Shown here: positions 1 to 54,993 of the stretch, piece by piece
Layout: every line of letters starts with the position of its first letter
How positions within the stretch are numbered: position 1 is the stretch's first letter
NCBI RefSeq assembly: GCF_000331305.1
Contig: NZ_KB217478.1
Coordinates: forward strand, 247,686 to 302,678
Length of the DNA: 54,993 bases
Reading direction: 5' to 3'
From: Calothrix sp. PCC 7103
GTDB lineage: Bacteria; Cyanobacteriota; Cyanobacteriia; Cyanobacteriales; Nostocaceae
Notes under the pieces: generated by a model
Database searches by the model: none
Seen by the model: the letters and a program-made list of their open reading frames with translations, nothing else
Told to the model about the DNA's origin: nothing
Translations under genes and position numbers: made by a program

Positions 1-420
1 GCAATAAGGACATCAACCATTTTTGATGTGGTTGGAGAAAACTGACGCAAAAAAGCGCAATCGTTGTGACCACCAAAGTTCAATCGGATTCAAATCAGGA
101 GAATATGGTGACATATAAAGAACACTGGCGCCAACGGATTGAATCAAAGGTTCAATTGCAGTTACTTTGTGAGATGGTAAAAAAGTCGCATCTGGATATT
201 TTTCTACCATTTGAGCTAGCTGGATTGGATGAAAGTCTAATTGACTCTTCATAGCTCCACCTTGCTTTTGCGGCTCTAAGTTACCTTCAGTTTTCTTTAT
301 CTCAAGCAATTTTTGCACAAAGCTTTTGCGCTCCATCGAATCTAGAGGCAACTTTTCTGACCGAAGTATTGCCTTGCTCGTAAGCTTTGACTATTTTTTC
401 TCGCTCATTCGATTGAGTAA
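1..420 (-). pseudogene. IS630-family transposase fossil, runs off the left edge
   Basis: Read on the minus strand this is a degenerate IS630/Tc1-type DDE transposase. The N-terminal helix-turn-helix part is readable at about 340-420 (EKIVKAYEQGNTSVRKVASR). A one-base shift near 335 then leads into KSFVQKLLEIKKTEGNLEPQ. An internal deletion joins the N-terminal part (MVEKYPDATF) directly to the C-terminal catalytic motif YSPDLNPIELWWSQ, so the first catalytic aspartates are missing. A second shift, consistent with one extra T in a T run near 50, displaces the ending (frame LRQFSPTTSKMVDVLI), which continues beyond base 1. It cannot make an active enzyme. The family call rests on the PDLNPIE motif and is confident; the exact IS is unknown. 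Confidence 0.85.
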
Positions 421-1335
421 GCTCTCATTACCTTTGTTGATGCACATTTTTTTAGTGTACCTCATTTACCTGCAATCTGCTGTATTTCACCAGACTTAAT
501 CGACAAAAACATATACAACATTATGTGAAATTATTTAAATACTTTTATTGTTGTATATTTGTAGCCGTTAACGCATAGCAATCCTATATGGTTTTTGAAA
601 AATTACATTTATATAAAGACGCAATTAATCCCTACCTAAGCAGAAAAGGCTCGCTTACGGGAAAACACAAAGTTATACGCATCTTTGCAACGCGATTTTC
701 AAAAAAGAATTAGGTTTGCTATCTGTTATACAATATATAAATAACATACTTCATCATCAGAACAATGTTTCGTACTTTACACTTTTAATCAAGTTAGTAG
801 TCTATGAGGGGGTGACGAAAACCCGTGAAACTGAAATGCAGCAATAGTTTTAAGCACGTGTGCCATAAAAAGATAAACATTATTTTTAGAGTTTCTTAAT
901 TTTATTTTCGATAAGCTTCGTACAAAAGTCTTATTTCTCCGTTGGAAAAGGTTGCTGAATTTACTTTAGTCTTTCGAGAGTTCACTCTTCTATAATCCTT
1001 ACTGCATAAGCTTTTAAAGCTAGATTGCCACCCCGTCAGCGCGCTATCACTATAATCCAAACTTGAAGACGCTCTTTATAAGTATTCCTGACAACCGAGA
1101 ATATTGTGCATTTTGTAAATATATCTATATGCATAAATAAATGGTATTGAATAAGGATAAATACTCAAACTACATAAATAAGTCTTATCGGCAATCAATC
1201 GGAAACTGTAAAGCATGCGAAAGTTGTTATTTTTTGTTACGTAAAAATGTGAAGTAATGAAAAGTTTGCCTTATCACTATGTCCTCTTGACAAAAGTGAA
1301 ATTTTCTTAACCTGTCAGGAATGACTCAACTCTAA
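421..1335. other. Non-coding stretch without a recognised gene
   Basis: About 0.9 kb of AT-rich sequence between two transposase fossils. I saw no recognisable protein fragment on either strand, no tRNA and no strong hairpin. It is most likely decayed mobile-element or intergenic DNA. Confidence 0.5.
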
Positions 1336-1867
1336 CTTGTTACCAATGGTTGTGGTGTACTTAGTTGGCGAATACCCTGGAATTTCCGCGTTTGGAGAGG
1401 AAAGGGCGCCACTTCCCCAGCAAAATTGGGATTAAAAATGGTTAAATCTTTACCAAAAAAATTAACCAAGCACTTTAAGGAGGTAATGGTTATAGTAGAT
1501 ACAGGCTTCGGTAGTATTCAATTTATACACGGTGTTCGAGAGAACAAATATCACATAATTGCTGGCATCGCTTGTACTCATAAGTTAGTTGATGGGCGCA
1601 GTGTCACCCAATTACATAAACGAGGACAGCAACTTTATCTGAGCGGGTTTGAAGTTTCCTGTTTATATATCCTGGTATTATTTTAAATGCCATGATGGTA
1701 AGTACGAGAAACGATTTGTTATTTCTACCAAGGCTTTGAAGGCTAGTACCATTACAGGCGTGGGGCAAACGGCGATGGCAGATAGAGGGTTGGGTTGGTT
1801 TAAAACCGCAAAACACCGTCGGGTAAGGGAGCGTGATATCCGACCTAGAAAGCGTAGAAGTAGTTGA
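1336..1867 (+). pseudogene. IS4-like DDE transposase fossil with frameshifts
   Basis: A reading frame opens just after a stop near 1335 and runs without an ATG through WRIPWNFRVWRGKGATSPAK into KHFKEVMVIVDTGFGSIQFI. That segment holds a DDE-type aspartate (VDTGFG). Near 1650 the product shifts frame and continues as KFPVYISWYYFKCHDGKYEK and FVISTKALKASTIT. A further shift near 1760 gives the WGKRRWQIEGW segment typical of the C-terminal catalytic glutamate region, and then recognisable sequence stops. The N-terminus and C-terminus are both missing. The IS4-like assignment is from motif memory; that it is a broken transposase is much surer than the family name. Confidence 0.75.
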
Positions 1868-2073
1868 CATCAAACCCTAATTATGAGTGTCAATAAAATC
1901 AGACATTCAGGTGCCGATCTTATTGATGCGAGAGACTTCTGCCCTCTGTCTATGTGCAGGCACCGGGTTTATTGTTAAGAGGCGCCTGTCAAATGTTCGC
2001 TCGGTAGAAATTTTGGGAAACCTATGTGTAAAACCAAGCCAAATTATTCTTTTATAAATAACCTTAAGAAAAC

Positions 2074-2550
2074 ATGAAAATACTACCTTACGATAGCTTT
2101 ACAATTTCTACCCCAGATTCGGTAACTGTAGTTGTACAACGTTTGGATGCAAAAATAGAAGTTCCTTTCCTATTGGGATTCTCAACAAAAGATAGACCTT
2201 ATCAAGGAACTGTTTCTGAACAAGGTTTTAAAATCACGCGCAAAGTCTATCGCAAATTATTTATACCAGTAATTAAAGGACGCTTTGAAGTCCAATCACA
2301 TCAAACAGTCGTGTCTGTAGAAATGAGTCTACATCATGCGGCTATCGGATTTTTAGGTTTTTTCTGTTTGTCTTGGTATAGTGTAATTCTGCCAAATATT
2401 TTACAAAGTGCTGCAACAGTTGGTCTTAGCGCTATATTTCCAGCGATACTTCCGATATTCTTAATTATCGTTTGGCTATCTTTTTGGTCAGAAGTAAGTA
2501 GAAGTCGTAGCGAACTGGCAAACATTATTCAGGGAAACGAAGATATTTAA
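2074..2550 (+). CDS. Conserved hypothetical membrane protein, 158 aa
   Basis: The first ~90 residues are soluble and beta-rich (MKILPYDSFTISTPDSVTVV). They are followed by two hydrophobic segments at about 108-126 and 129-152 separated by only a few residues, so the protein is probably anchored with both ends in the cytoplasm. It resembles small membrane proteins found repeatedly in Nostocales genomes, for which I know no function. The ATG at 2074 fits the start of the conserved N-terminal segment. It stands alone between a transposase fossil and a cruciform-forming repeat, so the context does not suggest a role. Confidence 0.7.
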   Translation: MKILPYDSFTISTPDSVTVVVQRLDAKIEVPFLLGFSTKDRPYQGTVSEQGFKITRKVYRKLFIPVIKGRFEVQSHQTVVSVEMSLHHAAIGFLGFFCLSWYSVILPNILQSAATVGLSAIFPAILPIFLIIVWLSFWSEVSRSRSELANIIQGNEDI

Positions 2551-2570
2551 GTGATATGAGTTTAAAGTTA

Positions 2571-2647
2571 AACCTAGATAGCAGAATACTTGGCTATTAA
2601 AGATAGAAAGCAGTTCTTATCTCTGTTTTCACCTTTATCTAGGTTTG
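2571..2647. repeat. Inverted repeat downstream of the 158-aa gene
   Basis: AAACCTAGATA near 2572 is mirrored by TATCTAGGTTT ending at 2647, with a ~50-base interior that itself has AGATA/TATCT complementarity. It sits just after the stop codon at 2550, so it may terminate that transcript or be a small mobile repeat. There is no T-run typical of an intrinsic terminator. Confidence 0.4.
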
Positions 2648-2806
2648 GCCGCTAGCTAAGGTTTACTTAACGAACGAGTATATGATTTCTTCAAAAGGCG
2701 CCCGTAAAGGGTTGGTTGAGGAGAGCATTACGTACTGTACCTTCTCACAACTTTTATAGATTGAAATTGCAGGTGCCTCCATGACGATAACTGCGACGTA
2801 GGGTAG

Positions 2807-2868
2807 GGTGCGTGAAAGCACTGCAATGAAAGCGTTACATTGCTTGATAGTAATAGCTTTCACGCACC
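2807..2868. repeat. Perfect 13-bp inverted repeat with nested inner hairpin
   Basis: GGTGCGTGAAAGC (2807-2819) is perfectly complementary to GCTTTCACGCACC (2856-2868). Inside the loop GCAATG (2823-2828) pairs with CATTGC (2838-2843), so the whole 62 bp can fold as a two-level hairpin or cruciform. The GGTGCGT/ACGCACC ends resemble a repeat common between genes in filamentous cyanobacteria. A minus-strand frame across it (2663-2902) has no protein-like features. Confidence 0.6.
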
Positions 2869-3029
2869 ATTTATACGTTAAGTAAGCCACTACTTTCCGC
2901 AAATATACTTTGAGTTTTTAAGTGCCATGCTATATTAGAACTTGAAAGCGCTCACTTGTTAAGAAAACGGCGCCATTTCTAAAAGTGCGAACATAAGTGT
3001 TGCTAATTGTAGTTTATGTAGTTAATTTA

Positions 3030-3191
3030 TCATTCAACTTTTTCAAATTGGTCTTTACTGGCGCCGCATACAGGACACACCCAATCGTCTGGTATTTCTT
3101 CAAACGGTGTACCTGGATTGATATTACTATCTGGATCGCCCGATTCTGGGTCATATTCGTACCCGCAAACTATACATATGTATTTGTCCAT
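3030..3191 (-). CDS. Rubredoxin, 53 aa
   Basis: Small iron protein with a single Fe(Cys)4 centre, used as a one-electron carrier. The frame starts at ATG 3191 and reads [20 protein letters not shown], with the first metal knuckle C6-x2-C9-G. The usual acidic and aromatic middle leads to [19 protein letters not shown], the second knuckle C39-P-x-C42-G. Length (53 aa) and spacing are those of free-standing bacterial rubredoxins, without the C-terminal membrane helix of the photosystem II assembly rubredoxin RubA. A G-rich stretch (GGGG) 8 bases before the ATG may serve for ribosome binding. No redox partner gene is next to it, so its partner is unknown. Confidence 0.93.
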
Positions 3192-3328
3192 CTTTATATC
3201 CCCGTAAAATTCACTTAAAATTAATTATAAGGAAAATTCGCTATAGCGGATTTATATTGTTTCCCAGGAAAGTATTCGGCAAGTATTGCGACCCACAAAC
3301 CTGCTGAAACTGCGACACTTACTTACTT

Positions 3329-3407
3329 ATATCATGTCCGGGAGCGTAACCATAATAAAATCATTGTAGAGACATGGTAATTATGGGTAATCAACCGGAC
3401 ATGATAT
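3329..3407. mobile_element. MITE-like 79-bp element with 13-bp terminal inverted repeats
   Basis: ATATCATGTCCGG (3329-3341) is perfectly repeated in inverted orientation at 3395-3407. The 53-bp interior has no coding sense but keeps some further complementarity (GTAACCATAAT against ATTATGGGTAAT). Both flanks are CTTA/CTTC tetranucleotide tracts, so the element may sit inside a simple repeat. Its size and structure suggest a non-autonomous miniature element; no matching transposase is visible. Confidence 0.55.
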
Positions 3408-3446
3408 TACTTCCTTACTTCCTTACTTACTTCCTTACTTACTTAT
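3407..3446. repeat. Short tandem repeat of TTACTTCC / TTACTTAC units
   Basis: About five imperfect 7-8-base units of TTACTTCC/TTACTTA run head to tail after the miniature element, and a shorter (ACTT)n tract precedes it at 3317-3328. This resembles the short tandemly repeated sequences known between genes in filamentous cyanobacteria. Confidence 0.6.
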
Positions 3447-3707
3447 GTATCACTGCTCTCTTACGAACTGTTGATGTTAGTTCGCGATCAAAATTTATTT
3501 TGTTTGAATTGATGTAAACTTTGTTTGAATTGTTTTTTTATTTTTTTTATTCAGTATTAATGCTGATGATTATTATTCAATAATACAGAAATATATTATT
3601 TATTCGGGTTAAATTAAGCCAAGAATATCTTAACGACAATGGAGGCAAAAGAATAGGAAAAAACATCCAAGTGATAGTCATACTTCAAAACACGTTTTAA
3701 TAATGAT

Positions 3708-3810
3708 TATAGCGTTTATTAAAAAATTATGGTTAGCTTGAATTTATTTAATGTTTTTCCAAAAAGCAACAAAACTTCAAGCTATAATTACTAAAATGGA
3801 AAACGCTATA
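3708..3810. mobile_element. Imperfect fold-back element, ~36-bp arms
   Basis: The left arm (3708-3743) begins TATAGCGTTT and ends TTAGCTTGAA. The right arm (3775-3810) is its imperfect reverse complement, from TTCAAGCTA to AACGCTATA. The outer 10 bp and inner 9-10 bp match well while the arm centres have drifted. There is no coding content. A miniature transposon or a long RNA hairpin would both fit. Confidence 0.5.
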
Positions 3811-4246
3811 TTCTTTTTATTTATATAAAATCTACTTCTATTATCTTATCATATTTATAAACACATACGTTTAAAAATTAATGATGTACATATTAATAAT
3901 TGGAAAAAATAAAAAGTCTTTTCTAAATATTACTCTATATAAATATGGATTTACTTCGCAATAATTAATACTGATTAATTGTGAAATTGATTTACGATTT
4001 ACGTATCCTTCCATTTGTCATTGTGTTTTCCTACGGACATGAACATGGGCGTTCATGCAGTGTTCGCGTCTGTAAGTAAACTGCAAATTGGAGATGACTT
4101 TACATTTATATTATTGCTATAAGCGGCGCCTGAAATCTTGAATAGAACAAAGTACTAAAAATATATTATTACTTCCTTAGAGTTTGGAGGCGCCGACTTA
4201 GTTAATTAGGTATCACCGCTTTTGTACTGACTAAATAATTTTACTA
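3811..4246. other. AT-rich leader upstream of the CBS histidine kinase
   Basis: No gene is recognisable. GAACATGGGCGTTCATG near 4040 contains a short dyad (GAACATG/CATG..C), and two GGCGCC sites lie at about 4124 and 4188. The promoter of the kinase at 4247 should lie here but I could not pick it out with confidence. Confidence 0.4.
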
Positions 4247-6487
4247 ATGTTTACACAAACATTTGTCTTAGGACAAGCTGAAGTGCAATCCGTAATCGTT
4301 AAAGATGCGTTGGTAGTTGCAGCTAATGCAACGGTAATGGACGCAATCTCGCAAATGAGTGGCATCCGTACCAGTTGTTTAGCAAGCACAATAGCTGATA
4401 GTCCATTGGATGTATATATAGAGGCTCGATCTAGCTGTGTGTTAGTTGTTGAAGGCAATGATTTAGTAGGTATTTTTACAGAGCGGGATGTAGTGCGGCT
4501 TATAGCGCAACAGCAATCACTCCACGACTTGAAGATAAGTGAAGTGATGACTTATCCCGTAATTACCTTGCGCGAGTCTGTTTTTACAGATATATTTTTT
4601 GCAATAAATCTACTCCAACAATATCGTATTCGTCATTTACCCATTGTTGATGAGTCCGACCGTCTTGTGGGATTGGTGACTCATGAGAGTTTGCGACAAA
4701 GCTTGAGACCTGCCGATGTATTGCGGTTGCGTCTTGTGGCAGAGGTGATGAGTTCTCTTGTAATTTGTGCGAATCCTGAAACTTCAATGATCGCAATTGC
4801 CCATTTAATGGCAAAGCATTGTGTTGGTTCTGTGGTTATTGTTCAAAACCATAAGCAAATGGAGATACAACCAAAACCATTGCCTATTCCTGTAGGAATT
4901 ATCACAGAACGTGATCTTGTGCAGTTTCAAGCATTGAATTTGGATTTAGAAACTTGTCCAGTAGAAGCGGTTATGAGTACGCCAATTTTTACAGTAAAAC
5001 CAGAGGATTCTTTATTGACGGCGCAGCAAATTATAGAGCAGCGTCGCATTCGCAGGGTAGTAGTGACGGGTTCTGAGGGGCAATTATTGGGCATTGTAAC
5101 CCAGAGCAGTCTTTTACAAACACTTAATCCTCTAGAGCTATACAAGTTTACTGATATTTTAGAAAAGAAGATATTGCAATTAGAAGCAGAAAAAATTGAG
5201 CTTCTGCAAAATCGTACAATTGATCTAGAACAGCAAGTAAGTGATCGTAAGCAAACAGAAGCTCGCTTGACCGAAACCAATCAACAACTTGCTATTTCCA
5301 ACGAGCAACTTGCCAGTGCCACTCGCCACAAAGACGAGTTTCTCGCCAACATGAGCCACGAACTTCGGACACCCCTAAATGCGATTTTGGGTATGACAGA
5401 AGGTTTACAAGAGGAATTATTTGGCAACACTAGCGAACAACAAAAAAAAGCACTGCAAACTATCGAACGTAGTGCTACTCACTTACTCGAGTTAATCAAT
5501 GACATCCTCGATTTGGCAAAAATTGAGGCCGGACAAGTTGAACTTGAATGTGCCTCTACCTCTATTAGTCCGCTTTGCCAAGCAAGTATAGTATTTATCA
5601 AACAACAAGCCTATAAAAAACGCCTCAAACTTAACCTTCAGTTGGCGCCTCATCTACCCGATTTGCTGATCGACGAACGTCGGATGAGACAAGTCTTGAT
5701 TAATCTGCTCAATAATGCTGTGAAATTTACCCCAGAAGGTGGCAGCGTTACCTTAGAAGTAACCTTAGAATTGTCCACTAATACTAATACCCCCAACCAA
5801 ATGCGTTTTGCTGTAATTGATACAGGCATTGGCATTGCCCCAGAGGAATTAAAAAAACTATTTCAACCTTTTATTCAAATTGATAGTGCCCTTAACCGTC
5901 AATATCAAGGAACTGGTTTGGGACTATCTCTGGTTAAGCGGATTGTGGAACTACATGGCGGTAGTATCGGGGTAAGTAGTCAAGTTGGTATGGGCAGTCG
6001 ATTTATGGTGTATCTTCCCTGTCCAGATGTATCGCTTCCATTCACCAAATCTTTGCCAAAATTGGTTCCTCAGTTAACTAGCACTACTTTAGAAGCGGTT
6101 ACAACTTTGCCCCTAATTTTGATTACAGAAGATAATGAAGCCAATATTATCACCATTTTTAGTTACCTCAAAGCTAAAGGGTACCGCTTGATCTTGGCAA
6201 ATAACGGTCAAGAAGCGATTGCATTAGCGCAGGAAAAGCAGCCCGATTTAATTTTAATGGATATCCAAATGCCAGGAATGGATGGATTAGAAGCAATGAA
6301 ACGTATCCGCAGTCATCCCAACATGGCTAATATCCCAATTATCGCTTTGACTGCCCTTGCAATGGCAGGAGACCGCGAAAAATGTTTAGAAGCTGGAGCC
6401 AATGACTATCTAACTAAGCCAGTCAAGCTTAAGCAATTAACTGCCACAATTGAACATTTTTTAAGTATATCAGGTAAGCGTAAATAG
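4247..6487 (+). CDS. Hybrid sensor histidine kinase with four CBS motifs and C-terminal receiver
   Basis: This is a 746-residue cytoplasmic hybrid two-component kinase. Residues ~15-150 and ~160-300 form two CBS pairs, each with the characteristic VGI(F/I)TERD and VMTxP segments; such modules bind adenine nucleotides. A coiled coil (~300-365) follows, then the HisKA domain with H-box SHELRTPLNAILG (phospho-acceptor His371), a HATPase_c domain with the N-box (LINLLNNAVKFTPEGG) and G boxes (DTGIGI, GTGLGLSLV), and a receiver with DLILMDIQMPGMDG (phospho-acceptor Asp672) and the conserved K of LTKPVK. There are no transmembrane segments, so an internal signal such as energy charge is likely. No output regulator is adjacent, so the target is unknown. 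Confidence 0.95.
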   Translation: MFTQTFVLGQAEVQSVIVKDALVVAANATVMDAISQMSGIRTSCLASTIADSPLDVYIEARSSCVLVVEGNDLVGIFTERDVVRLIAQQQSLHDLKISEVMTYPVITLRESVFTDIFFAINLLQQYRIRHLPIVDESDRLVGLVTHESLRQSLRPADVLRLRLVAEVMSSLVICANPETSMIAIAHLMAKHCVGSVVIVQNHKQMEIQPKPLPIPVGIITERDLVQFQALNLDLETCPVEAVMSTPIFTVKPEDSLLTAQQIIEQRRIRRVVVTGSEGQLLGIVTQSSLLQTLNPLELYKFTDILEKKILQLEAEKIELLQNRTIDLEQQVSDRKQTEARLTETNQQLAISNEQLASATRHKDEFLANMSHELRTPLNAILGMTEGLQEELFGNTSEQQKKALQTIERSATHLLELINDILDLAKIEAGQVELECASTSISPLCQASIVFIKQQAYKKRLKLNLQLAPHLPDLLIDERRMRQVLINLLNNAVKFTPEGGSVTLEVTLELSTNTNTPNQMRFAVIDTGIGIAPEELKKLFQPFIQIDSALNRQYQGTGLGLSLVKRIVELHGGSIGVSSQVGMGSRFMVYLPCPDVSLPFTKSLPKLVPQLTSTTLEAVTTLPLILITEDNEANIITIFSYLKAKGYRLILANNGQEAIALAQEKQPDLILMDIQMPGMDGLEAMKRIRSHPNMANIPIIALTALAMAGDREKCLEAGANDYLTKPVKLKQLTATIEHFLSISGKRK

Positions 6488-6673
6488 TCGCAAGTGTTTC
6501 TTGTCCAGCAATTAGCACAACCACTCAATAATATGTCATTGCTGATTAACACAGTTGATACATTGATAGTCTTACAAATCGACTTTAATTATATGTACTA
6601 TGACTAATATTATACAAAACAAATTAAGAAATTACTATATACTAAAGTATGTTTTTTACATCTAGATCAAATC

Positions 6674-7189
6674 ATGAAGAAATTCTTTAGTTTTTCCTTG
6701 GTACTTATTGTTCCGATGTTAGTAATTGTGCCTCTAGTAAAAGAAGCAATTGCTCAATCCTCATATTCCCGCCTGAAAACACAATTTACAGGCAACAATA
6801 AATGTCTAGATATTATTAATGATGGTGAAAATAACAAACCTATCATGGCTGATTGTGGTAATTTCTCAGGACAGCTTTGGGAAATAGAACGTACCAAAAA
6901 TTCTGGCTATTTTCGTTTAAAAACACAATTTACAGGCAACAATAAATGTCTAGATATTATCAATGATGGCGAAAATAACAAACCTATCATGGCTGATTGT
7001 GGTAATTTCTCAGGACAGCTTTGGAAAATAGAACGTACCAAAAATTCTGGCTATTTTCGTTTAAAAACACAATTTACAGGCAACAATAAATGTCTAGATA
7101 TTATCAATGATGGTGAAAATAACAAACCTATCATGGCTGATTGCGGGAATTTCTCAGGACAGCTTTGGAATACGCCGAAAGCTATTTAA
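6674..7189 (+). CDS. Secreted triple-repeat protein, ricin-B/beta-trefoil-like
   Basis: A signal peptide (MKKFFSFSLVLIVPMLVIV, cut after about AIAQ) precedes three tandem 48-residue repeats starting at bases 6770, 6914 and 7058. Each carries RLKTQFTGNNKCLDI, two cysteines and the end motif GQLW, which matches the QxW signature of ricin-type lectin repeats. Three such repeats would make exactly one beta-trefoil. The copies are nearly identical in DNA and protein, so the triplication is recent or kept uniform by gene conversion. The third copy ends a few residues after QLW. A carbohydrate-binding extracellular protein is the best guess, and the ligand is unknown. The ATG at 6674 is the only start that includes the signal peptide. 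Confidence 0.8.
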   Translation: MKKFFSFSLVLIVPMLVIVPLVKEAIAQSSYSRLKTQFTGNNKCLDIINDGENNKPIMADCGNFSGQLWEIERTKNSGYFRLKTQFTGNNKCLDIINDGENNKPIMADCGNFSGQLWKIERTKNSGYFRLKTQFTGNNKCLDIINDGENNKPIMADCGNFSGQLWNTPKAI

Positions 7190-7396
7190 TACAAACATAA
7201 TACTAGCAGACACATTACATGGAGTTGCACGAACATTATTCTTGGCGCCAGTAGTAGGCGATTTCACGGCACGGCAAATTTTAGTATTTACAGGCACCGT
7301 ATTCCTACCTCTAAAGTTGGAGTAATGCTTTGTCAAATTATTCTGAAGGGGTGACAAAGGCGCCTACAATCACGATAAAACATTCTATTTTGTTTT

Positions 7397-8356
7397 ATGT
7401 ATAATACAGGTCATCAGATGAGTAACCATAAGTATAATGTACAAAGATACCCTTTAGTATGGTTTTATGTAATTTCAGTTTTGATTGAAATTGCAATAAT
7501 CCCATTATTTTTCTTTACAGGCGCCGACCAAACTGTCTTTAAGGCACTTGAAAAAACTGGAATTCCATTTAAAACTGATTTAATCAGCGCATTTAAGCTT
7601 ATTTTGGCTGCCCCAGAAACATTGCCAGCTATCTTTTTATCAATCACACAAGTTGCAGCAGTTGATATTGCTGTTATCATCGTTGTGAAACTTGCTTACG
7701 GCAATGCAGGAATCACTGACCTAAAAAGTCGATTCCGCTTTTGGAAACAAGATATATCGTGGCAGAATGGTTTGAGAAAATGGTGTATATGTATTTTTAC
7801 ATTTAGCTTAATTAACCTTGCTTCTGCTTGGTTTAACAAATCAATGTTTCCTGGGTTATTTGTATGGGATGTAAATCTTCTTCCTATCGCTTTCTTAATT
7901 AGTTTGATAATAACTTTGTTTTTGGATACTGGAGGATTATTTGAGGAGAATGGTTGGCGGGGTTTTGCCCTACCTTTATTATTACAACGCTTTAACCCAG
8001 TTCAAGCATCTATATATCTAGGAATTATCTGGGGAGTGTGGCATTTTCCTGTTAAATATAATGTTTTTCTATCTTACGGATTTACAGAAGGTGCAATCTA
8101 CCTTTTGACTTTTACGATACGATTAGTTTTCGTCTCAATAATTATGACATACTTTTGGAATCAACTTGGACAAACAACAATTATTGCAATCGCGATGCAT
8201 GGTTTAATTAATGATTCTATTGGGTTAGGTGGAAGAATTGAATCTGAGAATTTTATACCTCAACTATTTACGGAAATAAATTTATTATTGCCAACGGCTG
8301 TAGTAGCAGTAATTTTGTTGATACGAACCAAAGGTAAGCTTGGTCTTAATATTTAA
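7397..8356 (+). CDS. CPBP-family intramembrane metalloprotease
   Basis: This 319-residue polytopic membrane protein has the three CPBP (Abi/CAAX prenyl protease-like) motifs. They are EENGWRG with the glutamate pair at 183-184, WHFP with His216, and the C-terminal HGLIND with His268, all placed in or beside hydrophobic helices as expected for a membrane-embedded metal site. Eight or so transmembrane segments can be counted. In cyanobacteria such proteins are common and mostly uncharacterised; substrates cannot be deduced. An in-frame ATG at 7418 (MSNHKYN) is an alternative start, and neither has a convincing ribosome-binding site. It follows the repeat lectin on the same strand after ~200 bp and is probably transcribed separately. 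Confidence 0.9.
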   Translation: MYNTGHQMSNHKYNVQRYPLVWFYVISVLIEIAIIPLFFFTGADQTVFKALEKTGIPFKTDLISAFKLILAAPETLPAIFLSITQVAAVDIAVIIVVKLAYGNAGITDLKSRFRFWKQDISWQNGLRKWCICIFTFSLINLASAWFNKSMFPGLFVWDVNLLPIAFLISLIITLFLDTGGLFEENGWRGFALPLLLQRFNPVQASIYLGIIWGVWHFPVKYNVFLSYGFTEGAIYLLTFTIRLVFVSIIMTYFWNQLGQTTIIAIAMHGLINDSIGLGGRIESENFIPQLFTEINLLLPTAVVAVILLIRTKGKLGLNI

Positions 8357-8398
8357 ATATTAGCTTGTAAGTAAACGGAGTTTTACCTTTATGGTAGT

Positions 8399-8520
8399 GA
8401 ATTGCGGTTGAATTAGCTGGCGAATCGTTGGTACTGTTTCGTAACTCAGCTGGTCAGTTTGCGGCATTCCCAAATCGCTGCCTCATTGAGCTGCCCCTCT
8501 TGAGTGAGGACAAGTCACAG
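8399..8520 (+). pseudogene. Fossil of a Rieske-type oxygenase N-terminus
   Basis: The frame reads VELAGESLVLFRNSAGQFAA followed by FPNRCLIELPLLSE. This matches the pattern of the Rieske [2Fe-2S] entry segment (LVLFRD..G...A..DRCxHRxAPLS), but the histidine and arginine after the cysteine are replaced by IEL and the frame then degenerates. The rest of the enzyme is absent. The assignment is from motif resemblance only. Confidence 0.5.
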
Positions 8521-8674
8521 CAGATGGTTGCCTTCAATGTCCCTATCATGGTTGGCATTTTGCTGCATCAGGCGCCAAAAAGAATCGTGAATTGTTTTTT
8601 CTTTACTTGCATATTCTGATGAGAATCGACATAAGTGTATATATAAAGACAAGCAACAATCAGAGCGCGCGTAA

Positions 8675-10243
8675 ATGAGAAAATTTATTGTAATTTTTGT
8701 AACAAGCTTGTTACTGGTAACATGGTTGCCAGCACAAGCTCAATTTCGTATTCCAATTCCTAAACCTTCTATACCCGTTCCTATTCCATCAATACCAACG
8801 CCTGGTTTACCAATTCCCGATGTGAGGAAACTTCTAGAAGGAGACCAACCCATAAGCACCAGCTTTGCTGATACTAGTAAACAAAATACAATTCCCGATA
8901 ATTTTCCTACCAAGACCTTTAGACCACTTACAGAGTTACCACGGGGACAGAAAGGTGGCTTTTTGCTACGCCCTGGTTTCTTTGAATTATTAGTACAGAG
9001 CTATTGTTTAAGACCTGGAACCTATGGACCAAGTAAGGGCAAAGGATATCTCTACGCGGACTTAAAAGGTTCCAAAACAAAAATTGTTCGTAAAATTTTA
9101 CAAAATTCCGTTCGTTACTCAGAAATTTCCCAACAAGATATTCAGGTATTATTATGGGGAATAATTGCTCGGACAAAAGTAAGTGATATGCAACAGAAAA
9201 TACAAGAAGTTGCAGCCAAGCTGTTGACAGGAGATGAAATTTTTCAACTTAACGGTGGTGCGCTAGGTTTAATACCACCGCAAGCATTCCGTAAAGCAAC
9301 AGCAAATTTACCATCTCCTGTCCGTAAGGTATTAGAAGCAGAAGCAAGTATTCGCAAAATGTTGACTCAAACTGGTGGAACAAGTTTTCAACAGTTGGAG
9401 AGGATTGCTGTTTTAGTTGGAGAACCACCAAAAGAAGGTGCAGAAGTACCACAGCAGCGTTGGTCACTGCATCCCCAAGGATTTTATGTTCGCTACCGAC
9501 CTTCTGGATATAGTAAAACTTTAATTCAGGTTTATGTTCCAGAAAACTTCAACAAAAGAACTAAAAATAATAAAACCTTGCTCTTAGCTCAAAATACAAG
9601 TGCGGAATATGACCCATCAGGGGATGTTGCAGTCCCCGCTAACACCAGCAGTCAACGCTTGGGAATGTCGGGTCGCCCTGTGGATGGTGGAACTCCAAAT
9701 CCCAATGGTTCAGCAAGTGGTAGCCAAGAGCAAGCACCACCAACGCCTCCTAGAACTGGCAATACCCTCACAGAAATACCGGGAGCTCCCACGAAAAGAA
9801 CAATATTTTGCAACCCAACTGTTAGAGAAGCTCTTGATCGAGATTGGGCGGCAACCCGTGGTGATAATAAAGAAAGAGCGAGATGGGTGTTCTGGAACAG
9901 TGTAACTGGGGAATTTACTGTTTCGGATGTCATAGTGGGAGAAGAAGCAGAAGTAAACCCAGGTGCCACACCACCAGATAGAGATGGTATTTATGTGGTA
10001 GGTGTTTATCATACACATCCACCAATAAACAACGAACCGGGTACAGTTCAGCTACGTGGACCAAGTGTTTTCGGTGATATTACTTTTTCAGAGGGCAGAA
10101 GAGTTCCAAGTCTAGTTAGAGATTATACAGATAATTCTCTTACAGAAGTTCAAGATACTGTTTATGGACCAGAAAGAAGAGGAGAAGCACAACCTGGAGA
10201 GACACTTATGCGTAATAAGTATCCTTTACAATGTCGTAGCTAA
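8675..10243 (+). CDS. Secreted protein with C-terminal JAB/MPN-like HxHP motif
   Basis: A signal peptide (MRKFIVIFVTSLLLVTWLPA, cut near AQAQ) is followed by a proline-rich linker (IPIPKPSIPVPIPSIP) and a conserved-looking domain at ~95-250 with QSYCLRPGTYGP and IQVLLWGIIARTK. After a variable Gly/Pro/Ser linker (~310-370) comes a C-terminal domain with WVFWNSVTGEFTVSD and GVYHTHP (His446, His448), then GPSVFGD (Ser464, Asp468). HxHP plus a downstream S/D pair resembles the JAMM zinc site of JAB/MPN peptidases, especially those in bacterial polymorphic toxins. The H-to-S distance (15 residues instead of 7) and the S-x3-D spacing are not canonical. An extracellular metallopeptidase is plausible, not proven. 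Confidence 0.65.
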   Translation: MRKFIVIFVTSLLLVTWLPAQAQFRIPIPKPSIPVPIPSIPTPGLPIPDVRKLLEGDQPISTSFADTSKQNTIPDNFPTKTFRPLTELPRGQKGGFLLRPGFFELLVQSYCLRPGTYGPSKGKGYLYADLKGSKTKIVRKILQNSVRYSEISQQDIQVLLWGIIARTKVSDMQQKIQEVAAKLLTGDEIFQLNGGALGLIPPQAFRKATANLPSPVRKVLEAEASIRKMLTQTGGTSFQQLERIAVLVGEPPKEGAEVPQQRWSLHPQGFYVRYRPSGYSKTLIQVYVPENFNKRTKNNKTLLLAQNTSAEYDPSGDVAVPANTSSQRLGMSGRPVDGGTPNPNGSASGSQEQAPPTPPRTGNTLTEIPGAPTKRTIFCNPTVREALDRDWAATRGDNKERARWVFWNSVTGEFTVSDVIVGEEAEVNPGATPPDRDGIYVVGVYHTHPPINNEPGTVQLRGPSVFGDITFSEGRRVPSLVRDYTDNSLTEVQDTVYGPERRGEAQPGETLMRNKYPLQCRS

Positions 10244-10250
10244 TCACAAC

Positions 10251-10286
10251 ACAGGCACCGATATTTATAAATACCCAGGTGCCTGT
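10251..10286. terminator. Hairpin after the JAB-like gene
   Basis: ACAGGCACC (10251-10259) pairs perfectly with GGTGCCTGT (10278-10286), enclosing an AT-rich loop that is itself partly palindromic (TATTTATAAATA). It starts 8 bases after the stop at 10243. There is no T-run, so it could also be one of the CAGGCACC repeats scattered through this window. Confidence 0.45.
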
Positions 10287-10345
10287 CAACGGATTTGTGA
10301 TATTGTCGAATCCCTTCGTGTATTTTCGCGATTTCATGAAGCAGA

Positions 10346-10433
10346 TTAAGAGCGCTAAAGTCAAACTGTGAGAGGATTACAGCAATTTTACATTTTGTTA
10401 CATAGTTGTAAATTTTTCCGTTCACCTACTTAG
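10346..10433. repeat. 88-bp segment duplicated at 54552-54639; likely promoter/operator of the PadR gene
   Basis: This stretch ends 32 bp before the PadR-like gene and aligns without gaps to 54552-54639 (about 10 mismatches in 88 by hand). The best-preserved part carries the dyad TTTACA-N14-TGTAAA, followed by an exact AATTTTTCCG and CCTACTTAG. Its position suggests it contains the promoter and a self-operator of the regulator; PadR proteins commonly bind such ACA/TGT dyads. Confidence 0.6.
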
Positions 10434-10465
10434 CATTGACGTTGTATTAAAGCAGGAGATATCCA

Positions 10466-10726
10466 ATGAGTAAAAAACTTAATAAAATAGACATGCTTCT
10501 ATTAAAATCTTTAGCGGAAAAACCGCTTTACGGATTAAAAATTGAAGAGGAATTTAACAAACTTTACAACTCCGATTTAACCATTAAGAGTCTTTATCCT
10601 AACCTTGAGTGGTTAGAGAAAAACGAATTTATTTCCTCTTGGTGGGTGGAGGAAGAGTTTAAGGGAGGAAAAAGGCGCCGATGCTATGAATTAACTGAGA
10701 AGGGCAAGCAAGCTTTAGGAAACTAG
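10466..10726 (+). CDS. PadR-like winged-helix transcriptional regulator, 86 aa
   Basis: The 86 residues form a single winged-helix domain. It has helices around DMLLLKSLAEKPLYGLKIEE, a recognition-helix region LTIKSLYPNLEWLEKNEFIS, and a basic wing KGGKRRRCYELTEKGKQAL, which is the PadR signature order (Y-G-x-x-I ... LYxxLxxLE...G...R..Y.LT..G). It lacks the C-terminal dimerisation helices of long PadR proteins, so it belongs to the short type. A good ribosome-binding site (CAGGAG) lies 8 bases before the ATG. Just past the stop a short open stretch to ~10820 (EKKTYYSAHAAENTGRKWLE) may be a remnant of an adjoining gene. The upstream duplicated segment may be its operator. Confidence 0.85.
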   Translation: MSKKLNKIDMLLLKSLAEKPLYGLKIEEEFNKLYNSDLTIKSLYPNLEWLEKNEFISSWWVEEEFKGGKRRRCYELTEKGKQALGN

Positions 10727-11290
10727 TAAGAAAGGCGCCGTTTACCGTGAGAAAAAAACTTATTACTCAGCACACGCAGCAGAAAATACAGGTAGGAAGT
10801 GGCTAGAACAACTAGGATAAATACTTAGATACTTAGATACAAGCATTTGTTAAAAACTGATAGACCTAAAGGTTGGTTTACTAAAACGAAGCAAGATTAG
10901 TTCAATGAAACTCAATTTACCCAGATACACAGATACTTAAATATTTAGGTACTTATAGTCGTATAGTTGGCGCCCATAGACGGCTCAACATTATATTATA
11001 TAGCACCTAAGTTTAAGGTTTGTTGAGTTGCGAGTAATTTTTTAGTACGTAATAACTAACTCTTATGAGTGAATAAAGTAGAAATTACCTTAGTATGGTT
11101 GTTTAGAACAAAAAAGGGGGACATCCATTCAAAATAGTATTTTAGTTTTATAAAGAACATTCTGCATTCGCCGGATTAATATACTAACGCGCGGCGCCTA
11201 CCTGGGCATAATGCGAACATAATTTTTATACAGTACTTAAATATATAAAATATTTAGTTATTATTATACTATAAAGATACAGATAACATA
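10727..11290. other. Intergenic region with TACTTAGA-type short repeats
   Basis: Repeated ATACTTAGATACTTAGATAC near 10820 and related CAGATACTTAAATATTTAGGTACTT near 10930 look like short tandem repeats. No gene is recognisable apart from a possible 25-codon remnant after the PadR stop. GGCGCC sites lie at about 10734, 10969 and 11194. Confidence 0.45.
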
Positions 11291-11318
11291 GTAGAGACGT
11301 TAGATGTAACGTCTCTAA
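11291..11318. repeat. GTAGAGACG hairpin repeat, possible terminator
   Basis: TAGAGACGTTA (11292-11302) and TAACGTCTCTA (11307-11317) form a perfect 11-bp stem with a 4-base loop. It lies ~45 bp after the stop of the minus-strand RTX gene. The same GTAGAGACG core recurs at 41300 and, altered, at 43589. It may terminate transcription, but it is primarily a dispersed repeat. Confidence 0.65.
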
Positions 11319-11363
11319 CTACACATCATGTACGTAATTAGTTCTGCTAACGAATCATGACAA

Positions 11364-13064
11364 TTAAACGTTGCTCAAATTCATCTTGATGATGACATCA
11401 TTGAAGTCAGCATCCCCACCACCTGCTAAATCTTCAAATCCCCAGGTGTTGTTACCCAAGAGACGAATATGGTCTACGCCATCGCTATTGGAACCTAAGA
11501 ATGGGAAGTAAACGGTGGGATTATTGGGGTTAGCGTCTGTGAGTTCGCTTAAAGTTCCGTTGACAATAATCATCGGCGCCCAAATTGAGCCAGAGTTGAT
11601 TGTTGCTGAACCAGTTTGGATTCCTTGGTTATTAGCAGCAAACTTCACAGCTTGCTCAGTTATGGTATCTTTGAGAACATTATTAACTGCTGCTTGAAGA
11701 TAATCACCTTTAGTTGCGGAGTTGGGGTTTAAAGTACCAATCAAACCATCAACTGTATCAACTTTATAGAAGTAAACTTCGTTATTAAAACCAGCTTCGC
11801 GGTAAACAGAAAAATCTGCTTTTACTTTACCCGATGCTTTAGTCAAATCTAATACTTCTCCAAAATTTTTGCCTTGTAAACCACTTCCCAAAGCAGCAGG
11901 CTCATTACTTAGCTCTACAGAGAACACCATATCATTGAAGTCTTTGTCTCCAGCAATTTGGTCTTCCCAAGCCAAGTTAAATTTCCCATTTCCTAAGTTG
12001 TCTACCTTTAGCTGCTGAAAAGAATTAGAGCCAAAATTAGAACCTAGAATAACTTGGCTGCTGGGAATTTGATTGCCAATAAAACTATCGCTAGTACCAT
12101 TCTGCACCATGTAGAAAACAATGCGATTGCCACCTTTAATTCCTTCAACAATCCGAGAAATGTCATTGGATTTAAAACCATTAGGAGGATTGGATATTCC
12201 AGAAAACAGCACTTGAGATTGTTGTAGAGCAGCTTTTAGGTAAGTATCACCATTTGCAGCAGTCAGGGACTTGCCATCAGAATCAACAATTGTACCTTTG
12301 CTATCCTTAACAACAAAAAAACCAACTTCATTGACAAAGCTAGCATCAACGCTAATAAGTTTTGACTTCAGATTTGTTTTTGCGGATGGAGAACCAGCAA
12401 TCGAAAATATATTATCCTTGGTATCAGCAATACTGGGGACATCAGGAGTATCAATTTTACTAGGAATCTTACCTGTACCTGTTAATACATTTCCAAGATT
12501 AAGGCTAGTAGCTTGTGTATTCTTAACAATAGCGAGTTTTTTACCGATAGCACTAATAACGGTATCTGTTCCCTCTTGTAAAAGCGTAAGGTCGCTAAAT
12601 TTACTTATCTTTTCTAAGTCAACCCGAATATAATCTTGTATTGGGTCATAATCAGTAATAATATTAGGATTTTCAGGAGCTTCTACATTGGCAATCCAAA
12701 ATATATCTAAACCTGTACCACCACTAAAAGTACTACCACCACGACCAGCATAAATTATATCATCACCATCATCACCAAATACCTGGTCGTTAATGTCAGG
12801 GAAAATTATATCGTTGCCTTCACCACCATAAAATTTATTATTTCCCTTCCCATCCGAATTAAAAACATCGTCACCTTTATCTCCATAAAGCTCATCTTGG
12901 GTATAAGCAAATAACTCATCGTTTCCCTCACCACCACGGAGGATATTTTTCCCGGTTCCCGTTGCGGCATCGAGAATATCATTTCCTCCTAAACCTATCA
13001 ATTCATCATTGCTTCCTAGTGTTCTTAATTCATCATTTGCAGGAGTGCCATTAATAATAGCCAT
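11364..13064 (-). CDS. RTX calcium-binding repeat protein with two DUF4114 domains
   Basis: This is a 566-residue acidic protein. Residues ~10-120 are RTX-type repeats (LGGNDILDA, GGEGNDELF, GDKGDDVFN, GGEGNDIIF, GDDGDDIIY) that bind Ca2+ and fold after export. They end in a module (GGTGLDIFWI..VEAPENPNII) also found at the end of the PhoX-like protein at 13949-17320. Two DUF4114 domains follow, each closing with a D-rich motif (WEDQIAGDKDFNDMVFSVEL near 380 and FEDLAGGGDADFNDVIIKM at the C-terminus). There is no N-terminal signal peptide, as usual for type I-secreted RTX proteins. A surface or matrix protein is likely; no type I exporter is nearby. ATG at 13064 begins the conserved MAIINGTPANDELRTLG opening. 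Confidence 0.88.
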   Translation of the reverse strand: MAIINGTPANDELRTLGSNDELIGLGGNDILDAATGTGKNILRGGEGNDELFAYTQDELYGDKGDDVFNSDGKGNNKFYGGEGNDIIFPDINDQVFGDDGDDIIYAGRGGSTFSGGTGLDIFWIANVEAPENPNIITDYDPIQDYIRVDLEKISKFSDLTLLQEGTDTVISAIGKKLAIVKNTQATSLNLGNVLTGTGKIPSKIDTPDVPSIADTKDNIFSIAGSPSAKTNLKSKLISVDASFVNEVGFFVVKDSKGTIVDSDGKSLTAANGDTYLKAALQQSQVLFSGISNPPNGFKSNDISRIVEGIKGGNRIVFYMVQNGTSDSFIGNQIPSSQVILGSNFGSNSFQQLKVDNLGNGKFNLAWEDQIAGDKDFNDMVFSVELSNEPAALGSGLQGKNFGEVLDLTKASGKVKADFSVYREAGFNNEVYFYKVDTVDGLIGTLNPNSATKGDYLQAAVNNVLKDTITEQAVKFAANNQGIQTGSATINSGSIWAPMIIVNGTLSELTDANPNNPTVYFPFLGSNSDGVDHIRLLGNNTWGFEDLAGGGDADFNDVIIKMNLSNV

Positions 13065-13263
13065 ATTAGTTCCTAGTAGTTCCTAAAATTTTATTAATTA
13101 TTTAAATATTTGAGATTTAGACTACACATTATACTCTATGGTGAAATGCAATTATTTTACTTAATTTAATTAATTTACTGTTGATATTCAATGTTATAGT
13201 GCTACATTTATGATAAATTCACCAAGCTGACGTATTGATATATTAACAAATAACTCTTTTACT

Positions 13264-13866
13264 ATGACTATTTCCAGAAATGATTGGTTTCCTACTCCTG
13301 TTTGGCATTTAACAGTTGATAACTATGAACAATTAAATTCAATTTTGCTGCAAGAGATTAATCTAGAACAGCAACAAGATCTTCAAGGTGAGAAATGGTC
13401 GAATGTACTAGGATGGCATAGTGTAAATAATTTACATGAGCGCAGTAGCTTCTATGACTTCACGCAAATTATTCATAAAAATGTACTAGAAGTGGCAAAA
13501 TTTTTACGTTGGGATTTACAGAAATTTGCTGTTAATATTACAACTTGCTGGGCGATTGTCAATGGAAAACTTGCATCAAACTCTGTGCATAATCATCCAA
13601 ATTCAATATTAAGCGGGGTCTATTATCTCAAAGCTCCGGAGAACTGCGGCAGCATATTTTTTTCTGATCCTCGTCCAGCTTCACAGATGTTGATTCCCCC
13701 TGTTACAGAATTTAATTTATGGACTTTTCCCAAAGTCAGTTATAAACCCCGTGAAGGCACAATGTTATTATTTCCCAGTTGGCTTTTGCATGGAGTGGAA
13801 ATGAATATGAGTGAAGAAGTTCGCATTAGTTTGAGTTTCAACATTGGTATGTCCCCCCTTAAATAA
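13264..13866 (+). CDS. TIGR02466-type 2-oxoglutarate/Fe(II) oxygenase-like protein
   Basis: The 200 residues start WFPTPVWHLTVDN and show the jelly-roll pattern of the TIGR02466 group of putative 2OG-Fe(II) oxygenases. These are VHNHPNSILSGVYYL with His109 and His111, FSDPR, and GTMLLFPSWLLHGVE with His176, followed by EVRISLSFNIG, where the arginine would hold 2-oxoglutarate. Members are typically uncharacterised and are often found in phages and cyanobacteria. It is divergent to the RTX/DUF4114 gene (200 bp apart) and faces the PhoX-like gene. Hydroxylation of one of the two secreted RTX proteins would be an attractive role, but that is pure inference from position. Confidence 0.85.
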   Translation: MTISRNDWFPTPVWHLTVDNYEQLNSILLQEINLEQQQDLQGEKWSNVLGWHSVNNLHERSSFYDFTQIIHKNVLEVAKFLRWDLQKFAVNITTCWAIVNGKLASNSVHNHPNSILSGVYYLKAPENCGSIFFSDPRPASQMLIPPVTEFNLWTFPKVSYKPREGTMLLFPSWLLHGVEMNMSEEVRISLSFNIGMSPLK

Positions 13867-13948
13867 CAGAAAGATAGGATAAGGATAGGTAGAACTAAGT
13901 TCCACCCATCCTACATCTAAACAATTAGTATTGTTTGTTCAATCGATA

Positions 13949-16900
13949 TTAGATGAAACTAAAGTTAGCTGCGGTTAAGCTAGCAGTGTTAACTCCAGTT
14001 AATGTTGCGATTGTGTTTCCACCAAAACCAATGGTTTCGCCAGTACGGATTAAATCAGCAAAGCCAAAACTTGCTCCTTTAAAGCCAAGTACATCAGTTC
14101 CAGCTTGGAAATCAAGCACAGTATTGGAGTTAGATGGAACTTCAGCAACAAAAATCCAAAATTGGTCGGCGCCAGCACCACCAGATAGTAAGTTACCACC
14201 ACCAGTACCGACAAAGAAGCGATCGTTTCCATCGCCACCCAACGCGCGACCATTGGTACCAAGGTAGAAGTCGTCGTTACCAGCACCACCCGAAGCACGG
14301 TATCCGCTAGAGGTTCCAGCTTCAAATATGTCGTTACCCAATCCGCCAAAAGCGCGGTCGTTGTTGGCAACATAAATTGTGTCGGCGCCGCTACCTGTGT
14401 CAATGCGGTTGTTACTTGCAAGCGCACCAGCAATTTGGGCATCAACAGTGTCATTACCACCACCTGTAAAGACGGTATCATTTACACCATCAAAACCTGG
14501 TGTTAAACCAGCATCGATTACATCATCAAAAGAAGTACCACCTGGAACTAACGAAGAACTTTGAATCAGTTTTGCGTTAGGGGCAATCAAAAATGATAAC
14601 TGACCACCTTCAACAAGGTTTTCAGCGGCAGTTTTGGTTCCATTGTTATCACCATCAATATTGGTCGCAGTGATGATTGAGCCATCACGAACACTGTGAG
14701 CTTGTACATCAAAGACAAACACTTCACCAGGCTTATTGCCAAACAGTGTAGAAACATCAAGAATACCTGAAGTTTCCCAGTTGCCAATATCAGTTGGTGC
14801 AGAATCCGTTTGTCCTGAAGGTACGGCAGAGCGATCTATCTGTGCAATTCGAGTAGCTGTAGCTGCTGGATTAGCTGCGGCTGGGTCGAGACTCCAAATA
14901 GATGCTTCTTGCTTAGAAGTGGCGCCAAAGAGAGTAGCAGCAATTGCGCGATCTTCGTTGATGTAAATTTTGCCATCGTCAGCCCAATCGAGGTTGTCAG
15001 GGCTACGCAAACCAGCATCTTTTTTGTCAGCATCATTGCCATCATACAGAATTGTTAGATCTGCAGTGATTTCATTCGCTGTAATCTTCCATATAGCATC
15101 GTTGGTAGATGTAGGATGCTGAATTGCAACAAGAAATTCATCGGGATTTTTTGTCGCAATTAAGCCAGTAGGTTCTGAGCCAGCAACTCCTAAGCTAGCC
15201 CAACGAGTAATAGACTCAGCTACACCATCATTATTGTTATCCGTTGCCTTCCAAATATCTCCAGGCTCGTTGTCTTCAATAATATAGATGTTACCAGCCG
15301 AATCACTCGCGATGTTATCGGGATTATTCAGATTGGTACCTACTGCCACACCAGTTGCACCGTCAATCGTGTTGCGGCTAGCAAAAACATTGATTGTGTT
15401 GTTTTTGAGGTTGACGCGATAAACTGCGTTTTCGCTGGTTGTTGCTACATAAAGATTGTCGCCAACAATTTCCATGTCTTCAGGACGACCGTAGGGGGTT
15501 CCACCCAATTCATCAGCAGCAGCCCGTCCACCCAATTTGGTGAAATCAAAGGGGTTAGCTGTTGTCAGAGCCTTACCATCTTTATCGGTTACTGCAACCC
15601 AAGTGAAAGCTCCAGTGCGGGTAGCGGCCGTGTTGCTGGTGGAATTCCAGTTCTCTGTCGCGACACCATTATAACCGTTGACCTTTAGTACAAAGCTTTG
15701 ACCTGCACTCAAGTCACCAACTGTTTTGGGTACAAATTTATAAAGCGAACCAGTATTGCTTTCGTCAATAAAATATAGCGCACCTTGGGCATCAAATCGC
15801 AAACCTTCATGAGCAACTGAAGGAATAGCACTACGCCAAACAACATCAGGGGCAACACCAACAGCAGCTAATGGATTGCGCCATTCAAATAGACGACCAT
15901 TGCCTCCTTCTTCTGCCGTAATCACCGTGCCGTATGGTGTGTAGGTTGCTGGGTCTAGGGCAACAAAGTCGTCGTTTTTAGCATCCCATGTAGCAGGATT
16001 AGAGGAGAAAACACGAGTATTATTACCTTTCAACGCTGTGACAAAATCTCCTGTTTGAGAGTCATAGCGAACTAGACCAGCTCCCCCACCTACCTCCATC
16101 GGGATGAAAATATACCGATTGCTAGGGTCTAGAGCTATCATGTCCCAGTTGCCAAAGGTAGCAGCAAAGTCTGTATCTTTATTCGCTGTGTTGCGGTCTA
16201 CGACTTTGGTTTGGGTAAAACCATTGGGTAACAAGAAAGGTGAGGTGCTTTCGTTGGTAGGAACAGTAGCAGTCCTAGACAGCAAGCTGTTGAAGTCAAC
16301 GTCAATTTTATAGGTTGTTCCCCAAACATCTGCAAGGGTGGCAACACCTGTAGAAGCCAAAACTGCTTGAGTTCCATCTCCAGGGTTGGTAGCTAAATCT
16401 TCAGGACGAGAGAATTTGAAGGCATTAACTGCGCTAGCTAACTCGTTCTGCTTGGCTTGTGTGGCAAATCCTTGAGCGTCGTAACCTGTGGTATTAGCTT
16501 TTGTAGGGTCGTAGTAATCGATTTCTACAAACTTACCTTTTGCTGTATTGCCGCTACCTTTGAATGCACTCGGATCAGCTTCGATTAAATCTGTTGCACT
16601 GGTAGGATCATCAGCAACCCAAACGAAAAGCTTGCCCTGTGCTAAACCATTACGTTCGAGAAAACCACCAGCCTTTTTATCGCCAACATAAAGATATAGA
16701 GGTGCATTATTGCTATCATCACCAAGTAACAAAGCAACTTTATCTGTGCGACCAGTATCTAATTGGGTAACGTTTTCCCATGCAGCGCGACCTAACCAAG
16801 GTACTGCATACAAGATGTTAGTTGCTGTATCTAATGCAAATTCAGTACCACCATTGGTTTCTTCACCAGTAAGGAAAATGCGATCAGCGAAACCTTTGCC

Positions 16901-17320
16901 GGTGCCAAACTGATTTGCTTCAAACACAGAGGCAGAACAGAAACGATTTAAGCCTGCAAATTCCAAATCAGATGGTGCATCTACAACTTCACCTGCACGG
17001 TTAATGATGGTGTCATAGGCAAGACCAGTGTCAACAATTTGGAATGTGCGCTTGTCTACATCAAAGAAGCTAACTCTTGCACCAGGGAGTTGCGTACCAT
17101 TTTTGAGAGTATACTTATACCCAACGGTGTTAGCTAGCTCGTGGCTGACAAGTAAGCGAACAGTAGTGTCGTTGAGAGAATAAGCTCCAATTCCGTCAAG
17201 AATACCAGGTGCAACATAGTCGCCAACTTTCTCGCCAACGGTAAAAATTGGGTCAACTGTGTAACCATTTAGCCCTTTAACTTGAGAGGGCTGGGTTGTG
17301 TCAAACGGTTTATTCGCCAT
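13949..17320 (-). CDS. PhoX/DUF839-like phosphatase with C-terminal RTX repeats
   Basis: This is a 1123-residue protein. Residues ~15-500 match the PhoX/DUF839 beta-propeller phosphatase pattern (LLVSHELANTVGY, FCSASVFEAN, FLTGEETNGGTEF, YAVPWLGRAAWENV), whose family binds Fe and Ca and hydrolyses phosphate esters outside the cell. A second propeller-like half (~510-920) carries GRPEDMEIVGDNLYVATT and SPDNLDWADDGKIYINED. From ~950 come RTX repeats (GGGNDTVD, GGLGNDIFE, GGAGNDDFY, GGDGNDRFF, GGAGADQFWI). No signal peptide is present, which suggests type I secretion. One copy of CTTAACCT lies upstream (minus strand, near 17505) but no repeated Pho box is visible. Whether it is a phosphatase or a related esterase cannot be decided. 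Confidence 0.85.
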   Translation of the reverse strand: MANKPFDTTQPSQVKGLNGYTVDPIFTVGEKVGDYVAPGILDGIGAYSLNDTTVRLLVSHELANTVGYKYTLKNGTQLPGARVSFFDVDKRTFQIVDTGLAYDTIINRAGEVVDAPSDLEFAGLNRFCSASVFEANQFGTGKGFADRIFLTGEETNGGTEFALDTATNILYAVPWLGRAAWENVTQLDTGRTDKVALLLGDDSNNAPLYLYVGDKKAGGFLERNGLAQGKLFVWVADDPTSATDLIEADPSAFKGSGNTAKGKFVEIDYYDPTKANTTGYDAQGFATQAKQNELASAVNAFKFSRPEDLATNPGDGTQAVLASTGVATLADVWGTTYKIDVDFNSLLSRTATVPTNESTSPFLLPNGFTQTKVVDRNTANKDTDFAATFGNWDMIALDPSNRYIFIPMEVGGGAGLVRYDSQTGDFVTALKGNNTRVFSSNPATWDAKNDDFVALDPATYTPYGTVITAEEGGNGRLFEWRNPLAAVGVAPDVVWRSAIPSVAHEGLRFDAQGALYFIDESNTGSLYKFVPKTVGDLSAGQSFVLKVNGYNGVATENWNSTSNTAATRTGAFTWVAVTDKDGKALTTANPFDFTKLGGRAAADELGGTPYGRPEDMEIVGDNLYVATTSENAVYRVNLKNNTINVFASRNTIDGATGVAVGTNLNNPDNIASDSAGNIYIIEDNEPGDIWKATDNNNDGVAESITRWASLGVAGSEPTGLIATKNPDEFLVAIQHPTSTNDAIWKITANEITADLTILYDGNDADKKDAGLRSPDNLDWADDGKIYINEDRAIAATLFGATSKQEASIWSLDPAAANPAATATRIAQIDRSAVPSGQTDSAPTDIGNWETSGILDVSTLFGNKPGEVFVFDVQAHSVRDGSIITATNIDGDNNGTKTAAENLVEGGQLSFLIAPNAKLIQSSSLVPGGTSFDDVIDAGLTPGFDGVNDTVFTGGGNDTVDAQIAGALASNNRIDTGSGADTIYVANNDRAFGGLGNDIFEAGTSSGYRASGGAGNDDFYLGTNGRALGGDGNDRFFVGTGGGNLLSGGAGADQFWIFVAEVPSNSNTVLDFQAGTDVLGFKGASFGFADLIRTGETIGFGGNTIATLTGVNTASLTAANFSFI

Positions 17321-18010
17321 GAAAATTATCTCCCCAAAGTTTAATTGTTTAGATATACTTTTGACGCAATGGACTCAAAAAAATTACTATGCTGCTAACA
17401 AATTGGAGAACTTCTAACTATTGAACGTCATTAGTTGCAATAGAGTTAACACATTATCTATTCGCGCAAGATAAGTAACCTCGTCATATCATGCCATATA
17501 TAGGTTAAGAAGAAAATATATGATTGTAAAAAATGCTTCTCTCAAAAAACATTTTTTCTACTTACACATTGTTAAGCAATAGCTAAATTTCATTACTAGA
17601 TTACAAATCGCCATTCATTTTACTTGGTATGGTGGGCACTGCCAGCCCTTTCAACGCGAACTAACGAACTAGTGCAGTAAGGCAGATGGCAGAGGGCAGA
17701 AGGCAGAAGGGAAAAGCCTTATTAAACATACGCTTTTTTTACTCTTTCAACTATGCTACTATTTTAGCCAAGCTGCACTAGGAACATAAGTATTAAAAGT
17801 TTAAGTTATTGGTTGCTCAAAAATCAGATATTTTTTATAGAATATTAAATATATGAACTCTCAAAGTGGTAATTTTTTTAATTTACACATCTTATCAAAT
17901 ACAATTTTATTCATAACTTTTTTTTAGATAAAAACATCATATCTAACAAATAGTTGACAATAAAAATAACCATCTTGTTAGAGATGTTATGTTCAACAAG
18001 CAGTTAATAA
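17321..18010. other. Intergenic region upstream of the PhoX-like gene
   Basis: It contains GGCAGA-type tandem repeats at ~17682-17710 (GGCAGATGGCAGAGGGCAGA) and a small hairpin CATATCTAACAA/TTGTTAGAGATG at ~17939-17985 close to the transposase fossil, possibly its outer boundary. No gene is recognised. The promoter of the PhoX-like gene should lie at 17330-17500. Confidence 0.45.
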
Positions 18011-18039
18011 AAATATACTCCCTGCTATAACTAACTTCG

Positions 18040-19455
18040 TTATTTATTTTTTTGATGGGCTTCTAAAAGTCGCGCGGTAGAGACATGGCGATGATTTCTA
18101 TTAACAATTAAAGGTTCTTTCTTTTTCTTCTTACCTCTCGTTGCTTTCAAAAAACGTTTCAAATTTACACCAACTGCAAGTCGTTGTAGAAGTTCTGCTA
18201 TTTGGTCAAGAGAATATGTACCAAACACTTCCCATTGTGGTGCTGGTATAGCAATCATCATCCCTCTATATATTCCCTGGATTTCATCAACCAAGTAAAA
18301 ATCTGACAAACCAACTTCTATTTTATTAACTCCGTGTACACTTCCCAAGGCGCCACGTAAAGTTGCAAGTATATTGTATGCCACTAAGACAAAAGTGAAT
18401 GAAAACAAGGCAGCTTTCGGATAAGCCAAAGTTTGAATTTCGCCGTTAAAATTTTCAGTTACAGTTTGAAAAAGCGTTTCTATTTTCCACCGATTACGGT
18501 ATATTTCAGCAACTTCAACCGCGCTTACTTCGCTACTTGGTATGTTAGTAAAAATTGCTATTTCCCATTCTTTATCTCGCGTTGGCACATTTAGCTTCAC
18601 CACAACCCGTCTGAGTTGTAGGATTTCTCCTTCATATGATATTTCTATTTTCTGCTCGAATACTTTTCCTGTTTCAGTGTCTCCTGAATACTTTAATTCA
18701 CTTAATTCTTTAAATCCTAATGACCCATGTTGACGAATTACAAACAATGCTTCCTTTAATATTATTGTATATAAAAATTTAGCTGTACAAAAGTTACGGT
18801 CTCCACACCCAACTTTCTTTTGGTTGAACTACATATAGTATTTGATCAAATGACGCGCGCTCTTGAGCGTGACCGTCCTCAACTAATAAAATATCTGTTA
18901 CTAATTTTGATGGTTGGTCTAATATTGCTATTGCCTTACCTGGTAACGAAGAAGCTGCATAAGCACGAATCGCATCAAGTCTGTGGTCTGTTGCTGCAAG
19001 GCAAGTTCCATCTACGAATTTTAGTTTATACCCTGGTAATAAATCTGGTTGTTCTCCACCCATTGCTTGAATTAAATACATTAAATCGCTTGCTGTTTCT
19101 CTTAACAATGCTTGACTTACATTCAACTCAATTCCAGAGAGCTTGTTATATAATGCTGTTGTACTTACAATTTTTTCTATTGCTTTTGCTCTATAAGCAG
19201 CATGAACTGACTTATGAATTCCACACACAACCAAACTCATTAGATCGACTTGACTTGAAAACAATAAATCTTGCTGATATTGAACAGTCGCATTTACCTC
19301 AAATATTTTATCCAAGCGTTCTGGCATAAAAATACGCTCCATTAATACTCGTGCCATCACACTTATGGGACTTTCTTCTACAAATTGCTCAAAGACAGTA
19401 GATAACATGAGAGATGCACCACTTCGGTTGATACTGTCAAGAATACCTTGAAGTC
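18040..19455 (-). pseudogene. IS4-type transposase broken by one frameshift
   Basis: The N-terminal part (19408 down to 18794) has the first catalytic aspartate in KFVDGTCLAATDHRLDAIRA. The C-terminal part (18747 down to 18040) has the IS4 YREK-type block IYRNRWKIETLFQ. Between them a single extra base near 18808 shifts the frame exactly at the second catalytic aspartate. Correcting it gives ESWV-GDRNFCTAKFLYTIIL running straight into KEALFVIRQHG. The frame also stays open upstream of ATG 19408 (GILDSINRSGASL) to a stop near 19456 without a start, so the N-terminus may be clipped. Terminal repeats could not be found. Apart from these lesions the gene looks young. Functional rescue by frameshifting is unlikely. 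Confidence 0.88.
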
Positions 19456-19483
19456 GCCCTTAATAATCAATACCAGGAGCGGC

Positions 19484-19834
19484 TTACAGGCGCCGCCGAG
19501 CGTAGTGCTTTTGTTCGCGTTGAAAGGGCTGGGTTGGCGGTTTGGGATTTCCATTAATATAATCGCGGCAAGCTTTGGTATCAACAGGTTGCCCTTTTTT
19601 GGGATTACAGGGATTTGGTTTCTTATTTGCTCCCGTACCACTATCATGAGGACTAGTTTTAATGGGTTTTTTCCAAGGGCACGGAATAATTTTGCCTTTA
19701 TTATCACGGCATGGTACATGTTGAGCTACGCCACCAACTTGTGTGGTTAGCGATTGTTGTTGTGCCATTGCAGCAGGGGAAAACATCACAGTCGCGAAAA
19801 GTGTCATGTTCATTAATTTTTGAATAGTACGCAT
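19484..19834 (-). CDS. Small secreted hypothetical protein, 116 aa
   Basis: An N-terminal signal peptide (MRTIQKLMNMTLFATVMFSP, cut near AMAQ) is followed by a basic, proline- and cysteine-containing mature part (VPCRDNKGKIIPCPWKKP, NPCNPKKGQPVDTKACRD). Four cysteines could form two disulfides in the periplasm or outside. AGGA about 8 bases before ATG 19834 supports this start. I do not recognise a family. The stop lies close to the decayed 5' end of the IS4-type transposase. Confidence 0.65.
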   Translation of the reverse strand: MRTIQKLMNMTLFATVMFSPAAMAQQQSLTTQVGGVAQHVPCRDNKGKIIPCPWKKPIKTSPHDSGTGANKKPNPCNPKKGQPVDTKACRDYINGNPKPPTQPFQREQKHYARRRL

Positions 19835-19995
19835 AATCTAAATTCCTTGTTTTAGGTGTGTACTTTTGAATATGATGGGCAATCCTTGTTTATGCACATC
19901 GGTAATTAAACACCTCGCAAATTGCTTGAAGAAGAGCAAATCCACCCACTAAATAACACTGTTTATCTCATATCTTATGGGCAGGCACCAGATTA

Positions 19996-20149
19996 GTGAT
20001 AGTTGACGAAGCTCATTAAGAACAGTGCAAATAGTTACCGTAAGTTAATCGAAGCTTACCCAGATGCCCTAATTCTGGGAGTAATAGCGACACCACGACG
20101 TGAAGATGGTTATAGACTGCGTGATGTATTTAATGAGTATATACAATAA
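19996..20149 (+). pseudogene. Fossil of a DEAH-box helicase
   Basis: VIVDEAH (motif II, bases 19996-20016) is followed, after a one-base shift, by KNSANSYRKLIEAYPDALIL and GVIATPRREDGYRLRDVFNE, the usual spacing to motif III (TATP, here IATP). It ends at a stop at 20149. Everything before motif II and after this point is gone. This ~50-residue piece is enough to recognise a superfamily 2 helicase but not which one. Confidence 0.75.
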
Positions 20150-20395
20150 TTAATGAATCCGCAACGTATCGAAACGTATTAATAGTGATAAAGCTTTTTC
20201 TTCGTTCTCCCATCTCAGGGAGCTTAACAATTCTTTATATTTCTTTCGCGGTAAGATTTCTTTTTGCTGTGGAAGCAGTTGATAGCAGTTGCTTTTATGG
20301 TTCGAGTAATATAAAAGCATCACTTGAAACGTAATTTTAAGAACTAACTTGGGAATTATAGAAGAAATACTTTAAAATAGCTCTGACCGGAAATA
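20150..20395. other. Leader of the cyclase gene
   Basis: About 250 AT-rich bases with no recognised gene between the helicase fossil and the cyclase start. A promoter is expected but none is distinct. Confidence 0.35.
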
Positions 20396-21805
20396 ATGAA
20401 TAAAAAGACCAATTCATCCAACTCAACTCGGCGCTTAACAATTTTTTACACTATGTCCCTGAGTTTGGTTGCATGTTTGTCCATTGTAGGACAGATTATA
20501 GTACAAGGAATGCTGTCGCAGCAACAGCAAAATTTAGAAATTGTCAGATTAATAGAAGAAAGGCAAACACTCTGCCAGGAATTAATTAAGCTGGTAGTAC
20601 TATTGAAACTAGAACCCTCTTCAAGCGACCGCTTTTCAAAGTTACAACAGCTTCAACAATTAATTATCGATTGGAAAGAGTCGGCAGAAAAAGTTGCAGT
20701 TATTGCTCGAAATAACCCTGGTTTCTCTCAAAAGCAAAGATTTATCCTACAGCAAAAGTTAAAAAAAATGCAACCTGCGGGAACTGAGTTTCGTGAGGTC
20801 ATTAGCCAAATGATGCTTGAAGGAAGACAAGATTCATTGGCGCCTTTTGGTCAAAGACGGGCAAATAATGGTGGGAAAGTATTAATCAAACAATTATTAG
20901 CAGAAGAACAAATTTTGATGCAAGGGTTAGAAGATGTTGCAAATTGGTATACAGAAGAAACAATTGCTGGGGTAAATCAACTCAAGCAACTGGAATATGG
21001 ATTACTAGCAATTATGCTATTAGTGCTGTTGTTGGAAGGTATGTTGATATTTCGACCAGCAGTAGAAAAAATTCAAGATACCCTTGTACAATTGAGGGGT
21101 GCGCTCCACGAAACCCAAGTAGCAGCAGATAAACTTGCTGTTGAACAAGCACAGTCAGAAAGCTTGCTGTTAAATATTTTGCCTCAACCAATTGCCCAGA
21201 GACTCAAGCAATCTCAATCCAACATCAAAAGCCCTGATGTTTCAATAGCTGATGAATACAACAATGTTACCGTTATGTTTGCCGATATCGTCGGTTTTAC
21301 AGATTTATCGAGTCGCATTCCACCGCAGCAATTAGTCGATTTACTTAATCAGATATTTTCCCGCTTCGATCTACTTGCAGAATCTTATCACTTAGAAAAA
21401 ATCAAAACAATTGGTGATGCATATATGGTTGTTGGAGGTCTACCCTATCCACGTAGTGACCATGCGGTAGCAATTGCCAGTATGGCAATAGATATGATTG
21501 ACGCTATTGCTCAATTTAACCTTGACATTGGTGAAAAATTTCAAATTCGTATCGGTATCAATAGTGGTGCAGTAGTTGCAGGAGTAATTGGAATCAAAAA
21601 ATTTATTTACGACCTTTGGGGCGATACTGTTAACATTGCCAGTCGCATGGAATCACACGGAGTCCCTGGTCGAATTCATGTAAGTGCAGCCACCCACGAA
21701 CTACTCAAAGATGAGTTTTTATTTGAAGAAAGAGAACTAATCTCAGTTAAAGGTAAAGGTGAAATGCAAACCTACTGGCTTAAAGGCAAATCAATCGCCT
21801 TTTGA
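20396..21805 (+). CDS. Membrane-bound class III adenylate cyclase
   Basis: This 469-residue enzyme makes cAMP from ATP. It has a transmembrane helix at ~18-38, a mostly helical periplasmic region (~39-198, charged and leucine-rich), a second transmembrane helix at ~199-218, a linker helix, and a class III cyclase domain at ~285-465. The metal aspartates are Asp297 in FADIVGF and Asp341 in KTIGDAYM. Lys337 in that motif and the aspartate of YDLWGDTVN are the pair that specifies adenine rather than guanine. N and R of NIASRMES complete the active site. The periplasmic part suggests control by an extracellular signal. The gene stands alone, and no CRP-type receptor is in the window. Confidence 0.93.
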   Translation: MNKKTNSSNSTRRLTIFYTMSLSLVACLSIVGQIIVQGMLSQQQQNLEIVRLIEERQTLCQELIKLVVLLKLEPSSSDRFSKLQQLQQLIIDWKESAEKVAVIARNNPGFSQKQRFILQQKLKKMQPAGTEFREVISQMMLEGRQDSLAPFGQRRANNGGKVLIKQLLAEEQILMQGLEDVANWYTEETIAGVNQLKQLEYGLLAIMLLVLLLEGMLIFRPAVEKIQDTLVQLRGALHETQVAADKLAVEQAQSESLLLNILPQPIAQRLKQSQSNIKSPDVSIADEYNNVTVMFADIVGFTDLSSRIPPQQLVDLLNQIFSRFDLLAESYHLEKIKTIGDAYMVVGGLPYPRSDHAVAIASMAIDMIDAIAQFNLDIGEKFQIRIGINSGAVVAGVIGIKKFIYDLWGDTVNIASRMESHGVPGRIHVSAATHELLKDEFLFEERELISVKGKGEMQTYWLKGKSIAF

Positions 21806-21990
21806 TTGTCTTACAAAAACTAAAGTCCTTTCATCTGTATAAAAAAAACATACGTGTACGGACATAGTTATGAGGTTGCTGTACAGGCGCACAGCAACAA
21901 TATTATTCGTCTGTGGAAGCGTTGCAATGGTATAGATATAATGTATTTGATGCTGCCTAAATAACTACAAAATACTGTTTAATAATAGAG

Positions 21991-22491
21991 ATGAAAATAC
22001 AAAATATATATACAGATATTAAATTTAATCAGCTTGCTGCGAGATTGTTGTTACTTGCCAAATTATTTTTTTCCGCATTTGTTGGAAGCCCATCATCTCA
22101 CGCGGAAATCCCCAAAATAAATAATATTGAAGCTATCATGAGCAAACTGGAAATAGTCAAAAACCGTGAAGATTTAGATCATTATAATGGCAAGAAAGTA
22201 AAAATAGTAGGATATTATATATCACAATCTAGTAAGCCTAAATTTCCAGGAAATCCAAATTTTAAAGGTGTTTACATCAAATCTCAAATTGTACTAGAAG
22301 ATGGTACAGTAGTACATATTTTTCCATCTTGGAACAAACAATCATTGCGTTCCTCGTCTGAAGCAGAAAAGTATAAAGGAAAAATTGTTGAAGCAATAGG
22401 AGTAGCTGAATTTGAAATCACATCCAGAATAAATCCCAAAAGAAGGGAGTCTTTCATTAATTTGGAAGAATTAATATTATTGGCGCCATAA
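21991..22491 (+). CDS. Secreted hypothetical protein, 166 aa
   Basis: A longer than usual N-terminal region with a hydrophobic stretch (LLLLAKLFFSAFVGSPSSHA) looks like a signal peptide cut near SHAE. The mature part has a repeated beta pattern (YNGKKVKIVGYYI, GVYIKSQIVLEDGTVVHIF, YKGKIVEAIGVAEFE) that resembles an OB-fold-like small barrel. No catalytic motif is visible and I do not recognise a family. No strong ribosome-binding site is seen before ATG 21991. It is not close enough to its neighbours to be in an operon. Confidence 0.65.
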   Translation: MKIQNIYTDIKFNQLAARLLLLAKLFFSAFVGSPSSHAEIPKINNIEAIMSKLEIVKNREDLDHYNGKKVKIVGYYISQSSKPKFPGNPNFKGVYIKSQIVLEDGTVVHIFPSWNKQSLRSSSEAEKYKGKIVEAIGVAEFEITSRINPKRRESFINLEELILLAP

Positions 22492-22660
22492 GTAACTAAC
22501 GTCACCAATTTCACTGCATAAAAATTAGCTGTTACGCGCTGTCTCATCAATAACACGGTACCTCCTAACTTGCACATTCAAAAAATCCATATATAGTAAG
22601 GGTTTCAAAAGATGTGCTAGTTTTATATTTTACTGGTGCGTTTGAGGCGCCAGTCGGAGG

Positions 22661-22814
22661 CTCATATCTTGCACCTACACTCTAGAAGGGCGAGACTATA
22701 CAAACAAAGCCTGCCTACGCAGGCTATAAATGCTAATTTAACGTCTTGTTGATAAAAATGTATGTTTATTAAAAAAATAATTTTTAAGTATTTATACTTT
22801 GGTGCAAGATGTGA
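22661..22814. mobile_element. 154-bp element with 15-bp imperfect terminal inverted repeats
   Basis: CTCATATCTTGCACC (22661-22675) is mirrored by GGTGCAAGATGTGAG (22800-22814) with one mismatch. The interior contains a perfect AGCCTGC-CTAC-GCAGGCT hairpin and no coding content. This looks like a non-autonomous miniature element; no clear target duplication was identified. Confidence 0.45.
22707..22724. repeat. Perfect 7-bp stem hairpin AGCCTGC/GCAGGCT
   Basis: The stem has a CTAC loop and sits inside the 154-bp element. The motif is a familiar intergenic palindrome type in filamentous cyanobacteria. There is no T-run behind it. Confidence 0.5.
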
Positions 22815-23199
22815 GGTACTCCTGGTCAAGTTAGCCCTGCTAGTTCTTTATGGCTTATCGACGTTACTGGATAGGCGCCTGATTTTAATGGCAGATTGCA
22901 TATCCGTGACGAAAGTCAGTATGTTAATTCATGACTTCAGATATTTCAGGATGATGACTTTTGTCATATACATATTTCTACTGAGCTTTCTAAACTAAGA
23001 AGTAAGAGTTATTCAGCAGTATTTCTCGAAAATCTACAATAATTTATACCTGATTAAAAGTGTAAATACTTTGTAAGAAGTATGTTGCTACTTGCTGCTA
23101 ACAGTTTCTTATTTTTGTTAGCCTTCGACGGTATAAATTATCAATTCTTGAGTAAGGCTGTAGATAACTGAAGTAAAATAAACTACAGGAGATTTGAAA

Positions 23200-23457
23200 A
23201 TGATCAAACGTATTTTGATTGGTGCCTTATTGGCTCTACCATTATCTATTGCATCAATTCAAACACCAGCGTCAGCCCAAAATGTAATTATTAGAACCAA
23301 TAATCGGTCTGTGGTTAGAAGACCTATGGTTAGAAGACCTGTTGTCAACAAACCTGTTGTTAAGCGTAAAGTTATTCGCCAAAGATTGGTTCCTGGGTAT
23401 TGGGAACAAACAAGATATGGTCGGCGTTGGGTTCCTGCCCGTTACGTAAGATACTAA
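23200..23457 (+). CDS. Small basic secreted protein, 85 aa
   Basis: ATG 23200 is preferred over the in-frame TTG at 23194, because AGGAG lies 9 bases before the ATG but only 2 before the TTG. The signal peptide MIKRILIGALLALPLSIASI is cut near ASAQ. The mature part has a near-repeat (VVRRPMVRRPVVNKPVVK) and ends in an aromatic, arginine-rich tail (VPGYWEQTRYGRRWVPARYV) like the PGYW-type tails of small periplasmic proteins that are rich in W, Y and R. The mature protein is strongly positive, so binding to envelope polymers or nucleic acid is possible. The function is unknown. Confidence 0.75.
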   Translation: MIKRILIGALLALPLSIASIQTPASAQNVIIRTNNRSVVRRPMVRRPVVNKPVVKRKVIRQRLVPGYWEQTRYGRRWVPARYVRY

Positions 23458-23984
23458 TCAATCGGTCGTATGGTGGGTGCCATTACTCTTTGTGCTTGAA
23501 TTTCAGACAAATAACTTGAGCTATAGCAAATATTATTTTGGGTGCAAATACCTTTTTTTAAATGTAAAAATTATACACGATTGAGTCGGCGCCTTCAACA
23601 ATAAGCAATTACGTACATAAATATAAGGGAGTTGTTCCCGCTTTAAATATGTATCAAATAACCAGTTATTTACTGCATGAATATTTGCCTCTGAATTAGA
23701 TTTACTGCAACGCCATAAAATTTAAGTGTGAAGCAGTAATTGTGTTTGCTTAAGGAAGCTGCACAAAATTATTGATAAAGGCGCCGACCCTAGTTTAGAC
23801 ATCAGCTGTTTTGACTCTCATTGATACCGACTATCTCACGTCTATTTACAGGAAATCTCGTTGCAGCGCCGCATCACAATCTTTCACAGGCATGAGCAAT
23901 ATTACAAATTGTAAAGATTGTATTAGATTTGCATAAAAACGTTTAGCTCAAAGAGTAAGCGTATAGTAGTTAAGTAGCACAACT
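23458..23984. other. Intergenic region, nothing recognised
   Basis: Apart from GGCGCC sites at about 23588 and 23780 I see no gene, RNA or strong hairpin. The leader of the TPR gene presumably lies at its right end. Confidence 0.4.
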
Positions 23985-25415
23985 ATGGACAAGCCAAGAC
24001 CTGGTGATGCAGTTTTAGGAAACAACCAAGCTCCAAATACTCCAAGCAATGCATTGGTACTAGGGGGAATTGAAGGCGCCTGTTCTCGTTTAAACAGCAC
24101 TTCACTTACTGTGAAACTAGAAGCATTATGCAGCGCGCTTAAATATGATGAAGAGGGGTTACATTTAATACAGCAGTTTATCCAAAAGGAAACTGACGTT
24201 ACTGTAAAATGGGTAGCCTCAAATTGGTTATGGCTTCATGCAAGTGACGCAGCGCGCGTTAAGTTAATAAATTACATAACTTGTTTGAAGCATATCAGTA
24301 AGGAATTAATTTCAGCTATTCTGGCAACGATGGTTACTGATATAACAGATAGTTCGGTGGCGCCAGTACAGGCGATTTTAGAAGAAATCGAGGAACTACA
24401 TATCAAGGAAGCTAGCCATAAAAGTTTAACGGTAGGATATAAAGCACTTGTATCAATGGCAACCGAACTAATAAGTAAAAAAGCTAGTCCCAAAAATGTG
24501 GCGCTAGCGGTTGCATACCAAAAACTTGGTGATTTATATTATTGGCGCGTCCAGCAAGACAAATTATCGAAGCAATTACCAAAAGTAGCGTTAATTGCCT
24601 ACACTGAAGCAATTACGTATGATAAAGACTCGCCGACTCTCGCAGATATATTGAATAAGCGAGGTTTGGTTTACTACTACCTAAAAGATTATCAAGCATC
24701 AATAAAAGATTCTAGTCAAGCTATTAAAATTAATCCAAATTTTGCATGGGCTTACAACACCCGAAGTATAGCCTACTACGAATTAAAAGATTATCAAGCA
24801 GCCACAAAAGATTCTAGTCAAGCTATCCAAATTAGTCCTAACTATGGAATTGCTTACTACAACAGAGGTTTAGCACGCTCTGCTTTAGAAGATAGACAAG
24901 CAGCAGTAAAAGATTACACTCAAGCTATTAAAATTAATCCTGACTATACAAACGCTTACAAAAATCGAGGTTATGATTACTATAAATTAGGAAATTATCA
25001 AGCAGCTATAGAAGATTATAATCAATCTATTAAACTTAATCCCAACAATGAATGGACTTATGACAGCCGAGGCTACGCTTACTATCTTTTAAAAAATTAT
25101 CAAGCAGCAATAAAAGATTATGAGCAAGCTATTAAAATTAATCCTAATTATCAATGGACTTATAACAACCGAGGTTTAGTTTATCATTACGGTTTAGGAA
25201 ATTATCAAGCAGCAATAAAAGATTATAGCCAAGCTATCAAAATTAATCCAAATTTTGCGTGGGCTTACCATAACCGAGGTGATGTCTATTCGATTTTAGG
25301 AGACAAACAAGTCGCATTAAAGGATTATCATCAAGCTGCTAATTTGTACAAACAACAAGATGATGCAAGCAGGTATCAAGAGGTATTAGACCGCATCTCT
25401 AAACTTGAAAAATAG
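23985..25415 (+). CDS. TPR-repeat protein with cyanobacterial DAVLG-type N-terminus
   Basis: The start MDKPRPGDAVLGNNQAPNTP ... LVLGGIEG resembles a lead segment found before several cyanobacterial repeat domains (PRxxDAVLGG). Residues ~30-170 are helical, with HEAT-like pairs (IEGACSRLNSTSLTVKLEAL, KETDVTVKWVASNWLWLHAS). From ~190 about eight TPR units of 34 residues follow, with the repeated ending Y-Q-A-(A/S)-I-K-D-(Y/S)-x-Q-A-I-K-I-N-P. The units are so alike in DNA that recent expansion is likely. TPRs build protein-binding scaffolds; the partner is unknown. No signal peptide or transmembrane segment is visible, so it is cytoplasmic. It stands alone. Confidence 0.88.
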   Translation: MDKPRPGDAVLGNNQAPNTPSNALVLGGIEGACSRLNSTSLTVKLEALCSALKYDEEGLHLIQQFIQKETDVTVKWVASNWLWLHASDAARVKLINYITCLKHISKELISAILATMVTDITDSSVAPVQAILEEIEELHIKEASHKSLTVGYKALVSMATELISKKASPKNVALAVAYQKLGDLYYWRVQQDKLSKQLPKVALIAYTEAITYDKDSPTLADILNKRGLVYYYLKDYQASIKDSSQAIKINPNFAWAYNTRSIAYYELKDYQAATKDSSQAIQISPNYGIAYYNRGLARSALEDRQAAVKDYTQAIKINPDYTNAYKNRGYDYYKLGNYQAAIEDYNQSIKLNPNNEWTYDSRGYAYYLLKNYQAAIKDYEQAIKINPNYQWTYNNRGLVYHYGLGNYQAAIKDYSQAIKINPNFAWAYHNRGDVYSILGDKQVALKDYHQAANLYKQQDDASRYQEVLDRISKLEK

Positions 25416-25704
25416 AAAAGGTTGTTCTGACATTTATTTAATGGCGATAAATAATTGACATCACACAAGCAGTTGAAGCTAGAATTAAAATTATGGTATG
25501 AAGCACCAAAAAATAAGCAATATAGATTGTTAAAAATGCTGGTTTTATTACATTTTTTGCGGTGCCTTCAACAATATAAAATTCAAGTATTTAGTTTTTT
25601 AATGTGTTATTTTTGACTATAAAATATTAAGGATGGTACAGGCACCTTAAGGGCTTCATTTATAGTACAGGCGCCAATACATTCCACTCTCTACCTTATT
25701 TGTA

Positions 25705-28155
25705 TTATTGAGTGTTGCAATGTGCTTGAGTAAATAAGCTATTTATCCCAGTAGGAGCAGGTGGCTTTTCAACAAGCACTACATCGTTATTCTTATCAAA
25801 AATCCATCCCTTTGCTTCTACAATTGGGGTGTCCGGGTTGACTATTGATGAATGCGTACTGGATATTGGTATTTTTTGTTGCGTGTTGAAATTAGTATTT
25901 TCAACATCTGTCGGTAAAGATATCCAATCATCAGTAATATCGGTATTTCTAAGATAATCTTTAGGGTCAGCGGGTAAACCCCGGCGCCCGACGATAGAAA
26001 ATTTACTTGCGCTGCGACCTGTTTGTGCAATACAACTTTGGGCTAGTGCAGGTTCACTTGGTTCTGTGGGTAATTGAGTTAATCCGCGTAATGGGTCAAA
26101 TTCAAATGCATTAATATTTACTTGACCGTTTAAAGTTGGGTTTTGTTGAGAAATTGCTGTGATATCGCTGGTTGGTAAACCTTGAGGGTCTATTTTGAGT
26201 AGGTCTGTGGTTCCAAATACTTTTGTTATGTCGTTTCGAGAGCGCGGTACTATACCAAAAATACCAGTAGCATTGATCTGAATGTTACCACCGGCGCCTG
26301 TAAAAGCGTTAGCAGTGATATCGCTGTTTTCGTAGGTATGAGCAACTATAAAACCATTGGGAGCATTAATAGTTATGTTGCCGCCATCTCCAATTGCTTG
26401 TGCCTTGCCCGCTGAGGTGGATATTTGGCTGTTTCGTCTTAAATTTAATAAGTTTTGCACTTGTAAATTTATATTACCACCCTTACCTGAGTCAGTTTCA
26501 GCAATGAGTTTACCTTGATTATCCAAAATTAGAGAGTTAGCTCGTACTTCAAGATTGCCTGATGAACCTAAATTACTCACATCAAAAGGAGAGGAAATAA
26601 AATTTCTATCAACTCGACTACTAACATTAACTACAGCATTATCACGTACAATTAATCGCTCTGTGTTAAGCTTCAAATTTCCAGCATTTCCAGAACCTTG
26701 AGTTGAAGTGAATAAGCCACTAGCTGTAGAACTGTTTTTTTCACTTCCAGTTAATTCTATAAAATCTCTGGCGTTTACAGTCAGATTTGCTCCTTGTCCT
26801 GTAGCTGGTATATATTGATTATCTGTTTTTGAGTAATATCCTAAAGATTCTGTTGATATTCTTGCTCCATTTTGAATATACAATCTACCTAAATTAACTA
26901 TTATTTCACCAGCATTTCCAGTAGCATAAGCTGCACTCGAAATTACGCTAGGTATAAAAACATTAGTACTTGTACCTGGAAAAATAAAAGAGTAACCACC
27001 AATTAGTTTTGCAGAATCTGAGATATTTATACTTAATCGTCCTCCTGTTCCTAAACCTCTACTATAAGATAGTATTTGCGCTCCGTTTTGAATAGTCAAG
27101 TTTTTTGCTGTAATTGTTAAATCTCCAGCATTCCCGACACTCTCAGTTCCAGTTACAAAGGGAGTACCGTTACCAATTAATTCTACAGACTCTGTTGCTG
27201 TTACGGTTAATTTCCCTCCTGATTTATAGCCTAGTGTTAAATTCAAAATACTTGAGGCACCAGTAAATAGTACACGCTTTCCTTGAACAGAGATAGTGCC
27301 ACTACCCTCACCACTGACATCTACGATTGATGGAATTCCACTTTGTTCAAGCAGTTGAATTTCTTGAAAATTTGTTACATCTGCCGTTCCAAAAACCCAA
27401 CCAGTAAGAGTTGGTTGTAAACTAACCTTACTATCACTACCTGCACTCAATAACTCAATTCGTCCCTCTGCTGCTGTTAAATTGCCAGCACTCAATATCA
27501 CATCCCCACCAACAAGTGCTAAGGTTTTACCATTTTGGACTTTTAGACCAATCGGAGAGCCGAAACGGTTGGTTGCATTATTTTGACTTGCTTGAGATGC
27601 CAAGCTAATTGCATTTGCAATTTTTCCAAATTGTAAACCAGTAGGGGCACTAACTGTTAGCACTTGTTGAGGTTTTGTATCTGTGGCGCTAAACTTACTA
27701 CCATCGGTAAAGTTGAGACTGCTTGCTGTACTTGCTATAAATGAGCCGCCAATATTTAATTCGGCATTATTACCAAAAATAATTCCGTTTGGATTAATAA
27801 AAAATAGATTAGCAATGCCGTTTGCACGAATTACGCCATCAATATTAGAAATTTTAGAACCTGTAACTCGACTAATAATATTTTGAATATCTAAGTTGTG
27901 ATTAAAATAGGCACCTGCTCCATCAGGGATAGAGAATTCCTCAAAACTGTGAAACAAATTGCTTCCTGCTTGAGTTCCTCCATTTATAACTTTATTATTA
28001 TTGATAGTCTGTACACTTGAATTGTTGGGTAAAGTAGAGTCTGGTGTGATTTGGGCAATAGCAGAGTGTCTAACTATTGCTACTGCACTACAGCAAATCA
28101 CTCCTAGACCTCTCAAGCTGCACTTTAGGAAAGAGCGGGTAAATATTACACACAT
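25705..28155 (-). CDS. Two-partner-secretion haemagglutinin-like exoprotein
   Basis: This is an 816-residue exported protein. A signal-like N-terminus (GVICCSAVAIVRHSAIAQ) leads into the TPS (filamentous haemagglutinin N-terminal) domain: TPDSTLPNNSSVQTINNN, GSNLFHSFEEFSI and NLFFINPNGIIFGNNAELNI, with the NPNG(I/V)xFG signature that docks to an outer-membrane TpsB/Omp85-type transporter. The rest is a right-handed beta-helix of imperfect repeats (GNAGDLTITAKNLTIQNGAQ, GTGGRLSINISDSAKLIGG). It ends with a short, non-helical C-terminal region with CIAQTGRSASKFSIVGRRGL. At 816 residues it is short for the family. The matching TpsB transporter is not in the window. Confidence 0.92.
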   Translation of the reverse strand: MCVIFTRSFLKCSLRGLGVICCSAVAIVRHSAIAQITPDSTLPNNSSVQTINNNKVINGGTQAGSNLFHSFEEFSIPDGAGAYFNHNLDIQNIISRVTGSKISNIDGVIRANGIANLFFINPNGIIFGNNAELNIGGSFIASTASSLNFTDGSKFSATDTKPQQVLTVSAPTGLQFGKIANAISLASQASQNNATNRFGSPIGLKVQNGKTLALVGGDVILSAGNLTAAEGRIELLSAGSDSKVSLQPTLTGWVFGTADVTNFQEIQLLEQSGIPSIVDVSGEGSGTISVQGKRVLFTGASSILNLTLGYKSGGKLTVTATESVELIGNGTPFVTGTESVGNAGDLTITAKNLTIQNGAQILSYSRGLGTGGRLSINISDSAKLIGGYSFIFPGTSTNVFIPSVISSAAYATGNAGEIIVNLGRLYIQNGARISTESLGYYSKTDNQYIPATGQGANLTVNARDFIELTGSEKNSSTASGLFTSTQGSGNAGNLKLNTERLIVRDNAVVNVSSRVDRNFISSPFDVSNLGSSGNLEVRANSLILDNQGKLIAETDSGKGGNINLQVQNLLNLRRNSQISTSAGKAQAIGDGGNITINAPNGFIVAHTYENSDITANAFTGAGGNIQINATGIFGIVPRSRNDITKVFGTTDLLKIDPQGLPTSDITAISQQNPTLNGQVNINAFEFDPLRGLTQLPTEPSEPALAQSCIAQTGRSASKFSIVGRRGLPADPKDYLRNTDITDDWISLPTDVENTNFNTQQKIPISSTHSSIVNPDTPIVEAKGWIFDKNNDVVLVEKPPAPTGINSLFTQAHCNTQ

Positions 28156-28341
28156 GTCTTCTTAATAGTTAATTAAACATCAGTGATGCTTCACTATAAA
28201 CAGACTACACTAGTATCCGCATTACAATGCAGTGTGTGAAATATCGAAGATTCCAACAGTACCTAGCTACTATTATCGTCAAATGTATTATCTTGCCAAC
28301 CCAGAAGACTACTTGTGTTTAGGCAAGGTCATAACGAGTAA

Positions 28342-28539
28342 TTAACCACATACTATACAACCTACAAGACTACCAGTTGTTGGACAAGGCCTTACAAATA
28401 CACATCCCTGTGGTTTAATCTCAGGCTTTAAATTTTCTTGCTCAACTTCCTGAGAAAGTTGACTATTTTCATCCTCACTTATTTCAGGTAAGGAAGCGTT
28501 GTTCTCGTTTTGCAACTGCTGTAATTTATCAGAATCCAT
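28342..28539 (-). CDS. 65-aa peptide with acidic leader and Cys-rich tail (RiPP-precursor-like)
   Basis: The first ~42 residues are highly acidic and glutamine-rich (MDSDKLQQLQNENNASLPEI, SEDENSQLSQEVEQENLK). The last 21 are quite different (CVFVRPCPTTGSLVGCIVCG): uncharged but for one arginine, with cysteines spaced C-x5-C-x8-C-x2-C and ending CG. This two-part design is that of a ribosomally made, modified peptide precursor, though it has no double-glycine cleavage site and no modifying enzyme or exporter is adjacent. A metal- or cluster-binding peptide is an alternative. AAGGT about 9 bases before the ATG supports the start. It lies 190 bp upstream of the haemagglutinin gene on the same strand. 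Confidence 0.6.
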   Translation of the reverse strand: MDSDKLQQLQNENNASLPEISEDENSQLSQEVEQENLKPEIKPQGCVFVRPCPTTGSLVGCIVCG

Positions 28540-29115
28540 AATTTGTTACCTTATACTAAATGCAATTTTGTGTTTTGCTGTTCTGATAATATTTACAAGT
28601 CAAGTATTATTGATTTCGGAAAATTACTACCAATCGCTCAAATCTAAGATGGAGATAGAGTAGTTACATTATTTTGTATAGCTATATTGCTATATGGCGA
28701 TAAATTTAATTAAAACAGTAACTCATGACTATTGAACTGTCTCATAATCCTTGTTATAGGTGCCTAACATGAACAACGGCACCAGTTTAGATTAATTTAG
28801 AACGCTCGAAGCATTTTTGATTGGAGTAAATTGTTGCTTTCGCTATGGTTCTTCCCGAACAGACCGAGAGACTACAGGCGCCTAAACTTATGAACTATGA
28901 ACAGGCGGCGCCTGTTCGGAGTGTATTGCTTCTAGAATTAAAAATGTAAAGAATTTGCTTTGCTCTGTCTTTCGGACTTCAACAGCGCATAGAGATTAAT
29001 GTTCCGTGCGCTTGTAAGTAGCAGAGGGCAGAGTTATTTTTTTGGAATTTTCTTATACTAGTGTTATACCCACGTGTAGTCTAAAGTGAGCTAATCTACG
29101 GTAAAACTTTTAGAA
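28540..29115. other. Intergenic region with a GCC-rich palindrome
   Basis: GAACAGGC and GCCTGTTC (about 28900-28918) form an 8-bp stem with a 3-base loop that itself contains a GGCGCC site. CAGAGGGCAGAG near 29025 is a short simple repeat. No gene is recognised. Confidence 0.4.
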
Positions 29116-29309
29116 TTAAAAAGCTCCGTTGTAATCATCGGGGCTATCCTCTTCGTCTTCATCTTCTTCGTCAGACCATGTAATTTCTAATACCGAGAGT
29201 GCAACCTTTAAGCGCTCTTTATCGGCAGGACTAAAATCAGTAGCCTTAGAAGTTAGTGCAGTTTCAATAAAATTAGCTCCGGCCTTTGCACTATTATTAA
29301 TGAATAATT
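29116..29309 (-). pseudogene. Acidic C-terminal remnant or start-less small gene
   Basis: A frame open from a stop near 29310 to the stop at 29116 reads INNSAKAGANFIETALTSKA, KERLKVALSVLEITW, then a tail of alternating Asp and Glu (WSDEEDEDEEDSPDDYNGAF). The helix-then-acidic-tail pattern is protein-like, but no ATG, GTG or TTG opens it. It therefore looks like the 3' end of a gene whose front was lost, or a gene using a rare start. The family is not recognised. Confidence 0.4.
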
Positions 29310-29405
29310 AGTGATATGACGAGATGTTACGAAAAGTAATTTTCTTCACAAGTTTCTCATATTTGGAAAATATGTTGAAATCAGATTATCACTGGGTGCC
29401 ACACT

Positions 29406-29609
29406 ATGAATTACTGTCCTTGCTGTTCTCACATCTTACTGCGTCACATTCGCGGTTCACACATTTATTGGTTCTGCCGTAATTGTTGGGAAACTATGCC
29501 AGTGCTAGAAGAAGATGTTTCGTATCTTTCGCATAGAGCAACAATTTTTGAATCTCATCCTTGTATCCACATCAGAGATAAGCAATGGGAGATTTATCAC
29601 GCATTATAA
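29406..29609 (+). CDS. Small zinc-ribbon-like protein, 67 aa
   Basis: MNYCPCCSHILLRHIRGSHI followed by YWFCRNCWETMPVL places two C-x2-C knuckles (Cys4/Cys7 and Cys24/Cys27) around an aromatic strand, the arrangement of a one-metal zinc ribbon. The rest (~40 residues) is polar and includes CIHIRDKQWE. Short proteins with this CPxC..CxxCW opening recur in filamentous cyanobacteria, without known function. It is monocistronic as far as can be seen, about 150 bp before the DUF4126 gene. Confidence 0.7.
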   Translation: MNYCPCCSHILLRHIRGSHIYWFCRNCWETMPVLEEDVSYLSHRATIFESHPCIHIRDKQWEIYHAL

Positions 29610-29757
29610 ATCCTATTTTTCAGGGCTAGATGTAACATTCGTTTCAATTACCAAGTTTCACAGTTGACATTTTTTATTTCATGTGAGTGGAATTGTAAAA
29701 AATTTGGGTAAGTTTAAATCAATCCCTCGATTTAAATAAATTGCAACTGATGCGATT

Positions 29758-30303
29758 ATGATTGAAGTTCTAGCCGCACTATCTGCTTCTGCGGCAGCAG
29801 GAATCAGAACTGCCTTACCTTTACTGTTCGTGGGGTTATTGCAGGGTCATAGTCTGTGGTCACAAGTCCCAGTGTTATCGCGAATTTCTTCGCCACTTTT
29901 ATTTGGTGCTTTGACTAGTTTATCGATTATAGAAGTACTTGTGTCTAAAAGATTAACAGGACAAAGAGTGCTGCAAGTACTTCAACTGATATTTAGTCCA
30001 ATTGTGGGCGCCATTATGGGGTTAGCTTGTGCAAATGTTACAGAAACTCCACAATGGTTAGTAGTGTTATTTAGTGCCAGCTTGGCATTAGTTCTCAAAC
30101 TCGTGCAAGTGGGTTGGTTTTTTCGGTTGCGAGGGTTACCCACATGGGCAGTCTTTATTCAAGACTTCTTATGTGTCATCTTAGTAGTTTTTGCTTGTAA
30201 TGCTCCTTGGCAGGGGGGTTTAATTGCTTTGTTACTACTATGGTTTGCGATTCGTAGCGGTACAAGTTGGTACAATTGGTATCGCTATACACCTCGTCCG
30301 TAA
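29758..30303 (+). CDS. DUF4126 membrane protein
   Basis: This 181-residue polytopic membrane protein matches the DUF4126 pattern. It starts LAALSASAAAGIRTALPLLF (a glycine/alanine-rich first helix with the conserved GxR), then SPLLFGALTSLSIIEVLVSK, a central GAIMGLACANV helix and a final GGLIALLLLWFAIRSG helix. Five or six transmembrane segments are present. The biochemical function is unknown in the family. It is the last gene on the plus strand before the hem genes, which run the other way. Confidence 0.85.
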   Translation: MIEVLAALSASAAAGIRTALPLLFVGLLQGHSLWSQVPVLSRISSPLLFGALTSLSIIEVLVSKRLTGQRVLQVLQLIFSPIVGAIMGLACANVTETPQWLVVLFSASLALVLKLVQVGWFFRLRGLPTWAVFIQDFLCVILVVFACNAPWQGGLIALLLLWFAIRSGTSWYNWYRYTPRP

Positions 30304-30330
30304 TTACTTTTTTTCTCTTGTCTTGTGGGT

Positions 30331-30401
30331 TGGGCATTTTTGCCCGCCCAATCGCATAGACCTTAAGTAGTTAAGGCGCCTTTTTTAATTAGTGGCGCCT
30401 G
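30331..30401. terminator. Two hairpins between convergent DUF4126 and hemH genes
   Basis: TTGGGC-ATTTTT-GCCC (about 30336) and AGGCGCC-N-GGCGCCT (30373-30400, with a TTTTTT run after the first arm) lie between two genes that end towards each other. Either could stop transcription from both sides. The second is built from two GGCGCC sites, so it may simply be a pair of those repeats. Confidence 0.4.
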
Positions 30402-30448
30402 ATTATTGCAAAAATTTTAGATGGTGTGATGTTGGGTTAGCACCCAAG

Positions 30449-31618
30449 CTACTGTAAGATGCCAACAAGGTGGAGTAAACCGCGACCTGTTATCATTTCT
30501 ACTACTAGGGCGATGAATCCAAGCATTGCAATTCGACCGTTCCAAACCTCTGCGCTTGTTGTAATTCCCCATTGCCATTGTTCTTGAGGATACATTTTTA
30601 TACGCTTCTTCATTTGCGTGACTTGTGATAAGTCAAGGTTTGGAGATTTTAGCGCGTTAACAACTAAGTCAGCTAATGCACGAATAAATGTTGGATGTGT
30701 ATTCAATGCTGGAACACGACGGAAGTTGTGTATTCCTGCTTCAAGAGCAAGCTCACGATATTCTATATCGATTTCTTGGAGTGTCTCAATATGTTCGGAT
30801 ACAAAGCTAATTGGTACAACTACTAAATTCTCAATACCTTTGGCGCCTAATTCTTGAATTGCATCTTCTGTATAAGGCTGTAACCATTCTACTGGACCTA
30901 CACGGCTTTGATAAGCTAACGTGTGAGCATTGGGACGGTTGAGGGTACGCATTATTAATTCGGTACATTCCTCTATTTCCTGCTGGTAGGGGTCACCTGC
31001 TTCTTCAACGTAACTCTTTGGTACACCGTGTGCGCTAAAAAAGATATGCGCTTCTGAGGGGTTTGGCAGTTGGTCAAGTTCTTGCGCGATCAGGTCTGCC
31101 ATTGCCTTCAAATATCCAGCTTGCTTGTACCAAGATGGAATGACAGTATACTCGATTTGTTGAAGCTTAGGGTCTGTTTTCCACATCTGTTCGAGTAAGC
31201 GGAAACTAGAACCACTGGTACTAATGGAAAACTGCGGGTACAAAGGGAGAATAACTAACTTTTCGATTTCTGTATTGTGTGTCAAACTAGCTACTGCTTC
31301 TTCTGTATATGGATGCCAATAGCGCATTCCTACGTATATTTCAGCATCTTCCCCCAAAGTTTGCAGTTCTTGTTTAAGAGCTTCACCTTGAGCTTCGGTT
31401 ATTTGCCTCAGTGGTGAACCTCCACCAATTTGCTTGTAATTTTCTTGCGAGGTTTTTGTACGTCGTGAAGCAATAAACCATGCCAAAGGTTTTTGCAGCC
31501 AACGAAACGGTAGGCGAATAATCTCTGGATCGGAAAATAAATTGTACAAAAATGGCCCTACGTCATCCAGCTTGTCTGGACCACCGAGATTTAGCAGTAA
31601 TACGCCTACACGAACCAT
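30449..31618 (-). CDS. hemH: Ferrochelatase with C-terminal chlorophyll-binding (CAB/HLIP) helix
   Basis: This enzyme inserts Fe2+ into protoporphyrin IX, the last step of protoheme synthesis, at the membrane. The catalytic domain (residues 1-~320) opens with [20 protein letters not shown] and carries the invariant histidine in [36 protein letters not shown] and [19 protein letters not shown] follow. A linker leads to a C-terminal transmembrane helix with the chlorophyll-binding motif [20 protein letters not shown], found in cyanobacterial and plastid ferrochelatases and thought to tie heme synthesis to pigment supply. The 389-residue length is exactly of this type. hemD is upstream on the same strand, ~460 bp away. 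Confidence 0.97.
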
Positions 31619-31905
31619 AGCAGTTACTTTCTCCCAAGCACTTATCTAGTTTTTTTACTAATAATAGCAATATATCTTTACTTAATATATAGTTTATTTT
31701 GTAAACTTTGAAGCAATTCTTTTAAAAATTTTTGCAATAAGTTACCACTAGCAACAGCCACTCCACATCCACGTACACGCTTCCATGATTCTTGTCGCAC
31801 TATCGCGTGGTGCCAGTTACCTCAATTATAAAGTTTCTTAGCAACGCTTAACAATATGCTCATATATTAATCTAAATTTTGATCAACTCGCTCCTAATCT
31901 CATAA

Positions 31906-32035
31906 TCAAACATTTACACAGTAAGGCAACTGCTCACCTTTCAACCCAGAAATTAAATTTTCAATCGCCATATCTGCCATTTTTTCGCGCCACACACTTG
32001 TAGCTGGTGCTACCAGTATGTGGCGCAATAACTAA
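31906..32035 (-). pseudogene. Fossil C-terminus of a D-2-hydroxyacid dehydrogenase
   Basis: The minus strand reads LVIAPHTGSTS, then after a one-base shift SVWREKMADMAIENLISGLK and GEQLPYCVNV, ending in a stop at 31906. The APH(I/T)GS motif holds the catalytic histidine of NAD-dependent 2-hydroxyacid dehydrogenases (glyoxylate/hydroxypyruvate reductase type), and MAxMAxENL.. GL.G..LP..VN is their usual ending. The first ~280 residues are missing. It lies between hemD and hemH. Confidence 0.75.
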
Positions 32036-32076
32036 GATTAATAAAGATTTTGGGCTTTGTCATGGCATAAAGGCAA

Positions 32077-32913
32077 CTAATTAAAATGGCTAGCGATGGC
32101 AGCAGCAAATCCATCAAAAGAGCTAAAATCGTCAGCAATAATAGAGACGTTTAACCCTAATTTTCTGGCATTGGCGCCTGTATATGGGCCAAAACAAGCT
32201 ATCAAAGCGCTTTGATAATCAGAAACATCACACATATTTAAGAAAGCGCTAACCTCTGCACTGCTACTAAAAGCAATTACATCGACTTTACCCTGACGAA
32301 TCAAATCTAACTCAACGTTATATATCTCTTTGTGCAAACTCCGCGTTTGATACGCAGTAACGCGAGTTACATTCATTCCCAATTTTTCTAGTCCAGCTAT
32401 AAAGTTCGGAATAACATCAGGTTCAGGAATGCCAATCACTTCAGATGCTGGAACTAAAATATTTTTACCCTCAATATCAGATATTTTTGCTAGTTCCCGA
32501 ATTATACCTGTTGGACTTGGTTCTTCTGGTATTACATCTACTTCGGCGCCTAAAGCTTCCAATAGTTCAGTATCTTTACCTATCGCACATAAATGTATTT
32601 GCTGAAGGAATGAAGTATCCATTTTTAACTCTCGCATCCGCTTACTAACAGCATCAATGCTATTTCGACTAGTGAACGCAATGGAATCATATGTATTAAT
32701 TTTTCTCAGATGCTCATCTAATATAGTAAAATCTTCTAGCAAACTAGTTTCAATTACTGGCATAAACAGTGGCAAAGCACCTTGATTAATTAACGCACTA
32801 GACAACCTTACCGCATAAACACGCGGCGCCGTTATGATTATTCTTTTTCCGTGTAAAAGTGATTTATTATACATTTTATTAATTATGTTAGCTTTTTGAA
32901 TTAGCTTCAGCAC
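32077..32913 (-). CDS. hemD: Uroporphyrinogen-III synthase
   Basis: HemD closes hydroxymethylbilane to uroporphyrinogen III, the branch-point precursor of heme, chlorophyll, siroheme and cobalamin. The bilobed family pattern is visible: GKRIIITAPRVYAVRLSSAL at the N-terminus, the SIAFTSRNSIDAV segment, CAIGKDTELLEALG, an LVPASEVIG hinge and the C-terminal VDVIAFSSSAEVSAFLN followed by CFGPYTGANARKLGL. The GTG at 32913 gives 278 residues. An internal ATG at 32874 (MYNKSLLHGKRI) matches the usual family start better and may be the true one. hemH follows on the same strand, but the gap with a gene fossil argues against a tight operon. Confidence 0.92.
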   Translation of the reverse strand: MLKLIQKANIINKMYNKSLLHGKRIIITAPRVYAVRLSSALINQGALPLFMPVIETSLLEDFTILDEHLRKINTYDSIAFTSRNSIDAVSKRMRELKMDTSFLQQIHLCAIGKDTELLEALGAEVDVIPEEPSPTGIIRELAKISDIEGKNILVPASEVIGIPEPDVIPNFIAGLEKLGMNVTRVTAYQTRSLHKEIYNVELDLIRQGKVDVIAFSSSAEVSAFLNMCDVSDYQSALIACFGPYTGANARKLGLNVSIIADDFSSFDGFAAAIASHFN

Positions 32914-33111
32914 TCACAATAAGCTAGATTTTAAATAGAAGCAACTTGAAGAATAAAAACGTCTCTACTGAGAAGTGATTGATACATTGTAATTATTAAA
33001 TGGTTGTTAATGATGTAATTAACTTTTCTTAATCATCAATTTAGCACTAACAGGGTATATTACAGGTCTGTATGCGTAATTTTTAACAATAAAGTACTTA
33101 ATTAAGCCGCA

Positions 33112-33765
33112 ATGACCAGAATATTCGACGCTTTCCTAGCAGGTGGACTTGTTATGTACCCCTTGCTAGCTTTATCAGTTGTAACTTTTGCTTATGCTAT
33201 AGAACAGGTATGGTATTGGTTTAAATTAATTTTTCAAGAAAAACAAGTGGTACATGAAGTCCTCAGAGCAGCAAAAACAGACTTAGACCAAGCTTTAACT
33301 CTTGCCGAACGCTCAGAAGGTTTGGCTATTGGTCGTGTACTTGCAGCACCACTCAAGTTAAAATTTGCATCACCAGAAACATTTCACCTCGCTCTCTTAG
33401 CTGCTTTAGACAGAGAATTTATTGAAATGCGTCGGGGTGATAAGCTACTCGAAAGTATTGCGGCTGTGGCGCCTCTATGTGGTATCGTCGGAACTACAAA
33501 CGGTTTAATTACTATGTTCTACAATCTTAAATCTGGTGGAGTAGATAGTACTAACGTTTCGGCGGTTATAAGTGGTATTGGGCAAGCTTTAATAGCTAGT
33601 GGTGCAGGAATATCGCTAGCGGTAGCAGCATTTGTATTTCTTCGGACTTTCGTAATTTTGCGCGCGCAACAGATGGACTACTTTTCCAAAGTTGGTAGCG
33701 AACTAGAGTTAATTTATTTGCATTCATTAAATCATTCAGTTAAAAGCAATTCTACCTTCATTTGA
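33112..33765 (+). CDS. ExbB/TolQ/MotA-type proton-channel protein
   Basis: This 217-residue inner-membrane protein has three hydrophobic helices: residues ~8-32 (GGLVMYPLLALSVVTFAYAI), ~113-135 (ESIAAVAPLCGIVGTTNGLI) and ~150-175 (ISGIGQALIASGAGISLAVA). They are separated by a cytoplasmic domain with ALLAALDREFIEMRRG. These are the ExbB/TolQ signatures; such proteins form the pentameric channel that, with ExbD/TolR, couples proton flow to work at the outer membrane. No ExbD/TolR gene follows. Instead its 3' end overlaps the convergent DUF2808 gene by 8 bp. A partner must be encoded elsewhere. Confidence 0.9.
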   Translation: MTRIFDAFLAGGLVMYPLLALSVVTFAYAIEQVWYWFKLIFQEKQVVHEVLRAAKTDLDQALTLAERSEGLAIGRVLAAPLKLKFASPETFHLALLAALDREFIEMRRGDKLLESIAAVAPLCGIVGTTNGLITMFYNLKSGGVDSTNVSAVISGIGQALIASGAGISLAVAAFVFLRTFVILRAQQMDYFSKVGSELELIYLHSLNHSVKSNSTFI

Positions 33766-34306
33766 AAACAGAATCACCAGAACTATAAAACTGTAGGCGC
33801 CCGTATCCGAGAAATTGTCCATAAGCTTTTTCTCCTGCGGGAAATACCGTTACACCAAATAGATAAACGCCAGGAACAGTAGGGTTTTGCACTGGTTTCA
33901 TGGCAACAGTAATAGTTTTTCCTGGTGGGATGGCAGGGTTAAAAGTCATGGAAACGCTTCTTTCTGTGCGTTGAGAAGTCAGATTAGACAGTCCTAACTT
34001 TTGACCTTTCCTCCTGCGTGTTCCTTCAAAAGCGTAAGTTTTCTTGAGGTCAAAGCGAATATTATCAACACCTTCGCGTTGGTTGAGCGTAATTCTTTGT
34101 AGAGGTTCAACGGCATTATCTGGAACACTAATCGTAAAATAATATGTGGCCCCCCAAACATACACATCATTATACGTAGTTGCAGCTTCGACAAGATGCG
34201 GCGGTTGATTGAAGTAAACCGTTCCGCGTATTTCTGCCGCATAACTAACTGATGCCATCATTGAAAATAACGCTGCACTAATTAAATATCTAGTTTCAAC
34301 CCTCAT
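33758..34306 (-). CDS. DUF2808 secreted protein
   Basis: This 182-residue protein has a signal peptide (MRVETRYLISAALFSMMASV, cut near SYAA) and the DUF2808 pattern of cyanobacteria: YYFTISVPDNAVEPLQRITL, the REGVDNIRFDLKKTYAF block and FNPAIPPGKTITVAMKPVQN, closing with GVYLFGVTVFPAGEKAYGQF. The domain is probably an all-beta periplasmic module; function is unknown. It overlaps the convergent ExbB-like gene by 8 bp, so both transcripts must end in opposing coding sequence or run into each other. ATG 34306 is the start that contains the whole signal peptide. Confidence 0.9.
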   Translation of the reverse strand: MRVETRYLISAALFSMMASVSYAAEIRGTVYFNQPPHLVEAATTYNDVYVWGATYYFTISVPDNAVEPLQRITLNQREGVDNIRFDLKKTYAFEGTRRRKGQKLGLSNLTSQRTERSVSMTFNPAIPPGKTITVAMKPVQNPTVPGVYLFGVTVFPAGEKAYGQFLGYGRLQFYSSGDSVFK

Positions 34307-34439
34307 GTTCTTCCTGTAGAGGACAAACCCAAGCTGTTAGTTGCCTATACATGTAAATATACGTAATTTTCAGCCTGCTATTCTAACTCTACATTGACTT
34401 CCCCTGTAGATAATTAAAGTTTTGACAAAATTTCTTGTG

Positions 34440-34458
34440 AACAGGCAAGATGCCTGTT
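34440..34458. terminator. Hairpin downstream of the alpha/beta-hydrolase gene
   Basis: AACAGGC (34440-34446) and GCCTGTT (34452-34458) form a perfect 7-bp stem with an AAGAT loop, about 100 bp past the minus-strand stop at 34561. There is no clear T-run, so its role as terminator is tentative. Confidence 0.4.
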
Positions 34459-34560
34459 ACTACTATAAATGTATAAAACAATGTCTTTGTTAAACAAAAC
34501 TAAGTAATTATCTGGAAATTAGCTGTACTTTGTATATTCGTAGAAAACAGAGACACACAG

Positions 34561-35295
34561 TTATGGTAACGAAAATTGTTTTTGATAAAGCTGTATGTCT
34601 TGATTTTGCCAAAAACTAGAAATTTTGGTGCCGACTTTTTCAGGGTAGAAGCAGTGAAAGAAGTGACCACCTTGAGGACACTCCCAAAGCATATCTTGTA
34701 ATTTCAGATATAGTTCCCAGTCATGTAGTTCAGGGTAACTTACGATAGGGTCAGTTTTGCAACCACACACCATTAATGGAACAGATACTCCACCCTTGGG
34801 TAAATTCTCCCTTTGGTACATTGAATGCATTAAGGGTAAATTTTCTAAATCTTTATTTAAGTTATTAATTAATTTATTCGCATGACACGGAAGTTTATCG
34901 CGAAATAAGTTATACACTGTATTGACTAAAACTTGGGTGCGAGTCAAGTTGAATAACTGACGCTGCTGATAATAGTGTACGTGCCAAGTATTTGCAGGTT
35001 GTCCGGCAACTGCCAATAGCGTCAATGAATTTACATACTGTGGATATTTACGAGTAAAAATTAGTGCAATTACTCCACCTATGCCATGTCCCACTAAATG
35101 CACTGGACGACAATTTTTGAGAAAATTATGTAGTAAATCTACTGCAACATCAATTGAGGCGCCTTCATCAGCGGTTTGAAAATATTCCCAGTGTCCAATA
35201 CTTTTATATTGATTTAAATTTATTAGCAAAGGCATGTTTAGGCATTTCAATGAGGGACTAGCGCTAACCCAAAGTGCATCAAAATTAGCAGACAT
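34561..35295 (-). CDS. Alpha/beta-hydrolase-fold protein lacking the nucleophile serine
   Basis: The start at 35295 (MSANFDALWVSASPSLK) is preferred to the upstream frame start at 35322, because GGAG lies 6 bases before it; this gives 244 residues. The fold is recognisable from PVHLVGHGIGGVIALIFTRK (nucleophile elbow), SLTLLAVAGQPANTWHVHYY, VPLMVCGCKTDPIVSYPEL (acid) and ECPQGGHFFHCFYPE (histidine). At the elbow the canonical GxSxG serine is Gly71 (GHGIGG), while the acid and histidine positions remain. It is therefore probably not a serine hydrolase, but may bind a ligand or partner. My recollection is that cyanobacterial relatives share this Gly. It stands alone on the minus strand. Confidence 0.82.
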   Translation of the reverse strand: MSANFDALWVSASPSLKCLNMPLLINLNQYKSIGHWEYFQTADEGASIDVAVDLLHNFLKNCRPVHLVGHGIGGVIALIFTRKYPQYVNSLTLLAVAGQPANTWHVHYYQQRQLFNLTRTQVLVNTVYNLFRDKLPCHANKLINNLNKDLENLPLMHSMYQRENLPKGGVSVPLMVCGCKTDPIVSYPELHDWELYLKLQDMLWECPQGGHFFHCFYPEKVGTKISSFWQNQDIQLYQKQFSLP

Positions 35296-35614
35296 TTTAT
35301 CTCCAAGATTAAGTATAAACATGTGTGGCGCAGTTATTCCCCTTAATAATCACCACCAGGTGTTATTGCTTAATGATTATTTATTTCAATAACTTCTAAT
35401 TAACATCATACTCGATACCTGTTGAATAAAAGTTCAAACCTAACAGAATGAGTTTTTATAAATGTGACACTAATTACTCTTTAAAAATAAAGTTTTGCAT
35501 TACGGTTTGTAAGGTTTCAAAATAAATTTTCAAAAGCCTCAAATTTAGAAAAGTATTGTATAAAGGGTATTAGAGGGTTATTTCAAAATTAAAAACTCAA
35601 TTACGAGGTTCATT

Positions 35615-36169
35615 ATGAGTGCATCACCAGCAGTTTTACGCAATTTTGGTCAGGTTTACGATAATCCTGTTTTATTAGATAAAAGTGTTACTGAGCCTGT
35701 TTGCGAAGGTTTTAATATCGCATTAGCAAGCTTTCAATCGCTGTACTTACAGTATCAAAAGCATCACTTTGTAGTTGAGGGCGCCGAGTTTTATTCTTTA
35801 CATGAGTTCTTTAATGAAAGTTATGAAGCTGCCCAAGAACACGTTCATGATATCGGTGAACGCTTAGATGGACTTGGTGGAGTACCTGTAGCAAGCTTTA
35901 CTCAGTTAGCTCGACTATGTTGCTTTGAACCAGAAGCAGACGGTGTTTTCTCTTGCCGACAAATGGTAGAACACGACTTAGCTGCCGAACAAGCAATAAT
36001 TGGATTAATTCGGCGCCTTGCTTCGCAAGCAGAAAGTTTAGGTGACAGAGCAACCCGCTATCTATACGAAAAAATCTTACTTAAGACAGAGGAAAGAGCT
36101 TACCATTTAGCTCACTTTCTCGCTAAAGATAGTTTAACACTAGCTTACGTTCAAACAAGCAACAATTAA
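35615..36169 (+). CDS. dps: Dps-family ferritin (DNA-protecting mini-ferritin)
   Basis: Dps proteins form 12-subunit cages that oxidise and store iron and protect DNA from peroxide. The 184-residue sequence shows the four-helix pattern. It has [20 protein letters not shown] with the first ferroxidase ligands, then [20 protein letters not shown], which supplies the D and E ligands from the neighbouring subunit, then [12 protein letters not shown] and a C-terminal helix [19 protein letters not shown] in the family. The N-terminal ~35-residue extension ([20 protein letters not shown]) is longer than in E. coli Dps and usual for cyanobacterial forms. ACGAGG lies 8 bases before ATG. A hairpin follows at 36217. 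Confidence 0.92.
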
Positions 36170-36216
36170 CTCTAACCATCAATCCTCCTATATCCTATAT
36201 ATTAAAATTCTTGTGG

Positions 36217-36235
36217 CACAGGTGAGACACCTGTG
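36217..36235. terminator. Bidirectional hairpin between dps and the convergent Cys-repeat gene
   Basis: CACAGGTG (36217-36224) pairs perfectly with CACCTGTG (36228-36235) around an AGA loop. It lies between two genes that end facing each other, where a shared terminator is expected. There is no long T-run. Confidence 0.55.
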
Positions 36236-36285
36236 TCTCCTCAATTTCAGGAAAAGCTGAAAAGGATTTGTAGCAATAGAAATCT

Positions 36286-37533
36286 CTATTTGTGCAAACC
36301 AGGATTAACTACTGGAGGTGGAAACCAACGATTACTACCATTAAATCGCACATCTCGATCTAAACGGCTATGGAAATTAAATATCATGGACATTGAAGTG
36401 TCAGTCTCTCCTGGTCCGATTACCTCTATACTCCAACCAGAAACCGAAGTTTTTTGGCAAGCGGGTTTATTTATACTTACACCCAAACAAGTATCACCCC
36501 AAGTAACCTGCTGTGCCCAATGTAGCCTATAATTAGCAGCAGTTTTACCAGTTTGTGCAGCAGCCATCTTTGTGGCTTCCTCAACTAAATAAGATGGTAC
36601 GCTTTGAGGAGCATCAAATTCAACCCAATTTCTAGTAACATAATATACCCATTGCTGTTTTGGAGATGAAACCAACACTTTCCAACCAAACACATTATCC
36701 TTCACAGGTGCTATTCCTTGTATTGGTCTTGATGGGCCATTTCCACCATAACTAGACCATTGTAAAGTTTGAACTTTATCAACTTTCCAAGCGGAACGCT
36801 CAATCTGAGAAAGTTTAGCTGCATTTGATAAAATATCTGCAATCGTTTTCTGAGATATATTACCAACACTCGCAATTAAATCTAATTCTAGTATTTGCCC
36901 ATCTAAATCACTACGATATACCCACTCTAATCCTTCCTTCGGATGTGGTTTATTGTTTTTCAGCTTAATTAACCATCCAGACGTTTGTATGGAATTACAA
37001 CGTTGAGCAGTTTTGGGAAGTTCCAAACAGCTATTCTTCCAAACCCGTGGTTCGACGGATATAACTTTGATTGTATCTATAGGTGGCTCGCTAAGTTGAG
37101 TTACATTGCTAATTGCTTTTTTCCTAACACTTTGTGGTAAACTTTGTAACCAATTCACACGAAAATTCTTGCGTAAACTTTTGGATGAAACCGCATGATA
37201 CAACCAACTCTGCTTACCAACAGCAACTCTAACAGCCCAAGCCGTGTAACCAATTTCTTTACATTTCTCATTCTTTTCTGGCAGACCTAAGCAACTATCA
37301 AATATCTTTGGGTCTACCCGTACAACTCGCACATCACCTAGTTTCAAGTTTAAGCGTTTCGCCATATCTTGACTAATTTGCGAGATGACAGATTTAGGTA
37401 TCTCAGAAACTCTTGATGAGGGGTTCACTTGAGATAATCTGCTTGGAGCAGATGCAAAAGTATATTGATTTGTAGAGGGAATCGCCAGCGTTAAGCAGCT
37501 TACCATTGTTACAATAGTAGCTTTCAGTTTCAT
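36286..37533 (-). CDS. Secreted protein with four repeats of a Cys/Trp module
   Basis: This 415-residue protein has a signal peptide (MKLKATIVTMVSCLTLAIPS). The mature part repeats one module four times: a helix with AxxL, then D(S/T)CLGL(P)...C......GW.V.V......W.Y. The clearest copies are DSCLGLPEKNEKC..TAWAVRV..QSWLYHA (near residue 80), NSCLELPKTAQRC..SGWLIKL..LEWVYRS (near 165) and DTCLGVSINKPAC..SGWSIEV (near 360). The third copy (near 255; GIAPVKDNVFGWKVLV..QWVYYV) has lost both cysteines. The CxxxP/C pairs probably form disulfides outside the cytoplasm. No enzymatic motif is evident and I know no family name. Confidence 0.75.
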   Translation of the reverse strand: MKLKATIVTMVSCLTLAIPSTNQYTFASAPSRLSQVNPSSRVSEIPKSVISQISQDMAKRLNLKLGDVRVVRVDPKIFDSCLGLPEKNEKCKEIGYTAWAVRVAVGKQSWLYHAVSSKSLRKNFRVNWLQSLPQSVRKKAISNVTQLSEPPIDTIKVISVEPRVWKNSCLELPKTAQRCNSIQTSGWLIKLKNNKPHPKEGLEWVYRSDLDGQILELDLIASVGNISQKTIADILSNAAKLSQIERSAWKVDKVQTLQWSSYGGNGPSRPIQGIAPVKDNVFGWKVLVSSPKQQWVYYVTRNWVEFDAPQSVPSYLVEEATKMAAAQTGKTAANYRLHWAQQVTWGDTCLGVSINKPACQKTSVSGWSIEVIGPGETDTSMSMIFNFHSRLDRDVRFNGSNRWFPPPVVNPGLHK

Positions 37534-37985
37534 AGAAAATATAGAAAATATAGATAAGTATGATTCTGATGACGCAGGCTAGGTAAACTTAGTTGCCCCT
37601 ATAATGGTTAGCTAATGCTTGAGGACTTAGATTTGTCTCCAAAATAGCAGTGGATAAGCCACTATCAGTACTTGAGGAAAATGCTCTACCACTTACACTT
37701 GTATTTTCAGGCACCGATAGTCTTTAGACGAATTGCACTAGAGCAAACTAAGGCACCAGTGAAAAGCTGATATTGTTTACCAATGTGCGTTACTGTCCTT
37801 TTTAAGACTATTCTAATTCCAAAAATGATGCAACCCACCAAAAACCAAGATATGAATCTATCTTATTTCTCATCCTTGAGAACTCACGGTTGATAGTGAG
37901 AAGATGACGAAATAACTGGGAGCGCAGGCGCCTCGACAAGATAAGTTACTAAAGTAGAGGCGCCGAGAGCAAAAAGAGAATGTAA
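37534..37985. other. Intergenic region, nothing recognised
   Basis: It includes GGCGCC sites at about 37927 and 37958, 31 bp apart, and CAGGCACC/GGCACC variants near 37710 and 37750. No gene or strong hairpin was identified. Confidence 0.4.
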
Positions 37986-38501
37986 TTATCTTCCCATATA
38001 TTTGCTTGCCATTCGCATTGCGTCTGCTATGTCAACGTCACCATCTCCATCTGAGTCTAGAAAAGTACTGAGAACTGAGTTACCACCTCCAGCATTACTG
38101 GCGCCTGATTGTAAAAAGTTAAGTACTACTGGTACAATCATTGGTAACATTTGTTGAATCATATTTGCGTCTATACCAGTACGCTGTGATGCCATTTGGG
38201 CAACTTGTTGTTGCATTCCGGCTGAAAACAGAGATGATACAGCATCAGGGTTAGGAGAAGTTCCAGCAAATTGATTTACAATATTTTGGACTGCATCTGA
38301 ACCTTCGTTTGCTTGTTTATCTTGCAATGCTGAACGAACCTGACCACCAACAACTGACATTATTGTTTGCATTGTTGAAGAGTCAGTGCCAGCATTACCG
38401 CTCATTTGTTGCACTGCGTTTATTATACCGCCAAGTTGACTCATGCTGCCTTGCTGGTTTGGGTTAGCAACTGCACCGAGGATTTGGTCAAAAAGTCCCA
38501 T
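37986..38501 (-). CDS. DUF937-type protein with C-terminal calcium-loop motif
   Basis: The protein has 171 residues. The opening MGLFDQILGAVANPNQQG and the Gln/Ser-rich amphipathic helices (QLGGIINAVQQMSGNAG, NIVNQFAGTSPNPDAVSSLF, QMLPMIVPVVLNFLQSGASN) are of the DUF937 type, small proteins of unknown function. The C-terminus adds DSDGDGDVDIADAM, an EF-hand/dockerin-like calcium loop followed by a short helix (MRMASKYMGR). There is no signal peptide. ATG 38501 begins the conserved MGLFDQI motif. It stands alone, divergent from the small membrane protein at 38727. Confidence 0.82.
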   Translation of the reverse strand: MGLFDQILGAVANPNQQGSMSQLGGIINAVQQMSGNAGTDSSTMQTIMSVVGGQVRSALQDKQANEGSDAVQNIVNQFAGTSPNPDAVSSLFSAGMQQQVAQMASQRTGIDANMIQQMLPMIVPVVLNFLQSGASNAGGGNSVLSTFLDSDGDGDVDIADAMRMASKYMGR

Positions 38502-38726
38502 TGTCGTCTCCTTTAACTATCATTCCACATGATTAATTGATTTTTACATGTGATTCACGTTCTTCTACTGAGTATTAATCAAAAAATAAGAAATTAGAAA
38601 CCAGGTTTTATTCTAGGGGTTTATGAGTAACTTTACCTAAGCCGAAAGGGTGAAGCGCTTTTTTACTTATATATGCCAACGTATATAGAAAATATTAATT
38701 TAGTTACAATTTGACTATATAAGTGT

Positions 38727-39050
38727 ATGGGTAAAAAATTAGAACAGTCTAAAGATATACGTCTTGCGGCAACAACTCGTATTTGGGGATTTACTCTTGG
38801 AATTTTAGCAATTAGTGTACCTCTGTCAATACCTCTACGTAATTCATTAATTCCCCTCGCTGCTTTATGTGGTGCTACAGTTGGTACAGTAGCAGTATGG
38901 CGTTCTGATGATAAAAAATCTAAAGGATATAATTTGGCGCCACAGCAAGTAGAATTACTCGAACAGCGTATCCGAGATTTGGAGGCAATTGTCAGTAGTG
39001 AAGATTATGATTTAAAAGCTAGGCTCAAGCAGATGGAGTCTAAACGGTAA
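38727..39050 (+). CDS. Small membrane protein with C-terminal coiled coil, 107 aa
   Basis: Two hydrophobic helices (TTRIWGFTLGILAISVPLSI at ~16-35 and LIPLAALCGATVGTVAVWRS at ~41-60) are joined by a short turn. A basic stretch (DDKKSKGY) and a charged coiled coil (PQQVELLEQRIRDLEAIVSS) follow. It is likely anchored in the membrane with both ends in the cytoplasm. I recognise similar small proteins in cyanobacterial genomes but no function. It precedes another small membrane protein and sdhA on the same strand with gaps of ~115 and ~80 bp. Confidence 0.7.
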   Translation: MGKKLEQSKDIRLAATTRIWGFTLGILAISVPLSIPLRNSLIPLAALCGATVGTVAVWRSDDKKSKGYNLAPQQVELLEQRIRDLEAIVSSEDYDLKARLKQMESKR

Positions 39051-39165
39051 GCTACGACAAATCTTTATGAAGGGATATTACGAAAGTTTTCAAAAATATT
39101 TAGAAATCGTCAAATTTCAAAACATTCCTTTAAGGTAGAAATTAAAGCAAACTCAAGGGAAACTT

Positions 39166-39477
39166 ATGAGTAATATTCAAAAATATCGATTTGTCTGTAC
39201 ATTAACTTTTGGTGATATATACGGTCAAATCATTGTTTGGCTAATCACCATTACAATTAGTTTAGCTGCTGCATTAGCATTGATGGGTGCCAGACGACCT
39301 ATTTACGCGCTAGCAACAGTCGGACTTATTGTACTGTTATCGTTACCGTTCTTACTATTCGCTTTTGTCACTACCTTATTGAACCATATCGAAGTGGCGC
39401 CGATGGAACCTGGTGGCAAAATGGAACCAATACCTGGTAATATTTCTCAGCAACAACCAGTGCAACTAACAAATTAG
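39166..39477 (+). CDS. Small membrane protein upstream of sdhA, 103 aa
   Basis: Two transmembrane segments can be seen (IIVWLITITISLAAALALMG at ~22-41 and ATVGLIVLLSLPFLLFAFVT at ~50-69), followed by a polar, proline-rich tail (HIEVAPMEPGGKMEPIPGN). AAGGGAA lies about 7 bases before ATG 39166. It lies on the same strand ~78 bp upstream of the sdhA start, so co-transcription with sdhA is possible. A role as an unrecognised membrane partner of the flavoprotein is conceivable but has no sequence support. No family name is known to me. Confidence 0.7.
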   Translation: MSNIQKYRFVCTLTFGDIYGQIIVWLITITISLAAALALMGARRPIYALATVGLIVLLSLPFLLFAFVTTLLNHIEVAPMEPGGKMEPIPGNISQQQPVQLTN

Positions 39478-39555
39478 TTCTATTGATTAGGGGAAAAGGT
39501 TTTCCTCTTTTCCCTTTCCCCCTCGTACAATAGAGATTTGTATACCAAATTACTT

Positions 39556-41283
39556 ATGCTTGAACATGATGTAATTATAGTGGGTGGTGGATTAGCTGGA
39601 TGTCGTGCGGCAGTTGAAATTGCCCGTAAAGACCCCAGTTTAAATGTAGCGGTTGTCGCTAAAACTCATCCTATTCGTTCACACTCGGTTGCTGCACAAG
39701 GGGGAATGGCAGCTTCTTTAAAAAATGTTGATTCACAAGACACTTGGGAAGCACATGCTTTTGATACCGTTAAAGGTTCTGATTATTTAGCTGACCAAAA
39801 TGCTGTCGAAATACTTACCCGCGAGGCGCCTGATGTTGTAATAGATTTAGAACATATGGGTGTCTTATTCTCGCGTCTTGAAGATGGAAGAATTGCACAG
39901 CGTGCTTTTGGTGGACATTCACACAATAGAACCTGTTACGCTGCCGATAAAACAGGACACGCAATTTTACACGAGTTAGTTAATAACCTGCGGAAGCATG
40001 GTGTTAAAGTTTACCAAGAATGGTATGTAATGCGTCTGATATTAGAAGAAGGTCAGGCGAAAGGTGTTGTAATGTTTCGTATAGAAGACGGGCATATTGA
40101 GGTGGTACGGGCAAAAGCTGTGATGTTTGCCACTGGTGGTTATGGTCGCGTTTATAACACTACTTCTAACGATTATGCATCGGCTGGTGATGGGTTAGCG
40201 ATGACGGCATTAGCTGGTTTACCGTTAGAAGATATGGAGTTTGTACAGTTTCACCCCACTGGATTATATCCTGTTGGTGTATTAATTTCTGAAGCTGTGC
40301 GAGGTGAAGGCGCCTATTTGATTAATAGTGAAGGTGAGCGGTTCATGGAAAGATACGCTCCGAGTCGCATGGAACTGGCGCCACGTGATATAACTTCACG
40401 TGCAATAGCTTATGAAATTCGTGCAGGTCGGGGTGTTAAACCTGATGGTAGTGCAGGGGGAGTATATGTATATCTCGACTTGCGTCACATGGGTAAAGAA
40501 AAAATCATGAGTCGCGTTCCATTTTGCTGGGAAGAAGCACATCGGTTAGTGGGAGTTGACGCAGTAACCCAACCAATGCCAGTTCGGCCAACTATTCATT
40601 ATTGTATGGGTGGCATTCCCGTTAATACCGACTGTCAAGTTCGTAGTGGCACAGACTCTATTGTATCCGGATTTTTCTCAGCAGGTGAAACTTCGTGTGT
40701 ATCGGTACACGGCGCCAATCGTTTGGGTAGCAACTCGCTATTAGAATGTGTTGTATATGGAAAACGTGCGGGTGCAGCTATTGCACAATATGTCCAAAAT
40801 CGCAAATTGCCCAATATCGACGAAGAATGTTACATAACAGAAGCAAAACAGCAAATACAAGCATTACTCGACCAACCAGGAGAATACCGCATTAACCAAG
40901 TACGCACAGCATTCCAAGACTGTATGACCGAGTACTGCGGTGTATTTCGTACCGAAGAATTAATGCAAACAGGTTTACAAAAACTACAACAATTTCAAAA
41001 TCAATACTCAAAAATATATTTAGACGACAAAAGTAAAGACTGGAACACCGAACTTGTAGAAGCATTAGAACTACGTAGCTTAATGATAGTTGGACAAATT
41101 ATCATGACCTCAGCAAACCGTCGTAAAGAAAGTCGTGGGGCCCATTTCCGCGAAGACTTTCCCCAACGCGACGATAATAACTTCTTACAACACACATTCG
41201 CTTACTACTCACCCGCAGGTATTGACATTCAATATTGTCCAGTAAGCATCACTATGTTCCAACCGCAAGAACGAAAATATTAA
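39556..41283 (+). CDS. sdhA: Succinate dehydrogenase / fumarate reductase flavoprotein subunit
   Basis: SdhA oxidises succinate to fumarate and feeds electrons to the iron-sulfur subunit and plastoquinone in the thylakoid or plasma membrane. ATG 39556 ([15 protein letters not shown]) is chosen over the upstream TTG at 39538 because the FAD-binding GxGxxG loop (residues 10-15) normally begins a few residues from the start; this gives 575 residues. [15 protein letters not shown] carries the histidine (His43) that binds FAD covalently. [20 protein letters not shown], the PRD(I)xSRAI substrate region, HYCMGGI and [20 protein letters not shown] follow. sdhB is not in the window. A GTAGAGACG hairpin follows the stop. 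Confidence 0.96.
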
Positions 41284-41299
41284 TCATATGTAAAAAAAT

Positions 41300-41348
41300 G
41301 TAGAGACGCGATTAATCACGTCTCTACGTGTCTACGTGTCTACGTGTC
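41300..41348. repeat. GTAGAGACG hairpin followed by GTGTCTAC tandem units
   Basis: GTAGAGACG (41300-41308) pairs with CGTCTCTAC (41319-41327) around GATTAATC-type sequence that is itself palindromic. Immediately after come about three units of GTGTCTAC. It lies 17 bp after the sdhA stop and could act as terminator, but is a copy of a repeat seen also at 11291 and 43589. Confidence 0.65.
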
Positions 41349-41459
41349 TTTGTGGTTCATTTCTTGATAAAACTACAAAGAGTATTCAAATTTGGACTCA
41401 GAAAATCAAATTATTAAATTAAAGTATAAAGTCGGTTAGGACGTGATTGATTTATAAAC

Positions 41460-41720
41460 ATGCTCAAAATTGAACTGACCACGATGAACAAGAACGAAAG
41501 TGCTTTAATCGCAGGAATAGAAGCAGAAGCTAGTTTGGAACAGCGTTTATTCGCACTTGGATTTCGTCCTGGTCGCAAAATTACAATGTTACGTTCTTCA
41601 CCTTTTAATGGACCTATTCACGTTCGTGTGGGGACAACCGAAGTTATATTGCGTCGTCGTGATGCAAAATCTATTCAATTAATTGAAATATCTAACCAAA
41701 TATCTGAGGTGCCTAAATGA
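41460..41720 (+). CDS. feoA: FeoA ferrous-iron transport accessory protein
   Basis: This small cytoplasmic SH3-like protein of 86 residues is needed for FeoB activity. The family pattern is clear: an N-terminal ESALIAGIEA strand, LEQRLFALGFRPGRKITMLR (the conserved RL.. LGFRPG), PFNGPIHVRVGTTEVILRRR and the ending DAKSIQLIEI. Its stop overlaps the feoB start by four bases (ATGA), so the two are translationally coupled in a feoAB operon. No Fur box could be identified with confidence in the ~180 bp upstream. Confidence 0.95.
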   Translation: MLKIELTTMNKNESALIAGIEAEASLEQRLFALGFRPGRKITMLRSSPFNGPIHVRVGTTEVILRRRDAKSIQLIEISNQISEVPK

Positions 41721-43621
41721 CCCATTGTAACACCTGTAACCCATCTTACAACCAAATTATTGAAGGAGTTAAACAAGTAGCTGTTTTGGGAATGCCCAAC
41801 ACAGGTAAGTCTACCTTTTTTAACCGACTTACAGGCGCCAACGCGAGTGTCGGGAACTGGCCGGGTATTACGGTTGACTTAATGACAGCAAATATTAAAA
41901 TGGGTGGTCAGGAAACCCAAGTTGTTGATTTGCCTGGTATATATGATTTACGAGGGTTTTCAGAAGACGAAGAGGTGGTAAGAACTTTTTTAACCTCTAC
42001 ACCTATTCATTTAATAGTAATTATTCTCAATTCTGTTCAACTCGACAGACAAATTAGTCTAGCTCTACAAATTCAAAGCTTAGGCGTGCCAGCAGTATTA
42101 TTGTTGAATATGGCAGATGAGGCGCCTGCTTTTGGTGTAGAAGTAGACCATGAGAAAATATCTGAATATCTAAAAATGCCCGTTGTTCCTTTCAGCGCAA
42201 AGTTTGGACAAAATTATGGGCAAGCGTACAAAACAATTCGTGATGAATTAGCAAAACAATCTCAATCAGTAATAATTGGGGATATTGAAGCGAAACTTCC
42301 AAAAGAAGCTGAAATAGCTACTGAAATGGAGAATGTATTACAAAATGTAGTTAGTAATGTTGAGAATGTAGAAGAAAACTTAACGATTCGCTTGGATGGT
42401 ATTTTACTGCATCCAGTGTTGGGCTTGCCTATATTCTTTGGCGCCATGTACTTAATGTTTCAGTTTATTTATGCTTTGGGTATACCTATGCAGGATAAAT
42501 TAGCTGAACTGTTGGCTTGGGTCAAGGATACAGCAATTGAACCGCTACTTGCTGGATTAATTGATTTGGGTACGTGGGGCAAATTTTTCCATGACTTTTT
42601 GATAGATGGTATTTATGAAGGTATAGGAACAGTTGCAGCATTTATACCCGTTATATTTTTATTTTTTATTTGCATGGCAGTTATTGAAGATAGCGGTTAT
42701 CTTTCTCGTTCCGCGTTTTTAATGGATGCGTTTATGGAACGGTTGGGTTTAGATGGTCGCTCTTTTGTGATGTCACTGATGGGGTTTGGGTGTAACGTTC
42801 CTGCAATTATGGGGTTACGAGTGATGCGTTCTCCCACTTTGCGGATGCTGTCAATGCTGGTAATTCCTTTTTCTTTGTGTTCTGCACGTTTGAATGTATT
42901 CGTTTTTATGACTACTGCACTGTTTACTCAAAGACAGGCGCCTATCGTTCTATTCAGTTTATACTTATTTAGCTTCTTAGCAGCAATTTTTACAGCAGCA
43001 GTATTTAAAGGTCAATTTCCGAATACAGAACCGTTCGTGCTAGAACTACCACCCTACCGTTTCCCAACCTTCAAACAAATGATATTACGTGCTTGGCGTG
43101 AAGCAATGCACTTTTTATTCTGGTCACGACGATTTATTGTTTTTGGAGTTATAGCAATTTGGTTTTGTAATAACTTCCCTACAAATGTACCACCAGCCAG
43201 CGCCCAAACTATTTCTGGTATGATAGGGCAAATTACACAGCCAATATTAGCTCCTTTAGGAATTAATCCACAACTCGCAGTCGCATTGATATTTGGTTTT
43301 ATTGCTAAAGAAATAGTCTTAGGTGGTTTAGCTGTAATATACGCTACTACTGAAGACAGTTTAGGAACAGTTATTGCTCAACAAATCAACTGGGTACAAG
43401 CATATAGCTTTATGCTATTTACTCTACTCTATGTTCCGTGCCTTTCTACAGTAGCAGCGATTAAAGCCGAATCTAAAAGTACTAAGTTTACATGGATGTC
43501 AATTGCTTGGTCAGTTACTTTAGCATGGGTTACTAGCTTTATATTCTATCAAAGCGCTAGATTTTTTTTACATGCTCATTTATTTATTGTAGAGGCGCCG
43601 AGTATATGCGTCTCTACGTGA
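41717..43621 (+). CDS. feoB: FeoB ferrous-iron transporter
   Basis: FeoB takes up Fe2+ across the inner membrane. The N-terminal G domain has GMPNTGKST (G1, residues 25-33), DLPGIYDLRGFSEDEEVVRT (G3 and switch) and NMAD (G4). The membrane part begins at ~235 and contains two Gate motifs with conserved cysteine (GFGCNVPAIMGLRVMR; LLYVPCLSTVAAIKAE) and IAKEIVLGGLAVIY. An unusual N-terminal pair CNTC (residues 4-7) precedes the G domain. At 634 residues it is shorter than E. coli FeoB but usual for cyanobacteria. The last ~10 codons (VEAPSICVST) are encoded by a copy of the GTAGAGACG repeat, so the tail is probably acquired. The 3' neighbour ends 3 bp away on the other strand. Confidence 0.96.
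   Translation: MTHCNTCNPSYNQIIEGVKQVAVLGMPNTGKSTFFNRLTGANASVGNWPGITVDLMTANIKMGGQETQVVDLPGIYDLRGFSEDEEVVRTFLTSTPIHLIVIILNSVQLDRQISLALQIQSLGVPAVLLLNMADEAPAFGVEVDHEKISEYLKMPVVPFSAKFGQNYGQAYKTIRDELAKQSQSVIIGDIEAKLPKEAEIATEMENVLQNVVSNVENVEENLTIRLDGILLHPVLGLPIFFGAMYLMFQFIYALGIPMQDKLAELLAWVKDTAIEPLLAGLIDLGTWGKFFHDFLIDGIYEGIGTVAAFIPVIFLFFICMAVIEDSGYLSRSAFLMDAFMERLGLDGRSFVMSLMGFGCNVPAIMGLRVMRSPTLRMLSMLVIPFSLCSARLNVFVFMTTALFTQRQAPIVLFSLYLFSFLAAIFTAAVFKGQFPNTEPFVLELPPYRFPTFKQMILRAWREAMHFLFWSRRFIVFGVIAIWFCNNFPTNVPPASAQTISGMIGQITQPILAPLGINPQLAVALIFGFIAKEIVLGGLAVIYATTEDSLGTVIAQQINWVQAYSFMLFTLLYVPCLSTVAAIKAESKSTKFTWMSIAWSVTLAWVTSFIFYQSARFFLHAHLFIVEAPSICVST
43589..43617. repeat. GTAGAGACG-type repeat forming the 3' end of feoB
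   Basis: GTAGAGGCGCC at 43589-43599 and GCGTCTCTAC ending at 43617 are the two arms of the repeat seen intact at 41300. The left arm is altered to contain GGCGCC. It overlaps the last codons and lies 1 bp before the feoB TGA. Confidence 0.7.
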
Positions 43622-43623
43622 TA

Positions 43624-43854
43624 TCAATCTTCATCCCATTTTTCGTTGCTTAACAGGTCAATGACTTTATCACGCAATAAAAAGTCATTCCTTTCTAACT
43701 CGATTTCTAAGCAATTCCAGTCACAAGTAGGCATAAACCTACACAAATTATAAATCGGCTCGTTACGCCTTATATCACCTTTTTTAACCAGTTGACGAGC
43801 TTCCTCTTTGAAAATTTCTAGGTCATAATTCACAGATGTATCCATTTGTAACAT
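43624..43854 (-). CDS. DUF4327 protein, 76 aa
   Basis: This small cytoplasmic protein matches the cyanobacterial DUF4327 pattern: an N-terminal YDLEIFKEEARQLVKKGDIR, an IYNLCRFMPTCDWNCLEIEL core with paired cysteines and tryptophan, then ERNDFLLRDKVIDLLSNEKW and an acidic end. The function is unknown. Its stop lies 3 bp from that of the convergent feoB gene, so transcripts overlap or share termination in the repeat. AAGGAGATG shortly before the start of MLQMDTS (minus strand) provides a good ribosome-binding site. In-frame starts at M1 and M4 are both possible; the second lacks spacing. Confidence 0.9.
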   Translation of the reverse strand: MLQMDTSVNYDLEIFKEEARQLVKKGDIRRNEPIYNLCRFMPTCDWNCLEIELERNDFLLRDKVIDLLSNEKWDED

Positions 43855-44285
43855 CTCCTTGTGCTTTATAAGCCAATATAAAGCTAAATTTTAATTAATC
43901 TAACTTCGCTTTGAGATATACACTACTTTTGATTCCCCATTCACAAGCTATAATCGCTTCTTTTATTAATTACACAAATTCCCTAAAATGTCATTCATGC
44001 TTGTATAAAATGTTTTAGTTTATCTAATTTATACAAGTTATACTATTTAAATCAAGTTAGAATGACAATTGAGGCGCAGTTCGCCAATTGTAGCAGATTT
44101 ACCTCCAGAAGATATACAATTCATACAAATTTTAGTAAGAAAATGTAAAGAAGTTTTAAGATATAGATGCCTCTGAATCGTTACATGTACTTATAATTCT
44201 AAAGTTAGTATAAAACTAACAGGTAAGTTGACAATCGTCACATATTATACAGTTCATATCTTTCAATTATCGAAAGAATGAGCCA
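43855..44285. other. AT-rich intergenic region, nothing recognised
   Basis: This is the divergent leader between the DUF4327 gene and the split diguanylate cyclase. No gene, RNA or strong hairpin was seen. Confidence 0.4.
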
Positions 44286-46025
44286 ATGGCGCCAAATTTC
44301 ATGAAAAAGGCTAAGAGCGTTAATAAACTGACTATAATCGCTCGTCGGTACCCAGAATTTGTTGTCCGTTGTTCATATGGAATAATGGTTCTAGCCTTTA
44401 GTTTGCTATTGAGTTGGAGAATTTTCCAGTCATATGAGCAGCAAATCGTACAGCAACAACAAGAAGTATACACAAAAGGGCTAAAGATAGATAAATTGTT
44501 GGAGACTACGTTCAGCAATGTTAATCTTCTACGCTCTCAAGCTGAATATTTTTTAAAGTCAACACCCGATGTTCAAACTCAGTTAACTACCTATAACTAC
44601 TCAAAAGGATTAGACAATACTCATAATTTTAACTTATTTGTACCCAAAGATACAGATATAGGTGCCGTCAGTCCTGTTTTTACGCAAGGAAAAGATAAAA
44701 ATTTAGGACACGAGGTAGAGATGAGTTTGTCACTTACTCCACTCTTGCGTCCGATTTATGAGCAATTACCAATCGAAGGACGCATACGTTATAAGTAGTT
44801 AGCTGCACTGACAATAACCTATCCAGCGACATCCCAAGTAACTGATGATCAAAATATCAAAATATTCAAAAATTCTAGAAATGAAGAGTTTATTACAGGT
44901 GGAATGCAAAAACATAATTCTACACGCGAAACTTATTTAACTCATCCTTATAAAGATATATTTGGCCAAGGATTAATGGTGACAGCGACAAGTCCCATTT
45001 ATCAAGGAGATAAGCATCTTGGTAATATCGGTATCGATTTTAAACTAGAAGCATTAAACCGTTTCGTAAAACAGCTCGGTGGTGAACATTCCTTACTCTT
45101 AACTCTTGATGGGGAAGTATTAAGTCATTATACTACGAAAACTACGTCAGTAATAAGTTTAGAACAGCTTGTGAGAAACCCCGTTGTTCGGACACAACTA
45201 CTCAAATTATTAAAAAATGCCAGAAATAGCCAAGTTACGATTGATGGATATGTTTTGACGCATTGCAAATTACAGAATGTAACATGGGGTATTGTTAATG
45301 TTACAACAGTAAACGCTCTCGCTAAAAATATATTAATTAGGCATTTACCTGTAATTTGCGGAGTTCTAATTGGATTTACAGGGTTGCTGTGGGTAAGCAT
45401 ACGTACTATAGATAAAATATTTAAGAAATTAAACAAAGCACGTATAACGGCAGAGCAAACAAATCAAAAATTACAACAGGCATTAAACGAATTAGAAGTT
45501 TTGGCTTTAACTGATAAACTAACAGGTGCTTGGAACAGACGCCACTTTGAACAAGTAATATCAGCCGAAATTAATCGTGCCTCACGCTATAATCAACCAT
45601 TATCGCTTCTAATATTAGATATTGATTACTTTAAAAGTATCAATGATAGATATGGACATCAGATTGGAGACGCTGTACTAATTCAATTGACTCATATTTT
45701 AAAACAAAACATTCGTAATTCTGATGTATTAACACGTTGGGGTGGTGAGGAGTTTGTTATTCTCACTCCTTTCACTTCAGTTAAAGAAGCTACAGATTTG
45801 GCTGAGAGACTACGATTAAAAATTACAAGATCTCGTTTTAATATGGTAAAAAATATTACAATTAGTCTTGGTGTAGCTCAATTTCAAACAGCAGAAAATG
45901 TTAGCAATTTCCTCAAACGAGCGGATGCTGCACTGTATCAAGCCAAACATAGTGGACGAAATATGGTTGCTGTGGCGCCTTCAACGTTAGATACTTGGAT
46001 ACAAGGAGTTGAAAAGAATATGTAG
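44286..46025 (+). pseudogene. Membrane diguanylate cyclase (dCache-GGDEF) interrupted by one amber codon
   Basis: A single frame from ATG 44286 to the stop at 46025 encodes 579 residues, interrupted only by TAG at 44796-44798. Before it are a transmembrane helix (~31-50) and the first half of a periplasmic double-Cache domain. After it the frame stays open without a start (LAALTITYPATSQVTDD) into the second half (THPYKDIFGQGLMVTATSPI, GNIGIDFKLEAL), a second helix (~360-380) and a GGDEF domain with DKLTGAWNRRHFE, DIDYFKSINDRYGHQIGDAV and the catalytic RWGGEEF (486-490). Restoring one codon (CAG to TAG is one change) would restore an active-looking c-di-GMP synthase. A fragment starting at ATG 44904 could be made but would lack the first helix. 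Confidence 0.88.
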
Positions 46026-46038
46026 AAACCAGCTTTAT

Positions 46039-46893
46039 TCAAGAAACCTTATTTCTGCGTTGAGCTAGCAATCCGTGTCTTGGTGCGAATATCATGGCAA
46101 TGAAGAAGAGTATTGTTAGTAAGACGACGATACAACCACCTGTAGCACCATCTAAATAATAGCTAATGTATGTACCAGCAACGCATGATATTACGCTGGC
46201 TGAAACGGCGGTGCCAATCATATAATTAAATCGGTCGCTCATTAAATAAGCGATGGCACCTGGTGTTACTAACATAGAAACTACTAAAATAATACCAACA
46301 GCTTGTAATGCTGCTACTACTGTTAATGACATAAGTGAGAGAAACATGTAGTAGAGGAATTGCGTATTTATACCGATAGAACGTGCGTGGTTTTGGTCGA
46401 AGCAGAATAGTAATAAGTCTTTACGGAAAATGTATACAGCAATAAGTGTAATTACGCTGACTATTACAGTTTGAATTATATCTTCATTAGAAATACCAAG
46501 CACGTTTCCAAATAAGATGTGAAATAAATCAATATTGCTACGTGCCCTAGAAATTAGTACTAAACCAAATGCGAAAAAACCAGTAAAAATCACGCCAATA
46601 ACTGCATCTTCTTTAACACGGGTTTTTTCTTTAACGAAACCTATTGTTACAGTTGTCCCATATCCAAATATAAAGGCACCGATTGCGAAAGGTATTCCTG
46701 CCATGTAAGATAAAACTACCCCCGGAACAACAGCATGGGAAATAGCATCTCCCATTAGTGACCAGCCTTTGAGTGTTACGTAACAAGAAAGTACGGCACA
46801 GACGACACCAACCAAAGCGCTGACGCATACCGCTTTCACCATGAACTCATATTGAAATGGAGCAATTAACCATTGCCAAGCAGATAGAAGCAT
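46039..46893 (-). CDS. mntB: Metal ABC transporter permease (MntB/ZnuB family)
   Basis: This 284-residue inner-membrane permease of the manganese/zinc/iron chelate ABC-3 family has eight to nine hydrophobic helices. The family blocks are SALVGVVCAVLSCYVTLKGW, SLMGDAISHAVVPGVVLSYM (where the ATPase docks), IDLFHILFGNVLGIS, and SLTVVAALQAVGIILVVSML with the conserved pore-lining segment, then GAIAYLMSDRF. It follows the ATPase gene by 16 bp and is the last gene of a C-A-B operon like Synechocystis mntCAB. The metal cannot be proven from the permease; manganese is inferred from the binding protein. Confidence 0.92.
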   Translation of the reverse strand: MLLSAWQWLIAPFQYEFMVKAVCVSALVGVVCAVLSCYVTLKGWSLMGDAISHAVVPGVVLSYMAGIPFAIGAFIFGYGTTVTIGFVKEKTRVKEDAVIGVIFTGFFAFGLVLISRARSNIDLFHILFGNVLGISNEDIIQTVIVSVITLIAVYIFRKDLLLFCFDQNHARSIGINTQFLYYMFLSLMSLTVVAALQAVGIILVVSMLVTPGAIAYLMSDRFNYMIGTAVSASVISCVAGTYISYYLDGATGGCIVVLLTILFFIAMIFAPRHGLLAQRRNKVS

Positions 46894-46909
46894 ATAATTT
46901 TAAATTTTA

Positions 46910-47692
46910 TTAGATTTTAGATTCTTTATTGTTGTAAAAACTGCGATGATGTAAAACTCCACCAAAAGTCATGGCTAAGTTATCGTCTGTAAATACGTCT
47001 TCTACCGAACCATAAGCAAGAATAGTCCTATTGATAAAGACTACTTGGTCACAGAAAGTAGAAATTGACCCCAAATCATGAGTTGAAATTAAAATTGTAT
47101 GTCCTTGTGCGCGTAGTGTTATTAGTAATTCAATAATTTCTTTTTCTGTATTCGCATCTACACCTGTAAATGGTTCATCCAAAAGCATCACTGTTCCCTG
47201 TTGCGCTAATGCTCGTGCCAGAAATACCCGTTTACGCTGTCCACCCGAAAGTTCCCCTATTTGGCGCCGTCTTAAAGAGTACATATCTACTTGTTCTAGT
47301 GTTTGTTGAACAATTCGATGGTCTTCAGCAGTAGGTATTCGTAACCAGTTCATATGTCCATAGCGTCCCATCATCACAACATCTTCGACGCTGACAGGAA
47401 AATTCCAATCTACTTCTTCAGACTGAGGTACATAAGCGACTATTTGCTTTTGTTGCGCTTTCCTGATTGGTAAATCTTTAATTACTACTCTTCCCCGATG
47501 TGGAGTTAAGAAACCCATGATTGCTTTAAATAGAGTAGATTTGCCACCTCCATTCGGTCCAACTAATGCAGCAATACATCCAGGGTTTAACTCGAAACTC
47601 GCATTGTGCAATACGACTTTTTCGTGGTAAGCAACATTAATATCTTCAACTAAAACACTTATAGGTTCGACTGTCATATATTTATTACGCAT
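46910..47692 (-). CDS. mntA: Metal ABC transporter ATP-binding protein (MntA/ZnuC family)
   Basis: This 260-residue ATPase powers the adjacent permease. Walker A is GPNGGGKST (residues 45-53), the Q-loop is [20 protein letters not shown] (typical of metal-chelate ABC ATPases), the ABC signature is [15 protein letters not shown], Walker B is [14 protein letters not shown] and the H-loop is ISTHDLGS. The C-terminus ends shortly after VLHHRSF. In-frame ATGs at 47692 and 47677 are both possible starts, with no strong ribosome-binding site at either. It is ~43 bp downstream of the binding-protein gene and 16 bp upstream of the permease gene, an operon arrangement. Confidence 0.93.
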
Positions 47693-47735
47693 AAATTACA
47701 GAGTAAAACAAATGTAAGTTAATACAATATATTCT

Positions 47736-48701
47736 TCATTTAGATTTGCCTAATAATCCCTGTACTAAGGTATAAGCGTTATACCTCTGAAGGTCTAAAA
47801 ATGTTGCAGCAGGTTTTCCTACCTCAGACAACGAGTCTACGTACAACACACCAGCAAAAGTTGAATTACTTTCTCTTGCGACTTGTCTTTGGGCTTTATC
47901 GCTAACGGTTGTTTCACAAAAGACTGCCGGAATTTTATTTTGCCTGACAGTATTTATAACTTTGGCTATTTGTTGCGGTGTTCCTTCCTGTTCAGAGTTC
48001 ACTGCCCATAAATATGCTTCTTGCAAACCGTAGTCGCGTGCCATGTAAGAAAAGGCACCTTCGCAGGTAACTAAATACCGTTGAGTTGGCGCCAAAGTAG
48101 CAAGTTGTGTTTTTACTTCTTGACTTACCTGCTGTAACTTCTGAATATAAGCTTTAGCATTCGCGTTATAGGTTGCTTCGTTTGCGGAGTCAAGCTTGAC
48201 GAAAGCCTTACGAATATTCTCTACATATATAGCTGCATCATTAGGAGACATCCAAGCGTGGGGGTTTGGTTTATTTAGATAAGAACCACTAGCTATGAAG
48301 ATTGGTTTAACTTCATCACTGAGATTTGCAGAAGTCACATTTCTTACAGACCCCATGAATTTTTCAAACCACCGTTCTAACCCCAACCCATTGAATAAAA
48401 CTAAATCAGCTTCTTGTGCGCGTTTAATATCGCTAGGTGTTGGTTCATAATCATGAATTTCGGCGCCTGGTCTTGTGATAGATTCTACAACTAACTTATC
48501 TCCTGCTACATTGCGAGCCATATCAGCCAATATAGTAAAAGTCGTTAGCACCTTTTTCTTCCCATCAGTTTTAGCTGACGGTGAAATTTGCGCTTGTGTA
48601 GAATTATCTGAAGAATTTGGTTCAGAAGCACACCCAAAGACAGTTGTCAATATCAGCGCACTCAATATAATGCACGCTGGCGATTTTAGCTGATTCATCA
48701 C
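47736..48701 (-). CDS. mntC: Metal-binding lipoprotein of the ABC transporter (MntC-like)
   Basis: This cluster A-I (PsaA/MntC/ZnuA) periplasmic binding protein is lipid-anchored at the cysteine of the lipobox (LTTVFGC, near residue 24). Metal ligands of the family are visible: the histidine of GAEIHDYEPTPSDI, the histidine of NPHAWMSPNDAAIYVENI, the glutamate of VTCEGAFSYMARDYGL and the aspartate of LYVDSLSEVG. The His-rich loop typical of zinc-specific ZnuA is absent, which favours manganese (or iron) over zinc. ATG 48698 directly follows the GTG at 48701; AAGGG just upstream suits the ATG. The upstream 85 bp are AT-rich with ATGATAA and ATAATGA half-sites that might be a Fur-family operator, which I cannot verify. 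Confidence 0.9.
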   Translation of the reverse strand: MMNQLKSPACIILSALILTTVFGCASEPNSSDNSTQAQISPSAKTDGKKKVLTTFTILADMARNVAGDKLVVESITRPGAEIHDYEPTPSDIKRAQEADLVLFNGLGLERWFEKFMGSVRNVTSANLSDEVKPIFIASGSYLNKPNPHAWMSPNDAAIYVENIRKAFVKLDSANEATYNANAKAYIQKLQQVSQEVKTQLATLAPTQRYLVTCEGAFSYMARDYGLQEAYLWAVNSEQEGTPQQIAKVINTVRQNKIPAVFCETTVSDKAQRQVARESNSTFAGVLYVDSLSEVGKPAATFLDLQRYNAYTLVQGLLGKSK

Positions 48702-48786
48702 ACCCTTATTGCCATTTTTATTTAACTTTATTCATTTTTATCTCATTATTTTATCATATTGTTCTCATAATTTCGGTAACAAATGA

Positions 48787-49695
48787 TTAGTTATCCGTTA
48801 CATCCGTTGCCAGTAATGCTTCTTGGATGGCTTTTGCGACCCACTCGCTTATTACTAACCCAGATGCTCTGGCTGCGTCTTGTATCAAAGGTTGTAAATG
48901 TGAGGGAAGCTGAATATTTAAGTTAAAGGTTTCTGATTGTTGACTTTTAGTCTCTGCTGTGGTTTTACGGTGACTCCAATGCTGACATGCTGCTCCCCGT
49001 TCATTGCCATTTTTCTCTAGTAAGCTTAATTCTCCGAGTTTATTGCAGTAAAAGCTTTGAGGATTTTCTGGTAGTTCTTTACTACAGTACGAACAGTTCC
49101 AACAGCTACGAGTTTCTTCAGTCTCTATATATATATTATCTGGATTCGATTTTTTATTTGGCGCTGCGCCTTTTCTACGATATTCATTTACTACACAGGC
49201 TACATGTACTGCTGTAACTTTTCCATTTGGCGCCGTGGAAACAACTTGATTCCAAGCTTCTTGCTGCTGTTTGGGGGATAATGCTACTAAAGGACGAATT
49301 TGGCGCTCGTTCGCTGGTAGGATTTGAATTTTTTGTCGTCCATAAGCGACAGAAACATCATCATCAATAATATTCTCTGAAATATTTCTGTAAATAACTG
49401 CTGCATCAATTAACTGGTAAGCAGAACGTCGAGACATTTCCCAACGTGTCATGCAATATTCCTCAAACGTTTTGTAGTTTTCACGGTACAAACGCTCATC
49501 TCTAATTCTAGCTAGCGCACGTCCTATTTCCCAAAAAGACTTTAAACACTCTTCGACTCTTGTCTCTAAATACCTAAATTCTTCTGCTTCGGCTGTTGTT
49601 AGCACATCTTCACTATCTTCACTAATATCATCATGCAAAGGCGCCTTTCTATGTTGGTTGGAATTATCCAAGCTAGATAATATGGGTGACATCAA
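48787..49695 (-). CDS. DNA-binding accessory protein with C-terminal ribbon-helix-helix-like domain
   Basis: This is a ~302-residue protein. The N-terminal half is helical and acidic (LTTAEAEEFRYLETRVEECL) with an HTH-like region around YKTFEEYCMTRWEMSRRSAY, which resembles proteins on plasmids and genomic islands. A cysteine cluster (CWNCSYCSKELPENPQSFYC ... AACQHW) probably binds zinc. The C-terminus, FNLNIQLPSHLQPLIQDAAR ASGLVISEWVAKAIQEAL, looks like a ribbon-helix-helix dimer. A strong AAGGAGG lies 10 bases before TTG 49695 and 13 before ATG 49692, so the start is ambiguous by one codon. It is divergent from another HTH gene, with tandem operator-like sites between them. I know no named family. 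Confidence 0.7.
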   Translation of the reverse strand: MMSPILSSLDNSNQHRKAPLHDDISEDSEDVLTTAEAEEFRYLETRVEECLKSFWEIGRALARIRDERLYRENYKTFEEYCMTRWEMSRRSAYQLIDAAVIYRNISENIIDDDVSVAYGRQKIQILPANERQIRPLVALSPKQQQEAWNQVVSTAPNGKVTAVHVACVVNEYRRKGAAPNKKSNPDNIYIETEETRSCWNCSYCSKELPENPQSFYCNKLGELSLLEKNGNERGAACQHWSHRKTTAETKSQQSETFNLNIQLPSHLQPLIQDAARASGLVISEWVAKAIQEALLATDVTDN

Positions 49696-49739
49696 TGCTG
49701 GTATTCCTCCTTTTTACGGCATAATGTATGATGTCGTTA

Positions 49740-49754
49740 CTAGGTGATACCTAG
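49740..49754. promoter_or_regulatory. Palindrome CTAGGT-GAT-ACCTAG upstream of the 302-aa gene
   Basis: This perfect 6-bp inverted repeat with a 3-base spacer lies 45 bp before the start codon of the minus-strand regulator, overlapping the probable promoter region. It is operator-like, and the adjacent GGCGCC (49755-49760) may be unrelated. Confidence 0.45.
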
Positions 49755-49788
49755 AGGCGCCATCGTCAAAACACGCTTTTTTTCACCC

Positions 49789-49829
49789 TGCAATTTCTAA
49801 ATTTGCAGGTTGCAATATCTAGGTTTGCA
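49789..49829. promoter_or_regulatory. Two tandem 19-bp operator-like sites, 22 bp apart
   Basis: TGCAATTTCTAAATTTGCA (49789-49807) and TGCAATATCTAGGTTTGCA (49811-49829) are near-identical, each with the inverted half-sites TGCAA-N9-TTGCA. The 22-bp period places them on the same face of the helix. They lie between two divergent DNA-binding genes, so binding by one or both of those proteins is the obvious hypothesis. A third TGCAATGCAAT follows at ~49832. Confidence 0.6.
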
Positions 49830-50088
49830 CAATGCAATGCAATAGTACATCAATGCTTAACATTTCTTAATATTGAAAAAAGTGTAGTTAAGAATACAGA
49901 AATTTGAGTGTAAAAGTGATACGAGAAAATAATCAAGAATTACTAAAACCCTTGTAAATATGAAAAATTTGGTTTTAAACTAGTTACTAGGGACTAATTC
50001 CTGAACCTCACAACCGCTCCCAAACAACAGAAGCATTCCGCTTTGGTTGGTAAACAGTGGTATAAAGACTACACAAAGTAAACTAACT

Positions 50089-50538
50089 ATGGAAAACAGG
50101 GCAACACTAGTGACTTGTAATTCCGGGTCTTCTACCATCCAGGAACGCCAACGACGATTAACAGTGTTGCTTGAGCATCTTACGGATGAAGGTTGGACTC
50201 AATCAACTATAGCGGAAGCGCTGGGCGTCGATTTTACAACTGTCTATCGATGGTCAAAGGGTAAAACAGTACCTGAAGCTGAATCTCGAAATTTCCGGCG
50301 CCTAGCTGCATTGACAGGGGGTGACGGTGCATCATTGGAACTATACTTAACTGGAAAAATACCGCTTGCAGCATATCGTCAAGGCAAGCAAACCTTGCAA
50401 ACCGACGACACACCACATCAAATACTTCCTCCAGAAAAAATTAAACAACAACTACTAGCACAAATATACTTATTAGACCCTGCGGATATTGCGGATGTTA
50501 TCTCTAACAGCGTGGCTTTTTTAGCAAAGCGCGCTTAA
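50089..50538 (+). CDS. HTH transcription factor, ~149 aa
   Basis: ATG 50089 (MENRATLVTCNSGSS) is preferred over the in-frame TTG at 50047, since neither has a clear ribosome-binding site and the upstream part is low in protein character. A helix-turn-helix of the XRE/Cro type is at ~20-70: ERQRRLTVLLEHLTDEGWTQ, STIAEALGVDFTTVYRWSKG, with W..G as in that family. EAESRNFRRLAALTGGDGAS follows, and then an uncharacterised C-terminal helix (LAQIYLLDPADIADVISNSV). Such proteins appear on cyanobacterial islands and plasmids. Its divergence from the 302-aa protein and the shared tandem sites suggest a small regulatory switch, by inference only. Confidence 0.75.
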   Translation: MENRATLVTCNSGSSTIQERQRRLTVLLEHLTDEGWTQSTIAEALGVDFTTVYRWSKGKTVPEAESRNFRRLAALTGGDGASLELYLTGKIPLAAYRQGKQTLQTDDTPHQILPPEKIKQQLLAQIYLLDPADIADVISNSVAFLAKRA

Positions 50539-50630
50539 ATAAACTGTCACCTGTCACCTGTCATGCTGAGGTACGAAGCATCTTCCAAGTTTTAAGTTGC
50601 TTTAAAAGTAAAAATTTGTCGAAATCGATT

Positions 50631-50866
50631 CCCCCTTGATAAGCTACGGTGTACACACAAGTCTAAAAAAGGGGGCTTCAGTGGCTTCGGAGGTAGGGCG
50701 GGGAGGAAGAATATGAGGCAAATTTGCTTCTTTTTGGATGCAAATTACCGCAAGAATAGTTCCTCAATTTCCCCACTTCAACCAGAATCCAGCCTCCAAA
50801 ACATCCAATTCTTCCCTGCCCCCGAAGCCAAGAAGTTGTGTGTACACGGTAGCCTTGATAAGGGGG
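50631..50866. repeat. 236-bp fold-back element with ~80-bp imperfect arms
   Basis: The left arm starts CCCCCTTGATAAGCTACGG then TGTACACACAAG (50631-50660). The right arm (50831-50866) is its reverse complement with small indels (TTGTGTGTACACGGTAGCC, then TTGATAAGGGGG). Inner stretches GGCTTCGGAGGTAGGG (50684-50699) and CCCTGCCCCCGAAGCC (50814-50829) also pair. It resembles a repeat family I have seen between genes of Nostoc relatives. Two small plus-strand frames inside (50713-50938) have no protein-like features. The insertion sequence on its right begins 8 bp after it. Confidence 0.7.
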
Positions 50867-50873
50867 GTTGGGG
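50866..50873. repeat. Probable target-site duplication of the insertion sequence (left copy)
   Basis: GGTTGGGG directly precedes the left inverted terminal repeat and recurs one base after the right one (52545-52552). An 8-bp direct repeat at both borders is what a transposase leaves on insertion. Because the sequence is G-rich and low in complexity, the exact edges are uncertain. Confidence 0.5.
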
Positions 50874-52543
50874 TAGGCTGTTTACTTTGTGGGAAAATGG
50901 CTAAAAAAAGTTCATACAGTTTTTGTGTCATTTTTTAGCTCGAAAATACGATTCTTCGTTGTGAGAGCATGGACTGACCAAAGACTTGTGATGACCATGC
51001 TTCCAAATCAAGGTATCGGATAGTTTCTAACGCTTCCTTAACTACAGAAGTTGTTAAGTTCATAGTACATAAACAAATACTTAAGACTGTCTGTCCTATT
51101 TGTTGAATAGGAGACCTAGAAGAAAACTGTTTATATTTACCAAAAAGTGATTCAATTACATCAGAAGTAGCTAAAAAAGTAGTTAATGGAGGAATTTTAG
51201 AACTTTCGTTAAGAAGATAATCAAGTATTTTTTGTTTGAAATCAGAATTGACATTAAAATTTAAGCAAGACATAAGAAATTCAAAGTTAGTTAAAGACTG
51301 TTGATTAATTCCATTAGTTTTAAGATAAGTTTCTAATGCTCTAGTCATTTCAACCATTTCATCCCACATTATAATGTCATCCTCATACTCTGCTAACCAT
51401 CCAAACTTATCATCTAATTTTTGCTTCAATAATTTTAGTTCAATATTTGGTTTTAAACTCGAAATAACATCAATTGAAGCGGCACCCATTTTTTGTGCCC
51501 AATTAATTAGTTTTCTACGTTAAAGAATCGGCATTGAGAGCGTTGAGATGGAGGTGAAAGAAAAGATAAATCTGTTTGTTGAACCTGATTTCTAGTCTGA
51601 TTACAACGTTCAACAAAGGCTTGATATTTCTGTGATGTCCCTAACTCGTGTTGAAGAATTAAAGCCATCCCATGAGTTACATCATAGGTATAAATTATGG
51701 AAGGATATTTTTGATTATATAGTTTAATTCCTTTTTCAAGATCGCTACCGTGATCTGCTATAATCTGAATTGGACAACCAACTGTATATGTTAATTTACT
51801 AAGTTTTTCCTCAATTAATTCCCCTCTAGTAGATTCCATCATTTCTAACATCAAAACTTCAACATCTTGATGTTCTAAACCTCGCCCCGAAGGGAAAACA
51901 TGCTCGGATAAATATTGTTGAGTTACGCCTAACACTAACAAACATTTTTGTTTACCTAATTGCGTTGTCAAATCAATTATAAAAAATCCCAATCATCACG
52001 ATGCTCTTTTTCTCTTTGAAGCTCATATAACCCACCCCGCCCTAGCCAATTTCTTATACTACTAAAACTTGGAATAGAAGTTTCCTCATCAGAGGCGCCC
52101 AATCTAAAATTTTTTTCAACAGCCCTTATCGTGTTCCCTGAAATAATAACTTGTTGTACTGCTAATTGTACTGTTTCAACGTAATAGTGATGTCCAACTG
52201 CAACCGTGCCGTCTATTGGTTCTGAAAATTCTTCCCCTTTTTTTCCCCTTCCGTAATTTCCTTACGGAGGAGGCGTAGTTCTTTCTCTGCTGTCATCGCA
52301 CGCTGTTTCCAATTTTCTCGTGAGGCAGTTAAATCTCGAATTTTTATCCCTAAAGCTCTCAGTTCTTTGTGCCTCAGAAGTGCTATTTCTTTCCAGTTAT
52401 CTCTGCTTTTTTTAAACAGACGTACTAAGCGTTTTGATTGGCTCTTATATTCCTTCATTCGCAGTCAACCCCCATTTAGCACTTTTAGACGTATAATATG
52501 TATGAATAAATATCATCCCTAGGCGCCCAAAGTCAACAGCCTA
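50874..52543 (-). mobile_element. Insertion sequence, ~1.67 kb, with 16-bp terminal inverted repeats
   Basis: TAGGCTGTTTACTTTG (50874-50889) is repeated in inverted orientation at 52528-52543 (TAGGCTGTTGACTTTG on the minus strand; one mismatch). The repeats bracket a single transposase pseudogene on the minus strand and are flanked by GGTTGGGG on both sides. The element sits at the edge of the fold-back repeat on its left. The family belongs to a cyanobacterial transposase group that I recognise by sequence but cannot name by IS number. Confidence 0.7.
50935..52458 (-). pseudogene. Transposase of that insertion sequence, broken by three one-base shifts
   Basis: The product starts at ATG 52458 with a basic coiled coil (MKEYKSQSKRLVRLFKKSRD). 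Near 52245 a shift at an A7 run leads to EEFSEPIDGTVAVGHHYYVE and SIRNWLGRGGLYELQREKEH. Near 51986 a shift at a T6 run (DWDF to FIIDLTTQLGKQKCLLVLG) enters the catalytic domain with IDL, IIADHGSDLEKGIKLYNQKY and TYDVTHGMALIL. Near 51520 a shift at an A4 run leads to KLINWAQKMGAASIDVISSL and the C-terminal TSDVIESLFGKYKQFSSRSP with the candidate catalytic glutamate. All three are consistent with single-base loss or gain in homopolymers. The middle one is also a T-TTT-TTA heptamer. Confidence 0.85.
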
Positions 52544-52546
52544 GGG
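52517..52546. repeat. Palindrome CCCTAGGC/GCCTAGGG at the right end of the insertion sequence
   Basis: The perfect 8-bp arms (52517-52524 and 52539-52546) overlap the right terminal repeat. They lie ~45 bp beyond the stop of the calpain-like gene and could also terminate its transcript. Confidence 0.5.
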
Positions 52547-52589
52547 TTGGGGGGATTTTCTTAACTTAATATCATCTCAAAGTTTATAT

Positions 52590-54206
52590 TTATGCAGCGC
52601 TGATGATATCGAAGTTACTCTTGAAATCATTGTAGAAAATTTCTAGAATTCCTTTATTCTCATAACCGTTGGTTCGTGCATGGGGATTATATAATGTAAT
52701 TTTACCAGATGTAATGTTTGCGCTTACGATTACATACTCGTGATTGCCAAATATTCCAGCACGTGGATTGGATATTGTTCCGGTAGTTAAAGCTTTACCA
52801 GTGGCAAGTTGATTTGCAATTTCGGATAAGCTGAACATGTTTCCTGTACGACCAGAGTAGTTAATGTCAGAGTAAAAAGTACCTTTTGTTCCAGTAATTG
52901 ATGGCATTGCCTTAAAACCGTTACCTCCTTCGATACTTTCATAGCTGTTTTGAGAATATTGTTGTTGAATGCTACCAAATTCTGCGAACTGAGCATAAGC
53001 TTTTTCTGCTAAAGCTACCCACAAACCTAAATTTAGATTGTCATAGTTTGCGTATCTTTGCCCACTATAGTATTTTCCTCCTTCCCAACCTGCTACGTTG
53101 GTTGGAAGAAAACTATCAACTGTCACATAATCTGCTGAAGTTGTAACGTTACCATTTAGCTGACCAAAGAATTTCACGGTGTAACTTCCGTCACCGTTGT
53201 TGATGAACATATTTCTGATGACTGACGGACGTTGATTTGCTACTGCACCTAAAGAAGATAAGAAATAACAAGTTCCTAACCAACCTTGCTGAATATCGCT
53301 ATAGCTAAAATTGTTATCTTGCCCAAATAAGCTAGCACTTCTCATATCCTGGTAAGTGAAAGTGTGTCCTGATGCTGCTGTTGGTCTATCTCCACCAAAA
53401 AACCACTTGTCTAGCAAATTCGTCATTACTTGGGCGCCGCTGCCAGCAACTAGATTTTGCAGTACACTACCTTTATAGGTATTTGCAGTATTACCATTGA
53501 CTATTTTGTTGGATAGAACCCGAACGTGGTCTTCCATGCTAAAACGACTCCAGGAAGCGACTATTGTTTTCAAGTCTGTTAATTCAACAGAATCAACTAC
53601 TCCCCCATCTTGGGTATCGCGAAAGATATTAATCATTTCATTGCGGTTTAGTCTGTTGTCTGCTCCAAGTTGTCGAGCTATGGCAATAACTTCTTTATCT
53701 TTCAGGTTTTGACTAAACCAGTCATTTACAACCGTGCTGGCAATTGTAAATGGTTGCTGTACAACATTACTTATCGTATTCGCTTTGTCATATGCAACTG
53801 CCCACAGTGTATGAGTTCCATTCGCTAAATTGAATTGACTTAAATTCAATGCATAATTGAAATTAGCCGTATTCCCCTTAACTGTGAAAGTCGTTGCATC
53901 ACTTACGTTCAGCGTACTTCCATTATTCAGACGTATTTGGAAATCAACTCGTGTAATATCTGTTCCACCGTTTCCATCTATTACAGAACCATTTGTAATA
54001 GTAATTGACTCGGTTGGATTAAAGGTTGTTTTATTTAGATTGAATTGCAGTGAGTTTGGTGCTGTATTTATTTGAATTGGTGCAAAAGTAATACTCCGCT
54101 CAACTATATTACTTACGGCGCCACTTTTATCGTATGCAATACCCCATACACTGTAATTTCCTGCTGTTAAGCCTAAATTAGCAAGTGATATGTTATGGTT
54201 AAACAT
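52590..54206 (-). CDS. Calpain-like cysteine protease with Ig-like repeats, probably 5'-truncated
   Basis: The N-terminal 160 residues hold one and a half copies of an Ig-like module: ISLANLGLTAGNYSVWGIAY is the second half of one, and SLQFNLNKTTFNPTESITIT to NGTHTLWAVAYDKANTISNV is a full one. A linker leads to a calpain (C2-family) domain: QQGWLGTCYFLSSLGAVANQ with the nucleophile Cys313, then NLGLWVALAEKAYAQF, GNHEYVIVSAN with His489 and LYNPHARTNGYENKG with Asn507. The full triad is present. Because the first module is cut in half, and the frame is open upstream of the ATG to a stop without a start or signal sequence, the original gene was probably longer. Secretion of the present form is doubtful. 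Confidence 0.82.
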   Translation of the reverse strand: MFNHNISLANLGLTAGNYSVWGIAYDKSGAVSNIVERSITFAPIQINTAPNSLQFNLNKTTFNPTESITITNGSVIDGNGGTDITRVDFQIRLNNGSTLNVSDATTFTVKGNTANFNYALNLSQFNLANGTHTLWAVAYDKANTISNVVQQPFTIASTVVNDWFSQNLKDKEVIAIARQLGADNRLNRNEMINIFRDTQDGGVVDSVELTDLKTIVASWSRFSMEDHVRVLSNKIVNGNTANTYKGSVLQNLVAGSGAQVMTNLLDKWFFGGDRPTAASGHTFTYQDMRSASLFGQDNNFSYSDIQQGWLGTCYFLSSLGAVANQRPSVIRNMFINNGDGSYTVKFFGQLNGNVTTSADYVTVDSFLPTNVAGWEGGKYYSGQRYANYDNLNLGLWVALAEKAYAQFAEFGSIQQQYSQNSYESIEGGNGFKAMPSITGTKGTFYSDINYSGRTGNMFSLSEIANQLATGKALTTGTISNPRAGIFGNHEYVIVSANITSGKITLYNPHARTNGYENKGILEIFYNDFKSNFDIISAA

Positions 54207-54551
54207 ACCCCAGCGATGAATGGCACTTACTTAAGGGTAAACGTATTGGTATGATAGGCTTTCACGCTTTGGTGATGGCGATTAACACGGTCGGCGCCTA
54301 CATCAATACCAATACGTATCAACTACACATTCACGTGAATTAAATTAATTTATAGGTGGTGAACAACAATTTATCACTTTCCTAAATTTAACTATCAATT
54401 ACAAGATTTCGATTAATACTTAAATACTACTTAATATTTACTAATAAAACCGGAGGGCGCGTTACTAAATCGCGCCGACGGCGGGCGCCTGTAACGCTAT
54501 ATTTAAGAAAAAGTAGGTGGGTGAAAATAAACCATACTTGTTTTGTTCCGG
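54207..54551. other. Rearranged region upstream of the protease
   Basis: ACGTATTGGTAT (54239-54250) and ATACCAATACGT (54306-54317) are inverted repeats around a short frame that reads MIGFHALVMAINTVGAYI. This looks like the border of an insertion or deletion that removed the protease's front. The region to the right is rich in CG-containing repeats (GGCGCC near 54290 and 54483). Confidence 0.4.
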
Positions 54552-54639
54552 TTAAGAACGCTAAAGTCCAGCTCTGAAAGGATTACAGCAGTTTTACATT
54601 TCGTTAAATAGTTGTAAATTTTTCCGTCCTCCTACTTAG
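54552..54639. repeat. Second copy of the 88-bp PadR upstream segment
   Basis: It aligns without gaps to 10346-10433 with about 10 differences. The TTTACA-N14-TGTAAA dyad and the last ~30 bp are best conserved. No PadR-like gene follows. Within the next 60 bp GGATGTAAA occurs twice. Confidence 0.65.
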
Positions 54640-54838
54640 AAGTTTGTAAAAAAGTAGGTAAACTCAAACACTCAGGATGTAAATCAGGATGTAAAATTGT
54701 TGCTGTAAAATCTTTAAAAATTAGCTTTTCAGCAATTTATATTTCTGAATCCTGTTATACTTTATTAAGTCTGCCTAAGAGATAAAAATGTCATACAATC
54801 ACTACCAAAAGAATAAAAGGTGTTTGTATGAATATACT
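54640..54838. other. Intergenic stretch with TGTAAA repeats
   Basis: CAGGATGTAAAT and CAGGATGTAAAA follow each other near 54680, after TTGTAAAAAAGTAGGTAAAC. There is no gene before the transposase fragment at the right edge. Confidence 0.4.
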
Positions 54839-54993
54839 TTATGCAGCAATTTGAGGTTTGGTGGCATTTCTTGGTTTGGTCATAAGAGGATATGATTTTT
54901 TTCTACGTTTTATAACTCTTGGCTCAGTACGGTCACTACGTTCTGGAAGTAGCTTTTGTACAATTTTATCAAGCATCGTCTTATATAAAATTT
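54839..54993 (-). CDS. C-terminal end of a transposase, cut by the right edge
   Basis: The minus-strand frame, open to the window edge, reads LDKIVQKLLPERSDRTEPRV then IKRRKKSYPLMTKPRNATKP and stops at 54839. The ending R.EPRV.KRR.K.YPLMTKPR is one I know from IS4-type transposases of cyanobacteria. Only ~50 residues are inside the window, so whether the gene is intact cannot be judged. Confidence 0.7.
   Translation of the reverse strand, partial: ILYKTMLDKIVQKLLPERSDRTEPRVIKRRKKSYPLMTKPRNATKPQIAA

Follow-up and report, generated by a model that had tools for sequence, protein, structure and literature searches.

GGCGCC appears to be the highly iterated palindrome (HIP) of the Calothrix/Dulcicalothrix genus, taking the place that HIP1 (GCGATCGC) has in the rest of the family. 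The switch is genus-wide and, within the family, confined to the genus. All seven genus genomes, five of which are 5-7% apart, carry 7,475-20,380 GGCGCC (1150-1711 per Mb, one about every 600-900 bases, within the gross excess of about 1000-2000 per Mb by which a GC-rich palindrome qualifies as an alternate HIP) and as few as 31-163 HIP1. The 65 other family genomes show the opposite, with 0-530 GGCGCC (at most 108 per Mb) and 535-7,734 HIP1, G028 being low in both words. The original prediction that this lineage has switched its HIP is thus supported. On the best reading, the genus ancestor passed on both the GGCGCC state and a methyltransferase. A survey of 388 genomes of the class yielded no secure second GGCGCC lineage. 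Several GC-rich genomes of family f34 exceed 1000 GGCGCC per Mb, but the reversed word reaches 1,200-3,300 there. In one 20-kb sample each, composition explains the word in G079 (5 sites vs 6.2 expected), and G330 (55.7% GC) has a threefold excess (43 vs 13.8 expected).

The window, i.e. the whole stretch of 54,993 nt that was analysed, contains 77 GGCGCC sites (Table 1), close to the earlier tally of about 76, compared with a mean of 3.82 and a maximum of 8 in 100 dinucleotide shuffles. GGCGCC ranks on top of the 6-base palindromes of the window by excess, and HIP1, which had been reported missing, is indeed absent (0 sites; 0.20 expected). When mechanical ORFs 110 aa or longer are considered, 22, 6 and 17 sites fall into codon phases 0, 1 and 2, and 32 lie outside ORFs or across their edges. 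Therefore, no single reading frame accounts for GGCGCC, in agreement with the earlier claim that codon use alone is insufficient.

Table 1. GGCGCC sites of the window and their counterparts in genus-mates (positions in the window)
Feature	Coordinates	Strand	Remark
All GGCGCC sites (77)	127..54489	palindromic, no strand	direct count
First bases, sites 1-20	127, 1405, 1981, 2697, 2969, 3060, 4125, 4189, 5644, 7244, 7359, 7520, 8571, 10674, 10734, 10969, 11193, 11575, 14168, 14384
First bases, sites 21-40	14921, 18349, 19489, 20839, 22482, 22646, 22874, 23588, 23780, 24075, 24359, 25670, 25983, 26293, 28877, 28907, 30007, 30375, 30394, 30842
First bases, sites 41-60	32173, 32545, 32825, 33468, 33796, 35158, 35780, 36012, 37927, 37959, 38100, 38936, 39396, 39825, 40309, 40377, 40711, 41834, 42121, 42440
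First bases, sites 61-77	42937, 43594, 44288, 45974, 47263, 48088, 48462, 49229, 49640, 49756, 50297, 52094, 52522, 53433, 54117, 54293, 54484
Sites alignable with genus-mates	30007..50302	no strand	35/77 align in one or more of six genus-mates; 34 in these coordinates, one at 5644
GGCGCC in at least two genus-mates, absent in the window	33345..49170	no strand	17 places
Window reads exactly GGTGCC or GGCACC at such places	34627, 39286, 41708, 44661, 46210, 46255, 46675		7/17

The excess extends over the whole assembly (11.58 Mb), which holds 17,704 GGCGCC, or 1 per 654 bp, 8 copies of the reversed word CCGCGG and 163 HIP1 (14.1 per Mb); the genome-wide count is thus far from its Markov expectation, and HIP1 is not equally frequent elsewhere in the genome. 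Since CCGCGG is itself avoided, probably owing to an Eco29kI-type system, a first-order O/E of 22, obtained from a sample of 389.5 kb at 37.8% GC with GGCGCC left unmasked, is a fairer figure than 17,704 vs 8. One 20-kb sample from each of two other large contigs contains 32 and 37 sites (1.33 expected). Gaps below 100 bp are rarer than at random (8.0% vs 15.1%), and gaps above 2 kb are as frequent as expected (3.5% vs 3.8%). A spacing function is unsupported, sites being lost irrespective of how near their neighbour lies (p = 0.59).

Alignment of the genus genomes shows that all six positions of GGCGCC are held in place, in every codon phase. At 6.0, 13.4 and 17.3% divergence, 0.861, 0.819 and 0.700 of the sites are kept, compared with 0.731, 0.462 and 0.340 of all hexamers; these pairwise values share species and are not independent, and the near group leaves out the pairs with G000, which pooled give 0.815. 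Among the 35 alignable sites of the window, 15 read GGCGCC in every aligned relative and 2 in none. Between g4 and g3, fourfold C/G codon positions are identical in 238 of 263 cases (90%) inside sites and in 1291 of 2461 (52%) outside, and identity is alike at site positions 1, 2, 5 and 6 (124/138) and at 3 and 4 (114/125). Five other palindromes have a conservation of 0.33-0.40 at the same distance. The keeping force is worth about 2Ns = 3, and its nature lies between selection and repair bias.

The four tip branches, with 668 ancestral sites, show 75 losses and 11 gains; this count, which drops hexamers with gaps or disagreeing outgroups, supersedes a first one (65 losses, 10 gains) on the basis of more data and outgroup agreement. 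More than one change occurred in 11 of the losses, and 4 of the gains were not single-step. Single-step losses by C3-to-T are 1.8-fold commoner than expected (46 vs 25.5), whereas those of all other kinds are 4.6-fold rarer (18 vs 83.2); control losses relative to expectation are 0.89 for GC-rich hexamers, 0.78 for CG-centred ones and 0.74 for all. From this substitution pattern, the losses seem to be originated from deamination of 5-methylcytosine at C3, which would then be the main route of site loss, the remaining changes being held back at all six positions by the force estimated above. C-to-T changes are equally fast at CCGG (11/278), TCGA (44/1296) and C3 of GGCGCC (46/1336), so the C3-to-T rate alone is not diagnostic of methylation; CCGG and TCGA may be methylated too. 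Also against this reading, GGTGCC and GGCACC together outnumber their reversed word more than 1.9-fold in 2 of the 16 genomes that were searched within the order.

A solitary methyltransferase for GGCGCC had been suggested earlier, and a candidate fitting the suggestion is the C5-methyltransferase L005, full-length in all seven genus genomes, at the same locus in six of them and probably in the seventh. Judging from its family and its TL-type recognition region, L005 would be of the BsaHI/HgiDI/HindVP type, whose target GRCGYC includes the word. It shares 54-73% identity with homologues in at least 27 relatives, and among the matches listed a HindVP nuclease adjoins the homologue in 24 of 27; a HindVP-type nuclease (PF09519) was found in none of the seven genus genomes, which thus have the methyltransferase only. 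L005, the second GRCGYC-type copy L006 and the relatives' enzymes share nearly the same recognition region in an alignment of 26 of 35 rows, a filter on motif and length having removed 9, G006 of the genus among them. In the case of M.BsaHI, it is the central C of GRCGYC that is methylated (PMC2413257). From the enzyme family and the loss spectrum, we infer that L005 methylates C3 of GGCGCC to GG(m5C)GCC. The other target forms are scarce (O/E 0-0.03 for GACGTC, 0.13-0.33 for GACGCC/GGCGTC), and a GRCGYC enzyme leaves unexplained why GGCGCC alone of the four is in excess.

The enzyme behind the repeat might instead be L006 or the C5-methyltransferase L010, which we consider improbable. L010 is full-length in 7/7 genus genomes, but its full-length orthologues (at least 68% identity) also occur in at least 43 of the 65 family genomes outside the genus, where HIP1 is the repeat, and it is therefore not favoured. 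L006 has the recognition region in common with L005; among the matches listed, four genomes (G000, G002, G003 and G005) carry a full-length L006-like copy and G006 an open frame of 244 aa, but no such copy appeared for G001 or G004. The comparison across the genus used only the own genome's enzymes as queries, and NCBIfam names them at the superfamily level only. The Eco29kI-type methyltransferase L011, a further candidate, is present in 6/7 genus genomes by match pattern, but its nuclease neighbour points to CCGCGG as the target.

Base composition, codon use or the spread of mobile elements has next to no chance of accounting for GGCGCC. Phase 0 (Gly-Ala) is the most frequent among coding sites, 322/609 in the G000 sample and 381/716 in G002, as codon use would have it, but sites occur in all three phases and in noncoding DNA. 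The excess over shuffles, the O/E of 22 at 37.8% GC and the conservation of fourfold positions inside sites lead us to reject composition and codon use, and the five other palindromes, far less conserved, argue in the same direction. A Vsr-like enzyme, acting on T:G mismatches by very-short-patch repair, could both make and maintain the word, and in other bacteria Vsr enriches the target of an m5C-methyltransferase. Such repair is nevertheless highly improbable here and is rejected as the driver: Vsr (PF03852) was found in 0/41 genomes searched, genus included, with 5/14 control genomes positive; positions 1, 2, 5 and 6, beyond its action, are kept as well as 3 and 4; and C3-to-T is the most frequent loss.

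A more serious rival, although we find it rather unlikely, is Elhai's repair by-product, in which mismatch repair guided by G-methyl-C tends to fix mutations that create GGCGCC, so that the word builds up to about 1 per kb functionless. By analogy with M.BsaHI (PMC2413257), an L005-type enzyme would methylate the C required by this model. Near misses of GGCGCC are depleted (O/E 0.10-0.81) except GGTGCC/GGCACC. On the tips, near misses convert to GGCGCC in 2/3 cases for GACGCC/GGCGTC, 4/25 for GGTGCC/GGCACC and 0/6 for AGCGCC/GGCGCT, numbers that are small and may include some mispolarisation. Single-step gains amount to 7 vs 0.64 expected; a force of 2Ns = 3 would yield fewer, and the surplus points somewhat to a repair bias. 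However, a ratchet with turnover does not predict persistence at the same position over 13-17% divergence, except where sites return in place after being lost, and on the tips losses far outnumber gains. Genus-wide persistence also contradicts the statement that alternate HIPs arise sporadically and are not retained within clades (PMC4390886), removing that published argument while leaving the repair step itself untouched.

Our best reading, which we regard as probable, is a methylated, clade-inherited HIP whose sites would be made GG(m5C)GCC by the solitary L005-type enzyme and maintained either by weak selection or by a repair bias of equivalent effect. Between these two, weak selection for the methylated mark would be favoured because the sites stay put instead of turning over, with a repair bias that restores them in place as the main alternative. 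The mark might be read in choosing the strand for mismatch repair or in organising the chromosome. With slightly less than even confidence, we propose that HIP1 gave way in the whole genus to a palindrome that is methylated differently, and that weak selection (2Ns about 3) acts on each of its 7,000-20,000 sites per genome as a methylated mark. If so, survival of the mark through the exchange would imply that HIP function depends on a methylated palindrome at intervals of 0.6-1 kb and not on any one word. The purpose of HIP repeats is an old open question, and selection on HIP1 is reportedly the subject of a 2018 paper. Seven related genomes sharing the exchange make the question testable: the word is held at six positions in every codon phase, the force is quantified, and one base and one enzyme are pointed to.

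Compared with known systems, GGCGCC resembles the HIP1 of most cyanobacteria in being a GC-rich palindrome at about 1 per kb, genome-wide and tied to solitary methyltransferases (Elhai 2015, PMC4390886), but word and methyltransferase are different and HIP1 is nearly absent in this genus. With the BsaHI/HgiDI/HindVP systems, the genus shares a full-length homologous C5-methyltransferase with a nearly identical recognition region, but not the HindVP nuclease. The nuclease-bearing relatives have a median of 0.86 GGCGCC per Mb (24 genomes; Mann-Whitney test without phylogeny correction, three methyltransferase-only genomes at 0.5, 17.3 and 42.6 per Mb set aside), whereas here GGCGCC, one of the four forms targeted, exceeds its expectation 22-fold. 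The repeat itself is already known: GGCGCC has been described as an alternate HIP of Calothrix PCC 7103, in all likelihood the strain analysed here, in a study that drew on a single genome plus 19 kb from a second (D253) (PMC4390886). The word, the near-absence of HIP1 (14 vs 14.1 per Mb here), two GrCGyC-type methyltransferases, the GATC depletion (16% vs O/E 0.17) and the figure for CAGGCGCC (159 vs 165 in our sample) agree with that report, to which the present analysis adds seven genomes, conservation in place, the loss spectrum and the fixed locus of a solitary enzyme.

The original prediction of about 76 GGCGCC sites in the window, with no copy of the usual highly iterated palindrome (HIP1, GCGATCGC), is borne out, as 77 sites were observed against 3.82 expected and HIP1 is absent from the whole window. 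The 11.58-Mb assembly of 12 contigs carries 17,704 GGCGCC sites (one per 654 bp) versus 163 HIP1 sites, with sites also seen on two more large contigs, and a 389.5-kb sample gives a first-order observed/expected ratio (O/E) of 22, confirming the over-representation. The sites also lie in differing reading frames as claimed, occupying all three codon phases and DNA outside ORFs in both the window and the genus samples.

The proposed lineage-level switch of the repeat is supported as well. All seven Calothrix/Dulcicalothrix genomes, i.e. that of PCC 7103 and those of Dulcicalothrix desertica PCC 7102, Calothrix sp. PCC 7716, NIES-4105, HK-06 (NIES-2101) and the MAGs C42_A2020_038 and FI2-JRJ7, hold 7,475-20,380 GGCGCC sites, a density of 1150-1711 per Mb, with HIP1 at 31-163 sites. 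In the other 65 family genomes, GGCGCC numbers 0-530 (never above 108 per Mb) and HIP1 535-7,734. One of the latter, G028 (10.7 Mb), has only 535 HIP1 and 326 GGCGCC sites, and may use a third repeat, or none. Outside the family, GGCGCC outnumbers its reversed word CCGCGG in G330 (9,489 versus 2,450; threefold GGCGCC excess in a 20-kb sample), G343 (1,169 versus 25) and G454 (3,074 versus 165), which are possible weaker or independent cases.

Pairwise alignment used 61-500 kb of sequence per genome across all seven members of the genus. At mean divergences of 6.0%, 13.4% and 17.3%, in-place conservation of GGCGCC is 0.861 (1,272 site pairs), 0.819 (498) and 0.700 (269), respectively, versus 0.731, 0.462 and 0.340 for all hexamers. 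If the rate of loss in the near pairs held constant, conservation at the two larger divergences would be 0.715 and 0.649 for GGCGCC, and 0.496 and 0.405 for all hexamers; the hexamers fall slightly below their prediction and GGCGCC above its own, implying that fewer sites were lost at depth than the recent rate would suggest. Between samples g4 and g3, conservation is 0.82 for GGCGCC versus 0.33-0.40 for five other palindromes, and fourfold C/G codon positions are identical at 238 of 263 inside sites versus 1291 of 2461 outside. Of the few noncoding sites, 8/17 are kept from g4 to g3 and 10/15 in reverse; among GC-rich control hexamers the fractions are 75/224 and 70/206. G001, the most distant member, retains sites of the other genomes less well (45 of 73 coding g4 sites) than they retain its own (45 of 53 in g4), in line with its lower GGCGCC density. 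Pairs involving PCC 7103 tend to be lower (0.695-0.845), and polarised losses are highest in this genome (26/140 versus 14/196, 20/203 and 15/129 on the other tip branches).

On the four tip branches, 668 ancestral sites suffered 75 losses, 64 of them single-step. Against expectations from average base rates, changes of the third base (C3) to T, giving GGTGCC/GGCACC, number 46 versus 25.5, and all other single-step losses 18 versus 83.2; single-step gains number 7 versus 0.64. The C3-to-T rate is 0.034 (46/1336), compared with 0.026 (27/1,028) at other GCGC, 0.019 (334/17,812) for CpG in contexts other than GCGC and 0.014 for C outside CpG, and C-to-T is as fast at CCGG (11/278) and TCGA (44/1296). 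Inside GGCGCC, C3-to-T is about 8 times faster than the other two classes of transition, which total 11 events. In four samples, near misses of GGCGCC have O/E of 0.10-0.81; GGTGCC/GGCACC is the exception at 0.92-2.22. In near comparisons, the 306 GGTGCC/GGCACC comprise 174 opposite GGCGCC, 72 shared and 60 opposite another sequence, versus 332 of 504 shared for scrambled controls. By hand-computed genome-wide ratios, these two words together reach 1.9-2.8 times the count of their own reversed word in all seven genus genomes. The ratio is 0.27-1.20 across the 18 searched genomes from the rest of the family, but it also exceeds 1.9 in G073 and G082, two of 16 searched from the order. Deamination of 5-methylcytosine at C3 would produce such a pattern. 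The T:G mismatch repair enzyme Vsr was found in none of the 41 genomes searched.

A solitary methyltransferase had been proposed, and L005 (313 aa), a C5-methyltransferase of the BsaHI/HgiDI/HindVP type with GRCGYC as its putative target, fits the proposal. Among the PCC 7103 methyltransferases used as queries (the genome has 15 PF00145 matches), two have full-length orthologues in all seven genus genomes, namely L005 (81-99% identity to those of the mates) and L010 (370 aa, 76-96%); an Eco29kI-type enzyme is perhaps present in six, judging from the match pattern. Among the matches listed, 43 of the other 65 genomes of the family also carry a full-length L010 orthologue, and 27 of 113 other relatives an L005 homologue (54-73% identity). 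The HindVP-type nuclease (PF09519) is found in none of the seven genus genomes; all 24 genomes possessing it are among those 27 relatives, and it adjoins the methyltransferase in the listed coordinates. Median GGCGCC density is 0.86 per Mb in nuclease-bearing relatives versus 7.3 in 86 with neither gene (p = 4.5e-5, uncorrected for phylogeny). The recognition region of L005 is nearly identical to that of the nuclease-linked enzymes, including a G or A that we take to be the position tied to R degeneracy in the BsaHI study (PMC2413257). Six genus L005 sequences form one clade (support 99/99, tree without G006), and identical neighbours flank the gene in PCC 7103 and five relatives. HK-06 has an 83% copy at another place and a 95-98% copy split across contig ends, adjoining the orthologue of another neighbour. 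Two further C5-methyltransferase genes are listed in the table.

Coordinates of the features discussed (G000, PCC 7103 genome; C7, contig)
Feature	Coordinates	Remark
Window	G000:C7:247686-302678	
Multiply recurring stretch	window 50874-54993	parts repeated many times elsewhere in the genome, 79-100% identity, mobile-element-like
Examples of GGCGCC sites inside this stretch	window 52522, 54293, 54484	
L003, longer C5-methyltransferase (658 aa)	G000:C7:7999837-8000820	few kb from L005 in PCC 7103 and G004; orthologues also in G001, G003, G006
L004, C5-methyltransferase gene	G000:C7:7848143-7849318	internal stop in PCC 7103; 86-95% matches in G002, G003, G004, G006
Eco29kI-type nuclease gene	L011:2221-2856	adjoins one methyltransferase

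The earlier interpretation is supported overall by the genus-wide GGCGCC, the C3 footprint and the solitary enzyme. Beside the observed excess, clade-wide distribution, in-place conservation of all six positions, loss spectrum and solitary enzyme at a fixed locus, we propose that GGCGCC is probably methylated, that L005 would be the enzyme responsible, and that the maintaining force may be selection on the methylated mark. By our own arithmetic, a 22-fold excess at mutation-selection balance means 2Ns of about 3.1; losses should then run at about 0.15 times the neutral rate and gains at about 3.3 times that rate. The observed 0.22 for losses other than C3-to-T fits roughly; single-step gains, at 11 times neutral (7 events), exceed the prediction, so that repair bias may contribute part of the effect. 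However, the sites do not turn over, and selection on the methylated mark is therefore preferred.

Other words deviate in the genus samples. CGCGCG is 3.8-7.1-fold over-represented (g0, g4, g2, g3) but, unlike GGCGCC, is not kept in place (0.39 between g4 and g3). GATC (O/E 0.12-0.23) and GGCC (0.10-0.18) are strongly avoided, as are GACGTC, TGCGCA, GTCGAC and CCGCGG; the last, which we take to be the target of the Eco29kI-type system, may be avoided owing to its nuclease.

The repeat itself is already known. In the parts consulted, Elhai (2015, PMC4390886) describes GGCGCC as an alternate HIP of PCC 7103 and of 19 kb of Calothrix D253; the matches listed in literature on HIP1, Calothrix and methylomes include no further publication on it. 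Elhai's values for PCC 7103 agree with ours: HIP1 at 14 per Mb (here 14.1), CAGGCGCC at 159 per Mb (165 in our sample) and GATC at 16% of expectation (O/E 0.17). What this analysis adds is that the repeat is inherited across the genus, that its sites are conserved in place, that their loss leaves a footprint at C3, and that a solitary methyltransferase occupies a fixed locus. Elhai regards exceptional HIPs as sporadic rather than clade-wise and sees in this an indication that HIP1 itself is selected for; the genus-wide GGCGCC is a counter-example to the sporadic pattern. The 2015 study mentions two methyltransferases of the GrCGyC type, recognizes none specific for GGCGCC, and suggests a repair ratchet with G-methyl-C as its guide. 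That model requires methylation at C3, which the study says is known for no such enzyme. As for related enzymes, the consulted texts report GRCGYC found by RIMS-seq in H. influenzae Rd (PMC8565308), and an enzyme for it predicted in Beggiatoa, its methylation not detected (PMC5920184). GRCGYC is the recognition sequence of BsaHI and its homologues HgiDI and HgiGI, and HindVP is a putative further homologue. The central C is the base that M.BsaHI methylates, as demonstrated by, among other results, protection of a GGCGCC site from HhaI (PMC2413257); this supplies the methylation that Elhai's model needed.
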